NCBI GenBank assembly: GCA_016712865.1
Contig: JADJQH010000002.1
Location: 1,364,001-1,428,000, forward strand
Length of the DNA: 64,000 nt
Source: Dokdonella sp.
GTDB taxonomy: Bacteria; Pseudomonadota; Gammaproteobacteria; Xanthomonadales; Rhodanobacteraceae
Direction of reading: 5' to 3'
Position 1 is the first letter of the stretch. Each line of letters opens with the position of its first letter. Shown one piece after another: positions 1 through 64,000 of the stretch. Made by a program: the position numbers and the translations under genes. The notes beneath the pieces were generated by a model. It searched no databases and had not been told where the DNA came from. It saw nothing but the letters and a program-made list of their open reading frames with translations.

Positions 1-25
1 GGCGCAACAGTGTTCGCCACGCCGA

Positions 26-2935
26 TCAACGGATAGCAGGCATTCGCTTGATGCGCTGGCTCAGGTTTGCTGCCATGCGCCGCTCGCGCTCGCGGTCCAG
101 GCCCTTGCCCTGCAATGAGGGCAACGCGGCATCGATGTCCCGCTGCGCACCCATTGCTTCGCCTGCGTCCAGTCGCAATTCCGCCCGCACCAGCAAGGCC
201 ACTCCCGTGTCCGCCGTGCCTGCATCGGCTTTTTCGATGACCGGGTAGGCCTGCTCAATCAGGGTGCCAGCCTCCATGCGGCTGTCGGCATCACCGATGG
301 CCAGCAGGCTGCGCGCCAGGGCAACCCGCATGCGCGCCACTTCCGGATGCTGCTCGCCATAGGTTTGGATCTGCACCTTGAGGCAGTGGCGAAACGGTGC
401 GATGGAATCCTCGAATCGCCGCTGGCGCCAACGCAAGTAACCCACAGTTCCGCTCAGGTAGCCACTTTCGTAGGAGTCCGGCTGGCCCATGCCTGCAAAC
501 GCGCGGCTGGCTTCCTTTGCCAGGGTGTCGGCTTCAACCAGTTGGCCGTCCTGGCCCAGGCTGTCGATCAGCAGCAGCGCGGTCAGCCAGGTGAACGTGC
601 TCTCGCCAGTGGCCTTGCGGAAAACGTCCATCGATTTGCGGAAGCGTTCGCTGGCCAACGCGTATGCGCCGCGTGCGGATGCCAGCGTGCCGTACACCTG
701 AAGCATCTGCGCATACTCGCCGCTGCCGGATCCTTGCAGCTTGGCCACGCCCTCGGCAAAAACCTGCTCGGCTTCATCATAACGCTGCATGCGCCTGAGC
801 AAGTCGCCGTAGCGAATCAGCACACCGGCAATGATGGGGTTGGATGCCGGCAACTGACTGCGCGCAATTCGCACTGCCGCATCCATTTCCGGCAATGCTT
901 CCGCGTATTTCTGCTGGTAACGCAGGGCATCGGCAATCTGCGTATGCGGCACGATGGCGAGCACATGATCGGGGCCGTTGCGCTGCTCGACAATGCGCAG
1001 TGCGCGGCGGCTGAGCTTGTTGGATTCTTCAAACCTGGACATCTCCACATATTGGCCAGACAGTGCGGTCAGGCGCGGTACCAGTTCGATCGCATCAGGG
1101 CCGTACACAGTGCTGTACACATCGACTCCGTGTTGCAGCAGCTTCAACGACTCGTCGTCATGTCCGATCATCAACTCCAGACGGGCCAGGGCGATCTCGG
1201 CGTCCACCGTGCGCAGGTGATCCGGGCCCAGGCTGGCGCGCAACCGATCCAGTGCGCCACGCAGCAGAGGTTCGGCCTGTTTGGCATCGCCGGACTGCAG
1301 CAACGCGCTCGCATACAGCGCCTGCGCCGTTGCGCTGGCGGCGCTGTCTTCGCCGCTGAGCTGCTTTTGTTGGTCCCATGCGCGTTTCAGCGTGACCACC
1401 GCTGCCGCCCGATCCCCCATGCTGAGCTGGATTTCACCGAGGTCGCGGCGCAATTCGGCTTGCAGGCCGGGATCCGCTCCCATGCTGGCATCCACCTGCT
1501 TCACACCTTCGGCAATCATCTCGCTGGGCTTGCGCCCCTGTGCCTTGGCACGGGAAAACGGGTCCTGTTCGCGGAACAGGGTGAGCAGGAAGTCCTTGAC
1601 CTTCTGCGCGCGCGCAAGCTGCAGCTCGGCCTTGGCGCGTTCGCTGTCTGCGCGCCGCGCCTCATCGCGCGCGACATTGGCCTGCCACAGCGCCGCACCC
1701 AGGCCGCCGAGCAGCGACAGCAGCACCAGCACGCCCGCCGCCACGCCCAGGCGATGGCGTTGCACGAAGCGACGCATCCGGTACCAGCCGGAATCCGCGC
1801 GGGCGCTGATCGGTCTGCCCGCGAGCCACTGGCGCAGATCGCGCGCCAAGGCGGAAGCGGTGGCATAGCGCCGTGCAGGGTCCACCTGCAACGCGGTGGC
1901 CATGATGATGTCCAGATCACCACCGATGCGGCGCGCGAGCCGCGCCGGGTCAATGGCGTCGCCATACAACTCGCGAACTTGCTCCGGCTGCAGGCGTCCG
2001 GCCAGGGTGCTGACACGCACGGCTTCCTCGCTGGCGTCCTGGCTGAGCCGCGCCGGGACGCTGCTGCGCTTGTGCGGCAGCACGCCAACCAGCAGTTCGC
2101 ACAACAGCAAGCCCATGGCATAGACGTCGGTGGCCGTGCCGATCACGCCGCCAAGAATCTGCTCCGGCGCCGCATAGGCCGGGGACAGCACGCGCATGCC
2201 GGTGCGCGTCATCGTCTGGTTGCCGCTCTCCTCGATCAGTTTGGCGATGCCGAAATCGAGCACGCGCGGTTCGCCGCGCGGGTCCACCAACACGTTTGAC
2301 GGCTTGAGGTCACGATGCACGATCAAGTGGGTATGCGCGTGGGCCACCGCATCAGCCAGCTTGGCGACCAGCTCCACGCGGGCCGCCATCGACAGGCGCT
2401 GCTGCTGGGCATGAACGGTGATCGAGTCACCCTCGACGAAATCCATCACGTAGTAGGGTCGACCGTCGGCACTCATGCCGCCGTCGAGCAAGTGCACGAT
2501 GTTGGGATGATGCAGGCGCGCCAGGATGCGGCGTTCCTGCAGGAAGCGGCGCAGGATCACTTGCGAATCCATGCCGCGCTTGAGCAGTTTGAGGGCAACC
2601 TGTTGCTCGTAGGTGCCATCGGTGCGCTCGGCCAGCCAGACCACGCCCATGCCCCCTTCGCCGAGCACGCGCAGCAGGCGGTAGGGTCCGATCACGCCTC
2701 CGTTGTCGGCGTGATTCACATCGTCTCCGGCAAGGTCCGGAACAGCGTCGGCGGCATCGCCATCCAGCAGTGGATGGGAATTGTCATCCGCGGCGAGCAG
2801 GGTGGCCACCTCGCGTGCCAGTTCAGGATCCTGCTGCCGCAACGCCTGCAGGCGCCGGTTGCGCTCGCCGGCATCCAGTTCGACCAGGGCGTCGAACAGC
2901 TCGCCGATTTTTCGCCATTGCTCGCTGGTGGTCAT
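26..2935 (-). CDS. Transmembrane Ser/Thr protein kinase with TPR sensor domain (cassette 1)
   Basis: A 969-residue PknB-type kinase that probably phosphorylates the sigma factor encoded 14 bases upstream. A helical N-terminus (1-80) precedes the kinase domain (about 84-370), with glycine loop GEGGMG at 92-97, VALK lysine at 116, HRDLKPSN at 207-214, DFG at 227-229 and APEQ at 256-259, so all catalytic residues are present. One membrane span at about 396-415 follows. The remaining 550 residues are helical TPR-like repeats that should lie in the periplasm and act as the sensor. The gene follows the sigma gene on the same strand, so the two are probably co-transcribed. The whole architecture recurs in two more cassettes in the window. 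Kinase assignment is certain; substrate and signal are inferred. Confidence 0.93.
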   Translation of the reverse strand: MTTSEQWRKIGELFDALVELDAGERNRRLQALRQQDPELAREVATLLAADDNSHPLLDGDAADAVPDLAGDDVNHADNGGVIGPYRLLRVLGEGGMGVVWLAERTDGTYEQQVALKLLKRGMDSQVILRRFLQERRILARLHHPNIVHLLDGGMSADGRPYYVMDFVEGDSITVHAQQQRLSMAARVELVAKLADAVAHAHTHLIVHRDLKPSNVLVDPRGEPRVLDFGIAKLIEESGNQTMTRTGMRVLSPAYAAPEQILGGVIGTATDVYAMGLLLCELLVGVLPHKRSSVPARLSQDASEEAVRVSTLAGRLQPEQVRELYGDAIDPARLARRIGGDLDIIMATALQVDPARRYATASALARDLRQWLAGRPISARADSGWYRMRRFVQRHRLGVAAGVLVLLSLLGGLGAALWQANVARDEARRADSERAKAELQLARAQKVKDFLLTLFREQDPFSRAKAQGRKPSEMIAEGVKQVDASMGADPGLQAELRRDLGEIQLSMGDRAAAVVTLKRAWDQQKQLSGEDSAASATAQALYASALLQSGDAKQAEPLLRGALDRLRASLGPDHLRTVDAEIALARLELMIGHDDESLKLLQHGVDVYSTVYGPDAIELVPRLTALSGQYVEMSRFEESNKLSRRALRIVEQRNGPDHVLAIVPHTQIADALRYQQKYAEALPEMDAAVRIARSQLPASNPIIAGVLIRYGDLLRRMQRYDEAEQVFAEGVAKLQGSGSGEYAQMLQVYGTLASARGAYALASERFRKSMDVFRKATGESTFTWLTALLLIDSLGQDGQLVEADTLAKEASRAFAGMGQPDSYESGYLSGTVGYLRWRQRRFEDSIAPFRHCLKVQIQTYGEQHPEVARMRVALARSLLAIGDADSRMEAGTLIEQAYPVIEKADAGTADTGVALLVRAELRLDAGEAMGAQRDIDAALPSLQGKGLDRERERRMAANLSQRIKRMPAIR

Positions 2936-2949
2936 GCGTCAGGCCAAGG

Positions 2950-3492
2950 TCATTTCACGTTGCAGGAAGGCGCGCGCGCGCGCCGCCAGTCGCGCTTCAG
3001 CGAGCGCTCCGAGCGGTCGATCACGACGGAAATCTCGGACAACTCCAGGCCGGCGTAGAAGCGCATCTCGACCAGTGAAGCCAGCTCGGGATCCACTTCG
3101 CCCAAGCGATGCAGGGCCTCATCCAGGGCGAGCACGTCCTCGTCGCGCCCCTGCCCGGCCACCTGCAGGGCCGTGGTATCCAGCGAGGCGACCTGGACAT
3201 CGCCACCGCGACGCAAGGCGCCGCGCGCACGCACGTGGTCGATCACGATCTGGCGCATGACCCGTCCGGCCACCGCGAAGTAGTGGCTGCGGTCGGTGAC
3301 TTCGAGGCTGCCGTGATTGGCCAGCTTCAGCCAGGTCTCATGCACCAGCGAGGTGGAACGCATGATGTTGTCACCGCGCAGCTGGGCGGCGGCCAGGCGG
3401 CGCAATTCGCCATACAGGCTGGCAAACAGGTGCTCCGATGCCTGCGCGTCACCCGCGCGTGCCTTGCCGATCAGTTCGGTGATGTCCGACAT
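2950..3492 (-). CDS. ECF-type RNA polymerase sigma factor (cassette 1)
   Basis: A 180-residue sigma factor of the Sigma70_ECF/TIGR02999 type. Region 2 covers about 15-100 and the region 4 helix-turn-helix about 125-175 (SEISVVIDRSERSLKRDW). The usual acidic D-x-E-D of region 2.2 is replaced by RSTSLVHE (45-52), with Thr47 and Ser48 at the acidic positions. In characterised kinase-linked ECF factors such a residue is phosphorylated to allow core polymerase binding. The start at 3492 is chosen because AGGA precedes it; the frame stays open further upstream only because it runs into a repeat array. It lies directly upstream of the kinase gene. Confidence 0.9.
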   Translation of the reverse strand: MSDITELIGKARAGDAQASEHLFASLYGELRRLAAAQLRGDNIMRSTSLVHETWLKLANHGSLEVTDRSHYFAVAGRVMRQIVIDHVRARGALRRGGDVQVASLDTTALQVAGQGRDEDVLALDEALHRLGEVDPELASLVEMRFYAGLELSEISVVIDRSERSLKRDWRRARAPSCNVK

Positions 3493-3562
3493 GCTGTCCT
3501 CCGCCGCAGCGATGACATTGACACGCGCGCTGGCGGATCGCAATTGGTTGGGTTCGCAGCGC

Positions 3563-3912
3563 CCGACACCGCAGCCGAGCAAGCTCGGCTCTACAACAGC
3601 CATGCCGCCTTGGTAGAGCGGAGCTTGCTCCGCTCATTGCAATGCCCGACAAAGCAGCCGAGCAAGCTCGGCTCTGCAACAGCCATGCCGCCTTGGTAGA
3701 GCGGAGCTTGCTCCGCTCATTGCAATGCCCGACAAAGCAGCCGAGCAAGCTCGGCTCTAAAGGCCGGGGCCGGGGGGGGGCGCTGCATGCCCGACAAAGC
3801 AGCCGAGCAAGCTCGGCTCTACAACAAGCCATGCCACCTTGGTAGAGCGGAGCTTGCTCCGCTCATTGCAATGCCCGACAAGCAAAGCCGAGCAAGTTCG
3901 GCTCTACAACGG
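3563..3912. repeat. Array of paired GAGCTTGCTC hairpins, about 83-bp unit
   Basis: This gap between the sigma gene and the DUF1801 gene holds about four tandem units. Each has a hairpin AGCCGAGCAAGCTCGGCT, a short spacer CAACAGCCATGCC, the opposite hairpin GAGCGGAGCTTGCTCCGC and a linker containing TTGCAATGCCCGAC. The third unit is interrupted by a GC-rich stretch ending in nine consecutive G (3772-3780). The same hairpins recur at 42164-43196 and 48976-49199. Short ORFs here are products of the repeats and are not annotated. Confidence 0.85.
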
Positions 3913-4027
3913 TGCACGCGAGCCTGATCGCGAATTGGATCAATTCCGCATGGGGATCGCGAAAGGTCCGTTTCCCCTGGATTTGCGGCAGAATCAGATC
4001 GGATTCCCCGCATTGGAGTGCAAAGTC

Positions 4028-4633
4028 ATGCCATCCCGTGACACGCGAATCGATGCCTACATCGCCAAATCCGCCGCCTTCGCGAAACCCATACTCGAAC
4101 ACCTGCGCGCACTCGTGCACGAAGCCTGCCCCGATGTCGAAGAAACCCTGAAATGGAGCGCGCCGCATTTCACCCACGCCGGGAAGATCCTCGCCGGCAT
4201 GGCCGCCTTCAAGCAGCATGCCGGGTTCATCGTGCCGATGCGCGATGCCAGCGCCAGCGATGCAAGCAAGCGCACTGAGGCCATGGGGCATTACGGTCGC
4301 ATCACGGTGCTCGCGGACTTGCCGGCCAGGCGCGTCCTGATCGCACAACTCAAACAGGCCGCCAAGGCCATCGATGGCGGTGCCAAACTGCCAAACCGCA
4401 AACGCGATACGCCAAAACCGGTGCCGACCATGCCCGAGGATTTTGCCAGGGCACTGGCCAAGACCGCCGGTGCAAAAAAGCAGTTCGCGGCGTTTACACC
4501 GGGCAAGCAACGCGAGTACCTCGAATGGATCACCGAAGCCAAGCAGGAAGCCACGCGCGCAAAACGCATTGCCGAGGCCAGCGCATGGATCGCCGAGGGC
4601 AAAACACGCTACTGGAAGTACGCGAAGTGGTAG
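4028..4633 (+). CDS. DUF1801/YdeI-family protein
   Basis: A 201-residue soluble protein. Residues 1-110 resemble the DUF1801 (YdhG-like) fold, with EETLKWSAPHFTHAGKI characteristic of the family. The C-terminal part (about 145-200) resembles the YdeI/OmdA domain, with FTPGKQREYLEWI and AKQEATRAKRI. Family members have no settled biochemical role; YdeI has been linked to stress and antimicrobial-peptide tolerance. The ATG at 4028 is chosen because homology begins there; the upstream extension crosses the repeat array. The TAG stop directly abuts the terminal inverted repeat of a small mobile element. Confidence 0.8.
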   Translation: MPSRDTRIDAYIAKSAAFAKPILEHLRALVHEACPDVEETLKWSAPHFTHAGKILAGMAAFKQHAGFIVPMRDASASDASKRTEAMGHYGRITVLADLPARRVLIAQLKQAAKAIDGGAKLPNRKRDTPKPVPTMPEDFARALAKTAGAKKQFAAFTPGKQREYLEWITEAKQEATRAKRIAEASAWIAEGKTRYWKYAKW

Positions 4634-4965
4634 GGCAACGCTGATCAAGTGACGCAATCGTCACGACATCTGTCTGCGTGCAGATCGAGGTGCGTTGCCG
4701 CAGACAGACTGGCCGTCTCGGCAACTGCTCCTTGCGTTGCTCTACCTCCTGCATCCGTGCAGTCGTTTCAAGGCGGCGAGCCGATGAGCTGCGCGCAGAC
4801 AGCTGTCGCCCAACAGCTTGATTTTCAATGAAACGGGTGGCGCTCAGAAAGCCCCCCAGCCGCACCGCGCGGCTCGGAAAGGCAACCAGCCTTCCCTTCG
4901 CCACGCAGCACGGCTGGCGAACTTTCTGAACGCCATGACGGCTGTGCCACTTGATCAGCGTTGCC
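4634..4965. mobile_element. MITE-like element with IS5-type terminal inverted repeats, 332 bp
   Basis: This gap is bounded by perfect inverted repeats GGCAACGCTGATCAAG (4634-4649) and CTTGATCAGCGTTGCC (4950-4965). The ends resemble those of the 110-bp elements at 30910 and 61470 (GGAAACTCTGAACAAG). Flanks are GTAG on the left, which includes the stop codon of the DUF1801 gene, and CTAA on the right, similar to the YTAR target of IS5-group elements. No transposase ORF lies inside. An inner inverted pair (GGCGCTCAGAAAG near 4851, CTTTCTGAACGCC near 4922) suggests a composite structure. Confidence 0.65.
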
Positions 4966-4981
4966 CTAAGAAAGCAGGCGT

Positions 4982-6418
4982 TCAAACCTGCGCCTTCTTC
5001 CAGCCGCCGCGGCTGAACAACCACAGCGTGAACAGGCCCACCGAGGTTTCCGAGACGAAAGTGCCCCAGAACACACCGGAGTGCTGCCAACCCAGTTGGA
5101 TGGCGAGCAGCCAGGACAGCGGAATCTGGATCATCCAGAAGAACACCAGGTTGATCCAGGTGGGCGTCATGGTGTCGCCGGCACCGTTGTAGGCCTGGAC
5201 CGACACCATCCACCAGCCGTACACGAAGTACGAATAGGACAGGATGCGCAACCACTCCCCGCCGATGGCAATCACCCGCGCATCGTCGCTGAATATCGCC
5301 ACGATACGGTCGTGGAAAAAGAAAAACAGCACCGACACGGACAGGGTGAAGACCATGTTGTACCAGCCGATCCGCCACACCGCCGCAGTCGCGCGCTCCG
5401 GTTGCTGCGCACCGAGGTTCTGGCCGACCAGGGTTGCCGCGGCATTGGACATGCCCCAGGCCGGCATCAGGGTGAACATCATGATGCGGATGCCGATGGT
5501 GGCACCGGCCACGGCCTCGCTGCCGATGCTGGCGAGGATGCGCAACAGGAAAATCCACGAGGTGGTGGCGATGATCATCTGTCCGGTGCCACCCAGGGAA
5601 GTACGCACGATGTTGAGCATGACCGATCCGCGCAGCACCAGTTGCGAGCCGAGGATGCGGATGTGCTTGCCGCCGCGGAACAGGATCCACAACTGCATCA
5701 GCACGCCCGCGCCACGGCCGATGTTGGTGGCGATCGCCGCACCTTCCACGCCCATGGCCGGGATCGGGCCGAAGCCGAAAATCAGGATCGGATCGAGCAC
5801 GATGTTGAGGCCATTGGCCACCCACAACACGCGCATCGCGGCCGCTGCGTCACCCGCGCCGCGGAAGACCGCATTGATCACGAACAGCAGCAAGATCACC
5901 GCATTGCCACCGAGCATCCAACGCATGTAGTTGACGCCATGTTCCAGCGTCCAGGCATCGGCACCCATCAAGGCCAGCAATTCGCGCGCATAGACGATGC
6001 CGACGTACGAAAACGGCAAGGACACCACCAATGCGACAAGGATGGCCTGCACCGCGGAGATCGCAGCCTCCTCCGGCTTGTTCTCGCCAATGCGCCGCGC
6101 CACCACCGCCGTCACGGCCAGGGACAGGCCCATGGCCACGGAATAGATCAGGAACAGGTAACTTTCGGTCAGGCCCACCGTGGCCACGGCCGAAGCACCG
6201 AGCATGCCGACAAAGAAGATGTCGACCACCGCGAACGTCGACTCCAGCACCAGTTCCAGCACCATCGGCACCGCCAGCAGGAACACCGCGCGACGCAAGG
6301 GAATCTTCGTGTAATCGGCACTGGTGCCGCGCAGCGCATCGCGCAGCTCGCGCCACACGGAGCGCGCTTCGGCCGGGTTTTTCTGCTTAGTCGTCATTGC
6401 CGAGTCGTCCTTGTCCAT
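4982..6418 (-). CDS. MATE-family multidrug/toxin efflux transporter
   Basis: A 478-residue integral membrane protein with about 12 hydrophobic segments in two homologous halves, as usual for MATE exporters, which swap Na+ or H+ for cationic drugs across the inner membrane. Typical landmarks are VPMVLELVLESTFAVVDIFF in the first helix, VGQNLGA after helix 8, and FRGAGD/YNGAGDT at matching positions of the two halves. Residues 1-40 are cytoplasmic and polar. The ATG at 6397 (residue 8) is an alternative start with AAGGA upstream; 6418 has no clear ribosome site. It appears to stand alone between a mobile element and the CadC-like regulator. Confidence 0.92.
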   Translation of the reverse strand: MDKDDSAMTTKQKNPAEARSVWRELRDALRGTSADYTKIPLRRAVFLLAVPMVLELVLESTFAVVDIFFVGMLGASAVATVGLTESYLFLIYSVAMGLSLAVTAVVARRIGENKPEEAAISAVQAILVALVVSLPFSYVGIVYARELLALMGADAWTLEHGVNYMRWMLGGNAVILLLFVINAVFRGAGDAAAAMRVLWVANGLNIVLDPILIFGFGPIPAMGVEGAAIATNIGRGAGVLMQLWILFRGGKHIRILGSQLVLRGSVMLNIVRTSLGGTGQMIIATTSWIFLLRILASIGSEAVAGATIGIRIMMFTLMPAWGMSNAAATLVGQNLGAQQPERATAAVWRIGWYNMVFTLSVSVLFFFFHDRIVAIFSDDARVIAIGGEWLRILSYSYFVYGWWMVSVQAYNGAGDTMTPTWINLVFFWMIQIPLSWLLAIQLGWQHSGVFWGTFVSETSVGLFTLWLFSRGGWKKAQV

Positions 6419-6472
6419 CAGGGGATTCGCGGCCGTGGGTACCGCGAATGAACAAACGTACAGACAACGATC

Positions 6473-9124
6473 TCAGCGCGCGCCTGACGCCGACAACGCG
6501 CGCACGAGTATCGACCATGCCGTGAGCCCGCGTTTCTCCAGCGCATCGACCAAGGTCGGCGGCAGCGCTGCGCTTGCAGACTCGGCCAGGCTGGCACGCA
6601 GCGCAAGTAGCTGAAAATCACCGCGTTCGGCTGTTTCACGCATCATCGCCAGGCGTTCGCGATCCGCGCCAAACGCCAAGGCAAGCATCAACTCCGATTC
6701 AAGCACGAGCGCGGCGTCCGGATGTCCGTCGAGGCGGCGCAGCGTCGAGTTCTCCAGCAGGCGCGCGGCTTCGCTGCGGCGGTCGCGGGCAATCAACACC
6801 TGCGCCAGCAGCAATTCGGCCGCCGCCGCATCACGCGGGTCTTCCATGCGTTGCGCCAGTCGACGACAGGTAACTTCCGCCCGGGTCAACTCGCCTTCGA
6901 GCAGGTCGATGCGGGCGAGATCAAGCTCACTCACATCAACCCAGGCGGCGACGGCCGATTTTTGGCGCAGCCCGAGCGCTTGCTCATTGGCGAGGCGCGC
7001 GGCCTTGAGGTCGCCTCGCAATTCGAACAGGCGCGCGCGGGTGGCATGCAGCGCAGCCGCGTGCAGGGGTTCGCCACCTGCCGCATCGGGCGGTGACTTG
7101 TCGAGCAAGGCGGCGGCAGCCTCAAGATCGGCGCGTTCAAGGTCGATCATGGCCAGGCTGGCGGCCGCACGTTGTTGCCAGGCCGACGCGTGCAGTTCGT
7201 CGAATGCCGACCAGGCTTCGGCAAAGCGCGTGCGGGCCAAGGCCAGGTCGCCGTCCCGCCGATCCTGGATGCCGAGGTTGAACTGGATGCGGCCCACTTC
7301 CATGCGTGCCCCGATGTCGCGGAACAACGCGAGCGATTGCTCGGTCAGTTCGCGCTTGCGCGCGGCCTGACCCTCGATGCCGGCACTGATGGCGAGATTG
7401 CCAAGCGCAAAAGCCTGTCCTCGCTTGTCACCGAGCTGGCGAAACAGCGCCAGCGCGCGTTCATTGGATGCCTTGGCTTCCGCGTGGCGCTCAAGACGAC
7501 CGTAGACGCTGCCAAGGTTTACCTGAGCGGCAGCTTCGCCAACTGCATCGTGCGTGGTGACGAAAAATTCACGTGCTTGTTCCAGTGAAGCAAGCGCGGC
7601 TTCCGGCTGGCCTGCCGGGAGTTCGGTCATGCCACGCGCAAGCAGGGTGCTCGCGCGAGCGCGCAGGTCTCCGCGCGAGGCGGCAGTGCGTTCGATCTCC
7701 GACAGCCGCTTCAACGCACCCGCGGTATCGCCACGCACCCGCATCACCACGGTGGCTTCGCGTTCGGCTTCGGTCGCATGGCTCTCGTCGCCGAGCAGGG
7801 TGTATCGACGCTGCGCCTCGCGTATGTCGCGGTCTGCATCATCCAGACGTCCCTGCTCGCGTGCGATCACGCCCTTGAGCAAGGTCGCCGAGGCTGCGAT
7901 GGAAGCATGGCCACCGGCTTCTGCCTCCTGTGCCGCGCGCGCAGCTTCGGCCAGTGCCGTATCGACTGCACCCAGCTTGAGTTGTGCGGCAGCGAGCTGG
8001 CGCCGCGCGGCTGCGCCGAGCCGACCGCAAGCAGAATCGTCCGTGCAGGCTTGCAGCACGCGTCGGGCGAAATCGCGCTGCTCCTGCGGCTGGCCGTTGT
8101 CCGCCGCGAGGCGCGCGCGCGCCAACAGCAGGCGTGGATTGGCCTGCGCAGCGCGATCACCCAGTGTTTTGGCAATGGCAGCCAACGTGGACTCGGCACC
8201 CGCCCGCTCGGCCAGCGAGAGTTCGCATTCAAACAGGCGATAGGCGGATTCCACGTCGCCCGGTTCGAAGGCGAAAACCGAACGGTACAGCTCGGCAGCG
8301 CGGCTGCAGTCGAAGTCGAGCTCGGCCTGCAGTGCTTGCAGACGCAGTGCATCGCTGCGTGAAAGCGGCGCGTTGAGTTCGGCCGCGCGCTGGGCTTCGT
8401 GCCGCGCATCGTCGAAGCGACCCTGCTCGGCAAGAACGCGTGCAAGATCGGCGCTGCTGGCAACGCTCTGCGGCTCGCGCCGGATCGCATTGCGCAGATT
8501 GCGTTCAGCCGCGGCAAGATCACCATGTCCGCGTGCAACCAGCGCGGCATGGAAGGCCTGGCGCGCCTCGGCATCGCGCGGCAGCACCTCGGCAAGCACC
8601 GGCGCAGACGCGTCGGCAACCTGCCGGCCGGGGTACAGCAGCACGGCGGCAACGCCTGCGACGGCAATGACCGTGCAGGCCAGCAGTACCGTGCGCCAGG
8701 TCAAACGCGCCGCGCGGGGTTCAGGCCTGCTGCTGGCCGGCAACGCGCGTGCGGAATCGGCCTCCGGCATCGACGCGGCCGGGGCGTCCGCGCTGGCACC
8801 GGGCACAGCGCCATTGATGCGCTGCACAGGTGCAATGAACCGGTAGCCCAGGCGATGGCGTGTCTCGATGAAGCGCGGTTCACGCGCGTCATCGCCGAAT
8901 GCACGACGCAGCTCGCGCATGGCCTGGGGCACGACGTTCGGCGAAATCGCCTGGCGCCCCCAGACCGCATCGAGAAGTTCGTCGTTCGGCACCAGGTCCG
9001 GCGCCCGTTGCAGCAGATGGCACAGGGTCAGCAACACCTGCCGGCGCAGCGGCACGACACCCGTCGGACCGATCAGCTGGCCGCCCTCAACGTCAAGCTC
9101 GAATTCGTGGATTCGGTAGCGCAT
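6473..9124 (-). CDS. CadC-like membrane regulator: winged helix, one TM, TPR domain
   Basis: An 883-residue protein. Residues 1-100 form an OmpR/PhoB-type DNA-binding winged helix without a receiver domain (VVPLRRQVLLTLCHLL, ELLDAVWG, VVPQAMRELRRAFGDD, ETRHRLGYRF). A low-complexity linker leads to one membrane span at about 143-164. The rest (about 170-880) is TPR-like helical repeats placed in the periplasm. Regulators of this plan sense a periplasmic condition and bind DNA from the membrane. The ATG at 9124 is chosen because the winged helix starts there. The gene is divergent from two secreted-protein genes (9353 and 10181), which are plausible targets by position only. Confidence 0.85.
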   Translation of the reverse strand: MRYRIHEFELDVEGGQLIGPTGVVPLRRQVLLTLCHLLQRAPDLVPNDELLDAVWGRQAISPNVVPQAMRELRRAFGDDAREPRFIETRHRLGYRFIAPVQRINGAVPGASADAPAASMPEADSARALPASSRPEPRAARLTWRTVLLACTVIAVAGVAAVLLYPGRQVADASAPVLAEVLPRDAEARQAFHAALVARGHGDLAAAERNLRNAIRREPQSVASSADLARVLAEQGRFDDARHEAQRAAELNAPLSRSDALRLQALQAELDFDCSRAAELYRSVFAFEPGDVESAYRLFECELSLAERAGAESTLAAIAKTLGDRAAQANPRLLLARARLAADNGQPQEQRDFARRVLQACTDDSACGRLGAAARRQLAAAQLKLGAVDTALAEAARAAQEAEAGGHASIAASATLLKGVIAREQGRLDDADRDIREAQRRYTLLGDESHATEAEREATVVMRVRGDTAGALKRLSEIERTAASRGDLRARASTLLARGMTELPAGQPEAALASLEQAREFFVTTHDAVGEAAAQVNLGSVYGRLERHAEAKASNERALALFRQLGDKRGQAFALGNLAISAGIEGQAARKRELTEQSLALFRDIGARMEVGRIQFNLGIQDRRDGDLALARTRFAEAWSAFDELHASAWQQRAAASLAMIDLERADLEAAAALLDKSPPDAAGGEPLHAAALHATRARLFELRGDLKAARLANEQALGLRQKSAVAAWVDVSELDLARIDLLEGELTRAEVTCRRLAQRMEDPRDAAAAELLLAQVLIARDRRSEAARLLENSTLRRLDGHPDAALVLESELMLALAFGADRERLAMMRETAERGDFQLLALRASLAESASAALPPTLVDALEKRGLTAWSILVRALSASGAR

Positions 9125-9148
9125 GGCGATGAGGTTGGATGTCCATCT

Positions 9149-9174
9149 CCTGTCGGTCGTTTTCCTGTCGGTTC
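9149..9174. promoter_or_regulatory. Direct repeat CCTGTCGGT in the divergent promoter region
   Basis: CCTGTCGGT occurs at 9149 and again at 9164, a 15-base period, 25 bases upstream of the start of the CadC-like regulator. Tandem direct repeats of this kind are typical binding sites for OmpR-type winged helices, so autoregulation or control of the divergent genes is possible. This is inference from position and layout only. Confidence 0.3.
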
Positions 9175-9352
9175 GACCGCAATGCGGCTGGTCTGCCGGA
9201 CGGGAACGGGTTGCGCATGCGAGTTTCACCGAAATTTCAGGGTTTGTGCATCCCTTTTTTCGTGGGACGGGCAGATTGCACGGGTTGCAGAACGCACCGG
9301 AGACGTGGCCGTACCGGCGCGGCCTCTCACCCATGCCCCAAGGAGTGGAACC

Positions 9353-10114
9353 ATGAACCGACGCACGTTTGACTGGTTTTCAACCGGCACCCTGCTGCTC
9401 GTGCTGCTGGCCTTGCCGAAGGCGGTCGCCGCCGCCACCCCAGCCTGGCACGAGCCTGCGGGCGGACCGATCACCCTTCTGCTGGCCGATTTCAATGACA
9501 AGACGGTGGGCCAGCCCATCGGTACCGGCGGTGCCGCAGTGGGGGAGCCCACCTACATTGATTTCGGGGTTTCGGCCATCGTGGAGCAGCCCGTCGGTGC
9601 CAACCGCGTGCTGGCCCTGGAGGCCGATGCGCTGCCAAGCGCAAGCGGCGCCGTATTCAAATTGCTCGGTGGCACCGAAATCGAGGAAGGCCTGGCGACC
9701 ATGAGCGTCGCACTCGCGTTTCCGTCGCTGTGCTCTTTCAATTTGTACGTGCGCGAACGCGACTCCAGCGCACAGAACTTCACCACGCTTGTGCTGAGCA
9801 GTGACGGCAGCATCAGCGCCGTCGACGAGAACGGACCCGTCGGCCAGATCGGCAACTATTCCGCTGGCCAGATCCTGCGCATCTCGATCGAGCATGATCT
9901 CGATGCCGGCACCTACGACGTGCTGCTCAATGATGCCGTGCTGCTGGATGATCGTGCGCACGGCGTGGTGGGTGAAGCTATCGGCAAATTCCTGATGAAG
10001 TTCGAATTTGCGCAGCCGCCGACGCGGGTGCTGGTTGACAACGTCATGGTCGAGGCGAGCGTGCCGCCCGATCTGATCTTCGACAATGGGTTTGAAAGCG
10101 CCAATCCGTTTTGA
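9353..10114 (+). CDS. Secreted protein with C-terminal IFxNGFE tag
   Basis: A 253-residue protein of unknown function. Residues 1-28 are a signal peptide (hydrophobic TLLLVLLALP, then AVAAA). The body is beta-rich and reminiscent of a concanavalin-like jelly roll, without recognised catalytic residues. It ends DLIFDNGFESANPF, a variant of the tag shared by eight proteins in the window. AAGGAG precedes the ATG at ideal spacing. A second secreted gene begins 66 bases downstream on the same strand, so the two may form an operon; the CadC-like regulator is divergent. Confidence 0.7.
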   Translation: MNRRTFDWFSTGTLLLVLLALPKAVAAATPAWHEPAGGPITLLLADFNDKTVGQPIGTGGAAVGEPTYIDFGVSAIVEQPVGANRVLALEADALPSASGAVFKLLGGTEIEEGLATMSVALAFPSLCSFNLYVRERDSSAQNFTTLVLSSDGSISAVDENGPVGQIGNYSAGQILRISIEHDLDAGTYDVLLNDAVLLDDRAHGVVGEAIGKFLMKFEFAQPPTRVLVDNVMVEASVPPDLIFDNGFESANPF

Positions 10115-10180
10115 GCGATCGACAGCAGTCGCCGGCCAGACACGATCCAAGGGGATGATCGAATCATTCGGAGTACGAGC

Positions 10181-13069
10181 ATGAGACGTGGGAAGCTTTT
10201 CTGGATTGCCGCCGGTGTGGCCGTTTGCAGCCCCGTCCTGGCCTATGACCTTGCCCGGCTCAGCCGCGTCGAGGATCCGCTGATCCTTGGCGTGCAAGGC
10301 AATTCCGCGCCCACTGCGTGCGCGATTTCAGACGATGGCGATGTCATCGGCTTCCTGTCCGATGCCACCAACCTGATCGCCGGTGATCTCAATGGCCTGG
10401 CCGATGCCTTCGTCGACACGCCCGCCAACCTGTTCCGCATCTCGCGCGACGCGGGCGGCGGCGAATTGCCGATGCGCACCGATGCCGTGGCGGTCAGCAG
10501 CACCGGCCAGTTCGTCGCATTCCGGGTGAGCACGCCGCCGATAAGCAGCCCCGTCAACGTGACCGGGGAGATCCAGATCTATCGGCTGAACCGCAGCAAC
10601 GGTGCACTGACGCTGGTAGCCGACTTTGACTGGCCCGTCGGCAGTCCCGGCTACGACACCCTGGCCATCAGCAACAACGGTCGCTACGTCGCGTTCAGCA
10701 GCGACCAGAGCCTGGTGGCGGCTGATACGGACGGCGCCTATGACGTCTACCGCTACGACGTGCAGACCGGCAACACGATCCTGGTCAGTGTCGACCAGGG
10801 CGTCAACGGGGCGAATGGCAACGTGTTCAGCATCGCCATGGACGGCAGCGGAGATGTCATTGCCTTTGACAGCAACGAGTCTGATCTCGTCGCCAACGAC
10901 ACCAATGGATTAACCGATGTATTCGTGCGCGGGATAAGCGCTGCCGCCACCACCCGCGTCAGCGTGCGCAGCAATGGCGATCAGGCCAACGGCCTCAATT
11001 TCCTGCTGGATGTTTCAGACGACGGGCTGCACACCTTGTTTTCATCGCAGGCCACCAACCTGGACAGCAACGTGGCCGACACCAATGGAAAGATGGATGT
11101 GTACCGCCACAGCCTGGGTACCGGCAACACGAGGCGCGCCTCGATCCAGGCCAATGGCGACCAGTTCACCAAGGATGCCACGGCCGGTGCCTTGTCCGGC
11201 AATGGCGCACTGGTCTGGTTCGTTGTTTCCCCAACGGGTGACCCGACCACCCAGTTGTGGCGCAAGAACATGGCCAGCAACGACCTGTTCCAGCTGACCA
11301 ACACCGGCGGCGCCATCCTTCAGCAACTGGATGTCGATGCCGATGGTGATGATGCCTGCGTGCTGGCCAGCGCGGCTTCCACCGACCTTGCGACCAACGA
11401 CCGAAATGCGCGCGACGATGTCTATCGCGTCCAGGTGGATGCCAACAACGTGGCCAGCATTTCACGCGAGGGCGAACCCAATGCCCCCATCGCTGCCGCG
11501 GTGACCAAGGAGTTCAGCGAACTGCTCGGCATCGACCATGCCGGAACCCGCGCCGTGATCCGTTCGTACGGCCCGCAGCCGGACAGCGAGACCTTTCTTG
11601 GCCTCGGCGATACGCCAGGGCCACGCGCTTATCTGGTCGACCGCTTCGGCAACGCGGTGGAGACACCCTGCCGCAATGCCCAAGGCGATGCCACCAGCGG
11701 TTCATGCAGCAGCGCCACCCTGTCGGGTGACGGCCAGTACGTGTTCTTCGTCAGTGACGGATCCAATGTGCATCCGGACATGCCCAGTGGCCCCGTGGTG
11801 TTCGAACAGCTGTTCCGCCGCAATCTGCAAACCGGCAGCGTGGATCTTCTGAGCCGGGACACCAATGGTGATCCGGCCGCCTTGGGGGTGCTCGGTTTCG
11901 ATCCGCCGTCGGCGAGTCTGGATGGCAGTCGCGTGGTGTTCCTGTCCTATGCATCCACCCTGGTTGCCGGTGACACCAATGGATTTGCCGATGTTTTCCT
12001 CTGGGATGCCAGCAGCGGCATTCGCCGAGTCAGCGTGAACACCAATGGCACCCAGGCCAATGCAAACTACCTGGGTGCGGCCGAGATTTCCGACGATGGC
12101 AACTTCATCGCTTTCCCGCATTCCGCGGACACCCTGGTCAGCGGTGACAGCAACGGTGATATCGACCTGTTCCTGCGCAACGTGTCCGCCAATACCCTGG
12201 TTCGCATCGCGCAGCCCGGCACGCAAACCACCAGCGGTTCAGGTCTGCTGGAATTTTCCGCCGACGGCGAGCGCCTGCTGTTCCGATCCAGTGCCAGTGA
12301 ATACAGCGACCCGAACAACGAAGACCTGTTCCAATGGACGCGCAGCACCAATCAGGTGGTTCCGCTTTCCTCGCTGGTCAGCGCCCCCGGCACAGTGATC
12401 GAGCCGGTGGCCCTGCTGCCCGGCGATGCCGCCGGATACCTCTACACCATCGATGCAAACCCCAATCAGTACCTGGTCGAGCCGATCATCTACCGTCAGT
12501 ACCTCGGCGGCACCGATCCCATCCACTCCGCTCCGGTCAGTCCCACTCCCTTCGTGTTCGACTACGAGTTCAACCCCGCCACGCCGCTGCGGGTCAGCAC
12601 CGATCAAGCCGTGTTCCTCGGCTACAACTGGGCACTGGACGGTACCGACAACAACCGCGCATTCGACGTGGCCGAGTTGTATTCGGGCTTTGGCTATGCG
12701 GAATTCAATGTCGGCTCCATCGACGTGGCCGAAGACGCCGGCAGCGTCGCCTTCGAGGTGATCCGCCACAACGGCCAGGCCTATTCTGCCGGCGTGCGGG
12801 TTTTCGGCCAGAATGGAAGTGCCAGCAATGGCGCTGATTTCAACATCGATGCTGCGGGCATCCTGGCCAGTTGGGGCAACGGCGTGGATGGTGCGCTGGC
12901 AAAAAACGTCGCGATCCTCGACGACGCGCTGGCCGAAGGCAACGAATCCTTCAGCCTGGTGCTCGGCAATTTCGGCACCGTCCTGCCCGGCGTGGTCACC
13001 ACCCTCACCGTCAACATCATCGACGACGACTCCAATGATCTGATCTTCGCCAACGGATTCGATCCCTGA
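10181..13069 (+). CDS. Secreted beta-propeller protein with C-terminal Calx-beta domain and IFxNGF tag
   Basis: A 962-residue exported protein. A signal peptide (about 1-22) is followed by many TolB/WD40-like blades across about 25-780, each with a variant of S-DG--IAF-S---LV-GD-NG--DVF-. This spacing is typical of PD40-type propellers. Residues about 840-950 look like a Calx-beta domain (VAEDAGSVAFEVIR, LAEGNESFSLVL, TVNIIDDD). The extreme C-terminus, NDLIFANGFDP, is a version of the tag found on other secreted proteins here. Repeated DTNG motifs could bind calcium. It lies 66 bases after the previous secreted gene with CGGAG before the ATG. Its role, perhaps adhesion or surface scaffold, is not established. 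Confidence 0.8.
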   Translation: MRRGKLFWIAAGVAVCSPVLAYDLARLSRVEDPLILGVQGNSAPTACAISDDGDVIGFLSDATNLIAGDLNGLADAFVDTPANLFRISRDAGGGELPMRTDAVAVSSTGQFVAFRVSTPPISSPVNVTGEIQIYRLNRSNGALTLVADFDWPVGSPGYDTLAISNNGRYVAFSSDQSLVAADTDGAYDVYRYDVQTGNTILVSVDQGVNGANGNVFSIAMDGSGDVIAFDSNESDLVANDTNGLTDVFVRGISAAATTRVSVRSNGDQANGLNFLLDVSDDGLHTLFSSQATNLDSNVADTNGKMDVYRHSLGTGNTRRASIQANGDQFTKDATAGALSGNGALVWFVVSPTGDPTTQLWRKNMASNDLFQLTNTGGAILQQLDVDADGDDACVLASAASTDLATNDRNARDDVYRVQVDANNVASISREGEPNAPIAAAVTKEFSELLGIDHAGTRAVIRSYGPQPDSETFLGLGDTPGPRAYLVDRFGNAVETPCRNAQGDATSGSCSSATLSGDGQYVFFVSDGSNVHPDMPSGPVVFEQLFRRNLQTGSVDLLSRDTNGDPAALGVLGFDPPSASLDGSRVVFLSYASTLVAGDTNGFADVFLWDASSGIRRVSVNTNGTQANANYLGAAEISDDGNFIAFPHSADTLVSGDSNGDIDLFLRNVSANTLVRIAQPGTQTTSGSGLLEFSADGERLLFRSSASEYSDPNNEDLFQWTRSTNQVVPLSSLVSAPGTVIEPVALLPGDAAGYLYTIDANPNQYLVEPIIYRQYLGGTDPIHSAPVSPTPFVFDYEFNPATPLRVSTDQAVFLGYNWALDGTDNNRAFDVAELYSGFGYAEFNVGSIDVAEDAGSVAFEVIRHNGQAYSAGVRVFGQNGSASNGADFNIDAAGILASWGNGVDGALAKNVAILDDALAEGNESFSLVLGNFGTVLPGVVTTLTVNIIDDDSNDLIFANGFDP

Positions 13070-13185
13070 CGTTTTCTGCATGACCCTTCATCGGCGTGAC
13101 CTGCGTGCACGCAGAATCACCTTGCCTTGAGTCCCCGTCGCGATGCGCGGGGCCATGCCGTCACTGCGTCACCGCGTCGATGCGC

Positions 13186-15357
13186 TCAGCGCGCAGCCGC
13201 GGACTTGCCGAGCAGATCGGGACGCGAGGCGTACCAGGCGCGGGATTTCAGCAAATGGAACTGGCGTTTGTCACCATCCAGTTCCAGACCCAGGGCGAGC
13301 GCATGCCAGCCAAGCAACAAGTCGCCCCTGGCCTTGCGGTTAGCCAGGTGCAACCGCGCTTTCAGGTCGAAGCGTTCGTTGCTGGCTTCAAGTCGATCAA
13401 TCACGATGGCACCGCTTGCCGCGCGCAGCTTGCCATTGGCCTGCAGGTTGCCCTTGTCGGCCAGCTTGATCGCCCAGCCGGGGTAGTCCTTGTGCCGTGA
13501 AAACAGCGCCATGAGCAGGCCCACGTTCTGCATTTCAATACCGAGGTCTGCATCAACGCTGAACGGTGCTGCGCCCGCAATGCGGCCACGCTTCAGCGCC
13601 ATGCGTGCCCACCAGTTCTCGCCCGCCGTGCGCCCCGCATCGACCACGGAGACATTGCGCAGGGCCAGGCGCGTTCCGCTGAGGTCAAACTCGCGCACGG
13701 CCAAATCGGTGTCATCCAGATTGGCATCGAGGTCGAAGTCTCCGGCCAAACCGGTCTCGCCGAGGCGCAGGCGCGTGTTGCGCCCCTTGATGGCGACACG
13801 ACCACGCTCGATGCTGCCCGTGGCATCCAGTTCGAGATCTGCACCGAGCGTTGTACTGCCACCCTTCAACTCAAGTGTTGCCGTCGGCAACCAGGCATTG
13901 ATGAATCCCAGGTCCGGGATATGCGCATCAGCGAAGCGAAGGTGCGCGCGTGCAGAGTCACGGAACGAGTGCACGTTGTCGGGTGCCTGCAGGTCGATGC
14001 GAAGATCCTTGCCGCGAACCATGGCAATGTCGGGTGCCGCAGCCGACATCACTTCATAGCGGGGAAGATCCAGTTCAACCACCGCGCGCGGCGCATCGGC
14101 CGTGTTCTCGATCCGGCCCGAGGCGCGTGCCTGTCCACGAATATGATGTCCGGCCACCAGTGCGGACAACTGCACATCGGGAATCTCGACATGCGAACCC
14201 GCCTGCAGCCGTCCCTCACGCAGCTGCAACTCCGCGACCAATTGTCCGGCGCCATCCAGGGTCAGCCAGGGTGCGCGCATGAGCATTGGACCCAGCCAGG
14301 CCAGCGAATCAAATCGCCAATCCAGATTCACGCTGCCGTCGATGCGCGGCAGCAAGCTGCGCGGCTGCAAGGGCAACAACAGCTGGCGATCACGGATCAC
14401 GAGATCCGCATGCAGTGAGCCGTGGCTCTCCGGCGGTGCCGGAAGCGCCGCCTTCAAGCTCATGCCGGCATCGTTGATGGCGATGTGCAACTGTGCTTCG
14501 GCGCTCGCATGCGAGGTACCGCGATCAGCATCCAGCGGCAATCTCAACTCGACCCGGCCGCCGGGCTGGAACTCGCCGCGACGCCAGTCCAGATCCAGGT
14601 CCAGCGAACCACCTGCCTGTGCCGTGGCATGCCCTCGCCACTGACCCGTCGAGTCCAGTTCGACGCCAACACCCGACGGCGTGCCCGACAGTTGAAGGCG
14701 TAAATCGGCAAGGCCAAGTCGCGCCAGACCGGAAGCGTCCTCGCGCCGGTGGCGTGCGATGGCCAGTGATGCCTCGGCGCGGGCATCGCGCAAGAGCACG
14801 GTTTCTCCCTTGCGGATCTGCAACGCGGCCAGGGTTGCGTGCGAGGGCATCAACTCCAGCGGACCACCGCGCAATTGCTTGAAGATGCTGACTTCGGCAA
14901 CGCCGTCCGTGGCCAGGGTGAACGGGCCGAGTTGCCATTGGCGCAACGAGCGTGTTGCCAGACGGTCGAAGCGCAAGGTCCAGCCACCATCACCGGATGG
15001 CGGTGGTTGCAGATCGGTGGCCACCTGATCGAGCGTGCCGCGCACTTCGCTTGCTTCGACAAAGGGCAGGCGCAGCTCGCGTGAAAACAAGGGGAGCACG
15101 GCAATGCGACCACGCGCGTGATCCGCCTGCGCGCTCCACTGCATGCGGCGTACCTGTCCACGCGCTTCCACGTTCCACAACGCCACCTGCCCCGGCCACC
15201 AGGTGAGGCCGTGCGACCACTGCAAGCTGAAACGGTCCGGCTTGCGATTGATCGCCCACGGCCCGATGCCGGTATTGAGAAAGATGTTGCCGGCGATGAG
15301 ATACACCGCCGGCACGATCAGCAATCCGGTGATGACACGACGCGCAATCCGACGCAC
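13186..15357 (-). CDS. AsmA-like membrane-anchored envelope protein
   Basis: A 723-residue protein with one N-terminal membrane anchor (about 8-28, ending in a hydrophobic IVPAVYLIAGNIFL). The rest is a long succession of amphipathic beta strands with repeated filter-like patterns (LDLDLDWRRGEF, GSVNLDWRFDSL, GDFDLDANLDD). This is the general look of AsmA/TamB/YhdP-type proteins, which bridge the periplasm and take part in lipid transport or outer-membrane biogenesis. No family-specific motif could be confirmed, so this is an assignment by architecture. It is convergent with the propeller gene and lies upstream of the beta-helix gene on the same strand. Confidence 0.55.
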   Translation of the reverse strand: MRRIARRVITGLLIVPAVYLIAGNIFLNTGIGPWAINRKPDRFSLQWSHGLTWWPGQVALWNVEARGQVRRMQWSAQADHARGRIAVLPLFSRELRLPFVEASEVRGTLDQVATDLQPPPSGDGGWTLRFDRLATRSLRQWQLGPFTLATDGVAEVSIFKQLRGGPLELMPSHATLAALQIRKGETVLLRDARAEASLAIARHRREDASGLARLGLADLRLQLSGTPSGVGVELDSTGQWRGHATAQAGGSLDLDLDWRRGEFQPGGRVELRLPLDADRGTSHASAEAQLHIAINDAGMSLKAALPAPPESHGSLHADLVIRDRQLLLPLQPRSLLPRIDGSVNLDWRFDSLAWLGPMLMRAPWLTLDGAGQLVAELQLREGRLQAGSHVEIPDVQLSALVAGHHIRGQARASGRIENTADAPRAVVELDLPRYEVMSAAAPDIAMVRGKDLRIDLQAPDNVHSFRDSARAHLRFADAHIPDLGFINAWLPTATLELKGGSTTLGADLELDATGSIERGRVAIKGRNTRLRLGETGLAGDFDLDANLDDTDLAVREFDLSGTRLALRNVSVVDAGRTAGENWWARMALKRGRIAGAAPFSVDADLGIEMQNVGLLMALFSRHKDYPGWAIKLADKGNLQANGKLRAASGAIVIDRLEASNERFDLKARLHLANRKARGDLLLGWHALALGLELDGDKRQFHLLKSRAWYASRPDLLGKSAAAR

Positions 15358-15444
15358 TGGCTCCCACCCCCGCCGCTATCCCGCCGACACGATCAAGCAA
15401 TTGCGCAGCGCGCGCAAGCCCGGAAGCGCAGGCGGGGATGCGCC

Positions 15445-17214
15445 TCACTCCCCGCTTGTGCCATCGAAGTTGTCGTCGAAGATGCGGTCAACGAAGATTT
15501 CGTAGGCGCCCAGGTCCTGCGGGCCGTGCTCGTTGATCGTGCCGTCGTAGTCGAACACGCGCGGTCCACCATCGCGCGTGCTGTTGAGCGGTGCGGGCGT
15601 GGCGAAATCGATTGCCGGCGAGGCAAGCGCAAGCCGAAAGTTGGCCGAGTTGATGTCGGTAAACAGGGGATCGCTGAGCAATCGCTCACTGGATGCAGGC
15701 AGGCCGGAAAAATCATTGCCGATCAGATAGCGGAAGCACCCCGACACCAGCGACGAAGATGCCTCGATCAGCGGATGCGAAGGCTGCCAGATGATGCTGC
15801 GCAAAACGTTGCTGCCGCGCTCATCGTCATTCGGGTCGCAACCACCAACACCCTTGATCACGCCGCGACCCTGGCCAAACAGGTTGGACGCGATCGTGCT
15901 GGCCGTCAGCACCAGCGAGTTCGCAGTGCCGGGTGCATCCAGCATCACGCCACTGGCATCGTTGCGCACCAGCAATGCGCCGTTCAACTGGATCTGTCCG
16001 AAGTTGCCGGTGTGACGGGCGATCGAGGTGCCGGTGTTGGATTCGATGCGCGTGCCGGCGAAGGCAGCGTGTGCCGAATACGCAACCGGCGCATCGACGA
16101 TGACGGCGGCGCCAGGGGCGCGCTCGCCGTCGTCATCGTCAATGGCACGGTTTCCACGCACAAGGTTGCACGCTTCGGGGTCGGCGCAGTTCACGGCGGC
16201 CGCAGGCCCGCCGGCGCTCAGGTTCTGCATGTGGAAGCGCGAATCACCTTGCGTACCGCCAATCACCAGCACGCCGCCGCCACCGGCACTGGCGGTGTTG
16301 TTCTCGATATTCGCGTTGTACATGACCATTTGCGCACCATCCGTCACCGCAACGCCACCGCCACGCACCGCGGTGTTGGTGGTGATGCGTGCCGGAAAGA
16401 ATGGATCGATCGTGTACATGTCGACCAGGCCATCGGAGCCGGACAGATAGAGGCCGCCACCGTTTCCCCCGGCGGTGTTTCCCCACAGCACGGCGCCGTT
16501 GACGCCGCTGGATCGAATCTGCAACAGGCAATCCTGTGCGTGGATGCCGCCGCCGTTGCCACTGGTCGAGTTCAGCGATACATGGCTGTTGTCAAACAGC
16601 ATCACCGTCGCGCCGGTGCACTGGATGCCACCGCCGATATCCGCACCGTTGCTGCTGACTGCGGAATTGCCGAACATCAGCAACTGCATGGCAATCGGTT
16701 CACTCTGCGCGCTGGTGTTGATGATCGATATGCCGCCTCCCGAGAAAGCCTGGTTGGAGCGCACCAGGGTATTGGACAGGCTCAGGACGTCTCCGCCAGT
16801 ACCCGCAGCGAAGATGCCACCGCCGCTCGGGTTGGCCCTGCCGCCCTGCACGTCCAGATCAAAAAGAAACACGTTGGCACTGTCGAGAATGCGCAGCACC
16901 GGTTGTGAGCCGTTGCCATTGAGCACGGTGCGCGCACCCGGCGCAGGCGCGTTGCTCTGACAGGTGGGAAATCCGCCGGCCAACAACAGCACGCCCTGCG
17001 CCTGGTCGATCAGGATTTGCTGCTGGGTGTATGCCTGGCTCTGGCTGATGCGGATTTCATCGGCCTCGACACTGGCCACCGCCGCATTCACCGCCGCCTG
17101 GATCGTGGCATGCGTGCAGCCCGCGCCGCTGCCGACGCGATAGAGTGCGGCAGCGGCCGGCAAGGACAACAACAGGCCGGTCATTCCGGCCAGCAGGGAA
17201 GCGGTACGCAGCAT
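15445..17214 (-). CDS. Secreted right-handed beta-helix protein, choice-of-anchor-Q-like, with IFDDNFD tag
   Basis: About 589 residues. A signal peptide (1-24) is followed by the entry segment YRVGSGAGCTHATIQAAVNA, shared with the two other beta-helix proteins in the window, then a long beta-helix with repeated SNQAFSGGGI/NTAVRGGGV coils. Near the end comes a choice-of-anchor-Q-like segment (DPLFTDINSANFRLALASPA ... GPQDLGAYE), a module that elsewhere precedes sorting signals. Here it is followed by VDRIFDDNFDGTSGE, a variant of the window-wide tag. The start at 17214 is the first Met before the signal peptide. It lies 101 bases downstream of a larger paralogue on the same strand and shares an upstream motif with it. 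Confidence 0.8.
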   Translation of the reverse strand: MLRTASLLAGMTGLLLSLPAAAALYRVGSGAGCTHATIQAAVNAAVASVEADEIRISQSQAYTQQQILIDQAQGVLLLAGGFPTCQSNAPAPGARTVLNGNGSQPVLRILDSANVFLFDLDVQGGRANPSGGGIFAAGTGGDVLSLSNTLVRSNQAFSGGGISIINTSAQSEPIAMQLLMFGNSAVSSNGADIGGGIQCTGATVMLFDNSHVSLNSTSGNGGGIHAQDCLLQIRSSGVNGAVLWGNTAGGNGGGLYLSGSDGLVDMYTIDPFFPARITTNTAVRGGGVAVTDGAQMVMYNANIENNTASAGGGGVLVIGGTQGDSRFHMQNLSAGGPAAAVNCADPEACNLVRGNRAIDDDDGERAPGAAVIVDAPVAYSAHAAFAGTRIESNTGTSIARHTGNFGQIQLNGALLVRNDASGVMLDAPGTANSLVLTASTIASNLFGQGRGVIKGVGGCDPNDDERGSNVLRSIIWQPSHPLIEASSSLVSGCFRYLIGNDFSGLPASSERLLSDPLFTDINSANFRLALASPAIDFATPAPLNSTRDGGPRVFDYDGTINEHGPQDLGAYEIFVDRIFDDNFDGTSGE

Positions 17215-17248
17215 GATGGTGTCCTCGTCGTGGATGCCTGTTTTCAAG

Positions 17249-17274
17249 GACGCGCTTTGAAAGAATTCACCGAC
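17249..17274 (-). promoter_or_regulatory. Candidate ECF-type promoter GTCGGTG-N9-AAAGCGCGTC
   Basis: On the minus strand GTCGGTG and AAAGCGCGTC are separated by 9 bases, ending 34 bases before the beta-helix start at 17214. The same two blocks with the same spacing precede the paralogue (20575-20600), although the 9 bases between differ. CGTC is a common minus-10 core of ECF sigma factors and the 15-base distance from GTCGGTG to CGTC fits an ECF spacer. Function is inferred. Confidence 0.4.
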
Positions 17275-17315
17275 AGCGGGCGACGCTCGCCACCCGCCAA
17301 CGGCGGTGGGAGGCA

Positions 17316-20300
17316 TCAGTCCGCTTCAAACCCGTCGCGGAACAGCACGATGATGTCGGTATCGACCACGCTGATTTCGCCGGCATTGGCGCTGAAGCCG
17401 AAGCTGGCCAGGGTTTCCGGGGTGACGGCGCGCACCGGCACCTGCACGATGTAGGTCACCTGCCCGCCGATCGGCAGATCCACGCTGTCGTTGAACCCGC
17501 CACTGCCTGCATTGCCGCAACTGGCGCCACCTTGCACGGTGCAGCTCCAGGTCGAGGCAGCACCATCCAGCGCGGCACTGACGGCGCCGGCTACCGGCAC
17601 ATCGTTGGCGGCCGCCGTGCCGGTGTTGCGCACGATGGCGGTGTAGACCAGGGTCTGGCCGTAGCGCACGAAGCCGGTGCCGTTGTCGATGCTGCCCGAG
17701 AGCACGGCATGTGGTGCGTTGGAACACGCCACCGCCACGTTGCCCACATCCTCGGCCGGCATGCTGCCGCTGCCGTTGCTGACGGTGCAGAACAAACCCG
17801 ACGGTTGCGACTGCACGCTGACCGCGTAGTTCGCACCCACCGCCACAGCGGTGGCGAAGGCAAAGCCGGTGGCGCCTTGCGGGACACCGTAGGTTCCGGC
17901 CGGCGTGCCGTTGGTGCCCAGTTGCAGTACCAGGCCCGTCGCATCGACGCCGCTGAGGGTTCCACCGACATATTGCGGTATGACCTGAAGCATCTGCGTA
18001 CCGCTGCTGGCCTGGAAACGCGCGTCACCGGCATAGCTGGCGGTCACCTCGACATTGGCACTGAATGTCGCAGGCGTCAGCACGCAAGTGGTCGCGGGCA
18101 AGGTGATCGTGCAAGTGTCCGATCCGCCGGTCACCGTGATCGTGCCCGTGGGCGTGCCATTGCCGGGCGCAGTCACCCCGAGCGTGGCCACGACGTTTGC
18201 GCTCTGGCCAAAGCGGATCGCTGGAATGGGTGGCACCGTCGTGGTGGTGGCGGCGCGGTTGACCACCAGATTGATCACCTGCGAGGTGTCCGGGGTGTTC
18301 AAGGCATCACCGGCGTACTCGGCGGTGAGGACATGTGTACCCGGCTCCAGCGCATCGGTCGCGATGCTTGCCGAAAGTCCGCTGATCGGTGCCGTGCCCA
18401 GCACGTTTGCACCATCGCGGAAGGTGATGTTGCCGGTAGGCGACACGCCATCCACAAGGTTCGCGCTGATGATGAGCGTCTGTCCGAAAACCGCTGGATT
18501 GGCGCTGACGCCGAGATTCAGGTTTGTCTGGTGGATAAAGGAAACCACGACATTGCACGAGGCTTGGACGGCGCCGGTGGTGTAGGTCGGCGCGCTGAAT
18601 GAGCCGATCGGGCAATCACCCGCCGGTGGCATCACCGCACTCCAACCACTGGCAGGGCTGACCACGATGCTGGCGGTCTGTCCGTAGGGCACGCTCTGCG
18701 CGGGAGGGTTGACGCTGCCACCCGATGTTCCGAGTCCCGCCGTTACCGTTGTCAGGAAGCTTTGCTCGAAAGCGCCCAGATCCTGCGGACCGAAACGATC
18801 GGAAACGGCAGGCAGATTGATCGCGCGCGGCCCGAGGCCCAGCACCACGTCATCCGGGAAGGCAGGCGCAAAGTCGAGCGCCGGTGAGGTCGATGCAAGG
18901 TGATATTCACCAGTCGACACGTTGACGAACTGCGGATCGATGGCGAGCCGGTCGGGCGCCGTACCCAACCAGCCGAAGTCGTTGGCGATCAGATGGGTAA
19001 AGCAGCTCGCTTGCGGAGGATCAAACAAGGTGAACAACAGGCTGTGCCCGGGCTGCCAGATGATGCTGCGCCGCAAATGGACACCCACCGCATCGTCTTG
19101 CGGAGCACAGGTTGTTCCCGTTCCAAACACGGTTGACGATGGATTCATGAACAGGTTGTTGGCCACCGAGCTGGCCGAAAGCACCAGGGCATTGCTTGCG
19201 GATTGCGAAACGAACGCACCGAAACCCCCGTCGATACGATTCTCGGCGATCAGGCTTCCGTTGATGGAAACCCGACTCGGTGCGGATTCCTGAGAAACCA
19301 GGCTCAAACCACGATTGGACATGATGCGCACGCCACGAAGATCCACCTGCGCCGTTCCTGCACCGCCGGCGGCAACCTGCAACACCGCTCCGGGCATCGC
19401 GTCACCGGAATTGTTGATCGCCCGATTGAAAAAGATGCCCGCGCACTGCTCCGGATTGGGACAGGTCGTGGCATCTTCGGGCGCACCCTCCAGCGTGCTC
19501 TGCATGAGCACCCGGGTATCGATGCCCGCCGCCCCACCCGGCATCACCCACAGGGCACCTCCGGCGACGTCGGCCAGGTTGTCGAGCAGAAAGCTGTTGC
19601 CGTACATGTTCAGGCGCGCGCCATCGGCCACGGCAATTCCGCCACCCTCGCGCGCCCGATTGCCGTGCACGACCACGCTTTCGCCAGCGACCACCGGATA
19701 GAAATCCGCTCGGGCACGCACGCCGGTGAGGTACAAGCCACCGCCCCGCCCCTGCAGTGCCGCGGTGTTGCTGTACAGGGCACCCAGCCCTGCCGGGCCG
19801 ATGGCCGAGATATCCAGCTCACAGTCCACCGCATGAATTCCGCCACCATCGAGACTTCCGGCAAAGCCGGCAACCCCGACCCGGTTTTCGCGAACCGTGG
19901 CGTAGTTGCGCATCTCCAATCGTGCATTGCTGCAGGCGATGCCACCGCCACGCACCGATGCGTTGTTGAATCCGACGATGGAGTTTCCGATCAGTTGCAG
20001 GCTTAGACGTTCCGGCATCGTGGCGGTGTTGTAGTTGGCCAGCCGGATTCCGCCACCTTCCGTGGCGCTGTTGTGGACCACGTGGGTATTGTCCAGGGTG
20101 ATGCGACTGGTCGCCGTTCCGGCTCCGGTTTCCAGTACGAGCCCGCCAACGTAGCCATCACTGATTTCCAGATTGCGCAGGGTCAGGTCGGCGGTATCGG
20201 CCACCTGCATCACGGGATTGCCGTTCAATTGCGAGGGCCCGGATACCACCGTGCGCACACCGGGCGTCGGGTTCGGACTTGTGCAGGTGGCGAAGCCACC

Positions 20301-20543
20301 GTTGATCGCCAGCGCACCGTGTGCCGCTTCGACGGCAATCGTGAGTTGCTGGCCGGTGAACGAGGCACCGGAGAGGCGGATTTCGTCGGCCACGTTGCTG
20401 CTGGCGGCATCGGCGGCATCGATGGCGGACTGGATCGTGGCGTGGGTACAGGCCGTCCCACTGCCCACCGTATAGATGTTGGCGAATGCGGGGGCCGCAG
20501 CAAGGGCGGTGGCGAAGGCAAGGCAAAGCGGCAGACGTTGCAT
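17316..20543 (-). CDS. Large secreted beta-helix protein with Ig-like repeats and LFRDGFE tag
   Basis: A 1075-residue exported protein. A signal peptide (1-21) is followed by YTVGSGTACTHATIQSAIDA and a beta-helix to about residue 480, ending in a choice-of-anchor-Q-like segment (DPQFVNVSTGEYHLASTSPA, FGPQDLGAFE). Two or three Ig-like modules follow (AEYAGDALNTPDTSQ and ASYAGDARFQASSGT are the Big_3-type signature), then a DUF11-like module (VRYGQTLVYTAIVRNTGTAA). The C-terminus is DTDIIVLFRDGFEAD. Start 20543 is supported by the signal peptide; the frame stays open upstream on the antisense of the kinase gene. It is divergent from the cassette 2 sigma gene, 141 bases away, and is a plausible target of that sigma factor. 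A role in surface adhesion is inferred. Confidence 0.82.
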   Translation of the reverse strand: MQRLPLCLAFATALAAAPAFANIYTVGSGTACTHATIQSAIDAADAASSNVADEIRLSGASFTGQQLTIAVEAAHGALAINGGFATCTSPNPTPGVRTVVSGPSQLNGNPVMQVADTADLTLRNLEISDGYVGGLVLETGAGTATSRITLDNTHVVHNSATEGGGIRLANYNTATMPERLSLQLIGNSIVGFNNASVRGGGIACSNARLEMRNYATVRENRVGVAGFAGSLDGGGIHAVDCELDISAIGPAGLGALYSNTAALQGRGGGLYLTGVRARADFYPVVAGESVVVHGNRAREGGGIAVADGARLNMYGNSFLLDNLADVAGGALWVMPGGAAGIDTRVLMQSTLEGAPEDATTCPNPEQCAGIFFNRAINNSGDAMPGAVLQVAAGGAGTAQVDLRGVRIMSNRGLSLVSQESAPSRVSINGSLIAENRIDGGFGAFVSQSASNALVLSASSVANNLFMNPSSTVFGTGTTCAPQDDAVGVHLRRSIIWQPGHSLLFTLFDPPQASCFTHLIANDFGWLGTAPDRLAIDPQFVNVSTGEYHLASTSPALDFAPAFPDDVVLGLGPRAINLPAVSDRFGPQDLGAFEQSFLTTVTAGLGTSGGSVNPPAQSVPYGQTASIVVSPASGWSAVMPPAGDCPIGSFSAPTYTTGAVQASCNVVVSFIHQTNLNLGVSANPAVFGQTLIISANLVDGVSPTGNITFRDGANVLGTAPISGLSASIATDALEPGTHVLTAEYAGDALNTPDTSQVINLVVNRAATTTTVPPIPAIRFGQSANVVATLGVTAPGNGTPTGTITVTGGSDTCTITLPATTCVLTPATFSANVEVTASYAGDARFQASSGTQMLQVIPQYVGGTLSGVDATGLVLQLGTNGTPAGTYGVPQGATGFAFATAVAVGANYAVSVQSQPSGLFCTVSNGSGSMPAEDVGNVAVACSNAPHAVLSGSIDNGTGFVRYGQTLVYTAIVRNTGTAAANDVPVAGAVSAALDGAASTWSCTVQGGASCGNAGSGGFNDSVDLPIGGQVTYIVQVPVRAVTPETLASFGFSANAGEISVVDTDIIVLFRDGFEAD

Positions 20544-20574
20544 GGTCGGTCTCGTTGGGAGGCTTGGACGTATC

Positions 20575-20600
20575 GACGCGCTTTCGTGGCGGCCACCGAC
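20575..20600 (-). promoter_or_regulatory. Candidate ECF-type promoter GTCGGTG-N9-AAAGCGCGTC
   Basis: Second copy of the spaced motif, ending 31 bases before the start of the 1075-residue beta-helix protein. Both conserved blocks match the copy at 17249-17274 exactly, while the 9 bases between are unrelated, which points to selection on the blocks. It lies in the 141-base divergent region shared with the cassette 2 sigma gene. Confidence 0.42.
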
Positions 20601-20684
20601 ATCCGGACCCGCGGGCGACGCGGCAGCGACCAACGGCAGCCAATCCCCCGCCAACGCGATAGAGTGGCGGCCGGAGGGCAGCCC

Positions 20685-21206
20685 GTGGACCAAACAGCGT
20701 TGCAACCATCGCAAGACCCCGCATTCGATGAGGTCTATCAGCGTTTGCGTCGCGTCGCCCGACGCGAACGGCGACGGGTGGATGCCGGCAACACCTTCAA
20801 CACCACCGCGCTGGTGCACGAGGTGTATCTGGACATCTGCAAGCTGGAGAATCCGGCCGCCGTGCAGGACTATTTCGGTTATGCGGCACGCGCCATGCGC
20901 AACCTGCTGATCGACCACGCGCGACGCTACCTGCGCCCCAAGCATGGCGGTGACCTGCAACGCACGGTGCTGGATTCGCAGGCCATGGACGGCGTGCGCA
21001 TCGATGCCGGCCAGGCCATCGAACTGGATTCCGCACTGAACCGACTGGCCGAGCTCGATCCACGCGCGGCCCGCATCGTCGAGTTGCATTTCTTTGCCGG
21101 GCTCGGCCTCGAACGCATCGCCGAATTGCTGGGCGTGTCGGACCGCACCGTGAACCGTGATTGGCGCGTGGCCCGGGCCTGGTTGCAAAGTGAGCTCGCC
21201 GACTGA
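20685..21206 (+). CDS. ECF-type RNA polymerase sigma factor (cassette 2)
   Basis: A 173-residue sigma factor of the Sigma70_ECF/TIGR02999 type. A GTG start at 20685 is chosen because GGAGG lies 7 bases upstream and the homology begins just after. Region 2.2 reads NTTALVHE (39-46) instead of the acidic motif, with Thr41 at an acidic position. FGYAARAMRNLLIDHARR (regions 2.3-2.4) and ERIAELLGVSDRTVNRDW (region 4.2) define the two DNA-contacting parts. No anti-sigma gene is nearby; the next gene (42 bases on) is a kinase. The gene upstream, on the opposite strand, is the large beta-helix protein. Confidence 0.9.
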   Translation: MDQTALQPSQDPAFDEVYQRLRRVARRERRRVDAGNTFNTTALVHEVYLDICKLENPAAVQDYFGYAARAMRNLLIDHARRYLRPKHGGDLQRTVLDSQAMDGVRIDAGQAIELDSALNRLAELDPRAARIVELHFFAGLGLERIAELLGVSDRTVNRDWRVARAWLQSELAD

Positions 21207-21248
21207 AGCGGTGTCGGCTTTTTCCGCCCTTGCGCGTCGAGATCCTGC

Positions 21249-24038
21249 ATGAAGAAATCCAGCCCCGATGCCTACACCCGCCTGCGCGCGTTGTTCGAGC
21301 GCTGCGCCGACATGGCCCCCGGCGAGCGCGAAAGCTGGCTTGATCGCGAGCAGGTCGACAACACCACGCGCATCGAACTCGAACTCATGCTCGCCGCCGA
21401 TGCCAACGCCGAGAACCTGCTCCAGCAGGATGTGGTCGACCTGATCGGCCAGTTCGAAGAACGCGGTGACGAATTCAGCCCCGAGCGTCTGGTCGGCCTG
21501 CGTTACGGCGCATTCCGCCTGACCCGCATGATCGGCAGTGGCGGACAGGGCACGGTCTACGAAGCCGAACGCGTTGAAGGGGATTTTTCGCAAACGGTGG
21601 CGGTCAAACTGCTGCGCCGCGGCATCCATGACCGCCACGAATACCGCCGTTTCCGACGCGAGCGCGACATCCTGGTGCGGCTTGATGATCCGGGTATCGC
21701 GCGCCTGATCGATGGTGGCGTGAGTGCGGAAGGCGTGCCTTACCTGATCATGGATCTGGTCAACGGCGAGCCGATTGATGTCTGGTGCGCGGGCCACGCT
21801 CCGGATTTGCGTCGGCGCATCGATCTGTTCGAGCGGCTTTGCGCGATCGTTTCTTCGGCACACCGCGCACTGATCGTGCATCGCGACCTCAAGCCGGCCA
21901 ACGTGCTGGTGGGCACGGACGGTGCGGTGAAAGTGCTCGATTTCGGTATCGCCCGCCTGCTCGACGAGGACGAGGGGCCGGAGCGCACGGCGGTACCGAT
22001 GATGACCCCCGGCTACGGCGCACCCGAACAGCTCAGCAACGGCCCGATTACCCTGGCCACTGACGTCTACGCACTGGGTGTGATCCTGCGCCAGTTGATG
22101 ACCGGCCAGGCGCCACGCGTTGGCCAGAGCGGCGTGACGACACAACCGTTGCCGACCCGATTCACGCTGCCGGTGGAACTGGACTGGATTGCAAGCAAGG
22201 CCTGCGACAGTGATCCGCAACGGCGTTATCGCGACGCCGCGGAATTGCACGATGACATCGTGCGCTTCCAGTCCGCGCGCCCCGTACGGGCACATCCACC
22301 ATCGACGTTGTATGCCGCGCGCAAGTTTGTGCGCCGCCATCGCGGCGGCGTATTGACCAGCGCCTTGTTCCTGCTCGCGGTGCTGATCAGTGCCGGAGTG
22401 GCGTTGTGGCAGGCGCAGGTCGCACGCACGCAGGAGGCACGCGCGACGCAGGAAGCGGATCGTGCGAAATCCGCGCTGGCCCGCACCGAGGCGGTGCGCG
22501 ACTTCGTGGTGTCGGTATTCGAAGCAGGCGCGGCCGGTTTGCCTGCGGATCAGGTGCCCGACACCGCAACCCTGCTCGAACGCGGGCGCAGCGCGGCGCT
22601 GGCGGGGGGCACCCAATCACCGGAGACCCGGGTCGAGATGCTGTCGGTGCTGGGCAGCATCCATCTCGCCCTGCAACGCGAGGACCGCGCACTCGAATTG
22701 ACGGACGAAGCAGTGGCCTTGCTGGAAAGGCAATCGCCCCGCAACGATGAAGCCTATGCCAGCACGCTGTCGCGGCGTGGCGAATTGCGTGGACGGCTCG
22801 GCCGCTTCCCGGACGCCATGGCGGACTTCGACGCCGCACTCGCCCTGCAAACCGCGCGTGCTCCGGATTCGCTCGATGTGGCGCGTACGCTGATCGCCCG
22901 CGGCGAACAACGTGCCGCCAACGGCCAGGAAATGGAAGGTGTTGCCGACTACGCGCGTGCGCTGGCCATCGAACAAGCGCATGCCGACACACCGCTCGCG
23001 CTGCGTGCGCAGACCAACAACGGTTATGGCATCGCGCTGTGGCGAGCGGATGATTGCGAACGCGGTGAACCCTATCTGCGTGAGGCGGTCGTGCTCGCAC
23101 GTCAGGTGTATGGCGAGAACCACATGGAAACCGCTGGCGCCCTGTCCGGACTCTCGTTGTGCCTGACCCATCTGCTCAAGTTCGATGAGTCCGAAGGGGT
23201 GTCGCGGGAAAGCCTGGATATCCTCACGCACATTTTCGGCAGCGACCATCCGGCCCTGGGACAGTCCCGGAACAACCTGGCCAACCTGCTCATCCGGGTC
23301 GGCAAACTGCGCGAAGCCGAGCCCCTGCTGCGCGCCAAGCTGGCCGCCGACCACCTGACCGGTGTCGATGAAGCCGGCAGCGGACTCAATACCTGGATCA
23401 ACCTCAGCAACCTGCTGCGCAGCCGGGGCGACCTTGCAGGCGCGCGCGAGACTGCGCTGACGGCGCAACGCATCGGACGAACCGTTGCCCTGGATACTCC
23501 CGTGGGTCGTGAACCCGATGTGCTGCTCACCCGCATCGACGTGGCCAGCGGCAACTGGAGCGCCGCCCGCGCCCGCATCGATGCATTCCGCCAGTGGCAG
23601 GCAACTCCGGCTGGAGCCCAATTGATGCTGCCTGCCCGCATCGATTTCCTCGAAGCCCGCATCCGCCTTGAAACCGGCGAGCTTGACGCTGCGCAAACCC
23701 TGGTTGCGCGCGGACTGGAATCGGCCGATGCGCTGGGATGCACGTACGGCGTCCAGGCCTATGTGGTGAGCGCCGACCTGCGCCGGGCGCAGCAGCGCGA
23801 CGCCGAGGGCCGCGACCCGCTCGATCGCGCGGTAGCCCAGTGCGAGCGCCTTGGCACAACCGGCCACTTTGCCTATGGCGAGGCCCTGCTGGCGCGTGCC
23901 GAGTGGCGCCTGCGCCATGCCGACCGCGACGGCGCGATCCGCGATGCGGACCTGGCTGATTCCGTGCTTGGCCTCGAATTGCTTGCCAGTCATCCCGCGC
24001 GCATGCAACTTGCTGCGCTGAATTCCCGACTGCATTGA
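21249..24038 (+). CDS. Transmembrane Ser/Thr protein kinase with TPR sensor domain (cassette 2)
   Basis: A 929-residue paralogue of the other two kinases. The kinase domain spans about 86-345 with glycine loop GSGGQG (96-101), catalytic lysine 120, HRDLKPAN (211-218), DFG (231-233) and APEQ (258-261). A single membrane span at about 368-387 separates it from some 540 residues of TPR-like helices expected in the periplasm. The gene follows the sigma gene in the same direction and both probably share one transcript. Its likely substrate is that sigma factor (inference from gene pairing and the Thr-containing sigma motif). Confidence 0.93.
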   Translation: MKKSSPDAYTRLRALFERCADMAPGERESWLDREQVDNTTRIELELMLAADANAENLLQQDVVDLIGQFEERGDEFSPERLVGLRYGAFRLTRMIGSGGQGTVYEAERVEGDFSQTVAVKLLRRGIHDRHEYRRFRRERDILVRLDDPGIARLIDGGVSAEGVPYLIMDLVNGEPIDVWCAGHAPDLRRRIDLFERLCAIVSSAHRALIVHRDLKPANVLVGTDGAVKVLDFGIARLLDEDEGPERTAVPMMTPGYGAPEQLSNGPITLATDVYALGVILRQLMTGQAPRVGQSGVTTQPLPTRFTLPVELDWIASKACDSDPQRRYRDAAELHDDIVRFQSARPVRAHPPSTLYAARKFVRRHRGGVLTSALFLLAVLISAGVALWQAQVARTQEARATQEADRAKSALARTEAVRDFVVSVFEAGAAGLPADQVPDTATLLERGRSAALAGGTQSPETRVEMLSVLGSIHLALQREDRALELTDEAVALLERQSPRNDEAYASTLSRRGELRGRLGRFPDAMADFDAALALQTARAPDSLDVARTLIARGEQRAANGQEMEGVADYARALAIEQAHADTPLALRAQTNNGYGIALWRADDCERGEPYLREAVVLARQVYGENHMETAGALSGLSLCLTHLLKFDESEGVSRESLDILTHIFGSDHPALGQSRNNLANLLIRVGKLREAEPLLRAKLAADHLTGVDEAGSGLNTWINLSNLLRSRGDLAGARETALTAQRIGRTVALDTPVGREPDVLLTRIDVASGNWSAARARIDAFRQWQATPAGAQLMLPARIDFLEARIRLETGELDAAQTLVARGLESADALGCTYGVQAYVVSADLRRAQQRDAEGRDPLDRAVAQCERLGTTGHFAYGEALLARAEWRLRHADRDGAIRDADLADSVLGLELLASHPARMQLAALNSRLH

Positions 24039-24442
24039 CGCCGGGCCACTGGCAAACCGGGTAGCCATTCCCGACCAGGCCGGATCCGGAATGTCGAAGG
24101 CGGATGAGGGTGGTTCCCTTCTCCCGCTGGCGGGAGAAGAGCCTGTCCCGGACTTGATCCGGCATCCGGCATGCCGAAGGCGGATGAGGGTGGTGGTGGG
24201 ATCCGCGAAAAATTTCTGTTCCGTGACTACGCCGCACCACCCTCTCCCCAACCCCTCTCCTTTATGCCCCTCTGGGCACACCAGCGGGAGAGGGGTGCTG
24301 ACATGCATATTCCGCACCAATCACGAAAACCTGATCATGGTGGAGATTGCGTCACTGCGTAGAACACTCTATATTGCATTGTGCACATCTGCTGTGCAGT
24401 CTGAAATCGGAATCGTGGTCACGCCCGCATCAGGAGAATGCC
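24039..24442. repeat. Gene-free stretch with CTCCCGC hairpin repeats
   Basis: About 400 bases without a credible gene. It holds a near-perfect hairpin TTCTCCCGC-TG-GCGGGAGAA (24119-24138), two copies of GGCGGATGAGGGTGG (about 24099 and 24179), and an inverted relative of the same family at about 24238-24299 (CACCACCCTCTCCCC ... CAGCGGGAGAGG). Related copies lie at about 39750-39822 and 55499-55640. The first hairpin might also terminate the kinase transcript, but no T run follows. Confidence 0.6.
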
Positions 24443-25360
24443 ATGGCGAACATGTCCTGGGTCACCAGCTGGTCGGATTGGCGCAATGCCATGGGACCTT
24501 CCGGCAGTCGCCACCGACGAGATGTGGAGACATTCCTCAAGACCCACCCGGCCATTCTCTACTGGGGCGATTCCTGGTTCAGCACGCCGCTGTACTTGAA
24601 CCTGGCCCGCCAGAGCGCACGGCGCATCAACGGCCTCAACATGATCATCGGCAAGCCGGGAGCCACGGCTGCCGAGTTGTTTGACGAAGACGGGATCAAG
24701 CGCATGGTCGAGCGCATCCAGGCCAACCCGTTCGATGTGGTTTGCCTGAGCGCGGGCGGCAATGACTGCCTCAGCGACCGCCTTGCGAAGGTGTTCAAGG
24801 CCTGGCTTGGGAAAGCGCCTACGCGCAACGACAGGATCGATGCCCTTGCGGCCTATCAGATCCTGAGCAAGTCCGGCCTGCTGGACGGTGTCCATCGGGT
24901 TTACGACCGCCTGCTGTCACGCCTGCAAACAGTGCGCAAGATCCGACCATCCTTGCGCGTGTTGGGACAACCCTACTTTCCCATCAAACAAATCGGCGTG
25001 GCCGCTGACCTGACGGTTGGCAACATCGGCCTGGTCGCCTTGCTCAAGGGCGATGTCGGCCCGTGGTTGTGGGGACCCATGCAGCATGTGCTCAGGAACA
25101 AGCAGGAGGGTGAGACGTTTGCCCGCATGATGCTGGAGGACGGATTCCGCGATGGCGTACTCGGCCGCCTGGCGAAGCAGTACAAGGGCTTCTTCAGCGT
25201 GGTTGATTATTCGACGGCCAAAGGGATCGGCAACCCAGGTTTCTGGAATGACGAGATCCATCCCAGCGAAACGGGCTTCGATAGTCTGGCCATACCGTTC
25301 AATCAAGCCTTGAAGACCATTCTGCCGGCAGCCAAACAGGGTGCCGTGGCAATCATCTGA
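24443..25360 (+). CDS. SGNH/GDSL-type hydrolase
   Basis: A 305-residue protein with the blocks of the SGNH hydrolase fold: WGDSW (Ser44 nucleophile) near 41-45, a glycine of block II in IIGKPGATA (about 68-76), GGND (105-108) and DEIH (Asp270, His273). Family members are esterases, lipases or deacylases. No signal peptide is visible, so it is probably cytoplasmic. The start at 24443 follows AGGAG by 6 bases. A patatin-type phospholipase begins 110 bases downstream in the same direction, so the two may act on the same lipid or ester substrate. Confidence 0.8.
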   Translation: MANMSWVTSWSDWRNAMGPSGSRHRRDVETFLKTHPAILYWGDSWFSTPLYLNLARQSARRINGLNMIIGKPGATAAELFDEDGIKRMVERIQANPFDVVCLSAGGNDCLSDRLAKVFKAWLGKAPTRNDRIDALAAYQILSKSGLLDGVHRVYDRLLSRLQTVRKIRPSLRVLGQPYFPIKQIGVAADLTVGNIGLVALLKGDVGPWLWGPMQHVLRNKQEGETFARMMLEDGFRDGVLGRLAKQYKGFFSVVDYSTAKGIGNPGFWNDEIHPSETGFDSLAIPFNQALKTILPAAKQGAVAII

Positions 25361-25470
25361 GACTTCAGCCGCGCTCTACCGCGCGCGTGGCCGCGCGCTG
25401 AAAGGGTGAATTCATTCGGTCCGGGCCACCACTCGCGATGCGGTCCCATCCATCACGCAAGGAAATCATC

Positions 25471-28400
25471 ATGGAAAGGATTTTCGATCCACGCGTTGTC
25501 GACTCGAACGCCGAGGGTGCGGTGGACCGGGAAGTTGCAAGAGTCGCCGCAGCACGCCGCAAGCAGGCCGGCATCGATGCAGATCCACACGGAGCGTGGG
25601 GCCTGGCGCTCTCCGGTGGCGGTATTCGCAGCGCCACGTTTTGCCTGGGTCTGGTACGCGGCCTGGCCAAGAACAAGCTGCTCAGACAGATCGATTTTCT
25701 GTCGACCGTATCGGGCGGTGGATACCTCGGCACCAGCCTGGGTCGCTTGTATGGCGAGGGAGCGGATGCCAAGGCAGTTGAGGCTGGCGTGGCCAGCAAC
25801 AATTCCATGTGGCTCTGGTGGCTGCGCAACAACGGCCGCTATCTCACCCCGGCGGGAGCAAAGGACCTTGTCTACGCGACCGCCTCGATCTTCCGCGGCG
25901 TCATCGCCACCCATCTGGAAATCGGCATTCTGCTTCTGCTGCTGGGCTGCCTTGTCCTGCTTCCGCATGTTCTGGTTGCCCTGTATCCACCACTCCCGGA
26001 AATCACCCTGTGGAACTATGCCTTCATCTCGGTGATGCCGAGCGCTTGGGCCTGGCTGTTGCCCATTCCCGTGCTATTCGCCCTGCACCAGATTATTGCC
26101 TACTGGTACTCACGCGATACGACACCCGTTTCCAGCATGATCCTGATTGTCGTCATTGCACTCGCCAGTTGCGCGCTTTCCTGGGTCTTGCTGTGCCAGC
26201 CGTGGCCCCCCAAGTCTGCATTTCGCTTCATCTTCGGCCTGCTTGCCTTGGCGCCAGCGACGGCCATGCTCGGTTCCCTTCGCTTCTGGTTCGGCAACCG
26301 CAGTGCTTCCGAGCAACGCCTGATGCGCACCAAGCGCCTTGCCGGTGCGCTGGCGGCAGTGGCACTGGTTGCGATACTGGCGCTGCTCGACTGGTCCACC
26401 TGGCAACTCACCCAGTGGATCAACAGCGGCGACAGCTCCATCGTGAATATGTATTCCGTGACCGGCGTGGCCTTTGCGTTGACCGCACTGGGTCGCTTCA
26501 TCCTGCCGCTGGCGCAGCGCTGGATGGCAACCGTGAAAAGCCAAGGCATCAACGTGGAACGCATGTTGAACCTGCTGGGCTTCGCCCTCGTCGCCCTGCT
26601 CGTGATGGCGTGGACAACCGCCTTGAGCACCTGGATCTTCACCATCGAAACTCAAGGAAGCTACTGGCCCGCACCGATGGCGACACTTTTCGATGTCTGG
26701 CCCGCCAAGGTGTTGCTGGGCGTGTTTGCGACCTGCCTGTTCTATGCCTTCTTTTCGCGTCGGAACTTCGATCTGCTCAATCTCGCCACTCTGCACAACT
26801 TCTACCGCGCGCGCATCGAGCGCGCCTATGCTTCTTCGGGCAACAGCGGAACGGCCGAATCCCGCTTTCCGGAATCGGCCCTGGCCGAGGTCAGCTCCAC
26901 GCTGACTGCCCAGGTCGCACCCTTGACCGAAGCGATCCGCGGCGATGACATCGACATCGAGGACTACCGCCCGCAGGATCATGGCGGACCGGTTCACCTG
27001 ATCAACTGCTGCATCAATCAGTCGATTGATGATCGCACGGATCTTTACAGCGCCGACCGCAAGGGCATTGCCATTGCCGTCAGTTCATTGGGCATCGAGG
27101 TCGGCAGCCGTTTGCCACTCGACATGGCCAGTACGCCACATCTGGGCAAGTTGTCGAAATGGACGGCCATTTCTGGCGCGGCGGTCAGCACCGGCATGGG
27201 CTCGCGCACGGCCTCGGGGCTGGCGGCGCTTTTGTTCATGTCCGGCATACGCCTGGGCTATTGGATGGAGCGACTGCTGGCACCCGCCAGCACGCCCGGC
27301 AAAAGCCCTCGCTGGGCGCGAATCCTGGATTTTGCGCCCAAGCCGCTTGCCATCGTGGCCGAGTGCTTTGGCCGTTTTCCTGGGCTTTCCAGCCCGATCT
27401 GGTACCTCTCCGATGGTGGACATTTCGACAATACGGCCATCCATGCCCTGCTCAAACGTCGCGCGCGCATCATCATCGCCGCCGACTGCGGGGCCGATCC
27501 TTCCTATCTTTTTGCCGATCTGGAATCGTTGGTGCGCAAGGCCAAAATCGACTTTGACGCGACCATTGAATTCCTTGACTCCGAATCGGCCAACGATGCG
27601 GCGTTGGCCGGCATCCTCGGTACCCCGGAGAGCATCAGCCCGGATCCTGGCAGCCGATGGCTGGTGCTCGGTCGCATCCGCTACTGCGATGACAGCATCG
27701 GCACCTTGCTGCTGGTCAAGCCACGCCGACTGGAATCCATGCCTTTCGACATGCTTGCCTATGCGGACCGCAACCCGAATTTCCCCCAGCAGACCACGGG
27801 CGATCAATTCTTCGATGAGGCGCAATGGGAAAGCTACCATCAACTGGGCCTGCTGCTGGGAAGGCAGATCACGCAGGATCTGGTGAACCTGGCGCGCTCA
27901 AAAACCCAGGCAGTCACCCAGACTGCGTTTTCCAGCCTCAGCCAGCAGACGGTCCTGAACGCGGAAACAGAAGAAGCCAGCACGCGCCGCCAACGCGCCG
28001 GCATGTCACTGCGAACAACCGTTGGCGCGGGAATTTCGCTCAGCTTGCTGATCGCGGCATGGCAAGGCTTCGTGGAGTACCGGAAATCCCTGGCAGACGA
28101 TGCCAGCGCCTACGAAGATCGTGTTGAAACGATGCGGAGATCAATCAGGGATGCGACAGTTTTTGACTCGATAGACAGACGCAAGCTCGGAGAAGTCATC
28201 CGCGAATCCCGCAAACGCGCAGATCATCGCGATGACGACTTGCTGGATGCCCTGTCCAGCGCTTGCACTCGATTCACGGACCCTTCTTGCCCAGCACTCA
28301 CCGGCAGTCTCGAACTGCACGATAGTGACTACTGGTTTCAGGCAAAGCTGAGGGAAGTGAACCCGCCAACATTGGCCAGCATGGTCGAGATCGCGGCAAC

Positions 28401-29082
28401 CAACGCGGTCCCGCACACCGTCGCGTCCCCGCCCAGTGAAGTTTCTTCCGGAACACACGAGCCAGCCGGCGATCAAGTGGTCGAGGAAAGCGCCGCCATG
28501 ACGGTGATTGCAAAGTTCCCGCACGACATCCTCACCACAAGCAGCACGCGTCCCGAGACAACATCCCCAAATGCGAGACTCGGATCCTCCATTCCCGCGG
28601 AAGGGGTTCCACCGCTTGCGGAGTCCTCGACAACCGCGGCTCCCGGGGCTTCCTTGCCTGCAGATGCGGCTGCGTCAATCGAGGGCACCAGCACCGATCC
28701 CTCGGCCTCGGCACCCAGCAGCGAATGCAAGCCACCCGTTCGCCTCTACGTGCATATCTATGACGAAGTCAGCCGGCCGCTGGCACGCGCTTTGGGTCAG
28801 AAACTGGCCGAGCGACTGCACGCACCGGAACCATCCATCGAAAATGTGGTGAGCACCGCGCAGCGCAATGGTCGTCGCACGCCTTATGTCTGGGATGCGT
28901 TGGCCCTCGTCTATCCGGCTGGATCACAGCAAGCCTGTGTGCAGCAGGCTGCCGCGCTGGCACACGAACTGGGCCTGGATGCATCGAGCCTGCGAAAGCG
29001 CGAGATCAGCTTCGGCACCCCCGATGTGTTTGAGCTCTGGCTGCCGCCGCTGAGCATCCCGCCAGTTGCCGCGAAGCGTTGA
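25471..29082 (+). CDS. Large membrane patatin-like phospholipase
   Basis: About 1203 residues. The patatin oxyanion loop SGGGIRS (48-54) and nucleophile elbow TVSGGGY (79-85, Ser81) stand at the N-terminus, while the catalytic Asp lies in SDGGHFDN (about 647-654). Between them some seven or eight hydrophobic segments (about 150-430) insert a membrane domain into the hydrolase, with another at about 850. A low-complexity Ser/Pro/Thr region (about 1000-1085) leads to a compact C-terminal domain (about 1088-1195, LVYPAGSQQAC, FELWLPPL). That last domain is partly duplicated as a fragment at 30681-30905. Start 25471 is preceded by AAGGAA. Lipid acyl hydrolysis at the inner membrane is likely; the physiological role is unknown. 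Confidence 0.82.
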   Translation: MERIFDPRVVDSNAEGAVDREVARVAAARRKQAGIDADPHGAWGLALSGGGIRSATFCLGLVRGLAKNKLLRQIDFLSTVSGGGYLGTSLGRLYGEGADAKAVEAGVASNNSMWLWWLRNNGRYLTPAGAKDLVYATASIFRGVIATHLEIGILLLLLGCLVLLPHVLVALYPPLPEITLWNYAFISVMPSAWAWLLPIPVLFALHQIIAYWYSRDTTPVSSMILIVVIALASCALSWVLLCQPWPPKSAFRFIFGLLALAPATAMLGSLRFWFGNRSASEQRLMRTKRLAGALAAVALVAILALLDWSTWQLTQWINSGDSSIVNMYSVTGVAFALTALGRFILPLAQRWMATVKSQGINVERMLNLLGFALVALLVMAWTTALSTWIFTIETQGSYWPAPMATLFDVWPAKVLLGVFATCLFYAFFSRRNFDLLNLATLHNFYRARIERAYASSGNSGTAESRFPESALAEVSSTLTAQVAPLTEAIRGDDIDIEDYRPQDHGGPVHLINCCINQSIDDRTDLYSADRKGIAIAVSSLGIEVGSRLPLDMASTPHLGKLSKWTAISGAAVSTGMGSRTASGLAALLFMSGIRLGYWMERLLAPASTPGKSPRWARILDFAPKPLAIVAECFGRFPGLSSPIWYLSDGGHFDNTAIHALLKRRARIIIAADCGADPSYLFADLESLVRKAKIDFDATIEFLDSESANDAALAGILGTPESISPDPGSRWLVLGRIRYCDDSIGTLLLVKPRRLESMPFDMLAYADRNPNFPQQTTGDQFFDEAQWESYHQLGLLLGRQITQDLVNLARSKTQAVTQTAFSSLSQQTVLNAETEEASTRRQRAGMSLRTTVGAGISLSLLIAAWQGFVEYRKSLADDASAYEDRVETMRRSIRDATVFDSIDRRKLGEVIRESRKRADHRDDDLLDALSSACTRFTDPSCPALTGSLELHDSDYWFQAKLREVNPPTLASMVEIAATNAVPHTVASPPSEVSSGTHEPAGDQVVEESAAMTVIAKFPHDILTTSSTRPETTSPNARLGSSIPAEGVPPLAESSTTAAPGASLPADAAASIEGTSTDPSASAPSSECKPPVRLYVHIYDEVSRPLARALGQKLAERLHAPEPSIENVVSTAQRNGRRTPYVWDALALVYPAGSQQACVQQAAALAHELGLDASSLRKREISFGTPDVFELWLPPLSIPPVAAKR

Positions 29083-29183
29083 TGGCGTAAACGTCAAGGC
29101 AAACTGGAACCGCCACGACATCACCCCGCAATCCTCCGCTGCGCGCAGGTGCAGCGCAGCCGTGGCGGACGGAGCAACGCGGA

Positions 29184-29708
29184 TCAGGCCAGGCGCTGTC
29201 GAATCAAATCCAGCGTGTCGTGGTAGGGGGAATTGAAACGAGAATTGCGACCCAGCGCCGGATGCCGGAACAAGCCATCGCGCCACTCCCTGACGGCTTC
29301 ATCGATCAACGCGGTTTCGTTCCATTCAAAGCCCATCCAGGCACCGAACTTGCGCTGATCGATTGACGCGATGAGGCTGCGGTCGCGGGTTTTGCCAAAA
29401 GCGAACCCGGCATGGAATCCATGCAGCTCGGCATCCACCGCAGGCCCGCGAATGCCGAAGAACTCGCACAGGGAAGCAAATTGCAGAAACGCGCGCTCCT
29501 GCAACGAGCGCAAGCCTTGCGCGTGGCCATTGAGCATCAGCACCGCGCCGGTGGAAGCGTTGAGCATCACCACGAAGGGCCTGCGGTGCCAAAAGTCGAT
29601 GTCGGCATACCACTCGCCCAATGGATTGGCCTGAGGCAAGGGCTCCGGCAGCGAGGTCGGAAGTTTCAAGCGCTTGAGCAGCTTGGCGGAGCAACGCAGT
29701 ACCGTCAT
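29184..29708 (-). CDS. DUF6933-like protein of unknown function
   Basis: A 174-residue soluble protein that resembles the DUF6933 group (VLRCSAKLLKRL, EWYADIDFWHRRPFVVMLNA, GHAQGLRSL). No enzymatic motif is evident. Its ATG overlaps the stop codon of an hsdS remnant (ATGA), so it was once translationally coupled to an intact type I restriction gene. That history suggests, but does not prove, a passenger role in a mobile restriction locus. Confidence 0.6.
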   Translation of the reverse strand: MTVLRCSAKLLKRLKLPTSLPEPLPQANPLGEWYADIDFWHRRPFVVMLNASTGAVLMLNGHAQGLRSLQERAFLQFASLCEFFGIRGPAVDAELHGFHAGFAFGKTRDRSLIASIDQRKFGAWMGFEWNETALIDEAVREWRDGLFRHPALGRNSRFNSPYHDTLDLIRQRLA

Positions 29709-29848
29709 GCCACGCGCACCTGACCATTCATCAGCAGGGGCAGCAGCCAGTCGCGGAGGCGGGTGAGTTCGCGGTTTTGCTTCTGATTTGCCCAGATTCT
29801 TGTTGCTGGTAGCTGGGTGGATTCATGCGGCATCGGGGTATCCGGCGG
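29705..29848 (-). pseudogene. C-terminal remnant of a type I restriction specificity subunit (hsdS)
   Basis: The minus-strand frame ending at 29705 encodes QKQNRELTRLRDWLLPLL followed by MNGQVRVA and a stop. This is the typical end of HsdS proteins, which select the target sequence of type I restriction-modification enzymes. Only about 40 residues remain; both target recognition domains and hsdM/hsdR are absent. The remnant joins directly to the end of the toxin gene at about 29850, marking a deletion or recombination junction. Confidence 0.65.
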
Positions 29849-29850
29849 GG

Positions 29851-30150
29851 TCAGTGGTAGTCGTCTTCGCGCTGGTGACGCACGGCAAGGATGGTGATGG
29901 TGTGCTCGTCTTCGATTTCGTATTGCAGGGCATAGCCTGAAACGCCGAATGACACCAGAAGTTCGCGCAACAGCGGATTTTTCGGGTCAAGCTTGCGGCA
30001 GGCGAAAGGAAACTCACGCAGAAGCTCTGCACCCTTGATGATCGCTGCCAGCGCACGCCGAGCTGCCACCGTATCGTGCTCCAGCAGGAAGCCATAGAGC
30101 CGCTTCAAATCGTCGCGTGCGGCTGGGGAATATCGGACGCGCCAACTCAC
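29851..30150 (-). CDS. RelE/ParE-family toxin
   Basis: A 99-residue protein with the RelE/ParE fold signature: WRVRYSPAARDDLKRLYGFL at the start, a central basic stretch, and YEIEDEHTITILAVRHQRED at the end. Toxins of this group cleave ribosome-bound mRNA or inhibit gyrase. The GTG start at 30150 overlaps the antitoxin stop by four bases (GTGA), so the antitoxin is translated first, as usual for such pairs. Which target it hits cannot be told from sequence alone. Confidence 0.85.
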   Translation of the reverse strand: MSWRVRYSPAARDDLKRLYGFLLEHDTVAARRALAAIIKGAELLREFPFACRKLDPKNPLLRELLVSFGVSGYALQYEIEDEHTITILAVRHQREDDYH

Positions 30151-30431
30151 ACTTTCGCCTTGCGCACCGCCCTGGCTTCGGCTTGGGTCAGCATGTCGCG
30201 CAGCTCGGCATGTACTTCATCGGCGGTGTAATACACGCCCGTGCGCCTGGCTTCTTCGCGCGCAGCCAGGCCGCGGGCAATGAACTCGGCCTGGTTGCGG
30301 CGGCGGTTGACTTCGTCGCGCAGGGATTGCTCCATCAGATTGGACAGGCTCTCGCCCTCGCGCAGCGCGGCTTCGGCCGCTTCGCGCAATTCGGGCTCAA
30401 CACGCAGGGGCGGCAAGGTGGCGGTTTTCAT
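30147..30431 (-). CDS. Antitoxin partner of the RelE/ParE toxin
   Basis: A 94-residue protein starting MKTATLPPLRVEP. The N-terminal 50 residues fit a ribbon-helix-helix DNA-binding domain (LPPLRVEPELREAAEAAL, then GESLSNLMEQSLRDEV), and the charged C-terminal tail would wrap the toxin. It probably represses its own promoter, upstream of 30431, together with the toxin. The Met at 30431 is chosen because the beta strand begins there and GGAG lies just upstream; an earlier Met at 30449 is possible. Confidence 0.8.
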   Translation of the reverse strand: MKTATLPPLRVEPELREAAEAALREGESLSNLMEQSLRDEVNRRRNQAEFIARGLAAREEARRTGVYYTADEVHAELRDMLTQAEARAVRKAKV

Positions 30432-30566
30432 GGCGGGCTCCTGTTGCATAGCATTTGCGATGCAACTCTAGCATGGGCCAGCCACGCTGGCGATCCGGTT
30501 TCAGCCAAAGGGCAGCCGGCCCTGCGACTCGGCCGGATACTCATTGACCAGTAAACGCTGAATCAG

Positions 30567-30905
30567 TTGGCGGGTGTCGTCATCCCGCAGCCTCCGCTTA
30601 CCACCCTGCAGGGTGGCGAAGCTGCATCGACCGTTTCAAGGCGGGGATGCATCCTCTGGAGAAATTTCAGCAAAGCGTGTCGCCGCTCGCCCTATGCGTG
30701 GCCCAAACCCACCCTGGTCTACCCCGCAGGTTCGGCGTCGGCATGCGTAACCCTGGCGAGCAAGCTGTTCGGCGGAGAATTCCAGACCCGCGAAATCGCC
30801 TATGGCAGTCCCAACACGTTCGAGCTGTGGATTCCGCCGCTTACCGTTGGCGCCAAGTCGACCGAGCAACGCGCGATGCAGTTTGACCCGCGCGATTCAA
30901 AGTAG
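30567..30905 (+). pseudogene. Fragment of a second patatin C-terminal domain
   Basis: The frame contains SPYAWPKPTLVYPAGS and TREIAYGSPNTFELWIPPL. These match TPYVWDALALVYPAGS and KREISFGTPDVFELWLPPL at the C-terminus of the patatin gene 1.6 kb upstream. Similarity begins at about 30681; sequence before that is unrelated. No catalytic part remains, so this is the decayed end of a duplicated or displaced copy. Its TAG stop (30903-30905) lies immediately before the target duplication of a mobile element. Confidence 0.65.
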
Positions 30906-30909
30906 TTAG

Positions 30910-31019
30910 GGAAACTCTGAACAAGTACGGAACTCATTCGTCGCGAGCAAGCTCGCTCCCACAAAATCAAGCCATCGTGGGAGCGAGCTTGCTCGCGACA
31001 ATACGTGTTCAGACCATCC
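30910..31019. mobile_element. 110-bp MITE with IS5-like ends and a REP-type hairpin core
   Basis: Terminal inverted repeats GGAAACTCTGAACA and TGTTCAGACCATCC are flanked by a perfect TTAG duplication (30906-30909 and 31020-31023), the YTAR target of IS5-group elements. The interior is a long hairpin, GCGAGCAAGCTCGCTCCCAC against its complement, similar to REP sequences of Pseudomonas. An almost identical 110-bp copy lies at 61470-61579. There is no coding capacity, so movement would need a transposase from elsewhere. Confidence 0.8.
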
Positions 31020-31135
31020 TTAGCGATGTGATCGCTGCATGCGATCTGCTAGACGATCTGGAATTTTCGTCATCACTGCATTTGCTCGAAACCGTCATCC
31101 TGGCTGAACAGCCGGGATGACGGTTTGTGCAGGTC

Positions 31136-31429
31136 TTACTGGTTCTCGAACTGCCCGGCAAACACGCGATCGGTTGGCAGCTGTGTGCTGGTGCCGCCGA
31201 CGTTGACGCTGGTGTTGGCACTCGCCGAAATGCCCACCGGCTGACCGCTGCCTCCAACCAGGAAGGCCTGATACAAAGGCGACGCTTCGGCGCCCGCAGT
31301 ACTCGCCGGCGACGAGGCGATCAGCCGGTAGTTGTTGCTGGCCGAGCCGGCCCAAAGCAACGGCGCTGCCAACGCGAGCGGCAGCAGCGATGCCCACAGA
31401 CAGCGCGTGATTCGCGGACTTCTGGTCAT
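31136..31429 (-). CDS. Small secreted protein ending in VFAGQFE
   Basis: A 97-residue protein: basic N-terminus, hydrophobic signal segment (about 9-28, ending LLWAGSA), then a low-complexity Ser/Ala/Gly/Thr-rich body with no known domain. It ends TDRVFAGQFENQ, which lines up with the IFADGFE tag of the larger secreted proteins. The Met at 31429 is chosen as the start of the signal peptide. It lies 8 bases downstream of a broken beta-helix gene in the same direction, so it was probably the second gene of that operon. Confidence 0.55.
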   Translation of the reverse strand: MTRSPRITRCLWASLLPLALAAPLLWAGSASNNYRLIASSPASTAGAEASPLYQAFLVGGSGQPVGISASANTSVNVGGTSTQLPTDRVFAGQFENQ

Positions 31430-31437
31430 GGCGCGAC

Positions 31438-31835
31438 TCACGGGCAACCGCTGGCTATGAAACCAGTGCCCTGTTTGGTATTGCCCGAGCACGTCAAGGT
31501 TGCACCAGCGGCACAGGAAGTCCCCTGCACATGGCTGCTGACGAGGTCGAGGGTGCCGACGCCACCACCGAGCGCGCAATCGGCAGTCGGGGGTGCGATG
31601 CTGATGATCTCGATGCTGGAATTCTGTACGTCGATATCTGCGCCAGCACCGCTGGTCAGAACGCCTCCATGAGACTCCCCGTCGGCACTGCGCAGTACGC
31701 GCAAGCTTGAATTGACGATCGTTGCCTGCCCCGTCCCTTCAAATGCGCGGCTCTGCGCCGAGGTATCCGCAGGGTCGACATGGCCGACGACGACGCTGGA
31801 ATTCTCCAGTCGCAGCGCACTGAAGCTGCGCTACC
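31438..31835 (-). pseudogene. C-terminal remnant of a beta-helix-like secreted protein
   Basis: An open minus-strand frame from about 31835 to a stop at 31438 encodes repeated LENSSVVVGH, IVNSSLRVLRS and VQNSSIEIIS coils and a Cys-containing tail (FIASGCP). This is the style of the large secreted beta-helix proteins in the window. The N-terminal part and signal peptide are missing: upstream the frame stops at a TAG and sequence changes to a gene on the other strand. It appears truncated by a rearrangement near 31810-31835. Confidence 0.5.
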
Positions 31836-32656
31836 GCATCATCCGACCCGACAATTCGGGCCTGTACATTTCGCCCGAAGCGGATTCGCGCGTTGTGGCA
31901 CCCGGCGGCAGCGACGAGATCCGCATGTTTCCGCTAGGCAGCGCATTGCAGGCGGAATACGCCTTCCAGTTGGGCCTGGCGACAGCATCGGTTCGACGAA
32001 TTGTTGTGCGCATTCCCAACCTCCAGGCGGCGCTTCAGGCACGCGCGAGCCGCAGCAGCGAAGCTGTCGAGGCAATGGTTCAGTTCCTCGGTTCACAGCC
32101 CGACCCTGTGGCCTTCAATTCGCTGAGCGTCAGTGAAAAGAACCGGGCTTTGGCAGATGCAGCGCATGGCTTCATCGCTTCGAACTCCTTGGAACTGCCT
32201 GATCACGAGAACTGGATCGTGACTGCGGACACCCTGTCCAGGATCGGCATGGCCGAAACCGCGATCACGGCTTTGCAGACTGCGGAAACGAAAAGCCCGG
32301 AAATCACCCAGTCGGCCAGTGTGCGCAATCTGGCTGCCGTGCTTTCAGCCCAGTCGGGAAAGCACGACGTGCTTGACCCCGCCGTCATACCCAGTGTCGG
32401 CTTGGGTGAAATCAAGATCCAGGACTCGGACCTGGTGTACGCCACTGCCGCTCAGCGCGAAAAATGGAGCATCTTGTCGGAACGTCTGGAGCGGCTGTCC
32501 GGCTTCAAGAGCGAAGCCCTCATGATCAAGGGCGACGTCCTCGATGCCGGCGGTGACAAGGCCAAGGCGGCACAGCTCTACCAACGCGCAATCGAGGTGA
32601 AGCCGACGCCACGGCTCAACAACAAGCTTGAGCGGGCACGAAACAGAGCCGGGTAG
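31712..32656 (+). CDS. TPR-ended protein of unknown function, probably 5-prime truncated
   Basis: The 314-residue frame is a chimera. Residues 1-34 are read antisense through the beta-helix remnant and are unlikely to be native; the coherent part begins near residue 35 (LKLRYRIIRPDNSGLYISPE). A beta-rich part (35-100) is followed by helices ending in a TPR-like pair (KSEALMIKGDVLDAGGDKAK, AAQLYQRAIEVKPTP). No signal peptide remains. Function is unknown; the broken 5-prime end suggests it may no longer be expressed properly. Confidence 0.45.
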   Translation: MTIVACPVPSNARLCAEVSAGSTWPTTTLEFSSRSALKLRYRIIRPDNSGLYISPEADSRVVAPGGSDEIRMFPLGSALQAEYAFQLGLATASVRRIVVRIPNLQAALQARASRSSEAVEAMVQFLGSQPDPVAFNSLSVSEKNRALADAAHGFIASNSLELPDHENWIVTADTLSRIGMAETAITALQTAETKSPEITQSASVRNLAAVLSAQSGKHDVLDPAVIPSVGLGEIKIQDSDLVYATAAQREKWSILSERLERLSGFKSEALMIKGDVLDAGGDKAKAAQLYQRAIEVKPTPRLNNKLERARNRAG

Positions 32657-32779
32657 ATCCACCGCGGCCAGCGGGCCTACATCTGCGGATCCTGACCGGA
32701 TTGCAGGATGCGCGCGTTCAGGTCATGTTCCCGGTCATACTTCGGCAATGTGCCGAATGCCAGATCCGGGGGATTGCAG

Positions 32780-33328
32780 ATGAGCGGAGACATGAGCGGG
32801 GAGCACATGCTTGCTCATGCCGATCCGCGATCGGCGGATGACTTGTTCGCCAGCGTGTACTCACGCTTGAAGGCCATGGCCGGTCGTCAGCTGGCGCGCG
32901 GTCCACGCGATTCCACTCTCGACACCACCGCTGTGGTCCACGAACTCTACCTGCGCGTCAACTCGCAGCGGGATCTGCAGTTCCAGCATGACGCACAATT
33001 TTTCGCCTACGCCGCACGCGCAATGCGGCACCTGTTGCGTGACCGCGCACGCGATCGCATGACCCTGAGCGCTGGTGGTGATTGGCAACGCATCACGATG
33101 AACGGCACCGACGAACTGGCCCTGGACACGGCCGAACAAGCGCTGGCCCTCGATACCGCTCTCGACCGGCTTGCCGGCACCGACGAGCGCGCGGCGAAAG
33201 TGGTCGAGTTGCGTTATTTCGCCGGATTGACGCTGGAGCAGATTGCCGAACTGTTCGAGATCAACCGGCGCACGGTGGACCGCGACTGGCGTTTCGCCCG
33301 CGCCTTCCTGCGCACCGAGATCGAGTAG
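32780..33328 (+). CDS. ECF-type RNA polymerase sigma factor (cassette 3)
   Basis: A 182-residue sigma factor of the same type as the other two. Region 2.2 reads DTTAVVHE (48-55), so Thr50 and Ala51 replace the acidic pair of ordinary ECF factors. FAYAARAMRHLLRDRARD covers regions 2.3-2.4 and EQIAELFEINRRTVDRDW region 4.2. Start 32780 is preceded by a G-rich ribosome site; an internal Met (residue 5) is possible. The kinase gene begins 66 bases downstream in the same direction. Confidence 0.9.
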   Translation: MSGDMSGEHMLAHADPRSADDLFASVYSRLKAMAGRQLARGPRDSTLDTTAVVHELYLRVNSQRDLQFQHDAQFFAYAARAMRHLLRDRARDRMTLSAGGDWQRITMNGTDELALDTAEQALALDTALDRLAGTDERAAKVVELRYFAGLTLEQIAELFEINRRTVDRDWRFARAFLRTEIE

Positions 33329-33394
33329 CGCCCTGTGTCGATGTCGCAAGTTGGCGCCAAACCGCGTTGTCCCGCTGAAAAACCGGAGTGAATC

Positions 33395-36190
33395 ATGGCG
33401 GATCAGGCACGTTTGCGGGAACTGTTTGAGCAGGCGCTGGCCCTGGACGCGGAGGAACGTGCCGCGTTTGTCGCAGCCTGCAGCGATGCCAGCACGCGCC
33501 AGCGGCTTGCGCGCATGCTCGACGTTGATGCGGATGACACGCCGCTGGCTGAAAAGGATGCCAGCCAGGTTGCCGAACTCATCGGCGAGATCAACTACGC
33601 CAGCAACCTGCCACCCGGTTCGCGCATTGGTCCGTTCAAATTGGCTGAGGTGCTTGGCGAAGGTGGCTCATCCATCGTGTTTCGCGCCACGCGCACGTTG
33701 GAAGGTGTAAGCCAGGAAGTAGCCCTCAAGCTGCTTCGCCACGGCCTTTATTCGCCGGATGCACAACGCCAGTTCCGCCGCGAACGCCTTGCGCTTGCGC
33801 AACTCGACCACCCCGGCATCGCGCGTCTGATCGAAGGCGGCGTTACCGAGTCGGGCATGGCTTACATCGTCCTCGAACTGATCGAAGGCACGCCACTGAC
33901 CGAACACGCGCGAGAGCATCGGCTCGAACCGCGCGCGCGACTCGCCTTGTTCCTGCAAGTGTGCCGGGCGGTCGAAGCTGCGCACCGCGCGTTGATCGTG
34001 CATCGCGACCTCAAGCCATCGAACGTGCTGGTCACGCGCGATGGCCAGGTCAAGCTGCTCGATTTCGGCATCGCCAAGCTCTTGCACAACGATGATGAAA
34101 CGCAGACCCGACTTCCTGCATTTACCCCCTCTTATGCAGCGCCCGAGCAGCGGGTCGGCGGCCTCGTCACTACGGCAACCGACGTGTATGCACTGGGCGT
34201 TCTGCTTGGCCAGCTGATGACGGGCGAGCGTATGAGCGGAGGCCAGACCCCATCCGGCCAGGTTCGCGAAGGCCATGATCCCGGCGTGCTGCCGGCGTCA
34301 GCCCGCATCACGCGTCGCTTGTTGCGCGGCGATCTCGACAACATCGTGCTCAAGGCCATCGACGAGGATCCGGCGCGACGCTATGCGTCCGCGAGTGCGT
34401 TTGCCGATGACGTCGAGCGCCTGCTCGATGGTCGCCCGGTCTCCGCCCACCCGCCGTCGCGCTGGTACCGGGCACGCAAGTTCGTTCTTCGACACAAGGT
34501 CAGTGTCGCCAGTTCGCTGACGTTCCTGATCGTGATACTCGCCTCGCTGGGTTCCGCCATCTGGCAGGCGCGCATCGCAAACAATGCTTCCACGCGTGCC
34601 AACGCCACGCTGGCATTTGTGGTTGACCTGCTCAAGACCGCCAATGCCGATCTTCCCGCCGACCAGCGGCCAACCCCGGCAGAACTCGTGGCCGAGGCGG
34701 CAACCAAGGCCCGCACAGACGCCGACCTTGACCCGCGGGTCCGCGCGCAATTGCTGCTCACCCTGGCCGAAGTTTCGCGCAGCAATGGCGACACCACGCA
34801 AGCCGAAGCGCTGATCGATGATGCGATTGCGCGCATGCAGGCCTTGGGTGCGGACGCGTCATCGCCCGAATGGGTAGCGATGCTGGTCAGCAAGGGCAAT
34901 CTCCTGCATACCACGGGCCGCACCATGGAGGCCGACCGGTTGATGGAAGGCTTGCTGCCGGCACTCGATGGGGTCGATACGGATGGCGCCGTGTCGGCAC
35001 TGATGCTGTATGGCGCGACCCGCGCCTACGCGGCAGATGCGGATCGCGCGGTCGAGATCGCCAAGCAGGCATTGATCAAGGCAAAACGCGTATTTGGCGC
35101 GGATTCCACGAATGGCGTGGAAACGGCGACCTACCTCGGGCAGCTTTGTTCTTCGCTGCGGCGTTATCGCGAAGCGGAGGCCATGCTTGAGGAAGGTATC
35201 CTGCGCTGGCGACGAGTGGGCCTTCCGCACAACGAGCAACTGGCCCGCAGTCTTTTCCACCTGGCCAGGTCAAAGCAGGCGCTGGGCCAGCGCAACGAGG
35301 TGGAGGCCCTCTACAAGGAAGGCATCGCCTTGATGCGCAGCATTCGCGAGGGACCGTTCCATCGCCTGCCCCAAGGTCTCCTCGGCTATGCCGATTTCCT
35401 GCTCGGCGAGGAACGCCACGAGGAAGCAAAATTGGCCCTTGATGAGGCGCTGCAGATCGACATGGCTACCCGCGGCGCCGAAGATGTTCGCACCGCCATG
35501 ACGCTCCATGCCCTGGCAAATTACCACCGCGCCCGTGGCGAGAGCTCGGAAGCCGAGCAGCGTGGACGCGCGGCAGTCGAGATTTTGCGCGCGCGTGCCA
35601 AGGCTGCGGGATATGAGCCGGAACTGGCTCGGGTCCAGTTGGATTTCGCCAGCAGCCTGATCGCAAAGGAAGAAATCGATGAGGCCGTCGCATTGCATCG
35701 CACCGTGCTGCCTGACTTGTCCAGGCTCTACGGAGCGCAAAGCGCCGAAATTGCCGACGGCCAATGTGTCGGCGCTGCGCTCTCCTCGTTGCGCGGTGAC
35801 TTTGCTGCGGCTTTGCGGGATGCCGATCAGGCCCTTGCCATCCTGCGTGCCCTGGATATTCCGGTTGCGTCTAGTGAAGTCCGCTGTCTGCAACTGCGCA
35901 CAAATGCCCTTCTCGGCCTGCAGCGCAGCGACGAAGCACGCGAAACCGCCGCGCTTGCCGTTGTCCGCCACCAGCAAGCCTATCCATCCGCCAGCACCCG
36001 GCTTGCCGGCCTACTCGCCTTGCGCGCACGCGCGGAACGCTCTGATGGCGACCTGGAAGCTGCCTCGTCCACGATTGCCCAGGCGCACCAGCTCGTTGTG
36101 CTGGCAGAGCTGCTTCCCACCGAAGACAGGGAAACCCTGCAGCTTGGCTTGCCACAAGCGCCCAAGAAGTCTGCGCGGCCAACCGACTGA
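33395..36190 (+). CDS. Transmembrane Ser/Thr protein kinase with TPR sensor domain (cassette 3)
   Basis: A 931-residue kinase with the same plan: kinase domain about 79-355, catalytic lysine 112, HRDLKPSN (203-210), DFG (223-225), APEQ (249-252), membrane span about 372-390, then TPR-like helices to the end. The glycine loop reads GEGGSS (88-93), so the third glycine is replaced by serine; many kinases tolerate this but activity may be altered. It sits between its sigma factor and a secreted beta-helix gene, suggesting a sensor-sigma-target order. Confidence 0.92.
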   Translation: MADQARLRELFEQALALDAEERAAFVAACSDASTRQRLARMLDVDADDTPLAEKDASQVAELIGEINYASNLPPGSRIGPFKLAEVLGEGGSSIVFRATRTLEGVSQEVALKLLRHGLYSPDAQRQFRRERLALAQLDHPGIARLIEGGVTESGMAYIVLELIEGTPLTEHAREHRLEPRARLALFLQVCRAVEAAHRALIVHRDLKPSNVLVTRDGQVKLLDFGIAKLLHNDDETQTRLPAFTPSYAAPEQRVGGLVTTATDVYALGVLLGQLMTGERMSGGQTPSGQVREGHDPGVLPASARITRRLLRGDLDNIVLKAIDEDPARRYASASAFADDVERLLDGRPVSAHPPSRWYRARKFVLRHKVSVASSLTFLIVILASLGSAIWQARIANNASTRANATLAFVVDLLKTANADLPADQRPTPAELVAEAATKARTDADLDPRVRAQLLLTLAEVSRSNGDTTQAEALIDDAIARMQALGADASSPEWVAMLVSKGNLLHTTGRTMEADRLMEGLLPALDGVDTDGAVSALMLYGATRAYAADADRAVEIAKQALIKAKRVFGADSTNGVETATYLGQLCSSLRRYREAEAMLEEGILRWRRVGLPHNEQLARSLFHLARSKQALGQRNEVEALYKEGIALMRSIREGPFHRLPQGLLGYADFLLGEERHEEAKLALDEALQIDMATRGAEDVRTAMTLHALANYHRARGESSEAEQRGRAAVEILRARAKAAGYEPELARVQLDFASSLIAKEEIDEAVALHRTVLPDLSRLYGAQSAEIADGQCVGAALSSLRGDFAAALRDADQALAILRALDIPVASSEVRCLQLRTNALLGLQRSDEARETAALAVVRHQQAYPSASTRLAGLLALRARAERSDGDLEAASSTIAQAHQLVVLAELLPTEDRETLQLGLPQAPKKSARPTD

Positions 36191-36380
36191 ACAGTAGTTG
36201 CAACTCAGACAAGTCCGGCGGGGCGAGAACCCTGTAGCCGCCGCACAAAACCACGCGAACTCGACGTTGGGCGAGGCAACCTCCAAGGCCCTGTTGCCAG
36301 GGCATCCTTTCCCGCATGTCGCAAATTCAAGTCACTTGGCGTTCCTCGCCGTTGCCCTTGGCACGCAACGAGGAAATACC

Positions 36381-38759
36381 ATGAACCACCACGTGCGAAT
36401 TCACAGCAATCGGCTTGCCGCGCTGGCAATGCTGCTTGTATCCGTATCCCCTGTTCACGCCGCCATCTTCACGGTGGGTTCCCCGGTGGGCAGCGGCCAA
36501 TGCACACACGGCACCATCCAGTCGGCAATCAACGCCGCCGAAGCCAGCCCCGGCTTGGACACGATCCGGCTGACCCGTTCGCTGACCTATGAGCCGGAAG
36601 CCAACTCGATCAACACCAGCCAGGAACTCGTGTTGGAAGGGGGTTTTGCCACCTGCACACAGGCGAGTAGTGATTCGCAGAAGACCGTCGTCAGCGGCGC
36701 CGGCGGGGCAACAGAACCGGTATTCCGCATCACGGTCAACACTGGCGGCTTCGTGCGGTTGCGTTTCCTCACCCTCAGCGGAGGTGACGAGGACGGCAGT
36801 GGAAAAGGCGGCGGCATCTACTTCAACGGAAACGGCATCCTGGAGGTACGCGACAGCCTCATCACGCAAAACCTCGCCGGCTATGGCGGCGGCATTTACG
36901 CTCAAGGCCTGGGGTCCGATGCAGAACTGGTGATTGGTGCCAACGTGATCGTTTCAAACAACACGGCTCGCTACAGCGGTGGCGGCATCGTGGCCGACCA
37001 GATTGAAATGTCGATGCTCGAACCCGGAAGCATCCTGTTCTATAACGAAGCACTTGGCATCGGCGGAAACGGTGGCTTTGGCGGTGGCCTCTACATCTTC
37101 GGTGGCACGCGTTCTTCGTATGCCTACATCGGCAGCGGCTCCGGCACACTGGGTGCCATCTATGGCAACAGCGCTGTCTATGGCGGTGGTGTATCAGTAG
37201 GTGGTTCCAGCGAGAATTTCAGCGAATTTGAATCCGCCCAGTTGCAAATGTTCACCAGCGACCCCGCGTATCAGGCAAAAATCTCCAACAACTTTGCTTC
37301 GGTCGCCGGTGGCGGCATTCATTTGCAATCCTTCGCCAGCGAATTTGATGGCCTGGTATATGCCTCTGCCGATCTATGGAATGCCGTGCTGGAATTCAAC
37401 GCCGCCCCGGAGGGGGCTGCCGTTTTCGTGCGCGGATCGGATGCGCCGCTGGTCAGCTTCGATTCGGGCGCGTCGTTCGGGCTCAATGCGGCGCCCTTTC
37501 CTGCCGACGCCGTTCAGTGCGTCGAAGGCAAGCCTTGCGGCGGCCTGATCGGCAACGTCGCGGAAAACATCAACGGTCAGCCCAGCCCCGGGTCGGTGAT
37601 ATATGCCACCAACACGGCGGAAGTTGGAATTGGCCGGTCCGAGTCTTCTGCCCCGGTCCCGGCGGGCGGCGTGCTCATCCAGGCCAACGAAGGCGTTCAT
37701 CTGGTCAACGCCGCGGATGACGATGAGTGCCAGCTCTACCTGCACAACGCGCTGATCAGCGACAACCAGACCAGTCAGGCGCTGATTCGCATTGATTGCG
37801 AAGGCACGTTCTCGGTGGTCGACTCCACCATCACCAACAACACGATCGGTGGCAGCAAGTTGCTCACCAGCAACGATTCCACGGTCACCCTGGCACGCTC
37901 GATCCTGTGGCAACCCGGCCTGACCTCGCTCACGCGCAGTGGCGGATCACAGAGCATCACCGCCATGATTGCCAGTGAAGTCGGCAGTCTTGGCGGCGGT
38001 TTCGAGGCAACATTTGCCAATCCACGATTCATCGACCCCGCGCATGCCGACTTTCGCTTGCGTGCAGCCTCGCCAGCCGTCGACTTCGCCACGGCGGTCA
38101 GCGGCGATGATCGCGATGTGCTGGGCCTTCCGCGCGACCAGGATCTGCCGATCAAGGCCAACGTGCGCGGCGTGCGCGACGTGGGCGCGTTTGAACGCCA
38201 GTCCATCCAGCCCCTCGTTCTCAATGCCGACTTTGACTTTGCCGACCTTCGCCTGTGGACCTGGTTCGCCGGGGCATGGGACGGCACGCAGAACGTCGCC
38301 GGCGGCGCTGGCTCGGGCTCGTGGAAATTCCAGATTACCGACACCCAGACGCCGCGCTACTTCGTTGGTCAACAATGCATCCACCTGCCCGGACCGGGTC
38401 GTTACACCCTCAATGGCCGCGGCAAGGGCGGCGGCAACACGGTGGCCAATCGTGACTACGCAAAACTGGCTTGGGAATTGCGTACCAGCGGCACCGAGCA
38501 ATGCAACGCCGGCGTTGCGAACGTTTCGGGCGAGTTGGGCATCGGTTCCGGCACAAGCTGGGGCCAGGCTGCGCAACCGGCCATCATCGACTTGGCACCG
38601 CAAGACTGGACGCCCACCAGTTCGATCACCGTCACCCTGATCGCAGAAGATGGCGGCGTCAGCTTCCCGCGCAACATCAGCGCATGGTTTGACGGCATCA
38701 CCCTGGAAGTGGATGGCAGCGACGTCATCTTTGCCGACGGCTTCGAGACATTCAATTGA
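36381..38759 (+). CDS. Secreted beta-helix protein with IFADGFE tag
   Basis: A 792-residue exported protein. A signal peptide (about 1-28) precedes FTVGSPVGSGQCTHGTIQSA, the same entry segment as the beta-helix proteins at 15445 and 17316. The helix follows with GGGIYFNGN, GGGIYAQG and GGGIVAD coils. A choice-of-anchor-Q-like segment (NPRFIDPAHADFRLRAASPA, then VRDVGAFE) is followed by a jelly-roll module and the C-terminal VDGSDVIFADGFETFN. AGGAAA precedes the ATG. The gene follows kinase 3 by 190 bases. GTCGCAA-N9-ACTTGGCGTT lies 37 bases before the start and loosely resembles the motif shared by its two paralogues. Confidence 0.82.
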   Translation: MNHHVRIHSNRLAALAMLLVSVSPVHAAIFTVGSPVGSGQCTHGTIQSAINAAEASPGLDTIRLTRSLTYEPEANSINTSQELVLEGGFATCTQASSDSQKTVVSGAGGATEPVFRITVNTGGFVRLRFLTLSGGDEDGSGKGGGIYFNGNGILEVRDSLITQNLAGYGGGIYAQGLGSDAELVIGANVIVSNNTARYSGGGIVADQIEMSMLEPGSILFYNEALGIGGNGGFGGGLYIFGGTRSSYAYIGSGSGTLGAIYGNSAVYGGGVSVGGSSENFSEFESAQLQMFTSDPAYQAKISNNFASVAGGGIHLQSFASEFDGLVYASADLWNAVLEFNAAPEGAAVFVRGSDAPLVSFDSGASFGLNAAPFPADAVQCVEGKPCGGLIGNVAENINGQPSPGSVIYATNTAEVGIGRSESSAPVPAGGVLIQANEGVHLVNAADDDECQLYLHNALISDNQTSQALIRIDCEGTFSVVDSTITNNTIGGSKLLTSNDSTVTLARSILWQPGLTSLTRSGGSQSITAMIASEVGSLGGGFEATFANPRFIDPAHADFRLRAASPAVDFATAVSGDDRDVLGLPRDQDLPIKANVRGVRDVGAFERQSIQPLVLNADFDFADLRLWTWFAGAWDGTQNVAGGAGSGSWKFQITDTQTPRYFVGQQCIHLPGPGRYTLNGRGKGGGNTVANRDYAKLAWELRTSGTEQCNAGVANVSGELGIGSGTSWGQAAQPAIIDLAPQDWTPTSSITVTLIAEDGGVSFPRNISAWFDGITLEVDGSDVIFADGFETFN

Positions 38760-38992
38760 TCAATACCGATTGCATTCGATCTCGACGGTGGCGCACGGCA
38801 TCCGCCCATTGCTGGGCGCCACCGCGCAAAGGCCATTCCGCCCAACCACGGATCTGAGGAACGCACCGTGAGCCTGTTCATTCCACACAACCACGTGGTT
38901 GCCAGCATGCCGCCCGATACGGAGCTGACTGCGGGCTCCGAACTTCGTCCGCTCGTGCGGGATTGCCGTTTGCATTTGCACGGGAGACTTCC

Positions 38993-39724
38993 ATGATCCG
39001 AATTCCACTGATGCTTGTGCTGTGCCTGGCTTCGGCTTCCGCCGGAGCACAAAACCTCGCCCTCAATGGCGACTTCGACACCGATCTTTCCGGTTGGCTG
39101 ATCGATCCACTGGTCACGCAACCAACGTGGGCCAACTTCGACATCGGTTCCGCCGCATCCGGTTCGGCGCGCCTGGACAACAGTTCGGCTACGGCGCTTG
39201 ACCGCATCTATCCGCTTGAACAATGCATTGCGCTGACCCAACCGGGACGCTACGGAATTGTTGCCCACGGCTTCATCCCTCCCGGTCAAGCCGGTGGAAA
39301 ACTGGTGGTGAGCTACTGGCTGTCGCTGAACAATCCCGACTGCCCGCTGTTCCAGGGTGTCCAGGCGGCGGGTGGCCAGTTCATCACCACGATCAACGCC
39401 TGGGGACGCTTCGAGCAGTGGCTGACCGTGGAGGTGCCATCACCGGTGCCAGCCAATGCGCGGATCAAGATCAGCCTTGGCATCGAAAAAGACAATGCCG
39501 GCGGCACTTTCCACGGCTACTTCGACGCCATATCGGTTGTTGCCGATTCTGTTTTCGCCAGCGGGTTGTTTGAATTAAGGACATCAACCAAGTTTGGCTG
39601 CCGGCATGCCGGGGCCATTGCCGGTACGCACAAGAAAACCCGCGATCGCTGCGAGGTTTCCCTGTTGCAATGTGACACCGCCCCACCACGCAGCCCGCGG
39701 CGCAGGCCAGAGACATGCCGATGA
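38993..39724 (+). CDS. Secreted protein with damaged C-terminal tag
   Basis: A 243-residue protein: signal peptide (1-19, LMLVLCLASASAGA), then a carbohydrate-binding-like jelly roll (LALNGDFDTDLSGWLIDP ... GYFDAISVVADS) similar to the C-terminal module of the preceding beta-helix protein. Where tagged proteins read IFADGFE, this one reads VFASGLFELRTS and translation continues about 50 residues into repeat-derived sequence. One extra codon (TTG) within the tag and loss of the original stop would explain it. Mature size and export are therefore uncertain. It lies 233 bases after the beta-helix gene. Confidence 0.6.
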   Translation: MIRIPLMLVLCLASASAGAQNLALNGDFDTDLSGWLIDPLVTQPTWANFDIGSAASGSARLDNSSATALDRIYPLEQCIALTQPGRYGIVAHGFIPPGQAGGKLVVSYWLSLNNPDCPLFQGVQAAGGQFITTINAWGRFEQWLTVEVPSPVPANARIKISLGIEKDNAGGTFHGYFDAISVVADSVFASGLFELRTSTKFGCRHAGAIAGTHKKTRDRCEVSLLQCDTAPPRSPRRRPETCR

Positions 39725-39822
39725 GGTTTCCCTGTTGCGATGTGACACCGCCCCACCACCCTCACCCCAACGCTCCTCTTCATGCCCTCGGATACGCTGG
39801 TCGAAGAGCGGGAAAGTGGGGT
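39652..39822. repeat. Short dispersed repeats after the secreted gene
   Basis: GAGGTTTCCCTGTTGC followed by a 20-base shared segment occurs at 39652 and again at 39723, with one base change in the first 20. It is followed by a degenerate member of the CTCCCGC family (CACCACCCTCACCCCAACG at about 39756, with AAGAGCGGGA near 39804). The first copy is read as the artificial tail of the damaged secreted gene. Confidence 0.55.
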
Positions 39823-39862
39823 GCCGGGGGAGCAGCTCCATCGCGACGCGATGATCGAACAA

Positions 39863-39890
39863 AAGAAGGCCCGCTTGCGCGGGCCTTCTT
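39863..39890 (-). terminator. Rho-independent terminator of groESL
   Basis: On the minus strand AAGAAGGCCCGC-GCAA-GCGGGCCTTCTT forms a 12-bp stem with a four-base loop followed by TTTT, 27 bases beyond the groEL stop. Confidence 0.85.
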
Positions 39891-39916
39891 CATTACTGCA
39901 ATGCTGCGATTGGGGC

Positions 39917-41703
<1,787 letters not shown>

Positions 41704-41708
41704 GCGCC

Positions 41709-41996
41709 TTACTCAATCACCGCAACGATGTCTTCTTCGCGCATGACCAGCAGTTCTTCACCGTCCACCTTCACTTCGGTGCCGGAGTACTTGCCGAACA
41801 GCACCTTGTCGCCGACCTTGACCGCCATGGGGCGGACCTTGCCGTCTTCGAGGATCTTGCCGGTGCCGGCGGCGACCACCTGGCCACGGATCGGCTTCTC
41901 GGCGGCCGAATCGGGGATGACGATGCCGCCGGCGGAAATCTTTTCTTCTTCCAGACGCTTGAGGATGACGCGATCGTGCAGCGGACGCAGTGCCAT
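41709..41996 (-). CDS. groES: Co-chaperonin GroES
   Basis: A 95-residue 10-kDa chaperonin ([12 protein letters not shown], mobile loop around [19 protein letters not shown], then [20 protein letters not shown]). It caps GroEL rings. The Met at 41996 follows AAGGAATT; the upstream Met (42011) is not used in orthologues. It is the first gene of the operon, with a CIRCE operator 49 bases upstream of its start. Confidence 0.99.
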
Positions 41997-42044
41997 GGGA
42001 AATTCCTTCAACTGGTTGATTGGACTGAAAAGTTTATCGGGCTG

Positions 42045-42071
42045 TTAGCACTCAGGCCGAATGAGTGCCAA
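42045..42071 (-). promoter_or_regulatory. CIRCE operator of groESL (HrcA site)
   Basis: TTAGCACTC (42045-42053), nine bases, GAGTGCCAA (42063-42071): one mismatch from the CIRCE consensus TTAGCACTC-N9-GAGTGCTAA. It is bound by the HrcA repressor, so groESL should be derepressed on heat shock. Confidence 0.93.
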
Positions 42072-42163
42072 TTCTACCCGGCCAAAAATGCCCGGGGAAG
42101 TCCTCGGGCATTGGCGTGACCGTCAAATTGGGCTGTGTGGGCTGGATTCAAGGCCGCATCGCT

Positions 42164-43196
42164 CCGTAGAGCGGAGCTTGCTCCGCTTGCCCCAACCGCA
42201 CCGCCAGCTCGGGCATTCAGCCGAGCAAGCTCGGCTCTACAAAAGCAGGCGATTCAAGGCAACGTTGAACAAGGCTGTCCGCGTTGAAGCAATAGACGGT
42301 GGATGCGCTGCGCTTATCCACCCTACCCACCCTGCCCTGTAGGGTGGATAAGCCCGCAGGGCGCATCCACCATGGCTGTCCGCGTTGAAGCAAAAGACGG
42401 TGGATGCACTGTGCTTATCCACCCTACCCACTCCGTAGAGCGGAGCTTGCTCCGCTTGCCCCAACCGCACCGCCAGCTCGGGCATTCAGCCGAGCAAGCT
42501 CGGCTCTACAAAAGCAGGCGATTCAAGGCAACGTTGAACAAGGCTGTCCGCGTTGAAGCAATAGACGGTGGATGCGCTGCGCTTATCCATCCTACCCACT
42601 CCGTAGAGCGGAGCTTGCTCCGCTTGCCCCAACCGCACCGCCAGCTCGGGCATTCAGCCGAGCAAGCTCGGCTCTACAGAAGCAGGCGATTCAAGGCAAC
42701 GTTGAACATGGCTGTCCGCGTTGAAGCAAAAGACGGTGGATGCGCTGCGCTTATCCACCCTACCCACTCCGTAGAGCGGAGCTTGCCCGCTTGCCCAACC
42801 GCACCCCAGCTCGGCATTCAGCCGAGCAAGCTGGCTCTACAAAAGCAGGCGATTCAAGGCAACGTTGAACAAGGCTGTCCGCGTTGAAGCAAAGACGGTG
42901 GATGCACTGGCTTATCCACCCTACCCACCCGTAGAGCGGAGCTTGCTCCGCTTGCCACCCACCGCCACGCATTCAGCCGAGCAAGCTCGGCTCTACAGAA
43001 GCAGGCGATTCAAGGCAACGTTGAACATGGCTGTCCGCGTTGAAGCAAAAGACGGTGGATGCACTGTGCTTATCCACCCTACCCACTCCGTAGAGCGGAG
43101 CTTGCTCCGCTTGCCCCAACCGCACCGCCAGCTCGGGCATTCAGCCGAGCAAGCTCGGCTCTACAAAAGCAGGCGATTCAAGGCAACGTTGAACAA
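42164..43196. repeat. Six-unit tandem array, about 168-bp period, of inverted hairpins
   Basis: Copies begin at about 42166, 42435, 42603, 42771, 42931 and 43090 (intervals 269, 168, 168, 160, 159). Each has hairpin GAGCGGAGCTTGCTCCGC, a spacer, hairpin AGCCGAGCAAGCTCGGCT, a linker with GCAGGCGATTCAAGGC and GGCTGTCCGCGTTGAAGC, and a third palindrome (GGTGGATGC ... GCTTATCCACC). The first interval holds an extra copy of the last palindrome. Copies 4 and 5 carry many single-base deletions. The unit length is divisible by 3, which keeps artificial frames open; no gene is annotated. Confidence 0.9.
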
Positions 43197-43265
43197 GTGG
43201 CATTCCGAATATGCCGATCATCCGGGTTAAAGTTCGGGATTGCCTGCAACTGTGGTGACTTTCCA

Positions 43266-45506
43266 ATGCGCACACGCCTCGGCACTTCGGCGGCTTTGAT
43301 GGTTCTCGTACTGATTCTGTCCAGCACTCCGGCTTCGGCCCAATTTGTCTCCCTCGTGGGCGGTCCGCCGCCAGTGCAGGATTTCAACGCTTTGGCCGCG
43401 AGCGGAACCAGCTCGACACTGCCCAATGGCTGGTATCTGGCCGAAACCGACGACAACGCCAACAGCGAATACCGGGCTGGAGATGGTTCCAGCAACACCG
43501 GCGATACCTACAGCTTCGGCGCCGGCACGGACAGCGAGCGCGCCTTCGGCACCCTGCAGTCCAGCTCGCTGGTTTCGCGTATCGGCGCGCAATTGCGCAA
43601 CGACAGCGGCTTGGCGGTTACGGAAATCACGGTGAACTACACCGGCGAGCAATGGCGCCTGGGCGCAACCGGTCGTGCCGATACCTTGAAGTTCGAATAC
43701 AGCGCCAATGCAACCGGGCTGAATGATCCGGCCGCGAACTGGACGCCGGCCTTGGCGCTGGATTTTGATTCGCCAACCACCACTGGCGCGACCGGCGCAC
43801 TGGACGGCAATGCGAGCGCCAACCGCACTGCGATCAGCGCCGCCATCAATGGCTTGAACGTTGCGCCCAACGCAACGCTGTGGGTGCGCTGGAGTGATGT
43901 CGGCGTGGCCGGCTCGGATGATGGCCTGGCCATCGACGACGTCAGCTTTTCCGTTGATGGCGAACCGCCGGTCGACAATCCGCCCCAGGTGAGCAGCACA
44001 GTCCCCGCCAACGGGGCCGTTGGCGTGGCGCTGAACGCAAGCATCAGCGTGACCTTCAGCGAAGCAGTCACCACGTCCGATCCGTGGTTCACCCTGGCCT
44101 GTACGGTGTCCGGCACACACACGGCAACGGTAAGTGGCGGCCCTGCCAACTACACGCTGACACCATCACCGATGTTTGCAGCCGTTGAAACCTGCACCTT
44201 CACCGTTCTTTCCAGCGGCGTGATGGATAACGACCCACCTGCGAATGCATTGCCCGCCAATGTCGCGGTCAGCTTCCAAACCGAAGACCCAAGCGCCTCG
44301 CCGCCTACCGTGGTTTCCATCCAGCCTGCCGATGGTGCAGTGAACGTGCCGCCTGCCGCCGACATCCGCGTGACATTCAGCGAATCGGTCAGCACCTTGC
44401 CTGGCGCGTTTTCCCTGAGCTGCGATGCCAGCCCGGTAACGCTGATTGAAACCGGCAGCGGTGCGCAACGCACGTTGACGCCGGATACCGTGTTGCCGCA
44501 GGGCGCCGCTTGCGTTTTCAACATCACGGCCAGCCAGGTCACCGACGCATTCAATGTGCCGATGACGACGAACGTGAGCAGCGATTTCACGGTCAGCGCC
44601 GGCACCAGCAGCTACTACGACCAGGTCAACACCAGCAGCCCCGGGCAATTGCGTTGCTCGCTGCACCACATCATCCGTGGCCACACGGCGTATCCCTACT
44701 TCGGTTCCGGCACCAATGCCTGGACCATCCTGGAACTGGCCCAGGAAAACCCGGCCAACCCGAACCAGATCATCGACGTGTACCGCAACCGCGCCTATGC
44801 CACGGTCACCGATCGCGCCGGCGGCAGTTCGTCCATCACCTACAACCGCGAGCACACCTGGCCGAATTCGTTGGGCTTTCCCGGCAACACCGGCAACCTG
44901 GGCCTGCCGAATGCGCCCTACACCGACACCCACATGCTGTGGCTCTCGGATACCGGTTACAACTCGAACCGGGGCAACAAGCCCTATGCCAACTGTGATG
45001 CGTCCTGTGGCGAACGCGTTACCGAAGTCAACGGCGGCGTCGGAGGTGGAAGCGGAGCCTATCCAGGCAATTCCAACTGGGTGCGCGGCCCCGATGGCAA
45101 CCAGGGCAGTTTCGAGGTGTGGAAGGAAATGAAGGGCGAGATGGCGCGCGCCATCTTCTACATGGCCATCCGTTACGAAGGCGGGGTGGATCCGACCAGT
45201 GGCCAGAACGAGCCGCAACTGGAGCTAACCGATATCCGCAGCAACATCGTGCAGATCAACAACTACTCGCAAACCGCCTACATGGGCCTGCTCGCCGACC
45301 TGCTGGCCTGGCACCAGGCCGATCCGCCCAGCGCGGCCGAAGTCGCACGCAACGATGTCATCATGAGTTTCCAGGGCAACCGCAATCCGTTTGTCGATCA
45401 CCCGGAATGGGCCACCCGCGCGCTGTTCGAGTCGGTCAACCCGACTATCTGCGAGCTGGGCAATGATGTGATCTTTGCCGATGGCTTCGAAGTGTTTGTA
45501 CCGTGA
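43266..45506 (+). CDS. Secreted endonuclease I (EndA/NucM type) with Ig-like domains and IFADGFE tag
   Basis: A 746-residue exported nuclease. A signal peptide (1-24, ending TPASA) is followed by a beta-rich module (about 30-235) and two SbsA/Big_5-type Ig-like domains (about 238-440, each with PANGAVGV or PADGAVNV and a VTFSE strand). The endonuclease I domain occupies about 450-735: YNREHTWPNS (His530) carries the beta-beta-alpha-metal catalytic His, and FQGNRNPFVDHPEW is the family's C-terminal signature. It should degrade DNA outside the cell. The end is NDVIFADGFEVFVP. The gene sits between the tandem array and cutA, inside an otherwise conserved backbone. Confidence 0.9.
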   Translation: MRTRLGTSAALMVLVLILSSTPASAQFVSLVGGPPPVQDFNALAASGTSSTLPNGWYLAETDDNANSEYRAGDGSSNTGDTYSFGAGTDSERAFGTLQSSSLVSRIGAQLRNDSGLAVTEITVNYTGEQWRLGATGRADTLKFEYSANATGLNDPAANWTPALALDFDSPTTTGATGALDGNASANRTAISAAINGLNVAPNATLWVRWSDVGVAGSDDGLAIDDVSFSVDGEPPVDNPPQVSSTVPANGAVGVALNASISVTFSEAVTTSDPWFTLACTVSGTHTATVSGGPANYTLTPSPMFAAVETCTFTVLSSGVMDNDPPANALPANVAVSFQTEDPSASPPTVVSIQPADGAVNVPPAADIRVTFSESVSTLPGAFSLSCDASPVTLIETGSGAQRTLTPDTVLPQGAACVFNITASQVTDAFNVPMTTNVSSDFTVSAGTSSYYDQVNTSSPGQLRCSLHHIIRGHTAYPYFGSGTNAWTILELAQENPANPNQIIDVYRNRAYATVTDRAGGSSSITYNREHTWPNSLGFPGNTGNLGLPNAPYTDTHMLWLSDTGYNSNRGNKPYANCDASCGERVTEVNGGVGGGSGAYPGNSNWVRGPDGNQGSFEVWKEMKGEMARAIFYMAIRYEGGVDPTSGQNEPQLELTDIRSNIVQINNYSQTAYMGLLADLLAWHQADPPSAAEVARNDVIMSFQGNRNPFVDHPEWATRALFESVNPTICELGNDVIFADGFEVFVP

Positions 45507-45509
45507 AAG

Positions 45510-45705
45510 GTGTCGGCTCCGGCCTTCGGCCTTGAGCCGACCTGCGATTTCGAGGCGACCGCGCCGACCACGAATCGGCAATGCCATGGCGACGCATCAG
45601 GGTGTAGGTCGGTTCAAGCGGCAACGCCGCGGAACCGACACTCCCGCCCTGCGTCGGCTCCGGCCTTCGGCCTTGAACCGACCTACGATTTCTCCGGCTT
45701 GTGGC
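45510..45705. repeat. GTCGGCTC hairpin repeats after the nuclease gene
   Basis: GTCGGCTCCGGCCTTCGGCC followed by TTGAGCCGAC (near 45512) is a strong hairpin; a second copy near 45652 has TTGAACCGACCTAC. Between them an inverted partial copy (GTAGGTCGGTTCAAGC near 45603) lets the segment fold on itself. The rest of the 299-base gap before cutA shows no gene. Confidence 0.65.
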
Positions 45706-45805
45706 TTTGGGCCGACCTGCAACGGCGCGATGGCGCTTGCCGCGGATTTCGCGAAAGATAACGGCCTTGACGTGCGTCCTGCACGAACTGACGGGAAGAC
45801 CACGC

Positions 45806-46126
45806 ATGTCCATGCTGATCATCCACTGCACTTGCGCCGATCCTGAAAGCGCGGCGGCCATTGCCCGGTCACTGGTTGAGGAGCGTCTGGCAGCTTGCGT
45901 GTCCCAATTGCCGGGCGTGCGTTCGACCTACCGCTGGCAGGGTCAGGTGGAGTGCGCGGATGAGGTGTTGCTGCTGATCAAATCCACCCGCGAGCGCCAT
46001 CCGGCACTGGCCGCGCGCCTGCGTGAGCTGCACAGTTATGAACTGCCTGAGATAATTGCGGTCGATGTCAGCGTTGCCGATCCAGCCTATCAGGCCTGGG
46101 TCGAATCCCAGGTCAAACCCGACTGA
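45806..46126 (+). CDS. cutA: Divalent cation tolerance protein CutA
   Basis: A 106-residue member of the CutA1 family of small trimeric proteins. Diagnostic segments are EERLAACVSQLPGVRSTYRWQG (positions about 24-45, with the conserved Cys), LLLIKSTRE and HSYELPEIIAVDV. Roles in copper tolerance and in assembling dsbD-dependent periplasmic redox have been proposed in enterobacteria. The start at 45806 is the family N-terminus; dsbD follows 49 bases downstream, as in E. coli. Confidence 0.95.
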   Translation: MSMLIIHCTCADPESAAAIARSLVEERLAACVSQLPGVRSTYRWQGQVECADEVLLLIKSTRERHPALAARLRELHSYELPEIIAVDVSVADPAYQAWVESQVKPD

Positions 46127-46175
46127 TCGAATCACCGGTGCTGCCAAAGTGCCGCCCCGAACTTGGAGTCATCCC

Positions 46176-48392
46176 TTGTTTCGTCATCTTCTGGCTGCAC
46201 TTCTCGCATTCGGCGCGCTTTGCGCAAGCGCCAAGGCGCAGGAACAGGATGGCTTGCTGCCGGTCGAGCAGGCCTATGTGCTGAATGCGGAAATCGCCCC
46301 CAGCGGTGATCGCGTCAACCTGCATTGGCAGATCGCCAAGGATTATTTCCTCTACCGGGGTCGCACCAAGGTCAAGACGGATCAGCCCGGCCTCAACCTG
46401 GGCACGCTCGATTTGCCACCCGGAAAGCCGAAGCAGGACGAGTTTTTCGGTGCGGTGGAGATCTACCACGACGCGTTGAGCGGCAGTGTGCCCTTCACCC
46501 TGGACGATGCCACCGCGCAAACCGTGAACCTCACCGTCACCGTGCAGGGCTGTCACGAGACCGATCCGCAGATCTGCTATCCGCCGCATCCGGTGAAGCT
46601 CTCCTTGCCGCGCCCGAGTATTGCGCAAGGGGCAGCGCTGAGTCCGCTGGCCAGCAAGCTGATGGCAGCCAATTCGCCTTCGTCACTGCTCGAAGCTGCC
46701 GACGCCGACGTGACCCTGCCGCCGGAACAGGCGTTCGTTTTCGAAGCCATCGCCATGAGTCCCACCGAAATCCTGGCGCGCTGGACCATGCCCAAGGGCT
46801 ACTACCTGTATCGCGACCGCAGTTCGGTTGCGGTCAGCGATGGGCGCGACGTGGTCGCTGGCAAGGCAACCTGGCCACAGGGCGTGGATCATGTCGACGA
46901 GCATTTCGGCAGCGTCGTCGTCTACTACGACCAGGTGGAATTGCCGGTTGCCATCCAGCGTGGTGATGGCAAGGCACAAACCATCCAGCTCACCGGCGAA
47001 TTCCAGGGCTGCAAGGAAAACGGCATCTGCTATCCGGTGATGCAGCGCACGGTCAGCATCGATCTGGAGACGGCCAGCGCCGAACAACTGGCTGCGGCGG
47101 CGAAGTCCTTTGTTCCGGCATCCCAAACAACGGCAGCCGATGCAGTCAAACCCCTGGCCGACAACGCGCTGCGCAGCCAAGCTCCGCACACGGCTTCGAT
47201 CAGCGTGCCCTTGGCCTTGCTGTTTGCCTTGCTTGGCGGACTCATCCTCAACCTGATGCCCTGCGTGTTGCCGGTGCTGTCGTTCAAGGTGATGGGCCTG
47301 GCCCAGAGTGGTGAAAGCCTGGCCAAGGCGCGCAGCCATGCGCTCTGGTACACGCTGGGCGTGCTGGTGTCGTTTGCCGCGCTGGGCTTGCTGGTGATTG
47401 CGCTGCGCGCGGCCGGCCAGGCCCTCGGCTGGGGTTTCCAGCTGCAGCAACCCGGATTCGTTGCCGTGCTGGTGTATGTGCTGATCGCGGTGGGTCTGAG
47501 TCTGTCCGGCGTATTCAGCATCGGCGCGGGCCTCGCCGGCAGTGGCCAGCAGTTGACTCAAAAGTCCGGCCCGGCCGGCGATTTCTTCACCGGCGTGCTG
47601 GCCTGCGTGGTGGCCAGCCCGTGCACGGCACCGTTCATGGGGCCGGCGCTGGCGCTGGCCTTTGCATCCTCGTCAGTGACTGCGCTTTTCATCTTCCTCG
47701 CATTGGGCCTGGGGCTGGCCCTGCCGTTCCTGTTGATCGGCTACATCCCCGCCCTGGCCTCGCGCCTGCCGAAACCCGGCGCATGGATGGAAACCTTCAA
47801 GCAGGTGCTGGCATTCCCGATGTATCTCACCGCCGTTTGGCTGGTGTGGGTGCTGGGCAAGCAGCGCGGCGTGGATGCGATCGGTTGGGTGCTGGCCGGT
47901 GCGGTGTTGCTGGCACTTGGCCTGTGGTGGTGGGAACGCAGGCGCTTCAAGGAGGGCTTCGTTTCGCGCGCATTGGCCGTGCTGGTGATCCTGGCCTCGC
48001 TGGCGCCGGTGTGGGTGGTCAGCCGCATGGCGCCGATGGCCACGCTCGCCCACGATGAATCCGCACTCGCCTATTCGAAACCCAGGCTGGCCGAGCTGCG
48101 TGAGGCAGGGCGCACCGTGTTCGTCAACATGACCGCCGACTGGTGCGTGACCTGCAAGGCCAACGAGAAAGCCGTGCTCGGTACCGCCCATTTCAACGAT
48201 CTGCTGCAACAGTCCAATGCCGTCTACATGAAAGGGGACTGGACCAATGTCGATCCGGAAATCACCGCCTTCCTGCAGGAGCATGGCGCGGTGGGCGTGC
48301 CGCTGTACGTGGTGTTTCATGGCGGCGAAGAAGGCGAAGTGCTGCCCACCGTGCTGACTTCGGACATCGTCGAAGCCGCGTTGGCGAAATAG
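46176..48392 (+). CDS. dsbD: Thiol:disulfide interchange protein DsbD with duplicated N-terminal domain
   Basis: A 738-residue inner-membrane reductase that carries electrons from cytoplasmic thioredoxin to the periplasm. It has a signal peptide (1-21), two tandem DsbD-alpha-like domains (Cys126/Cys134 and Cys279/Cys285), the eight-helix core with MPCVLP (Cys363) and ACVVASPCTAP (Cys483), and a C-terminal thioredoxin domain with DWCVTCK (Cys657/Cys660). E. coli DsbD has one N-terminal domain. The TTG at 46176 is chosen because the signal peptide begins there and TTGGAG precedes it; upstream Met codons lie in the end of cutA. The tlpA-like gene follows after 4 bases. Confidence 0.95.
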   Translation: MFRHLLAALLAFGALCASAKAQEQDGLLPVEQAYVLNAEIAPSGDRVNLHWQIAKDYFLYRGRTKVKTDQPGLNLGTLDLPPGKPKQDEFFGAVEIYHDALSGSVPFTLDDATAQTVNLTVTVQGCHETDPQICYPPHPVKLSLPRPSIAQGAALSPLASKLMAANSPSSLLEAADADVTLPPEQAFVFEAIAMSPTEILARWTMPKGYYLYRDRSSVAVSDGRDVVAGKATWPQGVDHVDEHFGSVVVYYDQVELPVAIQRGDGKAQTIQLTGEFQGCKENGICYPVMQRTVSIDLETASAEQLAAAAKSFVPASQTTAADAVKPLADNALRSQAPHTASISVPLALLFALLGGLILNLMPCVLPVLSFKVMGLAQSGESLAKARSHALWYTLGVLVSFAALGLLVIALRAAGQALGWGFQLQQPGFVAVLVYVLIAVGLSLSGVFSIGAGLAGSGQQLTQKSGPAGDFFTGVLACVVASPCTAPFMGPALALAFASSSVTALFIFLALGLGLALPFLLIGYIPALASRLPKPGAWMETFKQVLAFPMYLTAVWLVWVLGKQRGVDAIGWVLAGAVLLALGLWWWERRRFKEGFVSRALAVLVILASLAPVWVVSRMAPMATLAHDESALAYSKPRLAELREAGRTVFVNMTADWCVTCKANEKAVLGTAHFNDLLQQSNAVYMKGDWTNVDPEITAFLQEHGAVGVPLYVVFHGGEEGEVLPTVLTSDIVEAALAK

Positions 48393-48396
48393 GCGC

Positions 48397-48960
48397 ATGT
48401 TCAATCGCACCAACCTGCTGATCATCCTGCTGGCCTTTGCCAGCGCCGGCACGGGGCTCGGCTTGAGCTTTCTGCTGCGTCCCCATCCCGTGGCCCCGGC
48501 GGCGGAGGCCGGTTCGGCGCAGTCGCGCGTTGTCGCCATCGGCCAGCGCCCGGATGCCATCAGCCTGCCGGATCGCGAGGGAAGCACGCGCCGGCTCGAC
48601 GAATGGACGGGCAAACTGCTGGTGGTGAATTTCTGGGCCAGTTGGTGTGGTCCGTGTCGCGACGAAATGCCCCTGTTCGAAAACCTGCATCAGCAAATGG
48701 CCGAGCAGAAGCTGGCCGTGATCGGCATTGCCTCGGAATCGGCGGAAGACGCGCTTGGGTTCCTCGCCCAGAATCCGGTGAGCTACCCGATCCTCATCAA
48801 TGCGCCCGATGACCCGCGCGATGTTTCGCGACACCTCGGCAATACCCATAGCGTGCTGCCATACACGGTGCTGATCGATCGCAACGGCGTGCTCGCAGCG
48901 ACACATATCGGCAGCTTCAGCGAACAATCGCTGCGCGACTGGATCGCGCCGTTTCTCTGA
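48397..48960 (+). CDS. TlpA/ResA-like membrane-anchored thioredoxin
   Basis: A 187-residue protein: one N-terminal membrane anchor (about 6-27), then a periplasmic thioredoxin fold of the AhpC-TSA/Redoxin type with VNFWASWCGPCRDEMP (Cys84, Cys87). Such proteins reduce specific partners, for example in cytochrome c maturation, using electrons from DsbD. It begins 4 bases after dsbD, so the pair is almost certainly one transcript and DsbD is its probable electron donor. Confidence 0.9.
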   Translation: MFNRTNLLIILLAFASAGTGLGLSFLLRPHPVAPAAEAGSAQSRVVAIGQRPDAISLPDREGSTRRLDEWTGKLLVVNFWASWCGPCRDEMPLFENLHQQMAEQKLAVIGIASESAEDALGFLAQNPVSYPILINAPDDPRDVSRHLGNTHSVLPYTVLIDRNGVLAATHIGSFSEQSLRDWIAPFL

Positions 48961-48975
48961 ACGACACGAAGGTAG

Positions 48976-49199
48976 CCAGCCGAGCAAGCTCGGCTCTACC
49001 CAAGCGCCGGGGCTCCCGAACCCAAGGTAGAGCGGAGCTTGCTCCGCTTGCTGGACGTCACAAGCCGAGCAAGCTCGGCTCTACGAAAGCGACGCACCCT
49101 GTAGAGCGGAGCTTGCTCCGCTTGCTGGACGTCACAAGCCGAGCAAGCTCGGCACTACGAAAGCGACGCACCCTGTAGAGCGGAGCTTGCTCCGCTTGC
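48976..49199. repeat. GAGCTTGCTC hairpin cluster upstream of the dehydrogenase
   Basis: Six hairpins in alternating orientation (AGCCGAGCAAGCTCGGCT and GAGCGGAGCTTGCTCCGC) at about 48978-49198, separated by GGACGTCACA or GAAAGCGACGCACCC linkers. It is the same family as at 3563 and 42164. The remainder of the 304-base gap is the leader of the dehydrogenase gene. Confidence 0.85.
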
Positions 49200-49264
49200 G
49201 CCACCTTGCGTCGCGGACACGCTTGGCGCAGGCTTTGGCGTCCATCGAATCGCGGAGCTTACAC

Positions 49265-50305
49265 TTGAGTACACCCGCCTATGCTGCGGCCAGCGCCGGC
49301 GCCGCGCTTGCTCCCTGGTCCATCGAACGGCGCGCACCCGGTGCGCACGATGTGCAAATCGAGATTGCCTACTGCGGCGTGTGCCATTCGGACATCCACC
49401 AGGCCCGCGGCGAGTGGGGTGGCGGCATTTTCCCGATGGTGCCCGGCCACGAAATCGTCGGACATGTCGGTGCCGTGGGCAGCGCGGTCACCCGCTTCAA
49501 GGTGGGCGATGCGGTAGGCGTCGGCTGCTTTGTCGATTCCTGCCGCGAGTGCGCGTCCTGCCACGACGGTGTCGAGCAGTACTGCACGAACGGCATGACC
49601 GTGACCTACAACGGTTACGAGCGCGGCACGCAGACACCGACCTATGGCGGCTATTCAACCCGCGTCGTGGTGGATGAAAACTATGTGCTGCGCGTTCCCG
49701 CCGGCATTCCGCTGGATCGCGCCGCACCGCTGCTGTGCGCGGGCATTACCGTGTACTCGCCCTTGCGCCACTATGGCCTGAAGGCAGGTCAGCAGATTGC
49801 CGTGGTGGGCCTCGGTGGCTTGGGTCACATGGGCGTGAAGATTGCGCGCGCCATGGGTGCCAAGGTCACCGTGCTCAGCACCTCGCCCGGCAAACGCGAC
49901 GATGCCCTTGCGCTTGGCGCCGATGGCTTTGCCGCGACCCGCGAGCCGGCCACCTTCCGCACGTTGGCGGGTCGCTTCGACTTCATTCTCGACACGGTTT
50001 CCGCGGCGCACGACTACAACGCCTACCTGAACTTGCTCAAGCGAGATGGCACGATGATCCTGGTCGGCATGCCCGATCAACCGGTGCCGCTTGCCGCCGG
50101 CGCGCTGATCATGGGGCGCAAGCGCCTGGTCGGTTCGCTCATCGGTGGCATCCGCGAAACCCAGGAGATGCTCGACTTCTGCGCCACCCACAATGTGGCT
50201 TCGGATATCGAACTGATCCCGGCGGCCCGGATCAACGAAGCCTACGAACGCATGATCAAGGGCGATGTGCGCTACCGCTTCGTCATCGACTGCGCGAGTT
50301 TCTGA
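49265..50305 (+). CDS. Zinc-dependent NAD(P) alcohol dehydrogenase (YahK/AdhA-like)
   Basis: A 346-residue medium-chain dehydrogenase of the cinnamyl-alcohol/YahK subgroup. CGVCHSD (Cys40) and GHE (His62) with Cys at about 163 bind catalytic zinc; Cys93, 96, 99 and 107 bind structural zinc. GLGGLGHMG (about 187-195) is the dinucleotide loop. It would interconvert aldehydes and alcohols. TTG at 49265 is chosen as start (GGAG 7 bases upstream, family N-terminus MSTPAYAA); the earlier in-frame Met lies in the repeat cluster. It interrupts the backbone between the tlpA-like gene and aroQ. Confidence 0.93.
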   Translation: MSTPAYAAASAGAALAPWSIERRAPGAHDVQIEIAYCGVCHSDIHQARGEWGGGIFPMVPGHEIVGHVGAVGSAVTRFKVGDAVGVGCFVDSCRECASCHDGVEQYCTNGMTVTYNGYERGTQTPTYGGYSTRVVVDENYVLRVPAGIPLDRAAPLLCAGITVYSPLRHYGLKAGQQIAVVGLGGLGHMGVKIARAMGAKVTVLSTSPGKRDDALALGADGFAATREPATFRTLAGRFDFILDTVSAAHDYNAYLNLLKRDGTMILVGMPDQPVPLAAGALIMGRKRLVGSLIGGIRETQEMLDFCATHNVASDIELIPAARINEAYERMIKGDVRYRFVIDCASF

Positions 50306-50380
50306 AGATCCATCCCAGCTATTGATTGCCAGAACGGGATTGAGTCCGAGTGCGCTGAAAGCAAGCGCTTCTCGGCTGAA

Positions 50381-50965
50381 TCAAACGCGCGTCCGGCGAG
50401 CGCTGGCGGCCGCAGCGACCAGCAATATAGCAAGCGACAGCAATGCGAATGATGACAAGGTTGGAATCGCGCGCGCTGAATCGACGCCACGGCGCAGCGT
50501 GACGACACTTACATTGTTGGCGGGATTGAGATCCTGATAGGAAGAAGGCAAGTACAGCCCAAACGTCCACATGTCGGGCGCGGCCGAACCCACTGGAAGG
50601 GTGAGGTGACAAGTTCTTGTTTCACCAATTCCAATGGGACCTCCGAACGTTGGAATCCAATTGTAGTAATAGTAAACGGTCTTTCCATCTGCAACGACTA
50701 GCCCTAGATGCTGACAGTCAGATGTGCCGAGACCAAGATTGAATTCGCTAGTAAATTGAGAACTGGTTGCAACAAACGTCGGGACGATTTCTGGGCCGTG
50801 GTTTGTAACAGATAACGTGAATACAACGGGTTGCCCTGTGACTAGCTCGCTGTTCGGCTCAGCGACGAGATGCACGGCTACATCAGAAGGAATTACAACG
50901 GAGCCGCCCCAGGCCGACGCGGCGATACACAGCAGGACCAATCCGAGTGTGCTGCGGACGAACAT
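50381..50965 (-). CDS. Secreted protein with IPTL-CTERM sorting signal
   Basis: A 194-residue protein. A signal peptide (1-20) is followed by a beta-sandwich resembling DUF11/CARDB-type modules (VVFTLSVTNHGPEIVPTF, LNPANNVSVVTL). The end is IPTLSSFALL, a hydrophobic helix and a basic ARRTRV tail: the three-part IPTL-CTERM signal, which is recognised by a membrane sorting protease. No such protease is encoded in the window. Its ATG directly follows the TAG of the metallopeptidase gene, so the two are co-translated. Confidence 0.78.
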   Translation of the reverse strand: MFVRSTLGLVLLCIAASAWGGSVVIPSDVAVHLVAEPNSELVTGQPVVFTLSVTNHGPEIVPTFVATSSQFTSEFNLGLGTSDCQHLGLVVADGKTVYYYYNWIPTFGGPIGIGETRTCHLTLPVGSAAPDMWTFGLYLPSSYQDLNPANNVSVVTLRRGVDSARAIPTLSSFALLSLAILLVAAAASARRTRV

Positions 50966-52324
50966 CTATTCGAACCCATCCGCAAAAATACGATCCACAC
51001 TGCTCCGCCAATGCCAGGCGTACGGCGAGACCAATGCAATAACCCGCGCATTTTCTTCGTTGACGCCCCCCGTATGGAAAAGAACGCCATCCACGAAAAT
51101 GTCGACCTGGTCGTTGGCATAATGAAGCACCGTCGGGCACTCGCCCTCGCACTCGGGGTCGGGTGGCTGGGCATCGAACTTGTATGACAGCAGGCTACGA
51201 TGGCCCCCCTTCTTGGATGCCATGGGGTTCTCCCAATGGGCCTGCGCCCACGGTACCAGCGGCGTCGTATTGCTGTTGCTCTCGGGATTGTGGTTGCCGC
51301 CGAGGATATGCCCGAATTCATGCTGGAACGAATAATCGCCCAGATCGCAGTCACGCACGCTGACACCGAGAGCAAATTCGGCAAAGCCCGCCGGCTGCGG
51401 AGCACCGCCAAATCCAGGCGTGTAGGCTTTTCCGCAGTTGCCTTGCGACTTGGATTCCCGCACCAACATGACGATATCCGCGCCCCAGTAGTCGCGAATA
51501 TTGACTGGCAGTGAAGTTCCGTCGAGGCCTTGCAAATACAGCAAGTCTTCACCCATCGTCTCCGTCTCGCCACGCGGCACTTCCTGCGCATGCACCAAGT
51601 GCACACCCGTCAACGGAAAGCCGGTTTGGCTGCTGGCACTGTTGATCATCGCCTGCTGGGTCTGGTCGGCGAGATGCTGCATTGCCATTTGCACGTTGGC
51701 GCTGCCGACGGTCTGGGTCACCGTCGGCGTGTACAAGATCAGCACATCGATGCGGTCGTCCAGCAATGGCGTGAACGGCTGATCCAGAGACGAGAATTCT
51801 TCCGGCAAGGCCATTGGCGGACTGCCGTTTACCGTCGCCACATCGTCCATGGCTTCTGGAGGCGTGTTCCCAAACACATGGCGGGTCAGGCGCGCGCCGG
51901 TTGGCGACAGGGCGATCCGGTAACTGCCATCCACGCAGGAAATGGTCCCCATCAGGCGATTCTGGTATGCCGTGAAGATGGCACTGCAGCCGTCACCGTG
52001 ACCTGACCAGACGAACGCGCCCGGGCCTCGAATTTGTCCGCGATCTCGAGTGAGTGTGGAAATGCCTCGATCGGGCAGGTTCAGATCGATCCAGTCCGGC
52101 AAGTCCGCCAACCTATCCACGTTCATCTCAACCGGCCATTCCGTCGCCGCTGAGGGACTCGCCCATGCGCCAGGTATCTCGGAGACACCCACGCTTCTGA
52201 ACACCAGCGATGATGGCGGCTCACCCAAGCCCACCCATTCCAGCTCGACCGTTGCCAAAATCGGCGTCGACGCCAGCGCGAACACGAGTCCGACGACCGA
52301 TGAAAATTTACGTTTCCTTTTCAT
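50966..52324 (-). CDS. Secreted metzincin-type metallopeptidase with IFADGFE tag
   Basis: A 452-residue exported zinc protease. A signal peptide (about 1-25) is followed by a propeptide-like region and a reprolysin-like catalytic domain with HEFGHILGGNH (His335, Glu336, His339, His345). After it, SLLSYKF lies where metzincins have the Met-turn, with Leu in place of Met. The protein ends SVDRIFADGFE, the cleanest form of the tag in the window. The start at 52324 is the Met before the signal peptide. The IPTL-CTERM gene begins at the next base after its stop, suggesting partnership, for example substrate, inhibitor or anchor (inference). Confidence 0.85.
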   Translation of the reverse strand: MKRKRKFSSVVGLVFALASTPILATVELEWVGLGEPPSSLVFRSVGVSEIPGAWASPSAATEWPVEMNVDRLADLPDWIDLNLPDRGISTLTRDRGQIRGPGAFVWSGHGDGCSAIFTAYQNRLMGTISCVDGSYRIALSPTGARLTRHVFGNTPPEAMDDVATVNGSPPMALPEEFSSLDQPFTPLLDDRIDVLILYTPTVTQTVGSANVQMAMQHLADQTQQAMINSASSQTGFPLTGVHLVHAQEVPRGETETMGEDLLYLQGLDGTSLPVNIRDYWGADIVMLVRESKSQGNCGKAYTPGFGGAPQPAGFAEFALGVSVRDCDLGDYSFQHEFGHILGGNHNPESNSNTTPLVPWAQAHWENPMASKKGGHRSLLSYKFDAQPPDPECEGECPTVLHYANDQVDIFVDGVLFHTGGVNEENARVIALVSPYAWHWRSSVDRIFADGFE

Positions 52325-52683
52325 CGCAATCTCCAGAGTGTTATATCTAGTCAGGCTACGCCGCAGGCTGGGCCCAAGCAAGCATGCGCTGCAAGGACAA
52401 GGCGATGACCCAATCCGCGCCCAAACCACACTTCACGTTTTGGCCCACCCCTCAGTCAGGCACCGACACGCTCCTTGACCGGACCGTGGCGGAATCCGCC
52501 GTGCTGGAGCGCAGTTCACGGCTATTCGTTATGAGGAATGCCGAGCGCATGCAATCCGTATACCCGGCGGAGCGATACACGCTGAATTTCGGCGATCTTC
52601 GCCGAACTGGACAGTATGGTTGACTTCCGGGACACTAGGCCGCTGTTTGAACGGGCCGGGTGTCGGCCCCGGCCGGAAACCCG
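52325..52683. other. Gene-poor stretch with a doubtful 73-codon ORF
   Basis: The region between the metallopeptidase and aroQ contains one plus-strand frame at 52405-52623, beginning MTQSAPKPHFTFWP. That opening is reminiscent of the N-terminus of long-chain acyl-CoA synthetases, but the rest does not continue as such a protein, so it may be a remnant or chance. An AT-rich GATATAACAC near 52340 on the minus strand could be part of the metallopeptidase promoter. Nothing else was seen. Confidence 0.3.
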
Positions 52684-53127
52684 ATGGCAAGCATTCTCGT
52701 CCTGCATGGGCCCAACCTCAACCTGCTCGGCAGCCGCGAGCCGGACGTGTACGGCCGCACCAGTCTGGCTGTGATCGATGCCGCCCTGGCGGAGCGGGCG
52801 CGGCAGGCCGGGCATGCCCTTGCCAGTTTCCAGTCCAATGCCGAGCATGCCCTGATCGAACGGGTGCAGGCGGCGGCGCACGATGGCACCGACTGGATCC
52901 TGATCAACCCGGCCGGCTACACCCACACCAGCGTGGCCCTGCGCGATGCGCTGGCGGCGGTGGCCATTCCCTTCATCGAGGTGCACCTGTCCAACGTGCA
53001 CGCACGCGAGGCGTTCCGTCGACAGTCGTATTTCAGTGACATCGCCGCCGGCGTCATCTGCGGTTTCGGTGCCGACAGTTATTCCCTGGCGCTGGACGCG
53101 ATCCTGCGCCGCCTGGGTTCTCCCTAA
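52684..53127 (+). CDS. aroQ: Type II 3-dehydroquinate dehydratase
   Basis: A 147-residue shikimate-pathway enzyme that dehydrates 3-dehydroquinate to 3-dehydroshikimate. [18 protein letters not shown] contains the catalytic Tyr23, [10 protein letters not shown] the substrate loop, and EVHLSN the catalytic His101. Family members are dodecamers. The ATG at 52684 gives the standard N-terminus; a GTG eight codons earlier is also in frame. It precedes accB in the conserved backbone order. Confidence 0.97.
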
Positions 53128-53187
53128 CGCATTCCCTTCAACCCGGCAACGCGCGTGGTCGCGCTGCCGCCCGTCAAGGCCATTCCC

Positions 53188-53664
53188 ATGGATCTACGCA
53201 AGATCAAGAAGCTCATCGACCTGCTGGAAGAGTCCAACCTTTCGGAACTGGAGATCAAGGAAGGCGAGGAAATCGTCCGTCTTTCGCGCTACCCGAAGAA
53301 CATGACGCCGGCCATGGCGCAGCCGCTTGCAGCGCCACCGGCAGTGAGCCACGCCGCAGCCGCACCGGCACCGGTGGCAGCCAGCGCCGGCCCCGCGCCT
53401 GCGGCGAGCCCCGCTGCCGACCTTCCCGCAGGCAACACCGTGCGTTCGCCCATGGTCGGCACCTTTTACGCCTCGGCCAATCCCGATGCGCCGCCATTCG
53501 TGAAAGTCGGCCAGAAGGTCAAGGTCGGCGACACCCTCGGCATCATCGAAGCCATGAAGATGTTCAACCAGATCGAAGCCGATGTGGCCGGTACCGTGCT
53601 GGCGGTGCTGGTGGAAAGCGGTCACCCGGTGGAATTCGACGAACCGTTGTTTGTGATTGGCTGA
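53188..53664 (+). CDS. accB: Biotin carboxyl carrier protein of acetyl-CoA carboxylase
   Basis: A 158-residue carrier: N-terminal helix ([20 protein letters not shown]), an Ala/Pro-rich linker (about 45-80), and a biotinyl domain with EAMKM, where Lys124 is biotinylated by BirA. It shuttles carboxybiotin from AccC to the carboxyltransferase in fatty acid synthesis. The start at 53188 is the family N-terminus. accC normally follows directly; here a four-helix-bundle gene lies between them. Confidence 0.98.
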
Positions 53665-53669
53665 ACAGC

Positions 53670-54108
53670 CGGGAATGGGGAATGGAGAATGGGGAATCGT
53701 TCAAGCGGGCCCACGAACGGCTCGAAGTTTGGCGAGACGCCATGACTCTTGTCGAGAAGGCTAATGGCTTGACGTCGGATTTTCCGGCCGATGAACGATT
53801 CGGATTGACTGCGCAGATTCGCCGCTCTGCCGTCAGCATCCCAACCAACATCGCAGAAGGAGCCGCGCGTCGATCTACCCAGGAGTACCTTCGGTTTCTC
53901 TCCATTGCGCGCGGTTCGCTCTCAGAAATGTCCACGCAGATCCAGATCGCGTCACGTCTCGGAAACATGAGTCCGGCATTGGAACTTGACGCCTTGATTG
54001 ACAGCACTTTCGCCAAACTCACGGCCCTCATGAATGCCTTGAACAAGCGGAGAGACTGAAGATGACCGCCGCTTCAAACCCATTCCCCATTCCCCATTCC
54101 CGATTCCC
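53670..54108. mobile_element. GGGAAT/ATTCCC-armed unit carrying a four-helix-bundle gene, inserted between accB and accC
   Basis: The left arm (53672-53697) is a run of GGGAATG/GGAGAATG units and the right arm (54078-54108) a run of CATTCCC units, inverted to each other. The single gene inside begins within the left arm, which supplies its first codons (MENGES). Short elements with the same arms but no gene occur at six other sites. Classing it as mobile is inference from structure and placement. Confidence 0.5.
53682..54059 (+). CDS. Four-helix bundle protein (23S rRNA intervening-sequence type)
   Basis: A 125-residue protein of the S23/TIGR02436 family: [20 protein letters not shown], then [20 protein letters not shown] and [16 protein letters not shown], the hallmark segments. 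Members are small helical bundles, first seen in intervening sequences of 23S rRNA genes; relatives accompany diversity-generating retroelements. Their function is not firmly known. The N-terminus is encoded by the repeat arm, whose GGGGA may serve as ribosome site. It interrupts the accB-accC operon in the same direction and may be co-transcribed. Confidence 0.85.
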
Positions 54109-55470
54109 ATGCTAGACAAAATCGTCATCGCCAATCGCGGCGAAATCGCCTTGCGCATCCTGCGTGCCTGCCATGTGCTCGGCATCAAGACCGTGGCCGT
54201 GCATTCCACGGTTGATCGCAACCTCAAGCATGTCGGCATGGCCGATGAGTCGGTTTGCATCGGTCCGGCGCCTGCGGCGGAGAGTTATCTCAACGTACCG
54301 GCGATCATTGCCGCGGCCGAGGTCACCGACGCCCAGGCCATACATCCCGGTTACGGGTTTCTTTCCGAGAACGCGGATTTCGCCGAGCGCGTGGAGCAGT
54401 CCGGTTTCATCTTCATCGGTCCGCGCGCCGACACCATCCGCATGATGGGCGACAAGGTCGAAGCGATCCGCGCCATGAAATCGGCCGGGGTGCCTTGCGT
54501 GCCAGGATCGGGCGGGCCGCTCGGCGATGACATCGTCGAGAACACGCGCATCGCGCGCGACATCGGCTACCCGGTGATCATCAAGGCAGCCGGTGGTGGT
54601 GGTGGTCGCGGCATGCGCGTGGTGCACACCGAGGCGCATCTGGGCAATGCCATCGGCATGACCAAGACCGAAGCCAAGGCCGCGTTCGGCAACGATCAGG
54701 TGTACATGGAGAAATTCCTGGAGAACCCGCGCCACGTGGAAATCCAGGTGCTCGCCGACGGACAAGGCAACGCCATCCATCTGGGCGAGCGTGATTGCTC
54801 GATGCAGCGTCGCCACCAGAAGGTGGTCGAGGAAGCACCCGCCCCCGGCATCAGCGAAGACGCGCGCCAGGCGATCGGCAAGGTTTGCGTCGATGCCTGC
54901 CTGCGCATCGGTTATCGCGGCGCCGGCACCTTCGAATTCCTCTACGAGGATGGCCGCTTCTACTTCATCGAGATGAACACGCGCATCCAGGTGGAGCATC
55001 CGGTCACCGAGATGATCACCGGCGTGGACCTGGTGCGTGAGCAATTGCTGATTGCCGCGGGCGAAAAACTTTCCATTCGCCAGGAAGACATCCACATCAC
55101 CGGCCACGCCATCGAATGCCGCATCAATGCCGAAGATCCGGACACCTTCATGCCCAGTCCGGGCCTGGTCAAGCGCTTCCTCGCCGCCGGCGGCCCCGGC
55201 GTGCGTACCGATACCCACATCTACGACGGCTACCGCATTCCACCCAACTACGATTCCATGATCGGCAAGCTGATCGTGCACGGGCGTGACCGCGCCACCG
55301 CCGTCGCGCGCATGCGCCAGGCGCTGGCCGAAGTGGTGATCGAAGGCGTCAAGACCAACCTGCCGCTGCAGATGCGCATCATGTCCGACGGCGGCTTCCA
55401 CAGCGGCGGCATGAATATCCATTACCTGGAAAAACGCATCGCCGAGAGCCGCGAATCGAGAATGGCTTGA
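54109..55470 (+). CDS. accC: Biotin carboxylase, AccC subunit of acetyl-CoA carboxylase
   Basis: A 453-residue ATP-grasp enzyme that carboxylates biotin on AccB with bicarbonate and [16 protein letters not shown] begins the preATP-grasp domain, [12 protein letters not shown] (about 159-170) is the glycine-rich ATP loop, and [16 protein letters not shown] contains the catalytic Glu and Arg residues. The ATG lies directly after the ATTCCC arm of the repeat unit and has no purine-rich ribosome site, so its translation may depend on coupling or on a different signal. Confidence 0.98.
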
Positions 55471-55482
55471 AGGCCGGGATTC

Positions 55483-55777
55483 GGGATTCGAGGATCTGCT
55501 TGTCCCCTCTCCCGCTGGCGGGAGAGGGTTGGGGTGAGGGTGGTGCAGGACGCAAGCGCACGCCTTCGCACACGCTGGAACCCCCACCCTCACCCGCGCC
55601 TTTGGCGCGACCTCTCCCGCCAGCGGGAGAGGTGATTCAAGGCACGGTGCTCCGGGCCGGGACATGCATTGAAGTGTCAGGATTCGAGAATCGTGAATGG
55701 CCTGAGGGCCGGGAATCGGGATTGGGGAATGGTTGCAAGGCCGAGAGTCGGGAATCGGGAATAGGGAATAGGGAATC
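55483..55777. repeat. Mixed repeats between accC and prmA
   Basis: The gap starts with a short GGGATTCGGGATTC arm, then a CTCCCGC-family palindrome pair (CTCTCCCGCTGGCGGGAGAG near 55505; inverted copy CTCTCCCGCCAGCGGGAGAG near 55613), then a GGGAAT arm that runs into the start of prmA. No gene is present between accC and prmA. Confidence 0.75.
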
Positions 55778-55855
55778 GTGAAAGACAAGAACAAGAGCAA
55801 GGGCGAGGCGCGTTCCGCTTCAACTATTCCCCACTCCCCATTCCCGACTCCCGGC
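55720..55855. repeat. Left copy of the inverted repeat flanking prmA
   Basis: A GGGAAT arm, a core beginning GTGAAAGACAAGAACAAG and an ATTCCC arm. The core is almost identical to the reverse complement of 56741-56818 on the other side of prmA. The core is read as the prmA N-terminus. Confidence 0.8.
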
Positions 55856-56776
55856 TTCATCGAACTCTCCCTCAGCCTGCGCGCCGATCAGCAGGAGAGC
55901 GTGGAGGCGGCGCTTGAGGACGTCGGCGCATTGGCGGTGACCTTGCTCGATGCCGATGCCGATACCAGCAACGAGCAGGCCATCCTCGAACCCGGCGTTG
56001 GCGAAACGCCCTTGTGGTCGCAGATCGTGCTGACGGCGCTGTTCGAAGCGGACACCGATCGCAGCGGCCTGCTGCTGGTTCTCGCTGAATTGTTGCCGGA
56101 TCTTGATCCCGCGCAGATCACGTTCCGCGAAGTCGCCGACCAGGACTGGACGCGGGTGTGGATGGACCAGTTCAAGCCCATGCAGTTTGGCCGCAGGCTG
56201 TGGGTGTATCCGTGGAACATCGAGCCGCCGCAATCTGCCGACAACGTCTTTATTCGTCTGGATCCCGGCCTGGCCTTCGGCACCGGCACGCACCCCACGA
56301 CGGCGCTGTGCCTGGAATGGTTGGATCGCATGGATCTTGCCGGCAAGTTCATCATCGACTACGGATGCGGTTCCGGCATTCTCGCCATTGCCGCCGCCCT
56401 GCTCGGCGCAAGCCAGGTGCAGGGCGTGGACAATGATCCGCAAGCCATCGAATCGAGCCTGAGCAATGCGATGCGCAACGGCGTGGCCGAACGCATCAGC
56501 CTGCACCTGCCGGGCGCGGAAGATCCCGCACCCGTCGACCTGCTGGTCGCCAACATCCTTGCCGGCCCGCTGCACACACTGGCCCCAGTGTTTGCCGCGC
56601 GCCTCAAACCCGGTGGACGCATGGCCTTGTCGGGAATCCTGCACGGACAGCATGTGGAACTGCTCGAACGTTATGCCGAGTGGTTCGACGATCTGGTCGT
56701 GAGTCAACGGGACGACTGGGTGCGGATTGAGGGGATACGGGCCGGGAATCGGGAATGGAGAGTGGGGAATAGTTGA
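55778..56776 (+). CDS. prmA: Ribosomal protein L11 methyltransferase with repeat-derived ends
   Basis: A 332-residue SAM-dependent methyltransferase that modifies ribosomal protein L11. The L11-specific N-terminal domain begins FIELSLSLRAD (residue 27, base 55856) and the catalytic domain has DYGCGSGILAIAAA (motif I), VDNDP and VANILAG (the NxLA-type motif). About 26 N-terminal residues (MKDKNKSKGEARSAS...) and the last dozen (AGNREWRVGNS) are encoded by GGGAAT-family repeats. The GTG at 55778 lies 4 bases after AGGGA of the repeat; no better start precedes the conserved part. Orthologues are near 295-300 residues. Confidence 0.95.
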   Translation: MKDKNKSKGEARSASTIPHSPFPTPGFIELSLSLRADQQESVEAALEDVGALAVTLLDADADTSNEQAILEPGVGETPLWSQIVLTALFEADTDRSGLLLVLAELLPDLDPAQITFREVADQDWTRVWMDQFKPMQFGRRLWVYPWNIEPPQSADNVFIRLDPGLAFGTGTHPTTALCLEWLDRMDLAGKFIIDYGCGSGILAIAAALLGASQVQGVDNDPQAIESSLSNAMRNGVAERISLHLPGAEDPAPVDLLVANILAGPLHTLAPVFAARLKPGGRMALSGILHGQHVELLERYAEWFDDLVVSQRDDWVRIEGIRAGNREWRVGNS

Positions 56777-56912
56777 AGCGGAGCGCGCCTCGCCCTTGCT
56801 CTTGTTCTTGTCTTTCACGATTCCCAATTCTCGGCTTCGCAACCATTCCCTATTCCCTATTCCCTATTCCCTATTCCCTATTCCCTATTCCCTATTCCCC
56901 ATTCCCGATTCC
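56741..56912. repeat. Right copy of the inverted repeat flanking prmA, with a 7-bp microsatellite
   Basis: From 56741 the sequence is the inverted copy of the left element (core ends CTTGTTCTTGTCTTTCAC at 56818). It continues into about eight tandem TATTCCC units (56847-56905), a probable slippage-prone tract, ending shortly before the start of the zinc-ribbon gene. The first bases encode the prmA C-terminus. Confidence 0.8.
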
Positions 56913-56939
56913 CGGCCTTCACCACCTACAATCCCCACC

Positions 56940-57734
56940 ATGTACAGCCAATGCCCGGAATGCATGACGATCTTCAAGCTCGGCGGTGCCGAGCTTGCCG
57001 CTGCGCATGGCAGCGTGCGCTGTTCGCACTGCAACGCGATTTTTGATGCGCTGCCGAGCCTGAGCGAGCAGCTTCCGCCCGAGCCGATCGGCAAGTTGCC
57101 ACGGCATGCCACTCAAGCCGCACCGCCGCAGTTGGACCTGCCGGTGTTCCGGCCCAATCGCGGCGATCAAGGCGCGCTGTTTGCCGATCCGCAGGATCGA
57201 TCGCGCACGCACGAGCGACCGGCTTCGGTTCCGCAGTTCACGCGCAGGCACCGGCCACGCCAGGCCGGTGGCAATGGTCGCTGGGTGCTGGGCTCATTCG
57301 TGCTGCTGCTGCTTTTGGGCGGCGAGATTGCATGGGCCAAGCGCAGCCTGTGGCTGGATGATTCTGGTTTGCGACCGATGCTCGAGGATGTCTGCGCCAA
57401 CCTGCATTGCCAGCTGCCGCTGCGCCGCGATGACAACCTCCTGCAACTGGCCTCGCGCGACATCCGTCCACATCCCTCGGTTGCCGGCGCCCTGATCATT
57501 TCCGCGACCCTGCAGAATGTCGCCGACTTCGCCCAGCCCTTCCCGACCGTCGAGATCACCCTTTCCAACCTGGACGAACAGCGCATCGCCATGCGCCGCT
57601 TCCGCCCCGGCGAATACGTGAACGATCCGCGCAGCCTGGAACGCGGCCTCGCACCGCAAGCCAAGGCTGCGCTCGTGTTCGAAGTGGCGGATCCCGGCAA
57701 GGATGCCGTCGCATTTGAATTCAGCTTCCACTGA
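56940..57734 (+). CDS. MJ0042-type zinc-ribbon protein with DUF3426 domain
   Basis: A 264-residue membrane protein. The N-terminal zinc ribbon has CPEC and CSHC (Cys5, Cys8, Cys28, Cys31), a linker follows (about 40-115), then one membrane span (about 121-140, LGSFVLLLLLGGEIAWA) and a DUF3426 domain (about 150-264, LVFEV...FEFSFH). Function is unknown; the gene commonly lies between prmA and fis or dusB in gammaproteobacteria. The Met at 56940 is the zinc-ribbon start; the upstream open frame is repeat sequence. Confidence 0.9.
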   Translation: MYSQCPECMTIFKLGGAELAAAHGSVRCSHCNAIFDALPSLSEQLPPEPIGKLPRHATQAAPPQLDLPVFRPNRGDQGALFADPQDRSRTHERPASVPQFTRRHRPRQAGGNGRWVLGSFVLLLLLGGEIAWAKRSLWLDDSGLRPMLEDVCANLHCQLPLRRDDNLLQLASRDIRPHPSVAGALIISATLQNVADFAQPFPTVEITLSNLDEQRIAMRRFRPGEYVNDPRSLERGLAPQAKAALVFEVADPGKDAVAFEFSFH

Positions 57735-57965
57735 GTTCCCGCCAACACCGTGAAGTGGCTCGCGTGTGCGCGGCAATCACCCCATCCGGCAAAACGCGCG
57801 CTGAAACAGACCCGCATTGCAGCAATGCGCGGCATTTCGCGCAATCAGTCGTTGTCGGTACTTATCAAGCGAAGCGGCCAGCGCTATGATGACCGACCCG
57901 CGTAATCGAAATTGCATTTGCGCGGACCTTGCCGTGATTCAACCTGACCTCGGGGATCCGCTCCA

Positions 57966-58244
57966 GTGAATGCCGTCAGCATGCTGCGCGCAGAAGATGC
58001 ACAGGAAGTCGTCTTGCAACCCGCATTGGGCGAATGCGTCTCGCGGGCGGTGCGCCGCTATCTTGCGGACGTCGATTCGCAACCCTCGGAAGGCCTGCAT
58101 GCGCTGGTCGTTGGCGAGGTCGAGTTGTCGATGCTGCGTGAGGTGCTGTCCTGGTACGGCGGCAACCAGAGCCGGGCTGCGGCTGCGCTCGGTATCAACC
58201 GCGCCACCTTGCGCAAGAAGCTCCAGCACTACGGCTTGAGCTGA
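57966..58244 (+). CDS. fis: Nucleoid-associated regulator Fis
   Basis: A 92-residue homologue of Fis, a dimeric protein that bends DNA and activates rRNA and recombination sites. The C-terminal helix-turn-helix ([20 protein letters not shown], about 67-86) is characteristic. A GTG start at 57966 is used; an ATG at 57981 would remove five residues. No dusB gene accompanies it, unlike in enterobacteria. purH begins 94 bases downstream. Confidence 0.92.
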
Positions 58245-58338
58245 AGCCGGCGCGGATTCGGGCCCGGGCAGGAATATCCGCCGGGCGCCCGCTTCATGGC
58301 TATACTGCGCGACCGTCCAATGGTTAGCGGCTGCTGCA

Positions 58339-59916
58339 ATGTTTGAAAGCTCACTGGTTCCCGTTCGTCGAGCCTTGCTCAGCGTTTCCGACAAGTCCGG
58401 TTTGCAGGATTTCGCGCGCGGCCTCGATGCCCTCGGCATCAACCTCATTTCCACCGGCGGAACGGCGCAGAGCCTGCGCGAGGCGCGTTTGCCGGTTGCC
58501 GAAGTCAGCGCCTTGACCGGCTTTCCCGAGATCATGGACGGCCGCGTCAAGACCCTGCATCCGGTCGTGCATGCCGGCCTGCTCTGCCGACGCGGTACCG
58601 ACGACGAAGTGATGCAGGAACACGGCATCAGCCCCATCGACTTGCTCGTGGTCAACCTGTATCCCTTCGAGGCGGTCACCGCGCAACCCGATTGCAGCCT
58701 GGTCAAGGGCATCGAGCACATCGACATTGGCGGTCCTGCCATGTTGCGCGCGGCAGCCAAGAACCATGATCACGTGGTGGTGGTTTGCGATCCCGCCGAC
58801 TATGCGGAAGTGCTGGAGGCGCTGGCCCAGGGTGGTTCGGCATTGAACCTGCGCCGTCGCCTGGCGGCGAAGGCGTTTGCGCATACCGCGCGCTACGATG
58901 GCCGCGTTGCCAATTGGCTGGGCGCGCGCGTACACGGTGGTTCGACGGAGCCGTTTGCTCCCAGCCTGCACCTGTCTTTCGAGCGCAAGCAGTTGCTGCG
59001 CTATGGCGAGAATCCGCACCAGTCCGGCGCCCTTTATGTCGAGAGCAATGCGCCAGCCGGCACCATCGCGCGTTCCGAGTTGCTGGCCGGCAAGGAACTG
59101 TCCTTCAACAACATCGCCGATGCCGATGCCGCGCTCGAATGCGTCAAGGCTTTCCAGCGCACGCCGGCCTGCGTCATCGTCAAGCACGCCAATCCCTGTG
59201 GCGTGGCCTTGGCCGCAAGCGCCGGCAAGGCGTATGAACTGGCCTACGCGTGTGATCCGGTTTCCGCATTCGGCGGCATCATCGCCTTCAACCATCGCCT
59301 GGACGAGTCCACCGCTGCGGCCATCCTCGAGCGCCAGTTTGTCGAAGTCGTGATTGCACCGGCGGTCGATGAAGCCGCGTTGGCACTGTTTGCGCAGAAA
59401 CCCAATGTGCGCGTGCTGGCCACCGGAGAGTGGCCCGAACAGGCAGCGCAATCGACCGACTACAAGCGCATTGCCGGTGGCCTGCTGGCCCAGGACGCCG
59501 ATCGCGACACCTTGATGTTGAGCGATCTGAAAGTGGTCTCGAAGCGCGTGCCCGACACCGATGAATTGCGCGACCTTCTGTTTGCCTGGCATGTGGCCAT
59601 GTTCGTCAAGTCCAACGCCATCGTCTATGCGCGCGACAGCCGCACCATCGGCATCGGCGCGGGCCAGATGAGCCGCGTGATCAGCGCGCGCATCGCCGCC
59701 ATCAAGGCCGAAGAAGCGGGACTTGCCGTACGCGGCTGCGTGATGGCCTCGGATGCGTTCTTCCCATTCCGCGACAGCATCGATGCGGCAGCCGCCGCCG
59801 GCATCCGCGCCGTCATCCAGCCCGGCGGCTCCATGCGCGACAAGGAAGTGATCGCCGCCGCCGACGAAAACGACATGGCCATGGTGTTCACCGGCGTAAG
59901 GCATTTCAGGCATTAG
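58339..59916 (+). CDS. purH: Bifunctional AICAR formyltransferase/IMP cyclohydrolase
   Basis: A 525-residue enzyme for the last two steps of IMP synthesis. The N-terminal MGS-like cyclohydrolase domain (about 1-150) has LISTGGTAQ and GRVKTLHP; the C-terminal formyltransferase has KHANPCGVA (catalytic Lys-His) and [19 protein letters not shown] hexamer near 58300 may belong to its promoter. purD follows, separated only by a GGGAAT-family repeat. Confidence 0.98.
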
Positions 59917-59919
59917 AGC

Positions 59920-60066
59920 CGGGAACAGGGAATAGGGAGCGGGGAATCGCTCAAGCGAAGCACGCATCGTCGTTGCTTTTGTTCCTGCTCCCAGACCATT
60001 CCCGACTCTCCATTCTCCACTCCCGGCTACCAAACCATTCCCGATTCCCCATTCCCGATTCCCGAC
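59920..60066. repeat. GGGAAT/ATTCCC-armed element between purH and purD
   Basis: Left arm GGGAACAGGGAATAGGGAG, core beginning AATCGCTCAAGCGAAGCACGC, then several ATTCCC-type units. The core resembles that of the element at 61350 and the first bases of the four-helix-bundle unit (AATCGTTCAAGCG). Confidence 0.75.
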
Positions 60067-60069
60067 CAA

Positions 60070-61347
60070 ATGAAAATCCTCGTTATCGGCGGCGGTGGCC
60101 GCGAACATGCACTGGCCTGGAAACTGGCGTCGTCCAGGCGAGTCAGCGAGGTGATCGTCGCTCCTGGCAATGCCGGCACCGCGCGCGAGTCGCGCATGCG
60201 CAATGCCGAGGTCGCCGCGGACGACATCGAGGGCTTGCTGGCGTTGGCGAAGCGTGAATCGGTGGCGTTGACCGTGGTCGGTCCGGAGACACCGCTGGTG
60301 CTCGGCATCGTCGACCGCTTTCGCGCCGAAGGACTCGCCTGCTTCGGCCCCCGCAAGATTGCCGCGCAACTGGAAGGCTCCAAGGCGTACGCCAAGTCAT
60401 TCCTGCATCGCCACAACATTCCCACCGCGCGCCACGCGGTTTTCTCGGAGATCAATCCGGCGCTGGCCTATGTGCGCAAGCATGGCGCGCCCATCGTCAT
60501 CAAGGCCGATGGACTCGCGGCGGGCAAGGGCGTGGTGGTGGCGCTGACACTCGGCGATGCCGAACAAGCACTCCACGACATGCTGGGTGCGCACGTCTTT
60601 GGCGATGCTTCCGCACGCGTGGTCATCGAGGAATTCCTCGAAGGCGAGGAAGCCAGCTTCATCGTGATCTCCGACGGCCAACACGCCCTGCCCATGGCGA
60701 CCAGCCAGGATCACAAGCGGGTTGGCGAAGCCGACACCGGACCCAACACCGGCGGCATGGGCGCCTATTCACCCGCGCCCGTGGTCACGCCCGCCATCGA
60801 GCGCCGCATCATGGACGAAGTGATCCGTCCCACCCTGGCCGGCATGGCCAGCGAAGGCGCGCCATTCATCGGCTTCCTCTATGCGGGCCTGATGATCTCC
60901 CGCGACGGCACGCCCAAGGTCATCGAATTCAATGTGCGCTTGGGTGATCCAGAAACGCAACCGATCATGCTGCGCCTGAAGTCGGACCTGTTGGAACTGA
61001 TCGAAGCGGCATTGTCCGGACGCATCCGCGAGGCGCATGCCAGCTGGGACCCGCGACCGGCAATGGCCGTGGTGATGGCAGCCAAGGGTTACCCCGGCAA
61101 GGTGCGCGTGGGCGATGAAATCGAGGGACTGGATGGTCCATGCGGAACGGAGGTGAAGGTTTTCCACGCCGGCACACGGCTAGTCGCAGGCAAGGTGGTC
61201 AGTGCCGGTGGTCGCGTGTTGACGGTTTGTGGACTCGGTGCGGATTTCTCCGCTGCCCGCAAGCATGCCTACGCCGCCGTGGACAAGATCCATTTCGCCG
61301 GCGGCTTCCATCGACGCGATATTGGCCATCGAGCATTGGCGCGATAG
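60070..61347 (+). CDS. purD: Phosphoribosylamine-glycine ligase (GAR synthetase)
   Basis: A 425-residue ATP-grasp enzyme joining phosphoribosylamine and glycine in purine synthesis. ILVIGGGGREHALAWKLA starts the N domain, IKADGLAAGKGVVVA is the ATP lid, and DHKRVGEADTGPNTGGMGAY and FNVRLGDPETQ are strict family signatures. The ATG follows the ATTCCC arm closely, with no obvious ribosome site. Confidence 0.98.
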   Translation: MKILVIGGGGREHALAWKLASSRRVSEVIVAPGNAGTARESRMRNAEVAADDIEGLLALAKRESVALTVVGPETPLVLGIVDRFRAEGLACFGPRKIAAQLEGSKAYAKSFLHRHNIPTARHAVFSEINPALAYVRKHGAPIVIKADGLAAGKGVVVALTLGDAEQALHDMLGAHVFGDASARVVIEEFLEGEEASFIVISDGQHALPMATSQDHKRVGEADTGPNTGGMGAYSPAPVVTPAIERRIMDEVIRPTLAGMASEGAPFIGFLYAGLMISRDGTPKVIEFNVRLGDPETQPIMLRLKSDLLELIEAALSGRIREAHASWDPRPAMAVVMAAKGYPGKVRVGDEIEGLDGPCGTEVKVFHAGTRLVAGKVVSAGGRVLTVCGLGADFSAARKHAYAAVDKIHFAGGFHRRDIGHRALAR

Positions 61348-61349
61348 TC

Positions 61350-61441
61350 GGGAATGGGGAATAGAGAATCGCTCAGGCGAAGCACGCTTCGTGGTTGCTT
61401 CTGCTCCCAGACCATTCCCGATTCCCCATTCTCCGTTCCCG
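61350..61441. repeat. GGGAAT/ATTCCC-armed element after purD
   Basis: Left arm GGGAATGGGGAATAGAGAAT, core TCGCTCAGGCGAAGCACGC and a right arm of CATTCCC units. It is adjacent to the IS5-like element that starts at 61470. Confidence 0.75.
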
Positions 61442-61469
61442 GCTTCACAATCCCCAATCCCGAATCCAA

Positions 61470-61579
61470 GGAAACTCTGAACAAGTACGGAACTCATTCG
61501 TCGCGAGCAAGCTCGCTCCCACAAAATCAAGCAATGGTGGGAGCGAGCTTGCTCGCGACAATATTTGTTCAGACCTTCC
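61470..61579. mobile_element. Second 110-bp MITE with IS5-like ends
   Basis: Ends GGAAACTCTGAACA and TGTTCAGACCTTCC, same length and nearly the same interior hairpin as 30910-31019. Flanks are CCAA and CTAA, an imperfect pair. The right flank includes the TAG stop of the ATPase-domain gene on the minus strand. Confidence 0.78.
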
Positions 61580-62026
61580 CTAAAGCGCCAAGCGCACGCG
61601 CAAGTGGTTTTCGCCGCGCCGGTACTGGTAGGAAAACTCCTCGGTCATGGCGCGCACCATGGCGATGCCGACTCCACCCAGTTTTGCGGCGGCAATGCTG
61701 GTCGGCAGATGGGTTGCCGCAATGGCCGTGGGATCGAAGGCATGTGCGCAGTAGCGCAGGCGCGCCACCAATTCTTCGTGGGTCACCCGCATGCGCACGT
61801 GGATCGGACCGTTTGCACCCTGCGCATGCATGATCACATTGGCGAGCAGTTCATCGAGCACCGTGGCCAGCGATTGACGCACGGATTCGGCGACGCCCGC
61901 TTCGCTCAGGTCCTTTTCCATGGCGTCGGCGAATGTGCCCACTGCAGAACGTTCGCGAGGCACCACGTAGCGCCAGCGGCGCACGGTTCCGATCCGGATC
62001 TGACGCAACGTGGCCAGCTCATGCAT
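61580..62026 (-). CDS. RsbW-like HATPase domain protein with altered ATP motif
   Basis: A 148-residue GHKL-type ATP-binding protein like anti-sigma or switch kinases. The N box (VLDELLANVIMHA, Glu59, Asn63) and a G2-like loop (KLGGVGIAMVRAM) are present. The segment that should read D-x-G before FDP is YCAHAFDP (92-99), so the usual nucleotide-binding Asp and Gly are missing and ATP binding is doubtful. The Met at 62026 is chosen because GGAGGG lies 7 bases upstream. No anti-anti-sigma partner lies next to it in the window. Confidence 0.75.
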   Translation of the reverse strand: MHELATLRQIRIGTVRRWRYVVPRERSAVGTFADAMEKDLSEAGVAESVRQSLATVLDELLANVIMHAQGANGPIHVRMRVTHEELVARLRYCAHAFDPTAIAATHLPTSIAAAKLGGVGIAMVRAMTEEFSYQYRRGENHLRVRLAL

Positions 62027-62215
62027 GCGCCAACCCTCCCGCCGCGCATCGTGGCGGAACTCGTTGCATCTGGCAATGTTGCACGCTTTGCATTCCGGCC
62101 AGGGCCCAGCCTGCACTGTTGACGAACGTCGCGGGCCAACCCCCGCGACGGACGGGTACGCTACCTGATTCGGGTTGGCCTAAACTGCGCTGACCATCCC
62201 ACGGAAATGGATTCG

Positions 62216-64000
62216 ATGTCCGAGCAAAGCCAGTTCAGCCTGCTGCGTGCCCGTCGCTTCGCGCCGTTTTTCGCCACCCAGGCGCTGGGGGCTTTCAACG
62301 ACAACGCTTTTCGCCAGGCGATGATCGTGCTGGTTGCCTTTCACCTGGGCTTGAGTGACCAGGATGTGGGCTTCTATTCCAACATCGCACCGGCCTTGTT
62401 CATCCTTCCGTTTTTCCTGTTTTCGGCAAGTGCCGGACAACTGGCCGAGAAGTACGAGAAGACCCGCCTGATCCGTTACGTGAAGCTGTTCGAGATCGGC
62501 GCGATGGCGCTGGCCGCCTACGCCTTCCATGCGCACAACGTCTGGCTGTTGTTCTGCGTGCTGTTCCTGATGGGTCTGCATTCCACGATATTCGGCCCGA
62601 TCAAGTACGCGATCCTGCCGCAGGCGCTCACGCGCGAGGAGCTGGTCGGCGGCAATGGCCTGATTGAAATGGGTACGTCGCTGGCGATCCTGTTCGGCAT
62701 GATTGCCGGCGGCGCCTTGATGGCACTTGGCCAGGGCGGGCCGACGGCGGCGTCCATCCTGGTGATCGGCATCGCCGTTGCAGGTTATTGGGTCAGCCGC
62801 GAAATCCCCCCGGCACCGGCCACGGCGCCCGATCTCAAGTTCAACTGGAACATTTTCAGCGAGACCGCGCGCGTGTTCGGTTTCGTGCGCAAGAATCGTG
62901 TCGTGTTCAATGCCGTGCTCGGCATTTCCTGGTTCTGGTTTTTTGGCGGCGTGTTCACCGCGCAGTTGCCGAACTACACCAAATTGTTTCTCGGTGGCGG
63001 CGAGTCGGTCGCCATCCTTGTACTGGCCCTGTTCTCGATTGGTGTTGGCGCCGGTTCGCTGCTGTGCGAGCGCATGTCCGGGCACAAGATCGAGATTGGC
63101 CTGGTGCCGTTCGGGTCCATTGGCCTGAGCATGTTTGGAATTGATCTCTACTTTGCGCGACCGGAGCTTTCCGTGGCGCAGGGGCTGGATGCGCTTGCGT
63201 TCCTCACCGCGGCAGGCAACTGGCGCATAGCCCTGGACCTCACCCTGATCGGCGTGTTTGCCGGCTTCTACATCGTTCCGCTGTTCGCCCTGGTGCAAAG
63301 CCGCGCTCCGCGCAACGAACTTTCGCGCGTGATTGCCGGCAACAACATCATCAATGCCTTGTTCATGGTCGGCGCGGCTGCCTTCGGCATCGGCCTTGCC
63401 AAGCTGGGATTCACGATTCCGCAGATCTTCCTCGCCACCGCCGTGCTCAACGTGCTGGTGGCCATCTACATCTACACCCTGGTGCCGGAATTCCTGATGC
63501 GGTTCCTGTCGTGGATCCTCATCAACACCCTTTACCGGATCCGCACCGATGGCCTGGACAACATTCCCGAGCGCGGCCCCGCCCTGCTGGTCTGCAACCA
63601 CGTCAGTTTCATGGACGCCCTGATTGTCGGCGGCAGCGTGCGCAGGCCGGCGCGCTTCGTCATGTACTACAAGATTTTCCGGATACCGGTGTTGAGTTTC
63701 ATCTTCAAGACCGCGAAGGCCATCCCGATCGCGTCGGCAAAGGAAGATCCGGCGCTGCTGGAATCGGCATTCGATGCCGTCGACCAGGCACTCGCGGAGG
63801 GTGAGATCGTGTGCATTTTCCCCGAGGGCGGCTTGACCTCGGACGGTGAAATTGCGCCGTTCCGCCAGGGCGTCGAGCGCATCCTGGCCCGACGCCAGGT
63901 GCCGGTCGTGCCGCTGGCCATCCGCGGCCTGTGGGGCAGCATCTTCAGCCGCCGCGACAGTGCGCCCGGCCGCATGCGCCTGCCGCGCCGCTTCTGGTCG
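62216..64000 (+). CDS. MFS transporter (LplT-like) fused to PlsC acyltransferase, cut by window edge
   Basis: 595 residues are visible, with no stop before the edge. Residues 1-420 are a 12-helix major facilitator domain of the lysophospholipid-transporter type (GAFNDNAFRQAM, GPIKYAILP). Residues about 435-595 are a PlsC-type acyltransferase with NHVSFMD (His/Asp motif) and FPEGGLTSDG. Proteins of this plan often continue into an acyl-ACP/AMP-binding synthetase, and would re-import and re-acylate lysophospholipids at the inner membrane. An in-frame ATG three codons upstream (62207) is an alternative start. Confidence 0.88.
   Translation, partial: MSEQSQFSLLRARRFAPFFATQALGAFNDNAFRQAMIVLVAFHLGLSDQDVGFYSNIAPALFILPFFLFSASAGQLAEKYEKTRLIRYVKLFEIGAMALAAYAFHAHNVWLLFCVLFLMGLHSTIFGPIKYAILPQALTREELVGGNGLIEMGTSLAILFGMIAGGALMALGQGGPTAASILVIGIAVAGYWVSREIPPAPATAPDLKFNWNIFSETARVFGFVRKNRVVFNAVLGISWFWFFGGVFTAQLPNYTKLFLGGGESVAILVLALFSIGVGAGSLLCERMSGHKIEIGLVPFGSIGLSMFGIDLYFARPELSVAQGLDALAFLTAAGNWRIALDLTLIGVFAGFYIVPLFALVQSRAPRNELSRVIAGNNIINALFMVGAAAFGIGLAKLGFTIPQIFLATAVLNVLVAIYIYTLVPEFLMRFLSWILINTLYRIRTDGLDNIPERGPALLVCNHVSFMDALIVGGSVRRPARFVMYYKIFRIPVLSFIFKTAKAIPIASAKEDPALLESAFDAVDQALAEGEIVCIFPEGGLTSDGEIAPFRQGVERILARRQVPVVPLAIRGLWGSIFSRRDSAPGRMRLPRRFWS

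Follow-up and report, generated by a model that had tools for sequence, protein, structure and literature searches.

The window, by which we mean the whole 64,000-nt Dokdonella sp. stretch, raises the question of whether a short tail shared by secreted proteins of different build is a sorting signal and, if so, what might read it. A sequence-only reading had quoted eight C termini from window ORFs, and translation of these ORFs gives identical letters (Table 1). The motif proposed for all eight holds in its strict form, I-F-x-[DN]-G-F-[DE], for five of them (ORFs ending at 10114, 13069, 38759, and 45506 and the ORF with its stop at 50966) and in a looser form for one more (IVLFRDGFEAD, 17316), while DRIFDDNFDGTSGE (15445) and DRVFAGQFENQ (31136) are only weak variants that match neither DNA pattern. 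A ninth protein had also been named; its motif is degenerate and, with 49 residues remaining in the ORF, not terminal. A further protein, L110, resembles this ninth ORF by eye and ends in a full tag. The looser DNA pattern has 6 matches in the window; 100 dinucleotide shuffles average 0.01, and none reaches 6.

Table 1. Window ORFs with the tail or a variant of it, with motif coordinates and the evidence for each
Product	ORF (strand)	Motif	Motif position	After the motif	Evidence
Secreted protein of unknown fold	9353..10114 (+)	DLIFDNGFE	10070-10096	SANPF	Translation; strict match; signal peptide (simple score)
PD40 propeller and Calx-beta protein	10181..13069 (+)	DLIFANGFD	13037-13063	P	Translation; domain match; strict match; signal-peptide score
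Beta-helix-like protein	15445..17316 (-)	DRIFDDNFD (weak)	15463-15489	GTSGE	Beta_helix below Pfam cut-off; outside DNA patterns
Ig-like (Big_3_5) protein with beta-helix-like part (below cut-off)	17316..20570 (-)	LFRDGFE (loose)	17325-17345	AD	
Small ORF	31136..31579 (-)	DRVFAGQFE (weak)	31145-31171	NQ	Translation only; outside DNA patterns
Choice-of-anchor-Q-like protein (below NCBIfam cut-off)	36381..38759 (+)	DVIFADGFE	38721-38747	TFN	Strict match; signal-peptide score
Secreted Big_5 and Endonuclease I protein	43266..45506 (+)	DVIFADGFE	45465-45491	VFVP	Pfam; strict match; signal-peptide score
Metzincin (Reprolysin_5)	50966..52324 (-)	DRIFADGFE	50969-50995	None (extreme C terminus)	Pfam; strict match; signal-peptide score
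ORF	38963..39724 (+)	DSVFASGLFE (degenerate)	39545-39574	49 residues to ORF end	

The tail across the Dokdonella genome

In the whole genome, the strict pattern has 46 matches and a reversed-pattern control has none. Forty-two of the 46 end in frame 0 to 11 residues from a stop (among them L025, whose ORF has just 39 amino acids), so the motif is overwhelmingly terminal rather than equally common at nonterminal positions. The remaining matches lie 21, 27, and 90 residues from the stop, except for L018, where at least 136 residues without a stop follow. All 46 tag-encoding 21-mers are distinct and mix synonymous codons, which argues for selection on the protein rather than for a DNA repeat; the same peptide is encoded in AT-rich genomes through other codons. 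Asp occupies position -2 in 38 of 44 tags, although it was not part of the search pattern.

The 46 ORFs fall into 30 sequence clusters, in keeping with the original impression that the tag sits on unrelated proteins. Signal peptides, as judged by a crude simple score, were found in 31 of 38 tagged ORFs compared with 23 of 67 other ORFs (p = 4.9e-6), and the tagged proteins are thus mostly signal-peptide bearing, as had been proposed. No tail model appeared by name among the Pfam/NCBIfam matches listed for nine window ORFs or, for 44 tagged proteins of the genome, among the first 25 of 32 and the first 25 of 33 families, which agrees with the view that the tail has no named family; no description of it was among the papers that the literature searches listed. 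Altogether, the genome-wide sequence data support the candidacy of the tail as a C-terminal sorting tag, and D-x-I-F-x-[DN]-G-F-[DE] may be a short linear signal on Sec-exported proteins.

Distribution of the tail and of a type II secretion lineage

The tag occurs almost solely within a part of the order Lysobacterales. In 272 genomes outside the order, the strict pattern occurs 60 times and the control 21 times, both being raw pattern counts of unread hits. Within named loci, all 117 tails read end with the motif, the search pattern having required a stop there.

The sequence-only reading had asked whether one transporter gene accompanies the tag, and a particular type II secretion (T2SS) lineage does. 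We refer to this second, PDZ-containing lineage (gspC-D-E) as T2SS-A and to the commoner lineage alongside it as T2SS-B. GspC-A has a PDZ domain, and most tagged genomes have two secretins among the matches listed. GspD-A was called at 42% identity or more and roughly 450 bits or above, or from contig-edge pieces, and on this cut, chosen after the scores were known, 298 genomes divided into 62 with and 4 without GspD-A among those with at least five tags and 26 with and 206 without it among those with fewer (Fisher p = 7.7e-38). A second look at 12 selected genomes (every one of the seven with three or more tags but without GspD-A, and five further ones) recovered GspD-A pieces at contig edges for two of these four genomes without it, bringing GspD-A to 64 of the 66 genomes with at least five tags; in the last two, G047 and G058, only other secretins were found. 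Similarly, among 16 named-record genomes picked for having a tag match, GspD-A, in some cases as fragments, was present in 13 of the 14 with at least 10 loose matches (five of the 14 overlap the 298 genomes) and absent from the two with 2 and 5.

Discordant genomes occur in both directions. Tags without detected GspD-A were found in G047 (10 strict), G058 (6), G088 (3), G133 (4), and G578 (41 loose). In the scan of the 298 genomes only three candidates per genome were scored, so misses are possible. Matches left out below the cut were those of family f2 at 36 to 40% identity (about 300 to 340 bits) and those of about 280 bits to the C-terminal part of the query only (nine in f2 genus g34, and G225 and G266 of f1). 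Conversely, GspD-A with few or no tags was found in 15 genomes of genus g32 (family f10) and in G059, G073, G130, G180, G207, and G285; in G207 and G285 GspD seems to have come by horizontal transfer, and G180 forms a long branch. Family f7, which has GspD-A and no strict matches, carries a variant: a reading of all 12 of its loose matches showed 11 C-terminal tags. Genomes without GspD-A gave 23 loose matches in 37 genomes, and of the 17 read (12 genomes) none was terminal in an ORF longer than 100 amino acids.

In the stretches read, three strict tags lie near T2SS-A in the Dokdonella genome and a single one in each of two further genomes. Tagged genes do not generally lie beside T2SS-A, and we dropped clustering as support. 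Fifteen recurrent neighbors of tagged loci, read by eye, included no evident sorting enzyme. Among the recurrent neighbors are Ser/Thr kinases, ECF sigma factors, and a DUF11 protein.

We compared these distributions with phylogeny. On the trees, the tag occurs widely among the order's families, as does GspD-A, and the large groups that lack the one also lack the other. An rpoB tree was built for 60 genomes (67 searched; rpoB found in 63; G030, G188, and G200 not in the tree; G018 represented by one of two pieces); on it, 2 to 5 of the 7 independent pairs are concordant and none is opposite, a nonsignificant result in which f7 was counted as untagged. The endonuclease offers a closer comparison. 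Five of five orthologues (66 to 70% identical) from genomes without tags and GspD-A stop where the tag starts; it is retained in two tagged relatives, which are 45 and 51% identical. Judged from these sequences, the tag is an add-on module on the endonuclease. Two of the five genomes, G057 and G199, have a more distant secretin (38% identical) outside the A clade, and L301, another relative from a genome without GspD-A, has a different long extension.

What the tail may do

The near restriction of the tail to genomes with one T2SS version suggests an address label for that machine or for something co-inherited with it. We slightly favor the reading of the tag as a linear signal at the C terminus, for secretion or for sorting to the surface, that is linked to T2SS-A. 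The tag would most likely mark folded periplasmic proteins for T2SS-A, whose PDZ-containing GspC, GspD-A, and GspE would move them across the outer membrane or to the cell surface. We infer from co-occurrence that T2SS-A components recognize the tag; our guess for the reader is the PDZ domain of GspC or else the N-domains of GspD, with the hydrophobic pattern I-F / [DN]-G / F-[DE], if exposed, as the possible point of contact. The narrower proposal that the nine residues are a transferable, shared linear T2SS signal, read by T2SS-A (perhaps through the PDZ domain of its GspC) and lost from the proteome with that T2SS, we put forward tentatively, as somewhat less probable than not.

Another factor, such as a surface receptor, transpeptidase, or processing enzyme, might instead read the tag after or beside export and be co-inherited with a T2SS-A that is a mere carrier. 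MYXO-CTERM and GlyGly-CTERM provide a precedent, as the available part of one source describes a separate enzyme acting on the tail while a T2SS exports the protein (PMC11980579), and there are tagged proteins that resemble families bearing the names of these anchors. Furthermore, since independent T2SS-A co-changes are few, other co-lost genes could fit equally, the partner screen having covered two candidate families. However, the tag has no membrane helix, basic tail, conserved Cys, or Gly-Gly; exosortase is not the partner; and the 0 to 11 trailing residues tolerated would be permitted by a transpeptidase site, though nothing requires one. We regard such a reader as unlikely, if still a serious competitor. 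Less probable again is a structural or quality feature of secreted proteins (a last beta-strand, an aid to folding or stability, or a periplasmic chaperone or protease cue) that has nothing to do with sorting and whose tie to T2SS-A reflects shared ancestry and repeated loss. The parallel presence and absence of tag and GspD-A on the trees would fit this explanation, as would the weak phylogenetically corrected support for the tie, but the tag occurs on unrelated sequences, the close endonuclease orthologues presumably fold without it, none of the 17 loose matches read from 12 GspD-A-negative genomes is terminal in an ORF longer than 100 amino acids, and f7 retains T2SS-A together with a variant tag. 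A mobile or repeated DNA element overlapping gene ends could also generate a common tail, in the manner of some intergenic repeats, and short repeats do occur 3' of a few tagged genes; given 46 distinct 21-mers with mixed codons, the other codons of AT-rich genomes, and 42 of 46 matches in frame and terminal, we rejected this highly improbable source on codon and frame data.

How T2SS chooses its cargo is a long-standing question, and a common linear signal is not known in the literature as represented by the available parts of two papers (PMC12369372, PMC7949064). A short tail on dozens of unrelated proteins, present alongside one T2SS lineage and largely missing where that lineage is, can be tested directly and cheaply. 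Even if T2SS-A is only a carrier, the tag flags a large group of proteins, probably located at the surface or outside the cell, across Marinicella, Tahibacter, Dokdonella, Rudaea, and relatives, and may allow their automatic annotation.

Comparison with known sorting and secretion systems

The tripartite CTERM architecture of motif, membrane helix, and basic tail was not seen here. As the sequence-only reading had noted, no hydrophobic helix or basic tail follows the motif in 42 of 46 cases in the Dokdonella genome, where the protein ends 0 to 11 residues past it; one of the other four, L012, continues for 90 residues and ends in a hydrophobic stretch and basic tail. PEP-CTERM, with its exosortase, and IPTL-CTERM are C-terminal sorting tails on secreted proteins, from which the tag differs in these same two elements. 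Exosortase (PF09721) was considered as a partner and rejected, with no match in the Dokdonella genome (G000) and matches in 19 of 34 tagged genomes versus 9 of 42 without strict tags. The type IX secretion system also employs a C-terminal cargo label, read by an outer membrane secretion machine, on many unrelated proteins; its C-terminal domains have an Ig-like fold and about 80 residues, whereas the tag here has 9.

MYXO-CTERM/myxosortase and GlyGly-CTERM/rhombosortase are alike in that many signal-peptide proteins within a lineage share a C-terminal tail, and in both, according to the available part of one source, it is a T2SS that takes the protein across the outer membrane (PMC11980579). 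The tag differs in its nine-residue length and in having no invariant Cys, Gly-Gly, membrane helix, or Arg-rich end.

T2SS substrates are held to share no linear signal in the available parts of two sources, which describe recognition through loops of PelI and Pel3 and through the Ig fold of VesB with the EpsC PDZ domain and implicate PDZ-bearing GspC in the choice of some cargo (PMC12369372, PMC7949064). The tagged proteins resemble such cargo in having a Sec-type signal peptide, by crude score, and a T2SS nearly wherever the class occurs (GspD-A in 64 of 66 genomes), and known cargo is likewise made up of exported folded proteins with a PDZ-containing GspC. The cargo features described in those parts are loops or folds of single cargoes, whereas here one linear tail is carried by dozens of unrelated proteins.

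The tail and the proteins that carry it

All eight tails quoted by the sequence-only reading were confirmed by translation of window ORFs. At the DNA level, a relaxed version of the motif, TNTTYNNNRAYGGNTTYGA, has six matches in the window, where chance would give 0.01. Across the Dokdonella genome (3.75 Mb), the strict pattern I-F-x-[DN]-G-F-[DE] matched 46 times and its reverse 0 times. We read each of the 46 individually. The terminal placement claimed earlier holds for 42, which lie in frame 0 to 11 residues from a stop (15 with the stop immediately after; one in a 39-aa ORF), while the remaining four stand 21, 27, and 90 residues ahead of a stop or, in one case, in a frame stop-free for at least 136 residues. 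Asp precedes Ile by two residues in 38 of 44 tails, although that position is not part of the search pattern; the [DN] position is D in 32 and N in 12, and the final residue E in 25 and D in 19. All 46 21-mers are distinct, with mixed synonymous codons. A ninth proposed tail is present but degenerate and internal to its ORF (see table).

Tandem tags about 10 to 13 residues apart were seen at loci L050 and L351, in both cases at the end of one protein, and, at pattern level, in genome G035 (C1:871665 and 871701). At another Dokdonella locus (L012, C2:1222892), the protein continues for 90 residues beyond the tag and closes with a hydrophobic segment plus a basic tail, as though one type of tail had been stacked on another.

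The bodies are unrelated, as had been proposed: stripped of their tails, the 46 ORFs form 30 clusters by BLAST, none of more than five members. Signal peptides are likewise borne out, with 31 of 38 tagged ORFs passing a crude score versus 23 of 67 other ORFs from the same stretches, a control that includes spurious ORFs; a laxer scan of all start sites, run without a control set, gave candidates in 40 of 46, one doubtful. Among 44 tagged Dokdonella proteins scanned, Pfam matches included reprolysin-type metalloproteases (6), subtilases (3), glucose/sorbosone dehydrogenase-like proteins (2), GH44 (1), and endonuclease I (1), along with various repeat domains. The NCBIfam tally, made at an E value of ≤0.01 in place of curated cut-offs, gave choice-of-anchor Q (5), Mep72 metzincin (4), myxosortase-dependent M36 (4) and rhombosortase-dependent M36 (4), two sets that may overlap fully, and the MYXO-CTERM-anchored MXAN_5453 family (1); matches of window proteins taken alone fall under curated cut-offs. 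Family names suggest that some tagged proteins are relatives of proteins with other sorting tails elsewhere. Among the families listed, no Pfam or NCBIfam model, judged by name, covers the tail, in keeping with the earlier statement that no named family is known for it, and a literature search of titles and abstract openings, with most subscription papers and preprints outside its reach, found no description of it; some text hits look like accidental letter matches in words run together.

Window features beside the tagged proteins
Feature	Window position	Strand	Remarks
ECF sigma factor and Ser/Thr kinase with TPR repeats	32708-36190	+	directly ahead of tagged choice-of-anchor-Q-like protein
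Degenerate tag DSVFASGLFE	39545-39574		inside ORF 38963-39724; 49 residues from ORF end
DUF11-like protein	50381-50965	-	23.2 bits, cut-off 24.6

By eye, the DUF11-like protein has an IPTL-like hydrophobic and basic tail, and it directly adjoins a tagged metzincin. Its homologues adjoin three further Dokdonella metzincins (L011, L016, and L033), and lookalikes, again by eye, adjoin Marinicella metzincins (L086 and L104). The kinase belongs to a cluster of 25 members found in 20 of 157 sequences screened (156 loci and the window).

The window endonuclease I presents the tag as an add-on. Its orthologues in five family f2 genomes (G057, G092, G127, G199, and G208; 66 to 70% identical) all stop directly ahead of the tag position. 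These genomes are without GspD-A, the secretin of a PDZ-containing type II secretion lineage (T2SS-A), as defined here (at least 42% identity with about 450 bits or more, or contig-edge pieces; set after scores were seen), with G057 and G199 carrying a more distant secretin (38% identical) and G199 two loose matches, counted at pattern level. Farther relatives in genomes without GspD-A likewise end tagless in f1 (G061) and f2 (G067), and an f8 relative (L301) carries a long extension of another kind. Tagged relatives at L103 and L134 (45 and 51% identical) retain the tag.

Distribution of the tag and of a second secretin

At least one strict match occurs in 96 of 298 Lysobacterales genomes (maximum, 136), with 0 reversed-control matches in most and 1 or 2 in a few. 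Outside the order, 272 genomes of a 276-genome class sample have 0 to 3 each, totaling 60 versus 21 for the reversed control in pattern-level counts. Among the matches listed, the tag is followed by a stop in Marinicella, Tahibacter, Dokdonella, Rudaea, and Pseudofulvimonas. It is also found in three MAGs labeled Alcanivoracaceae, two of which share GspD coordinates with f9 genomes and are thus treated as members of the order.

Two partner candidates were screened by profile. Exosortase was rejected, since its distribution does not fit that of the tag. GspD (TIGR02517) gave two strong T2SS secretins in most tagged genomes among the matches listed; types A and B of Dokdonella are about 24 to 28% identical. 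In a tree of 67 secretins, whose root joins long branches according to a program warning, a B clade (16) stands apart from the rest (51), of which two f2 sequences (G199 and G212) fall outside an A clade that largely follows families.

The suggestion that one transporter gene might co-occur with the tag was upheld by tblastn with the Dokdonella GspD-A as query: GspD-A was found in 62 genomes with at least five tags and not in 4, versus 26 and 206 of those with fewer (Fisher's exact test, P = 7.7e-38, 298 genomes). Re-examination of 12 genomes found contig-edge pieces in G109, G114, and G139, so that 64 of 66 genomes with at least five tags carry GspD-A, the exceptions being G047 and G058; G088 (3 tags) and G133 (4 tags) are also without it. 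Among 16 named-locus genomes, each preselected for at least one tag match, 14 have 10 or more loose matches, and GspD-A was found in 13 of them (as fragments, 45 to 58% identical, in G570, G573, and G576; not found in G578), 5 of these 14 sharing coordinates with genomes of the 298. The other two, labeled Planctomycetales and Bacillota, have 2 and 5 loose matches and no GspD-A.

Twenty-three of the 26 low-tag genomes with GspD-A have fewer than three tags: 15 in one genus (f10 g32), two in f7, and G059, G073, G130, G180, G207, and G285. Family f7 carries an [LV]F variant, and 10 of its 12 loose matches lie 0 to 2 residues from a stop; of the other two, one is the first member of a tandem tag and the second is nonterminal. 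A terminal tag was seen in five of nine g32 genomes (a single locus fetched per genome), one in a 65-aa ORF, and all three G059 matches are nonterminal. The G207 and G285 secretins are mutually closest across two families and thus were probably acquired horizontally. Thirty-seven genomes without GspD-A hold 23 loose matches; of the 17 read, from 12 genomes, none is a terminal tag in an ORF above 100 aa, although short ORFs of 61 and 39 aa hold one match each, at 11 and 5 residues from the stop.

Tag and GspD-A each need 7 changes on a 60-genome rpoB tree. With strict tags and f7 scored untagged, 2 to 5 of 7 pairs agree across random independent pairings, 0 oppose, and the remainder show no difference; 0.05 is out of reach of a sign test. 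With so few agreeing pairs, the very small Fisher value overstates the independent evidence. One row, G018 (C1:576375-580425), has its rpoB match in two pieces and a very long branch; that genome is without a GspD match.

What may read the tag

We infer that the tag may be a signal read by T2SS-A. The main rival is a co-inherited separate reader or processing enzyme that would act on the tag, an arrangement followed by MYXO-CTERM sorting (PMC11980579). If T2SS-A is the reader, a PDZ domain is available: GspC-A of an f9 genome (L171) matches PDZ at 32.3 against a cut-off of 23.2, and the 240-residue type B GspC reading frame of Dokdonella has no PDZ part evident by inspection. Two f9 genomes (L171 and L169) also have an ECF-like gene, recognized by eye, close to T2SS-A. 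For T2SS in general, two sources state that a linear universal signal does not exist (PMC12369372) and that common linear sequences are apparently absent (PMC7949064); the former also reports that the EpsC PDZ domain is required for one Vibrio cholerae cargo.
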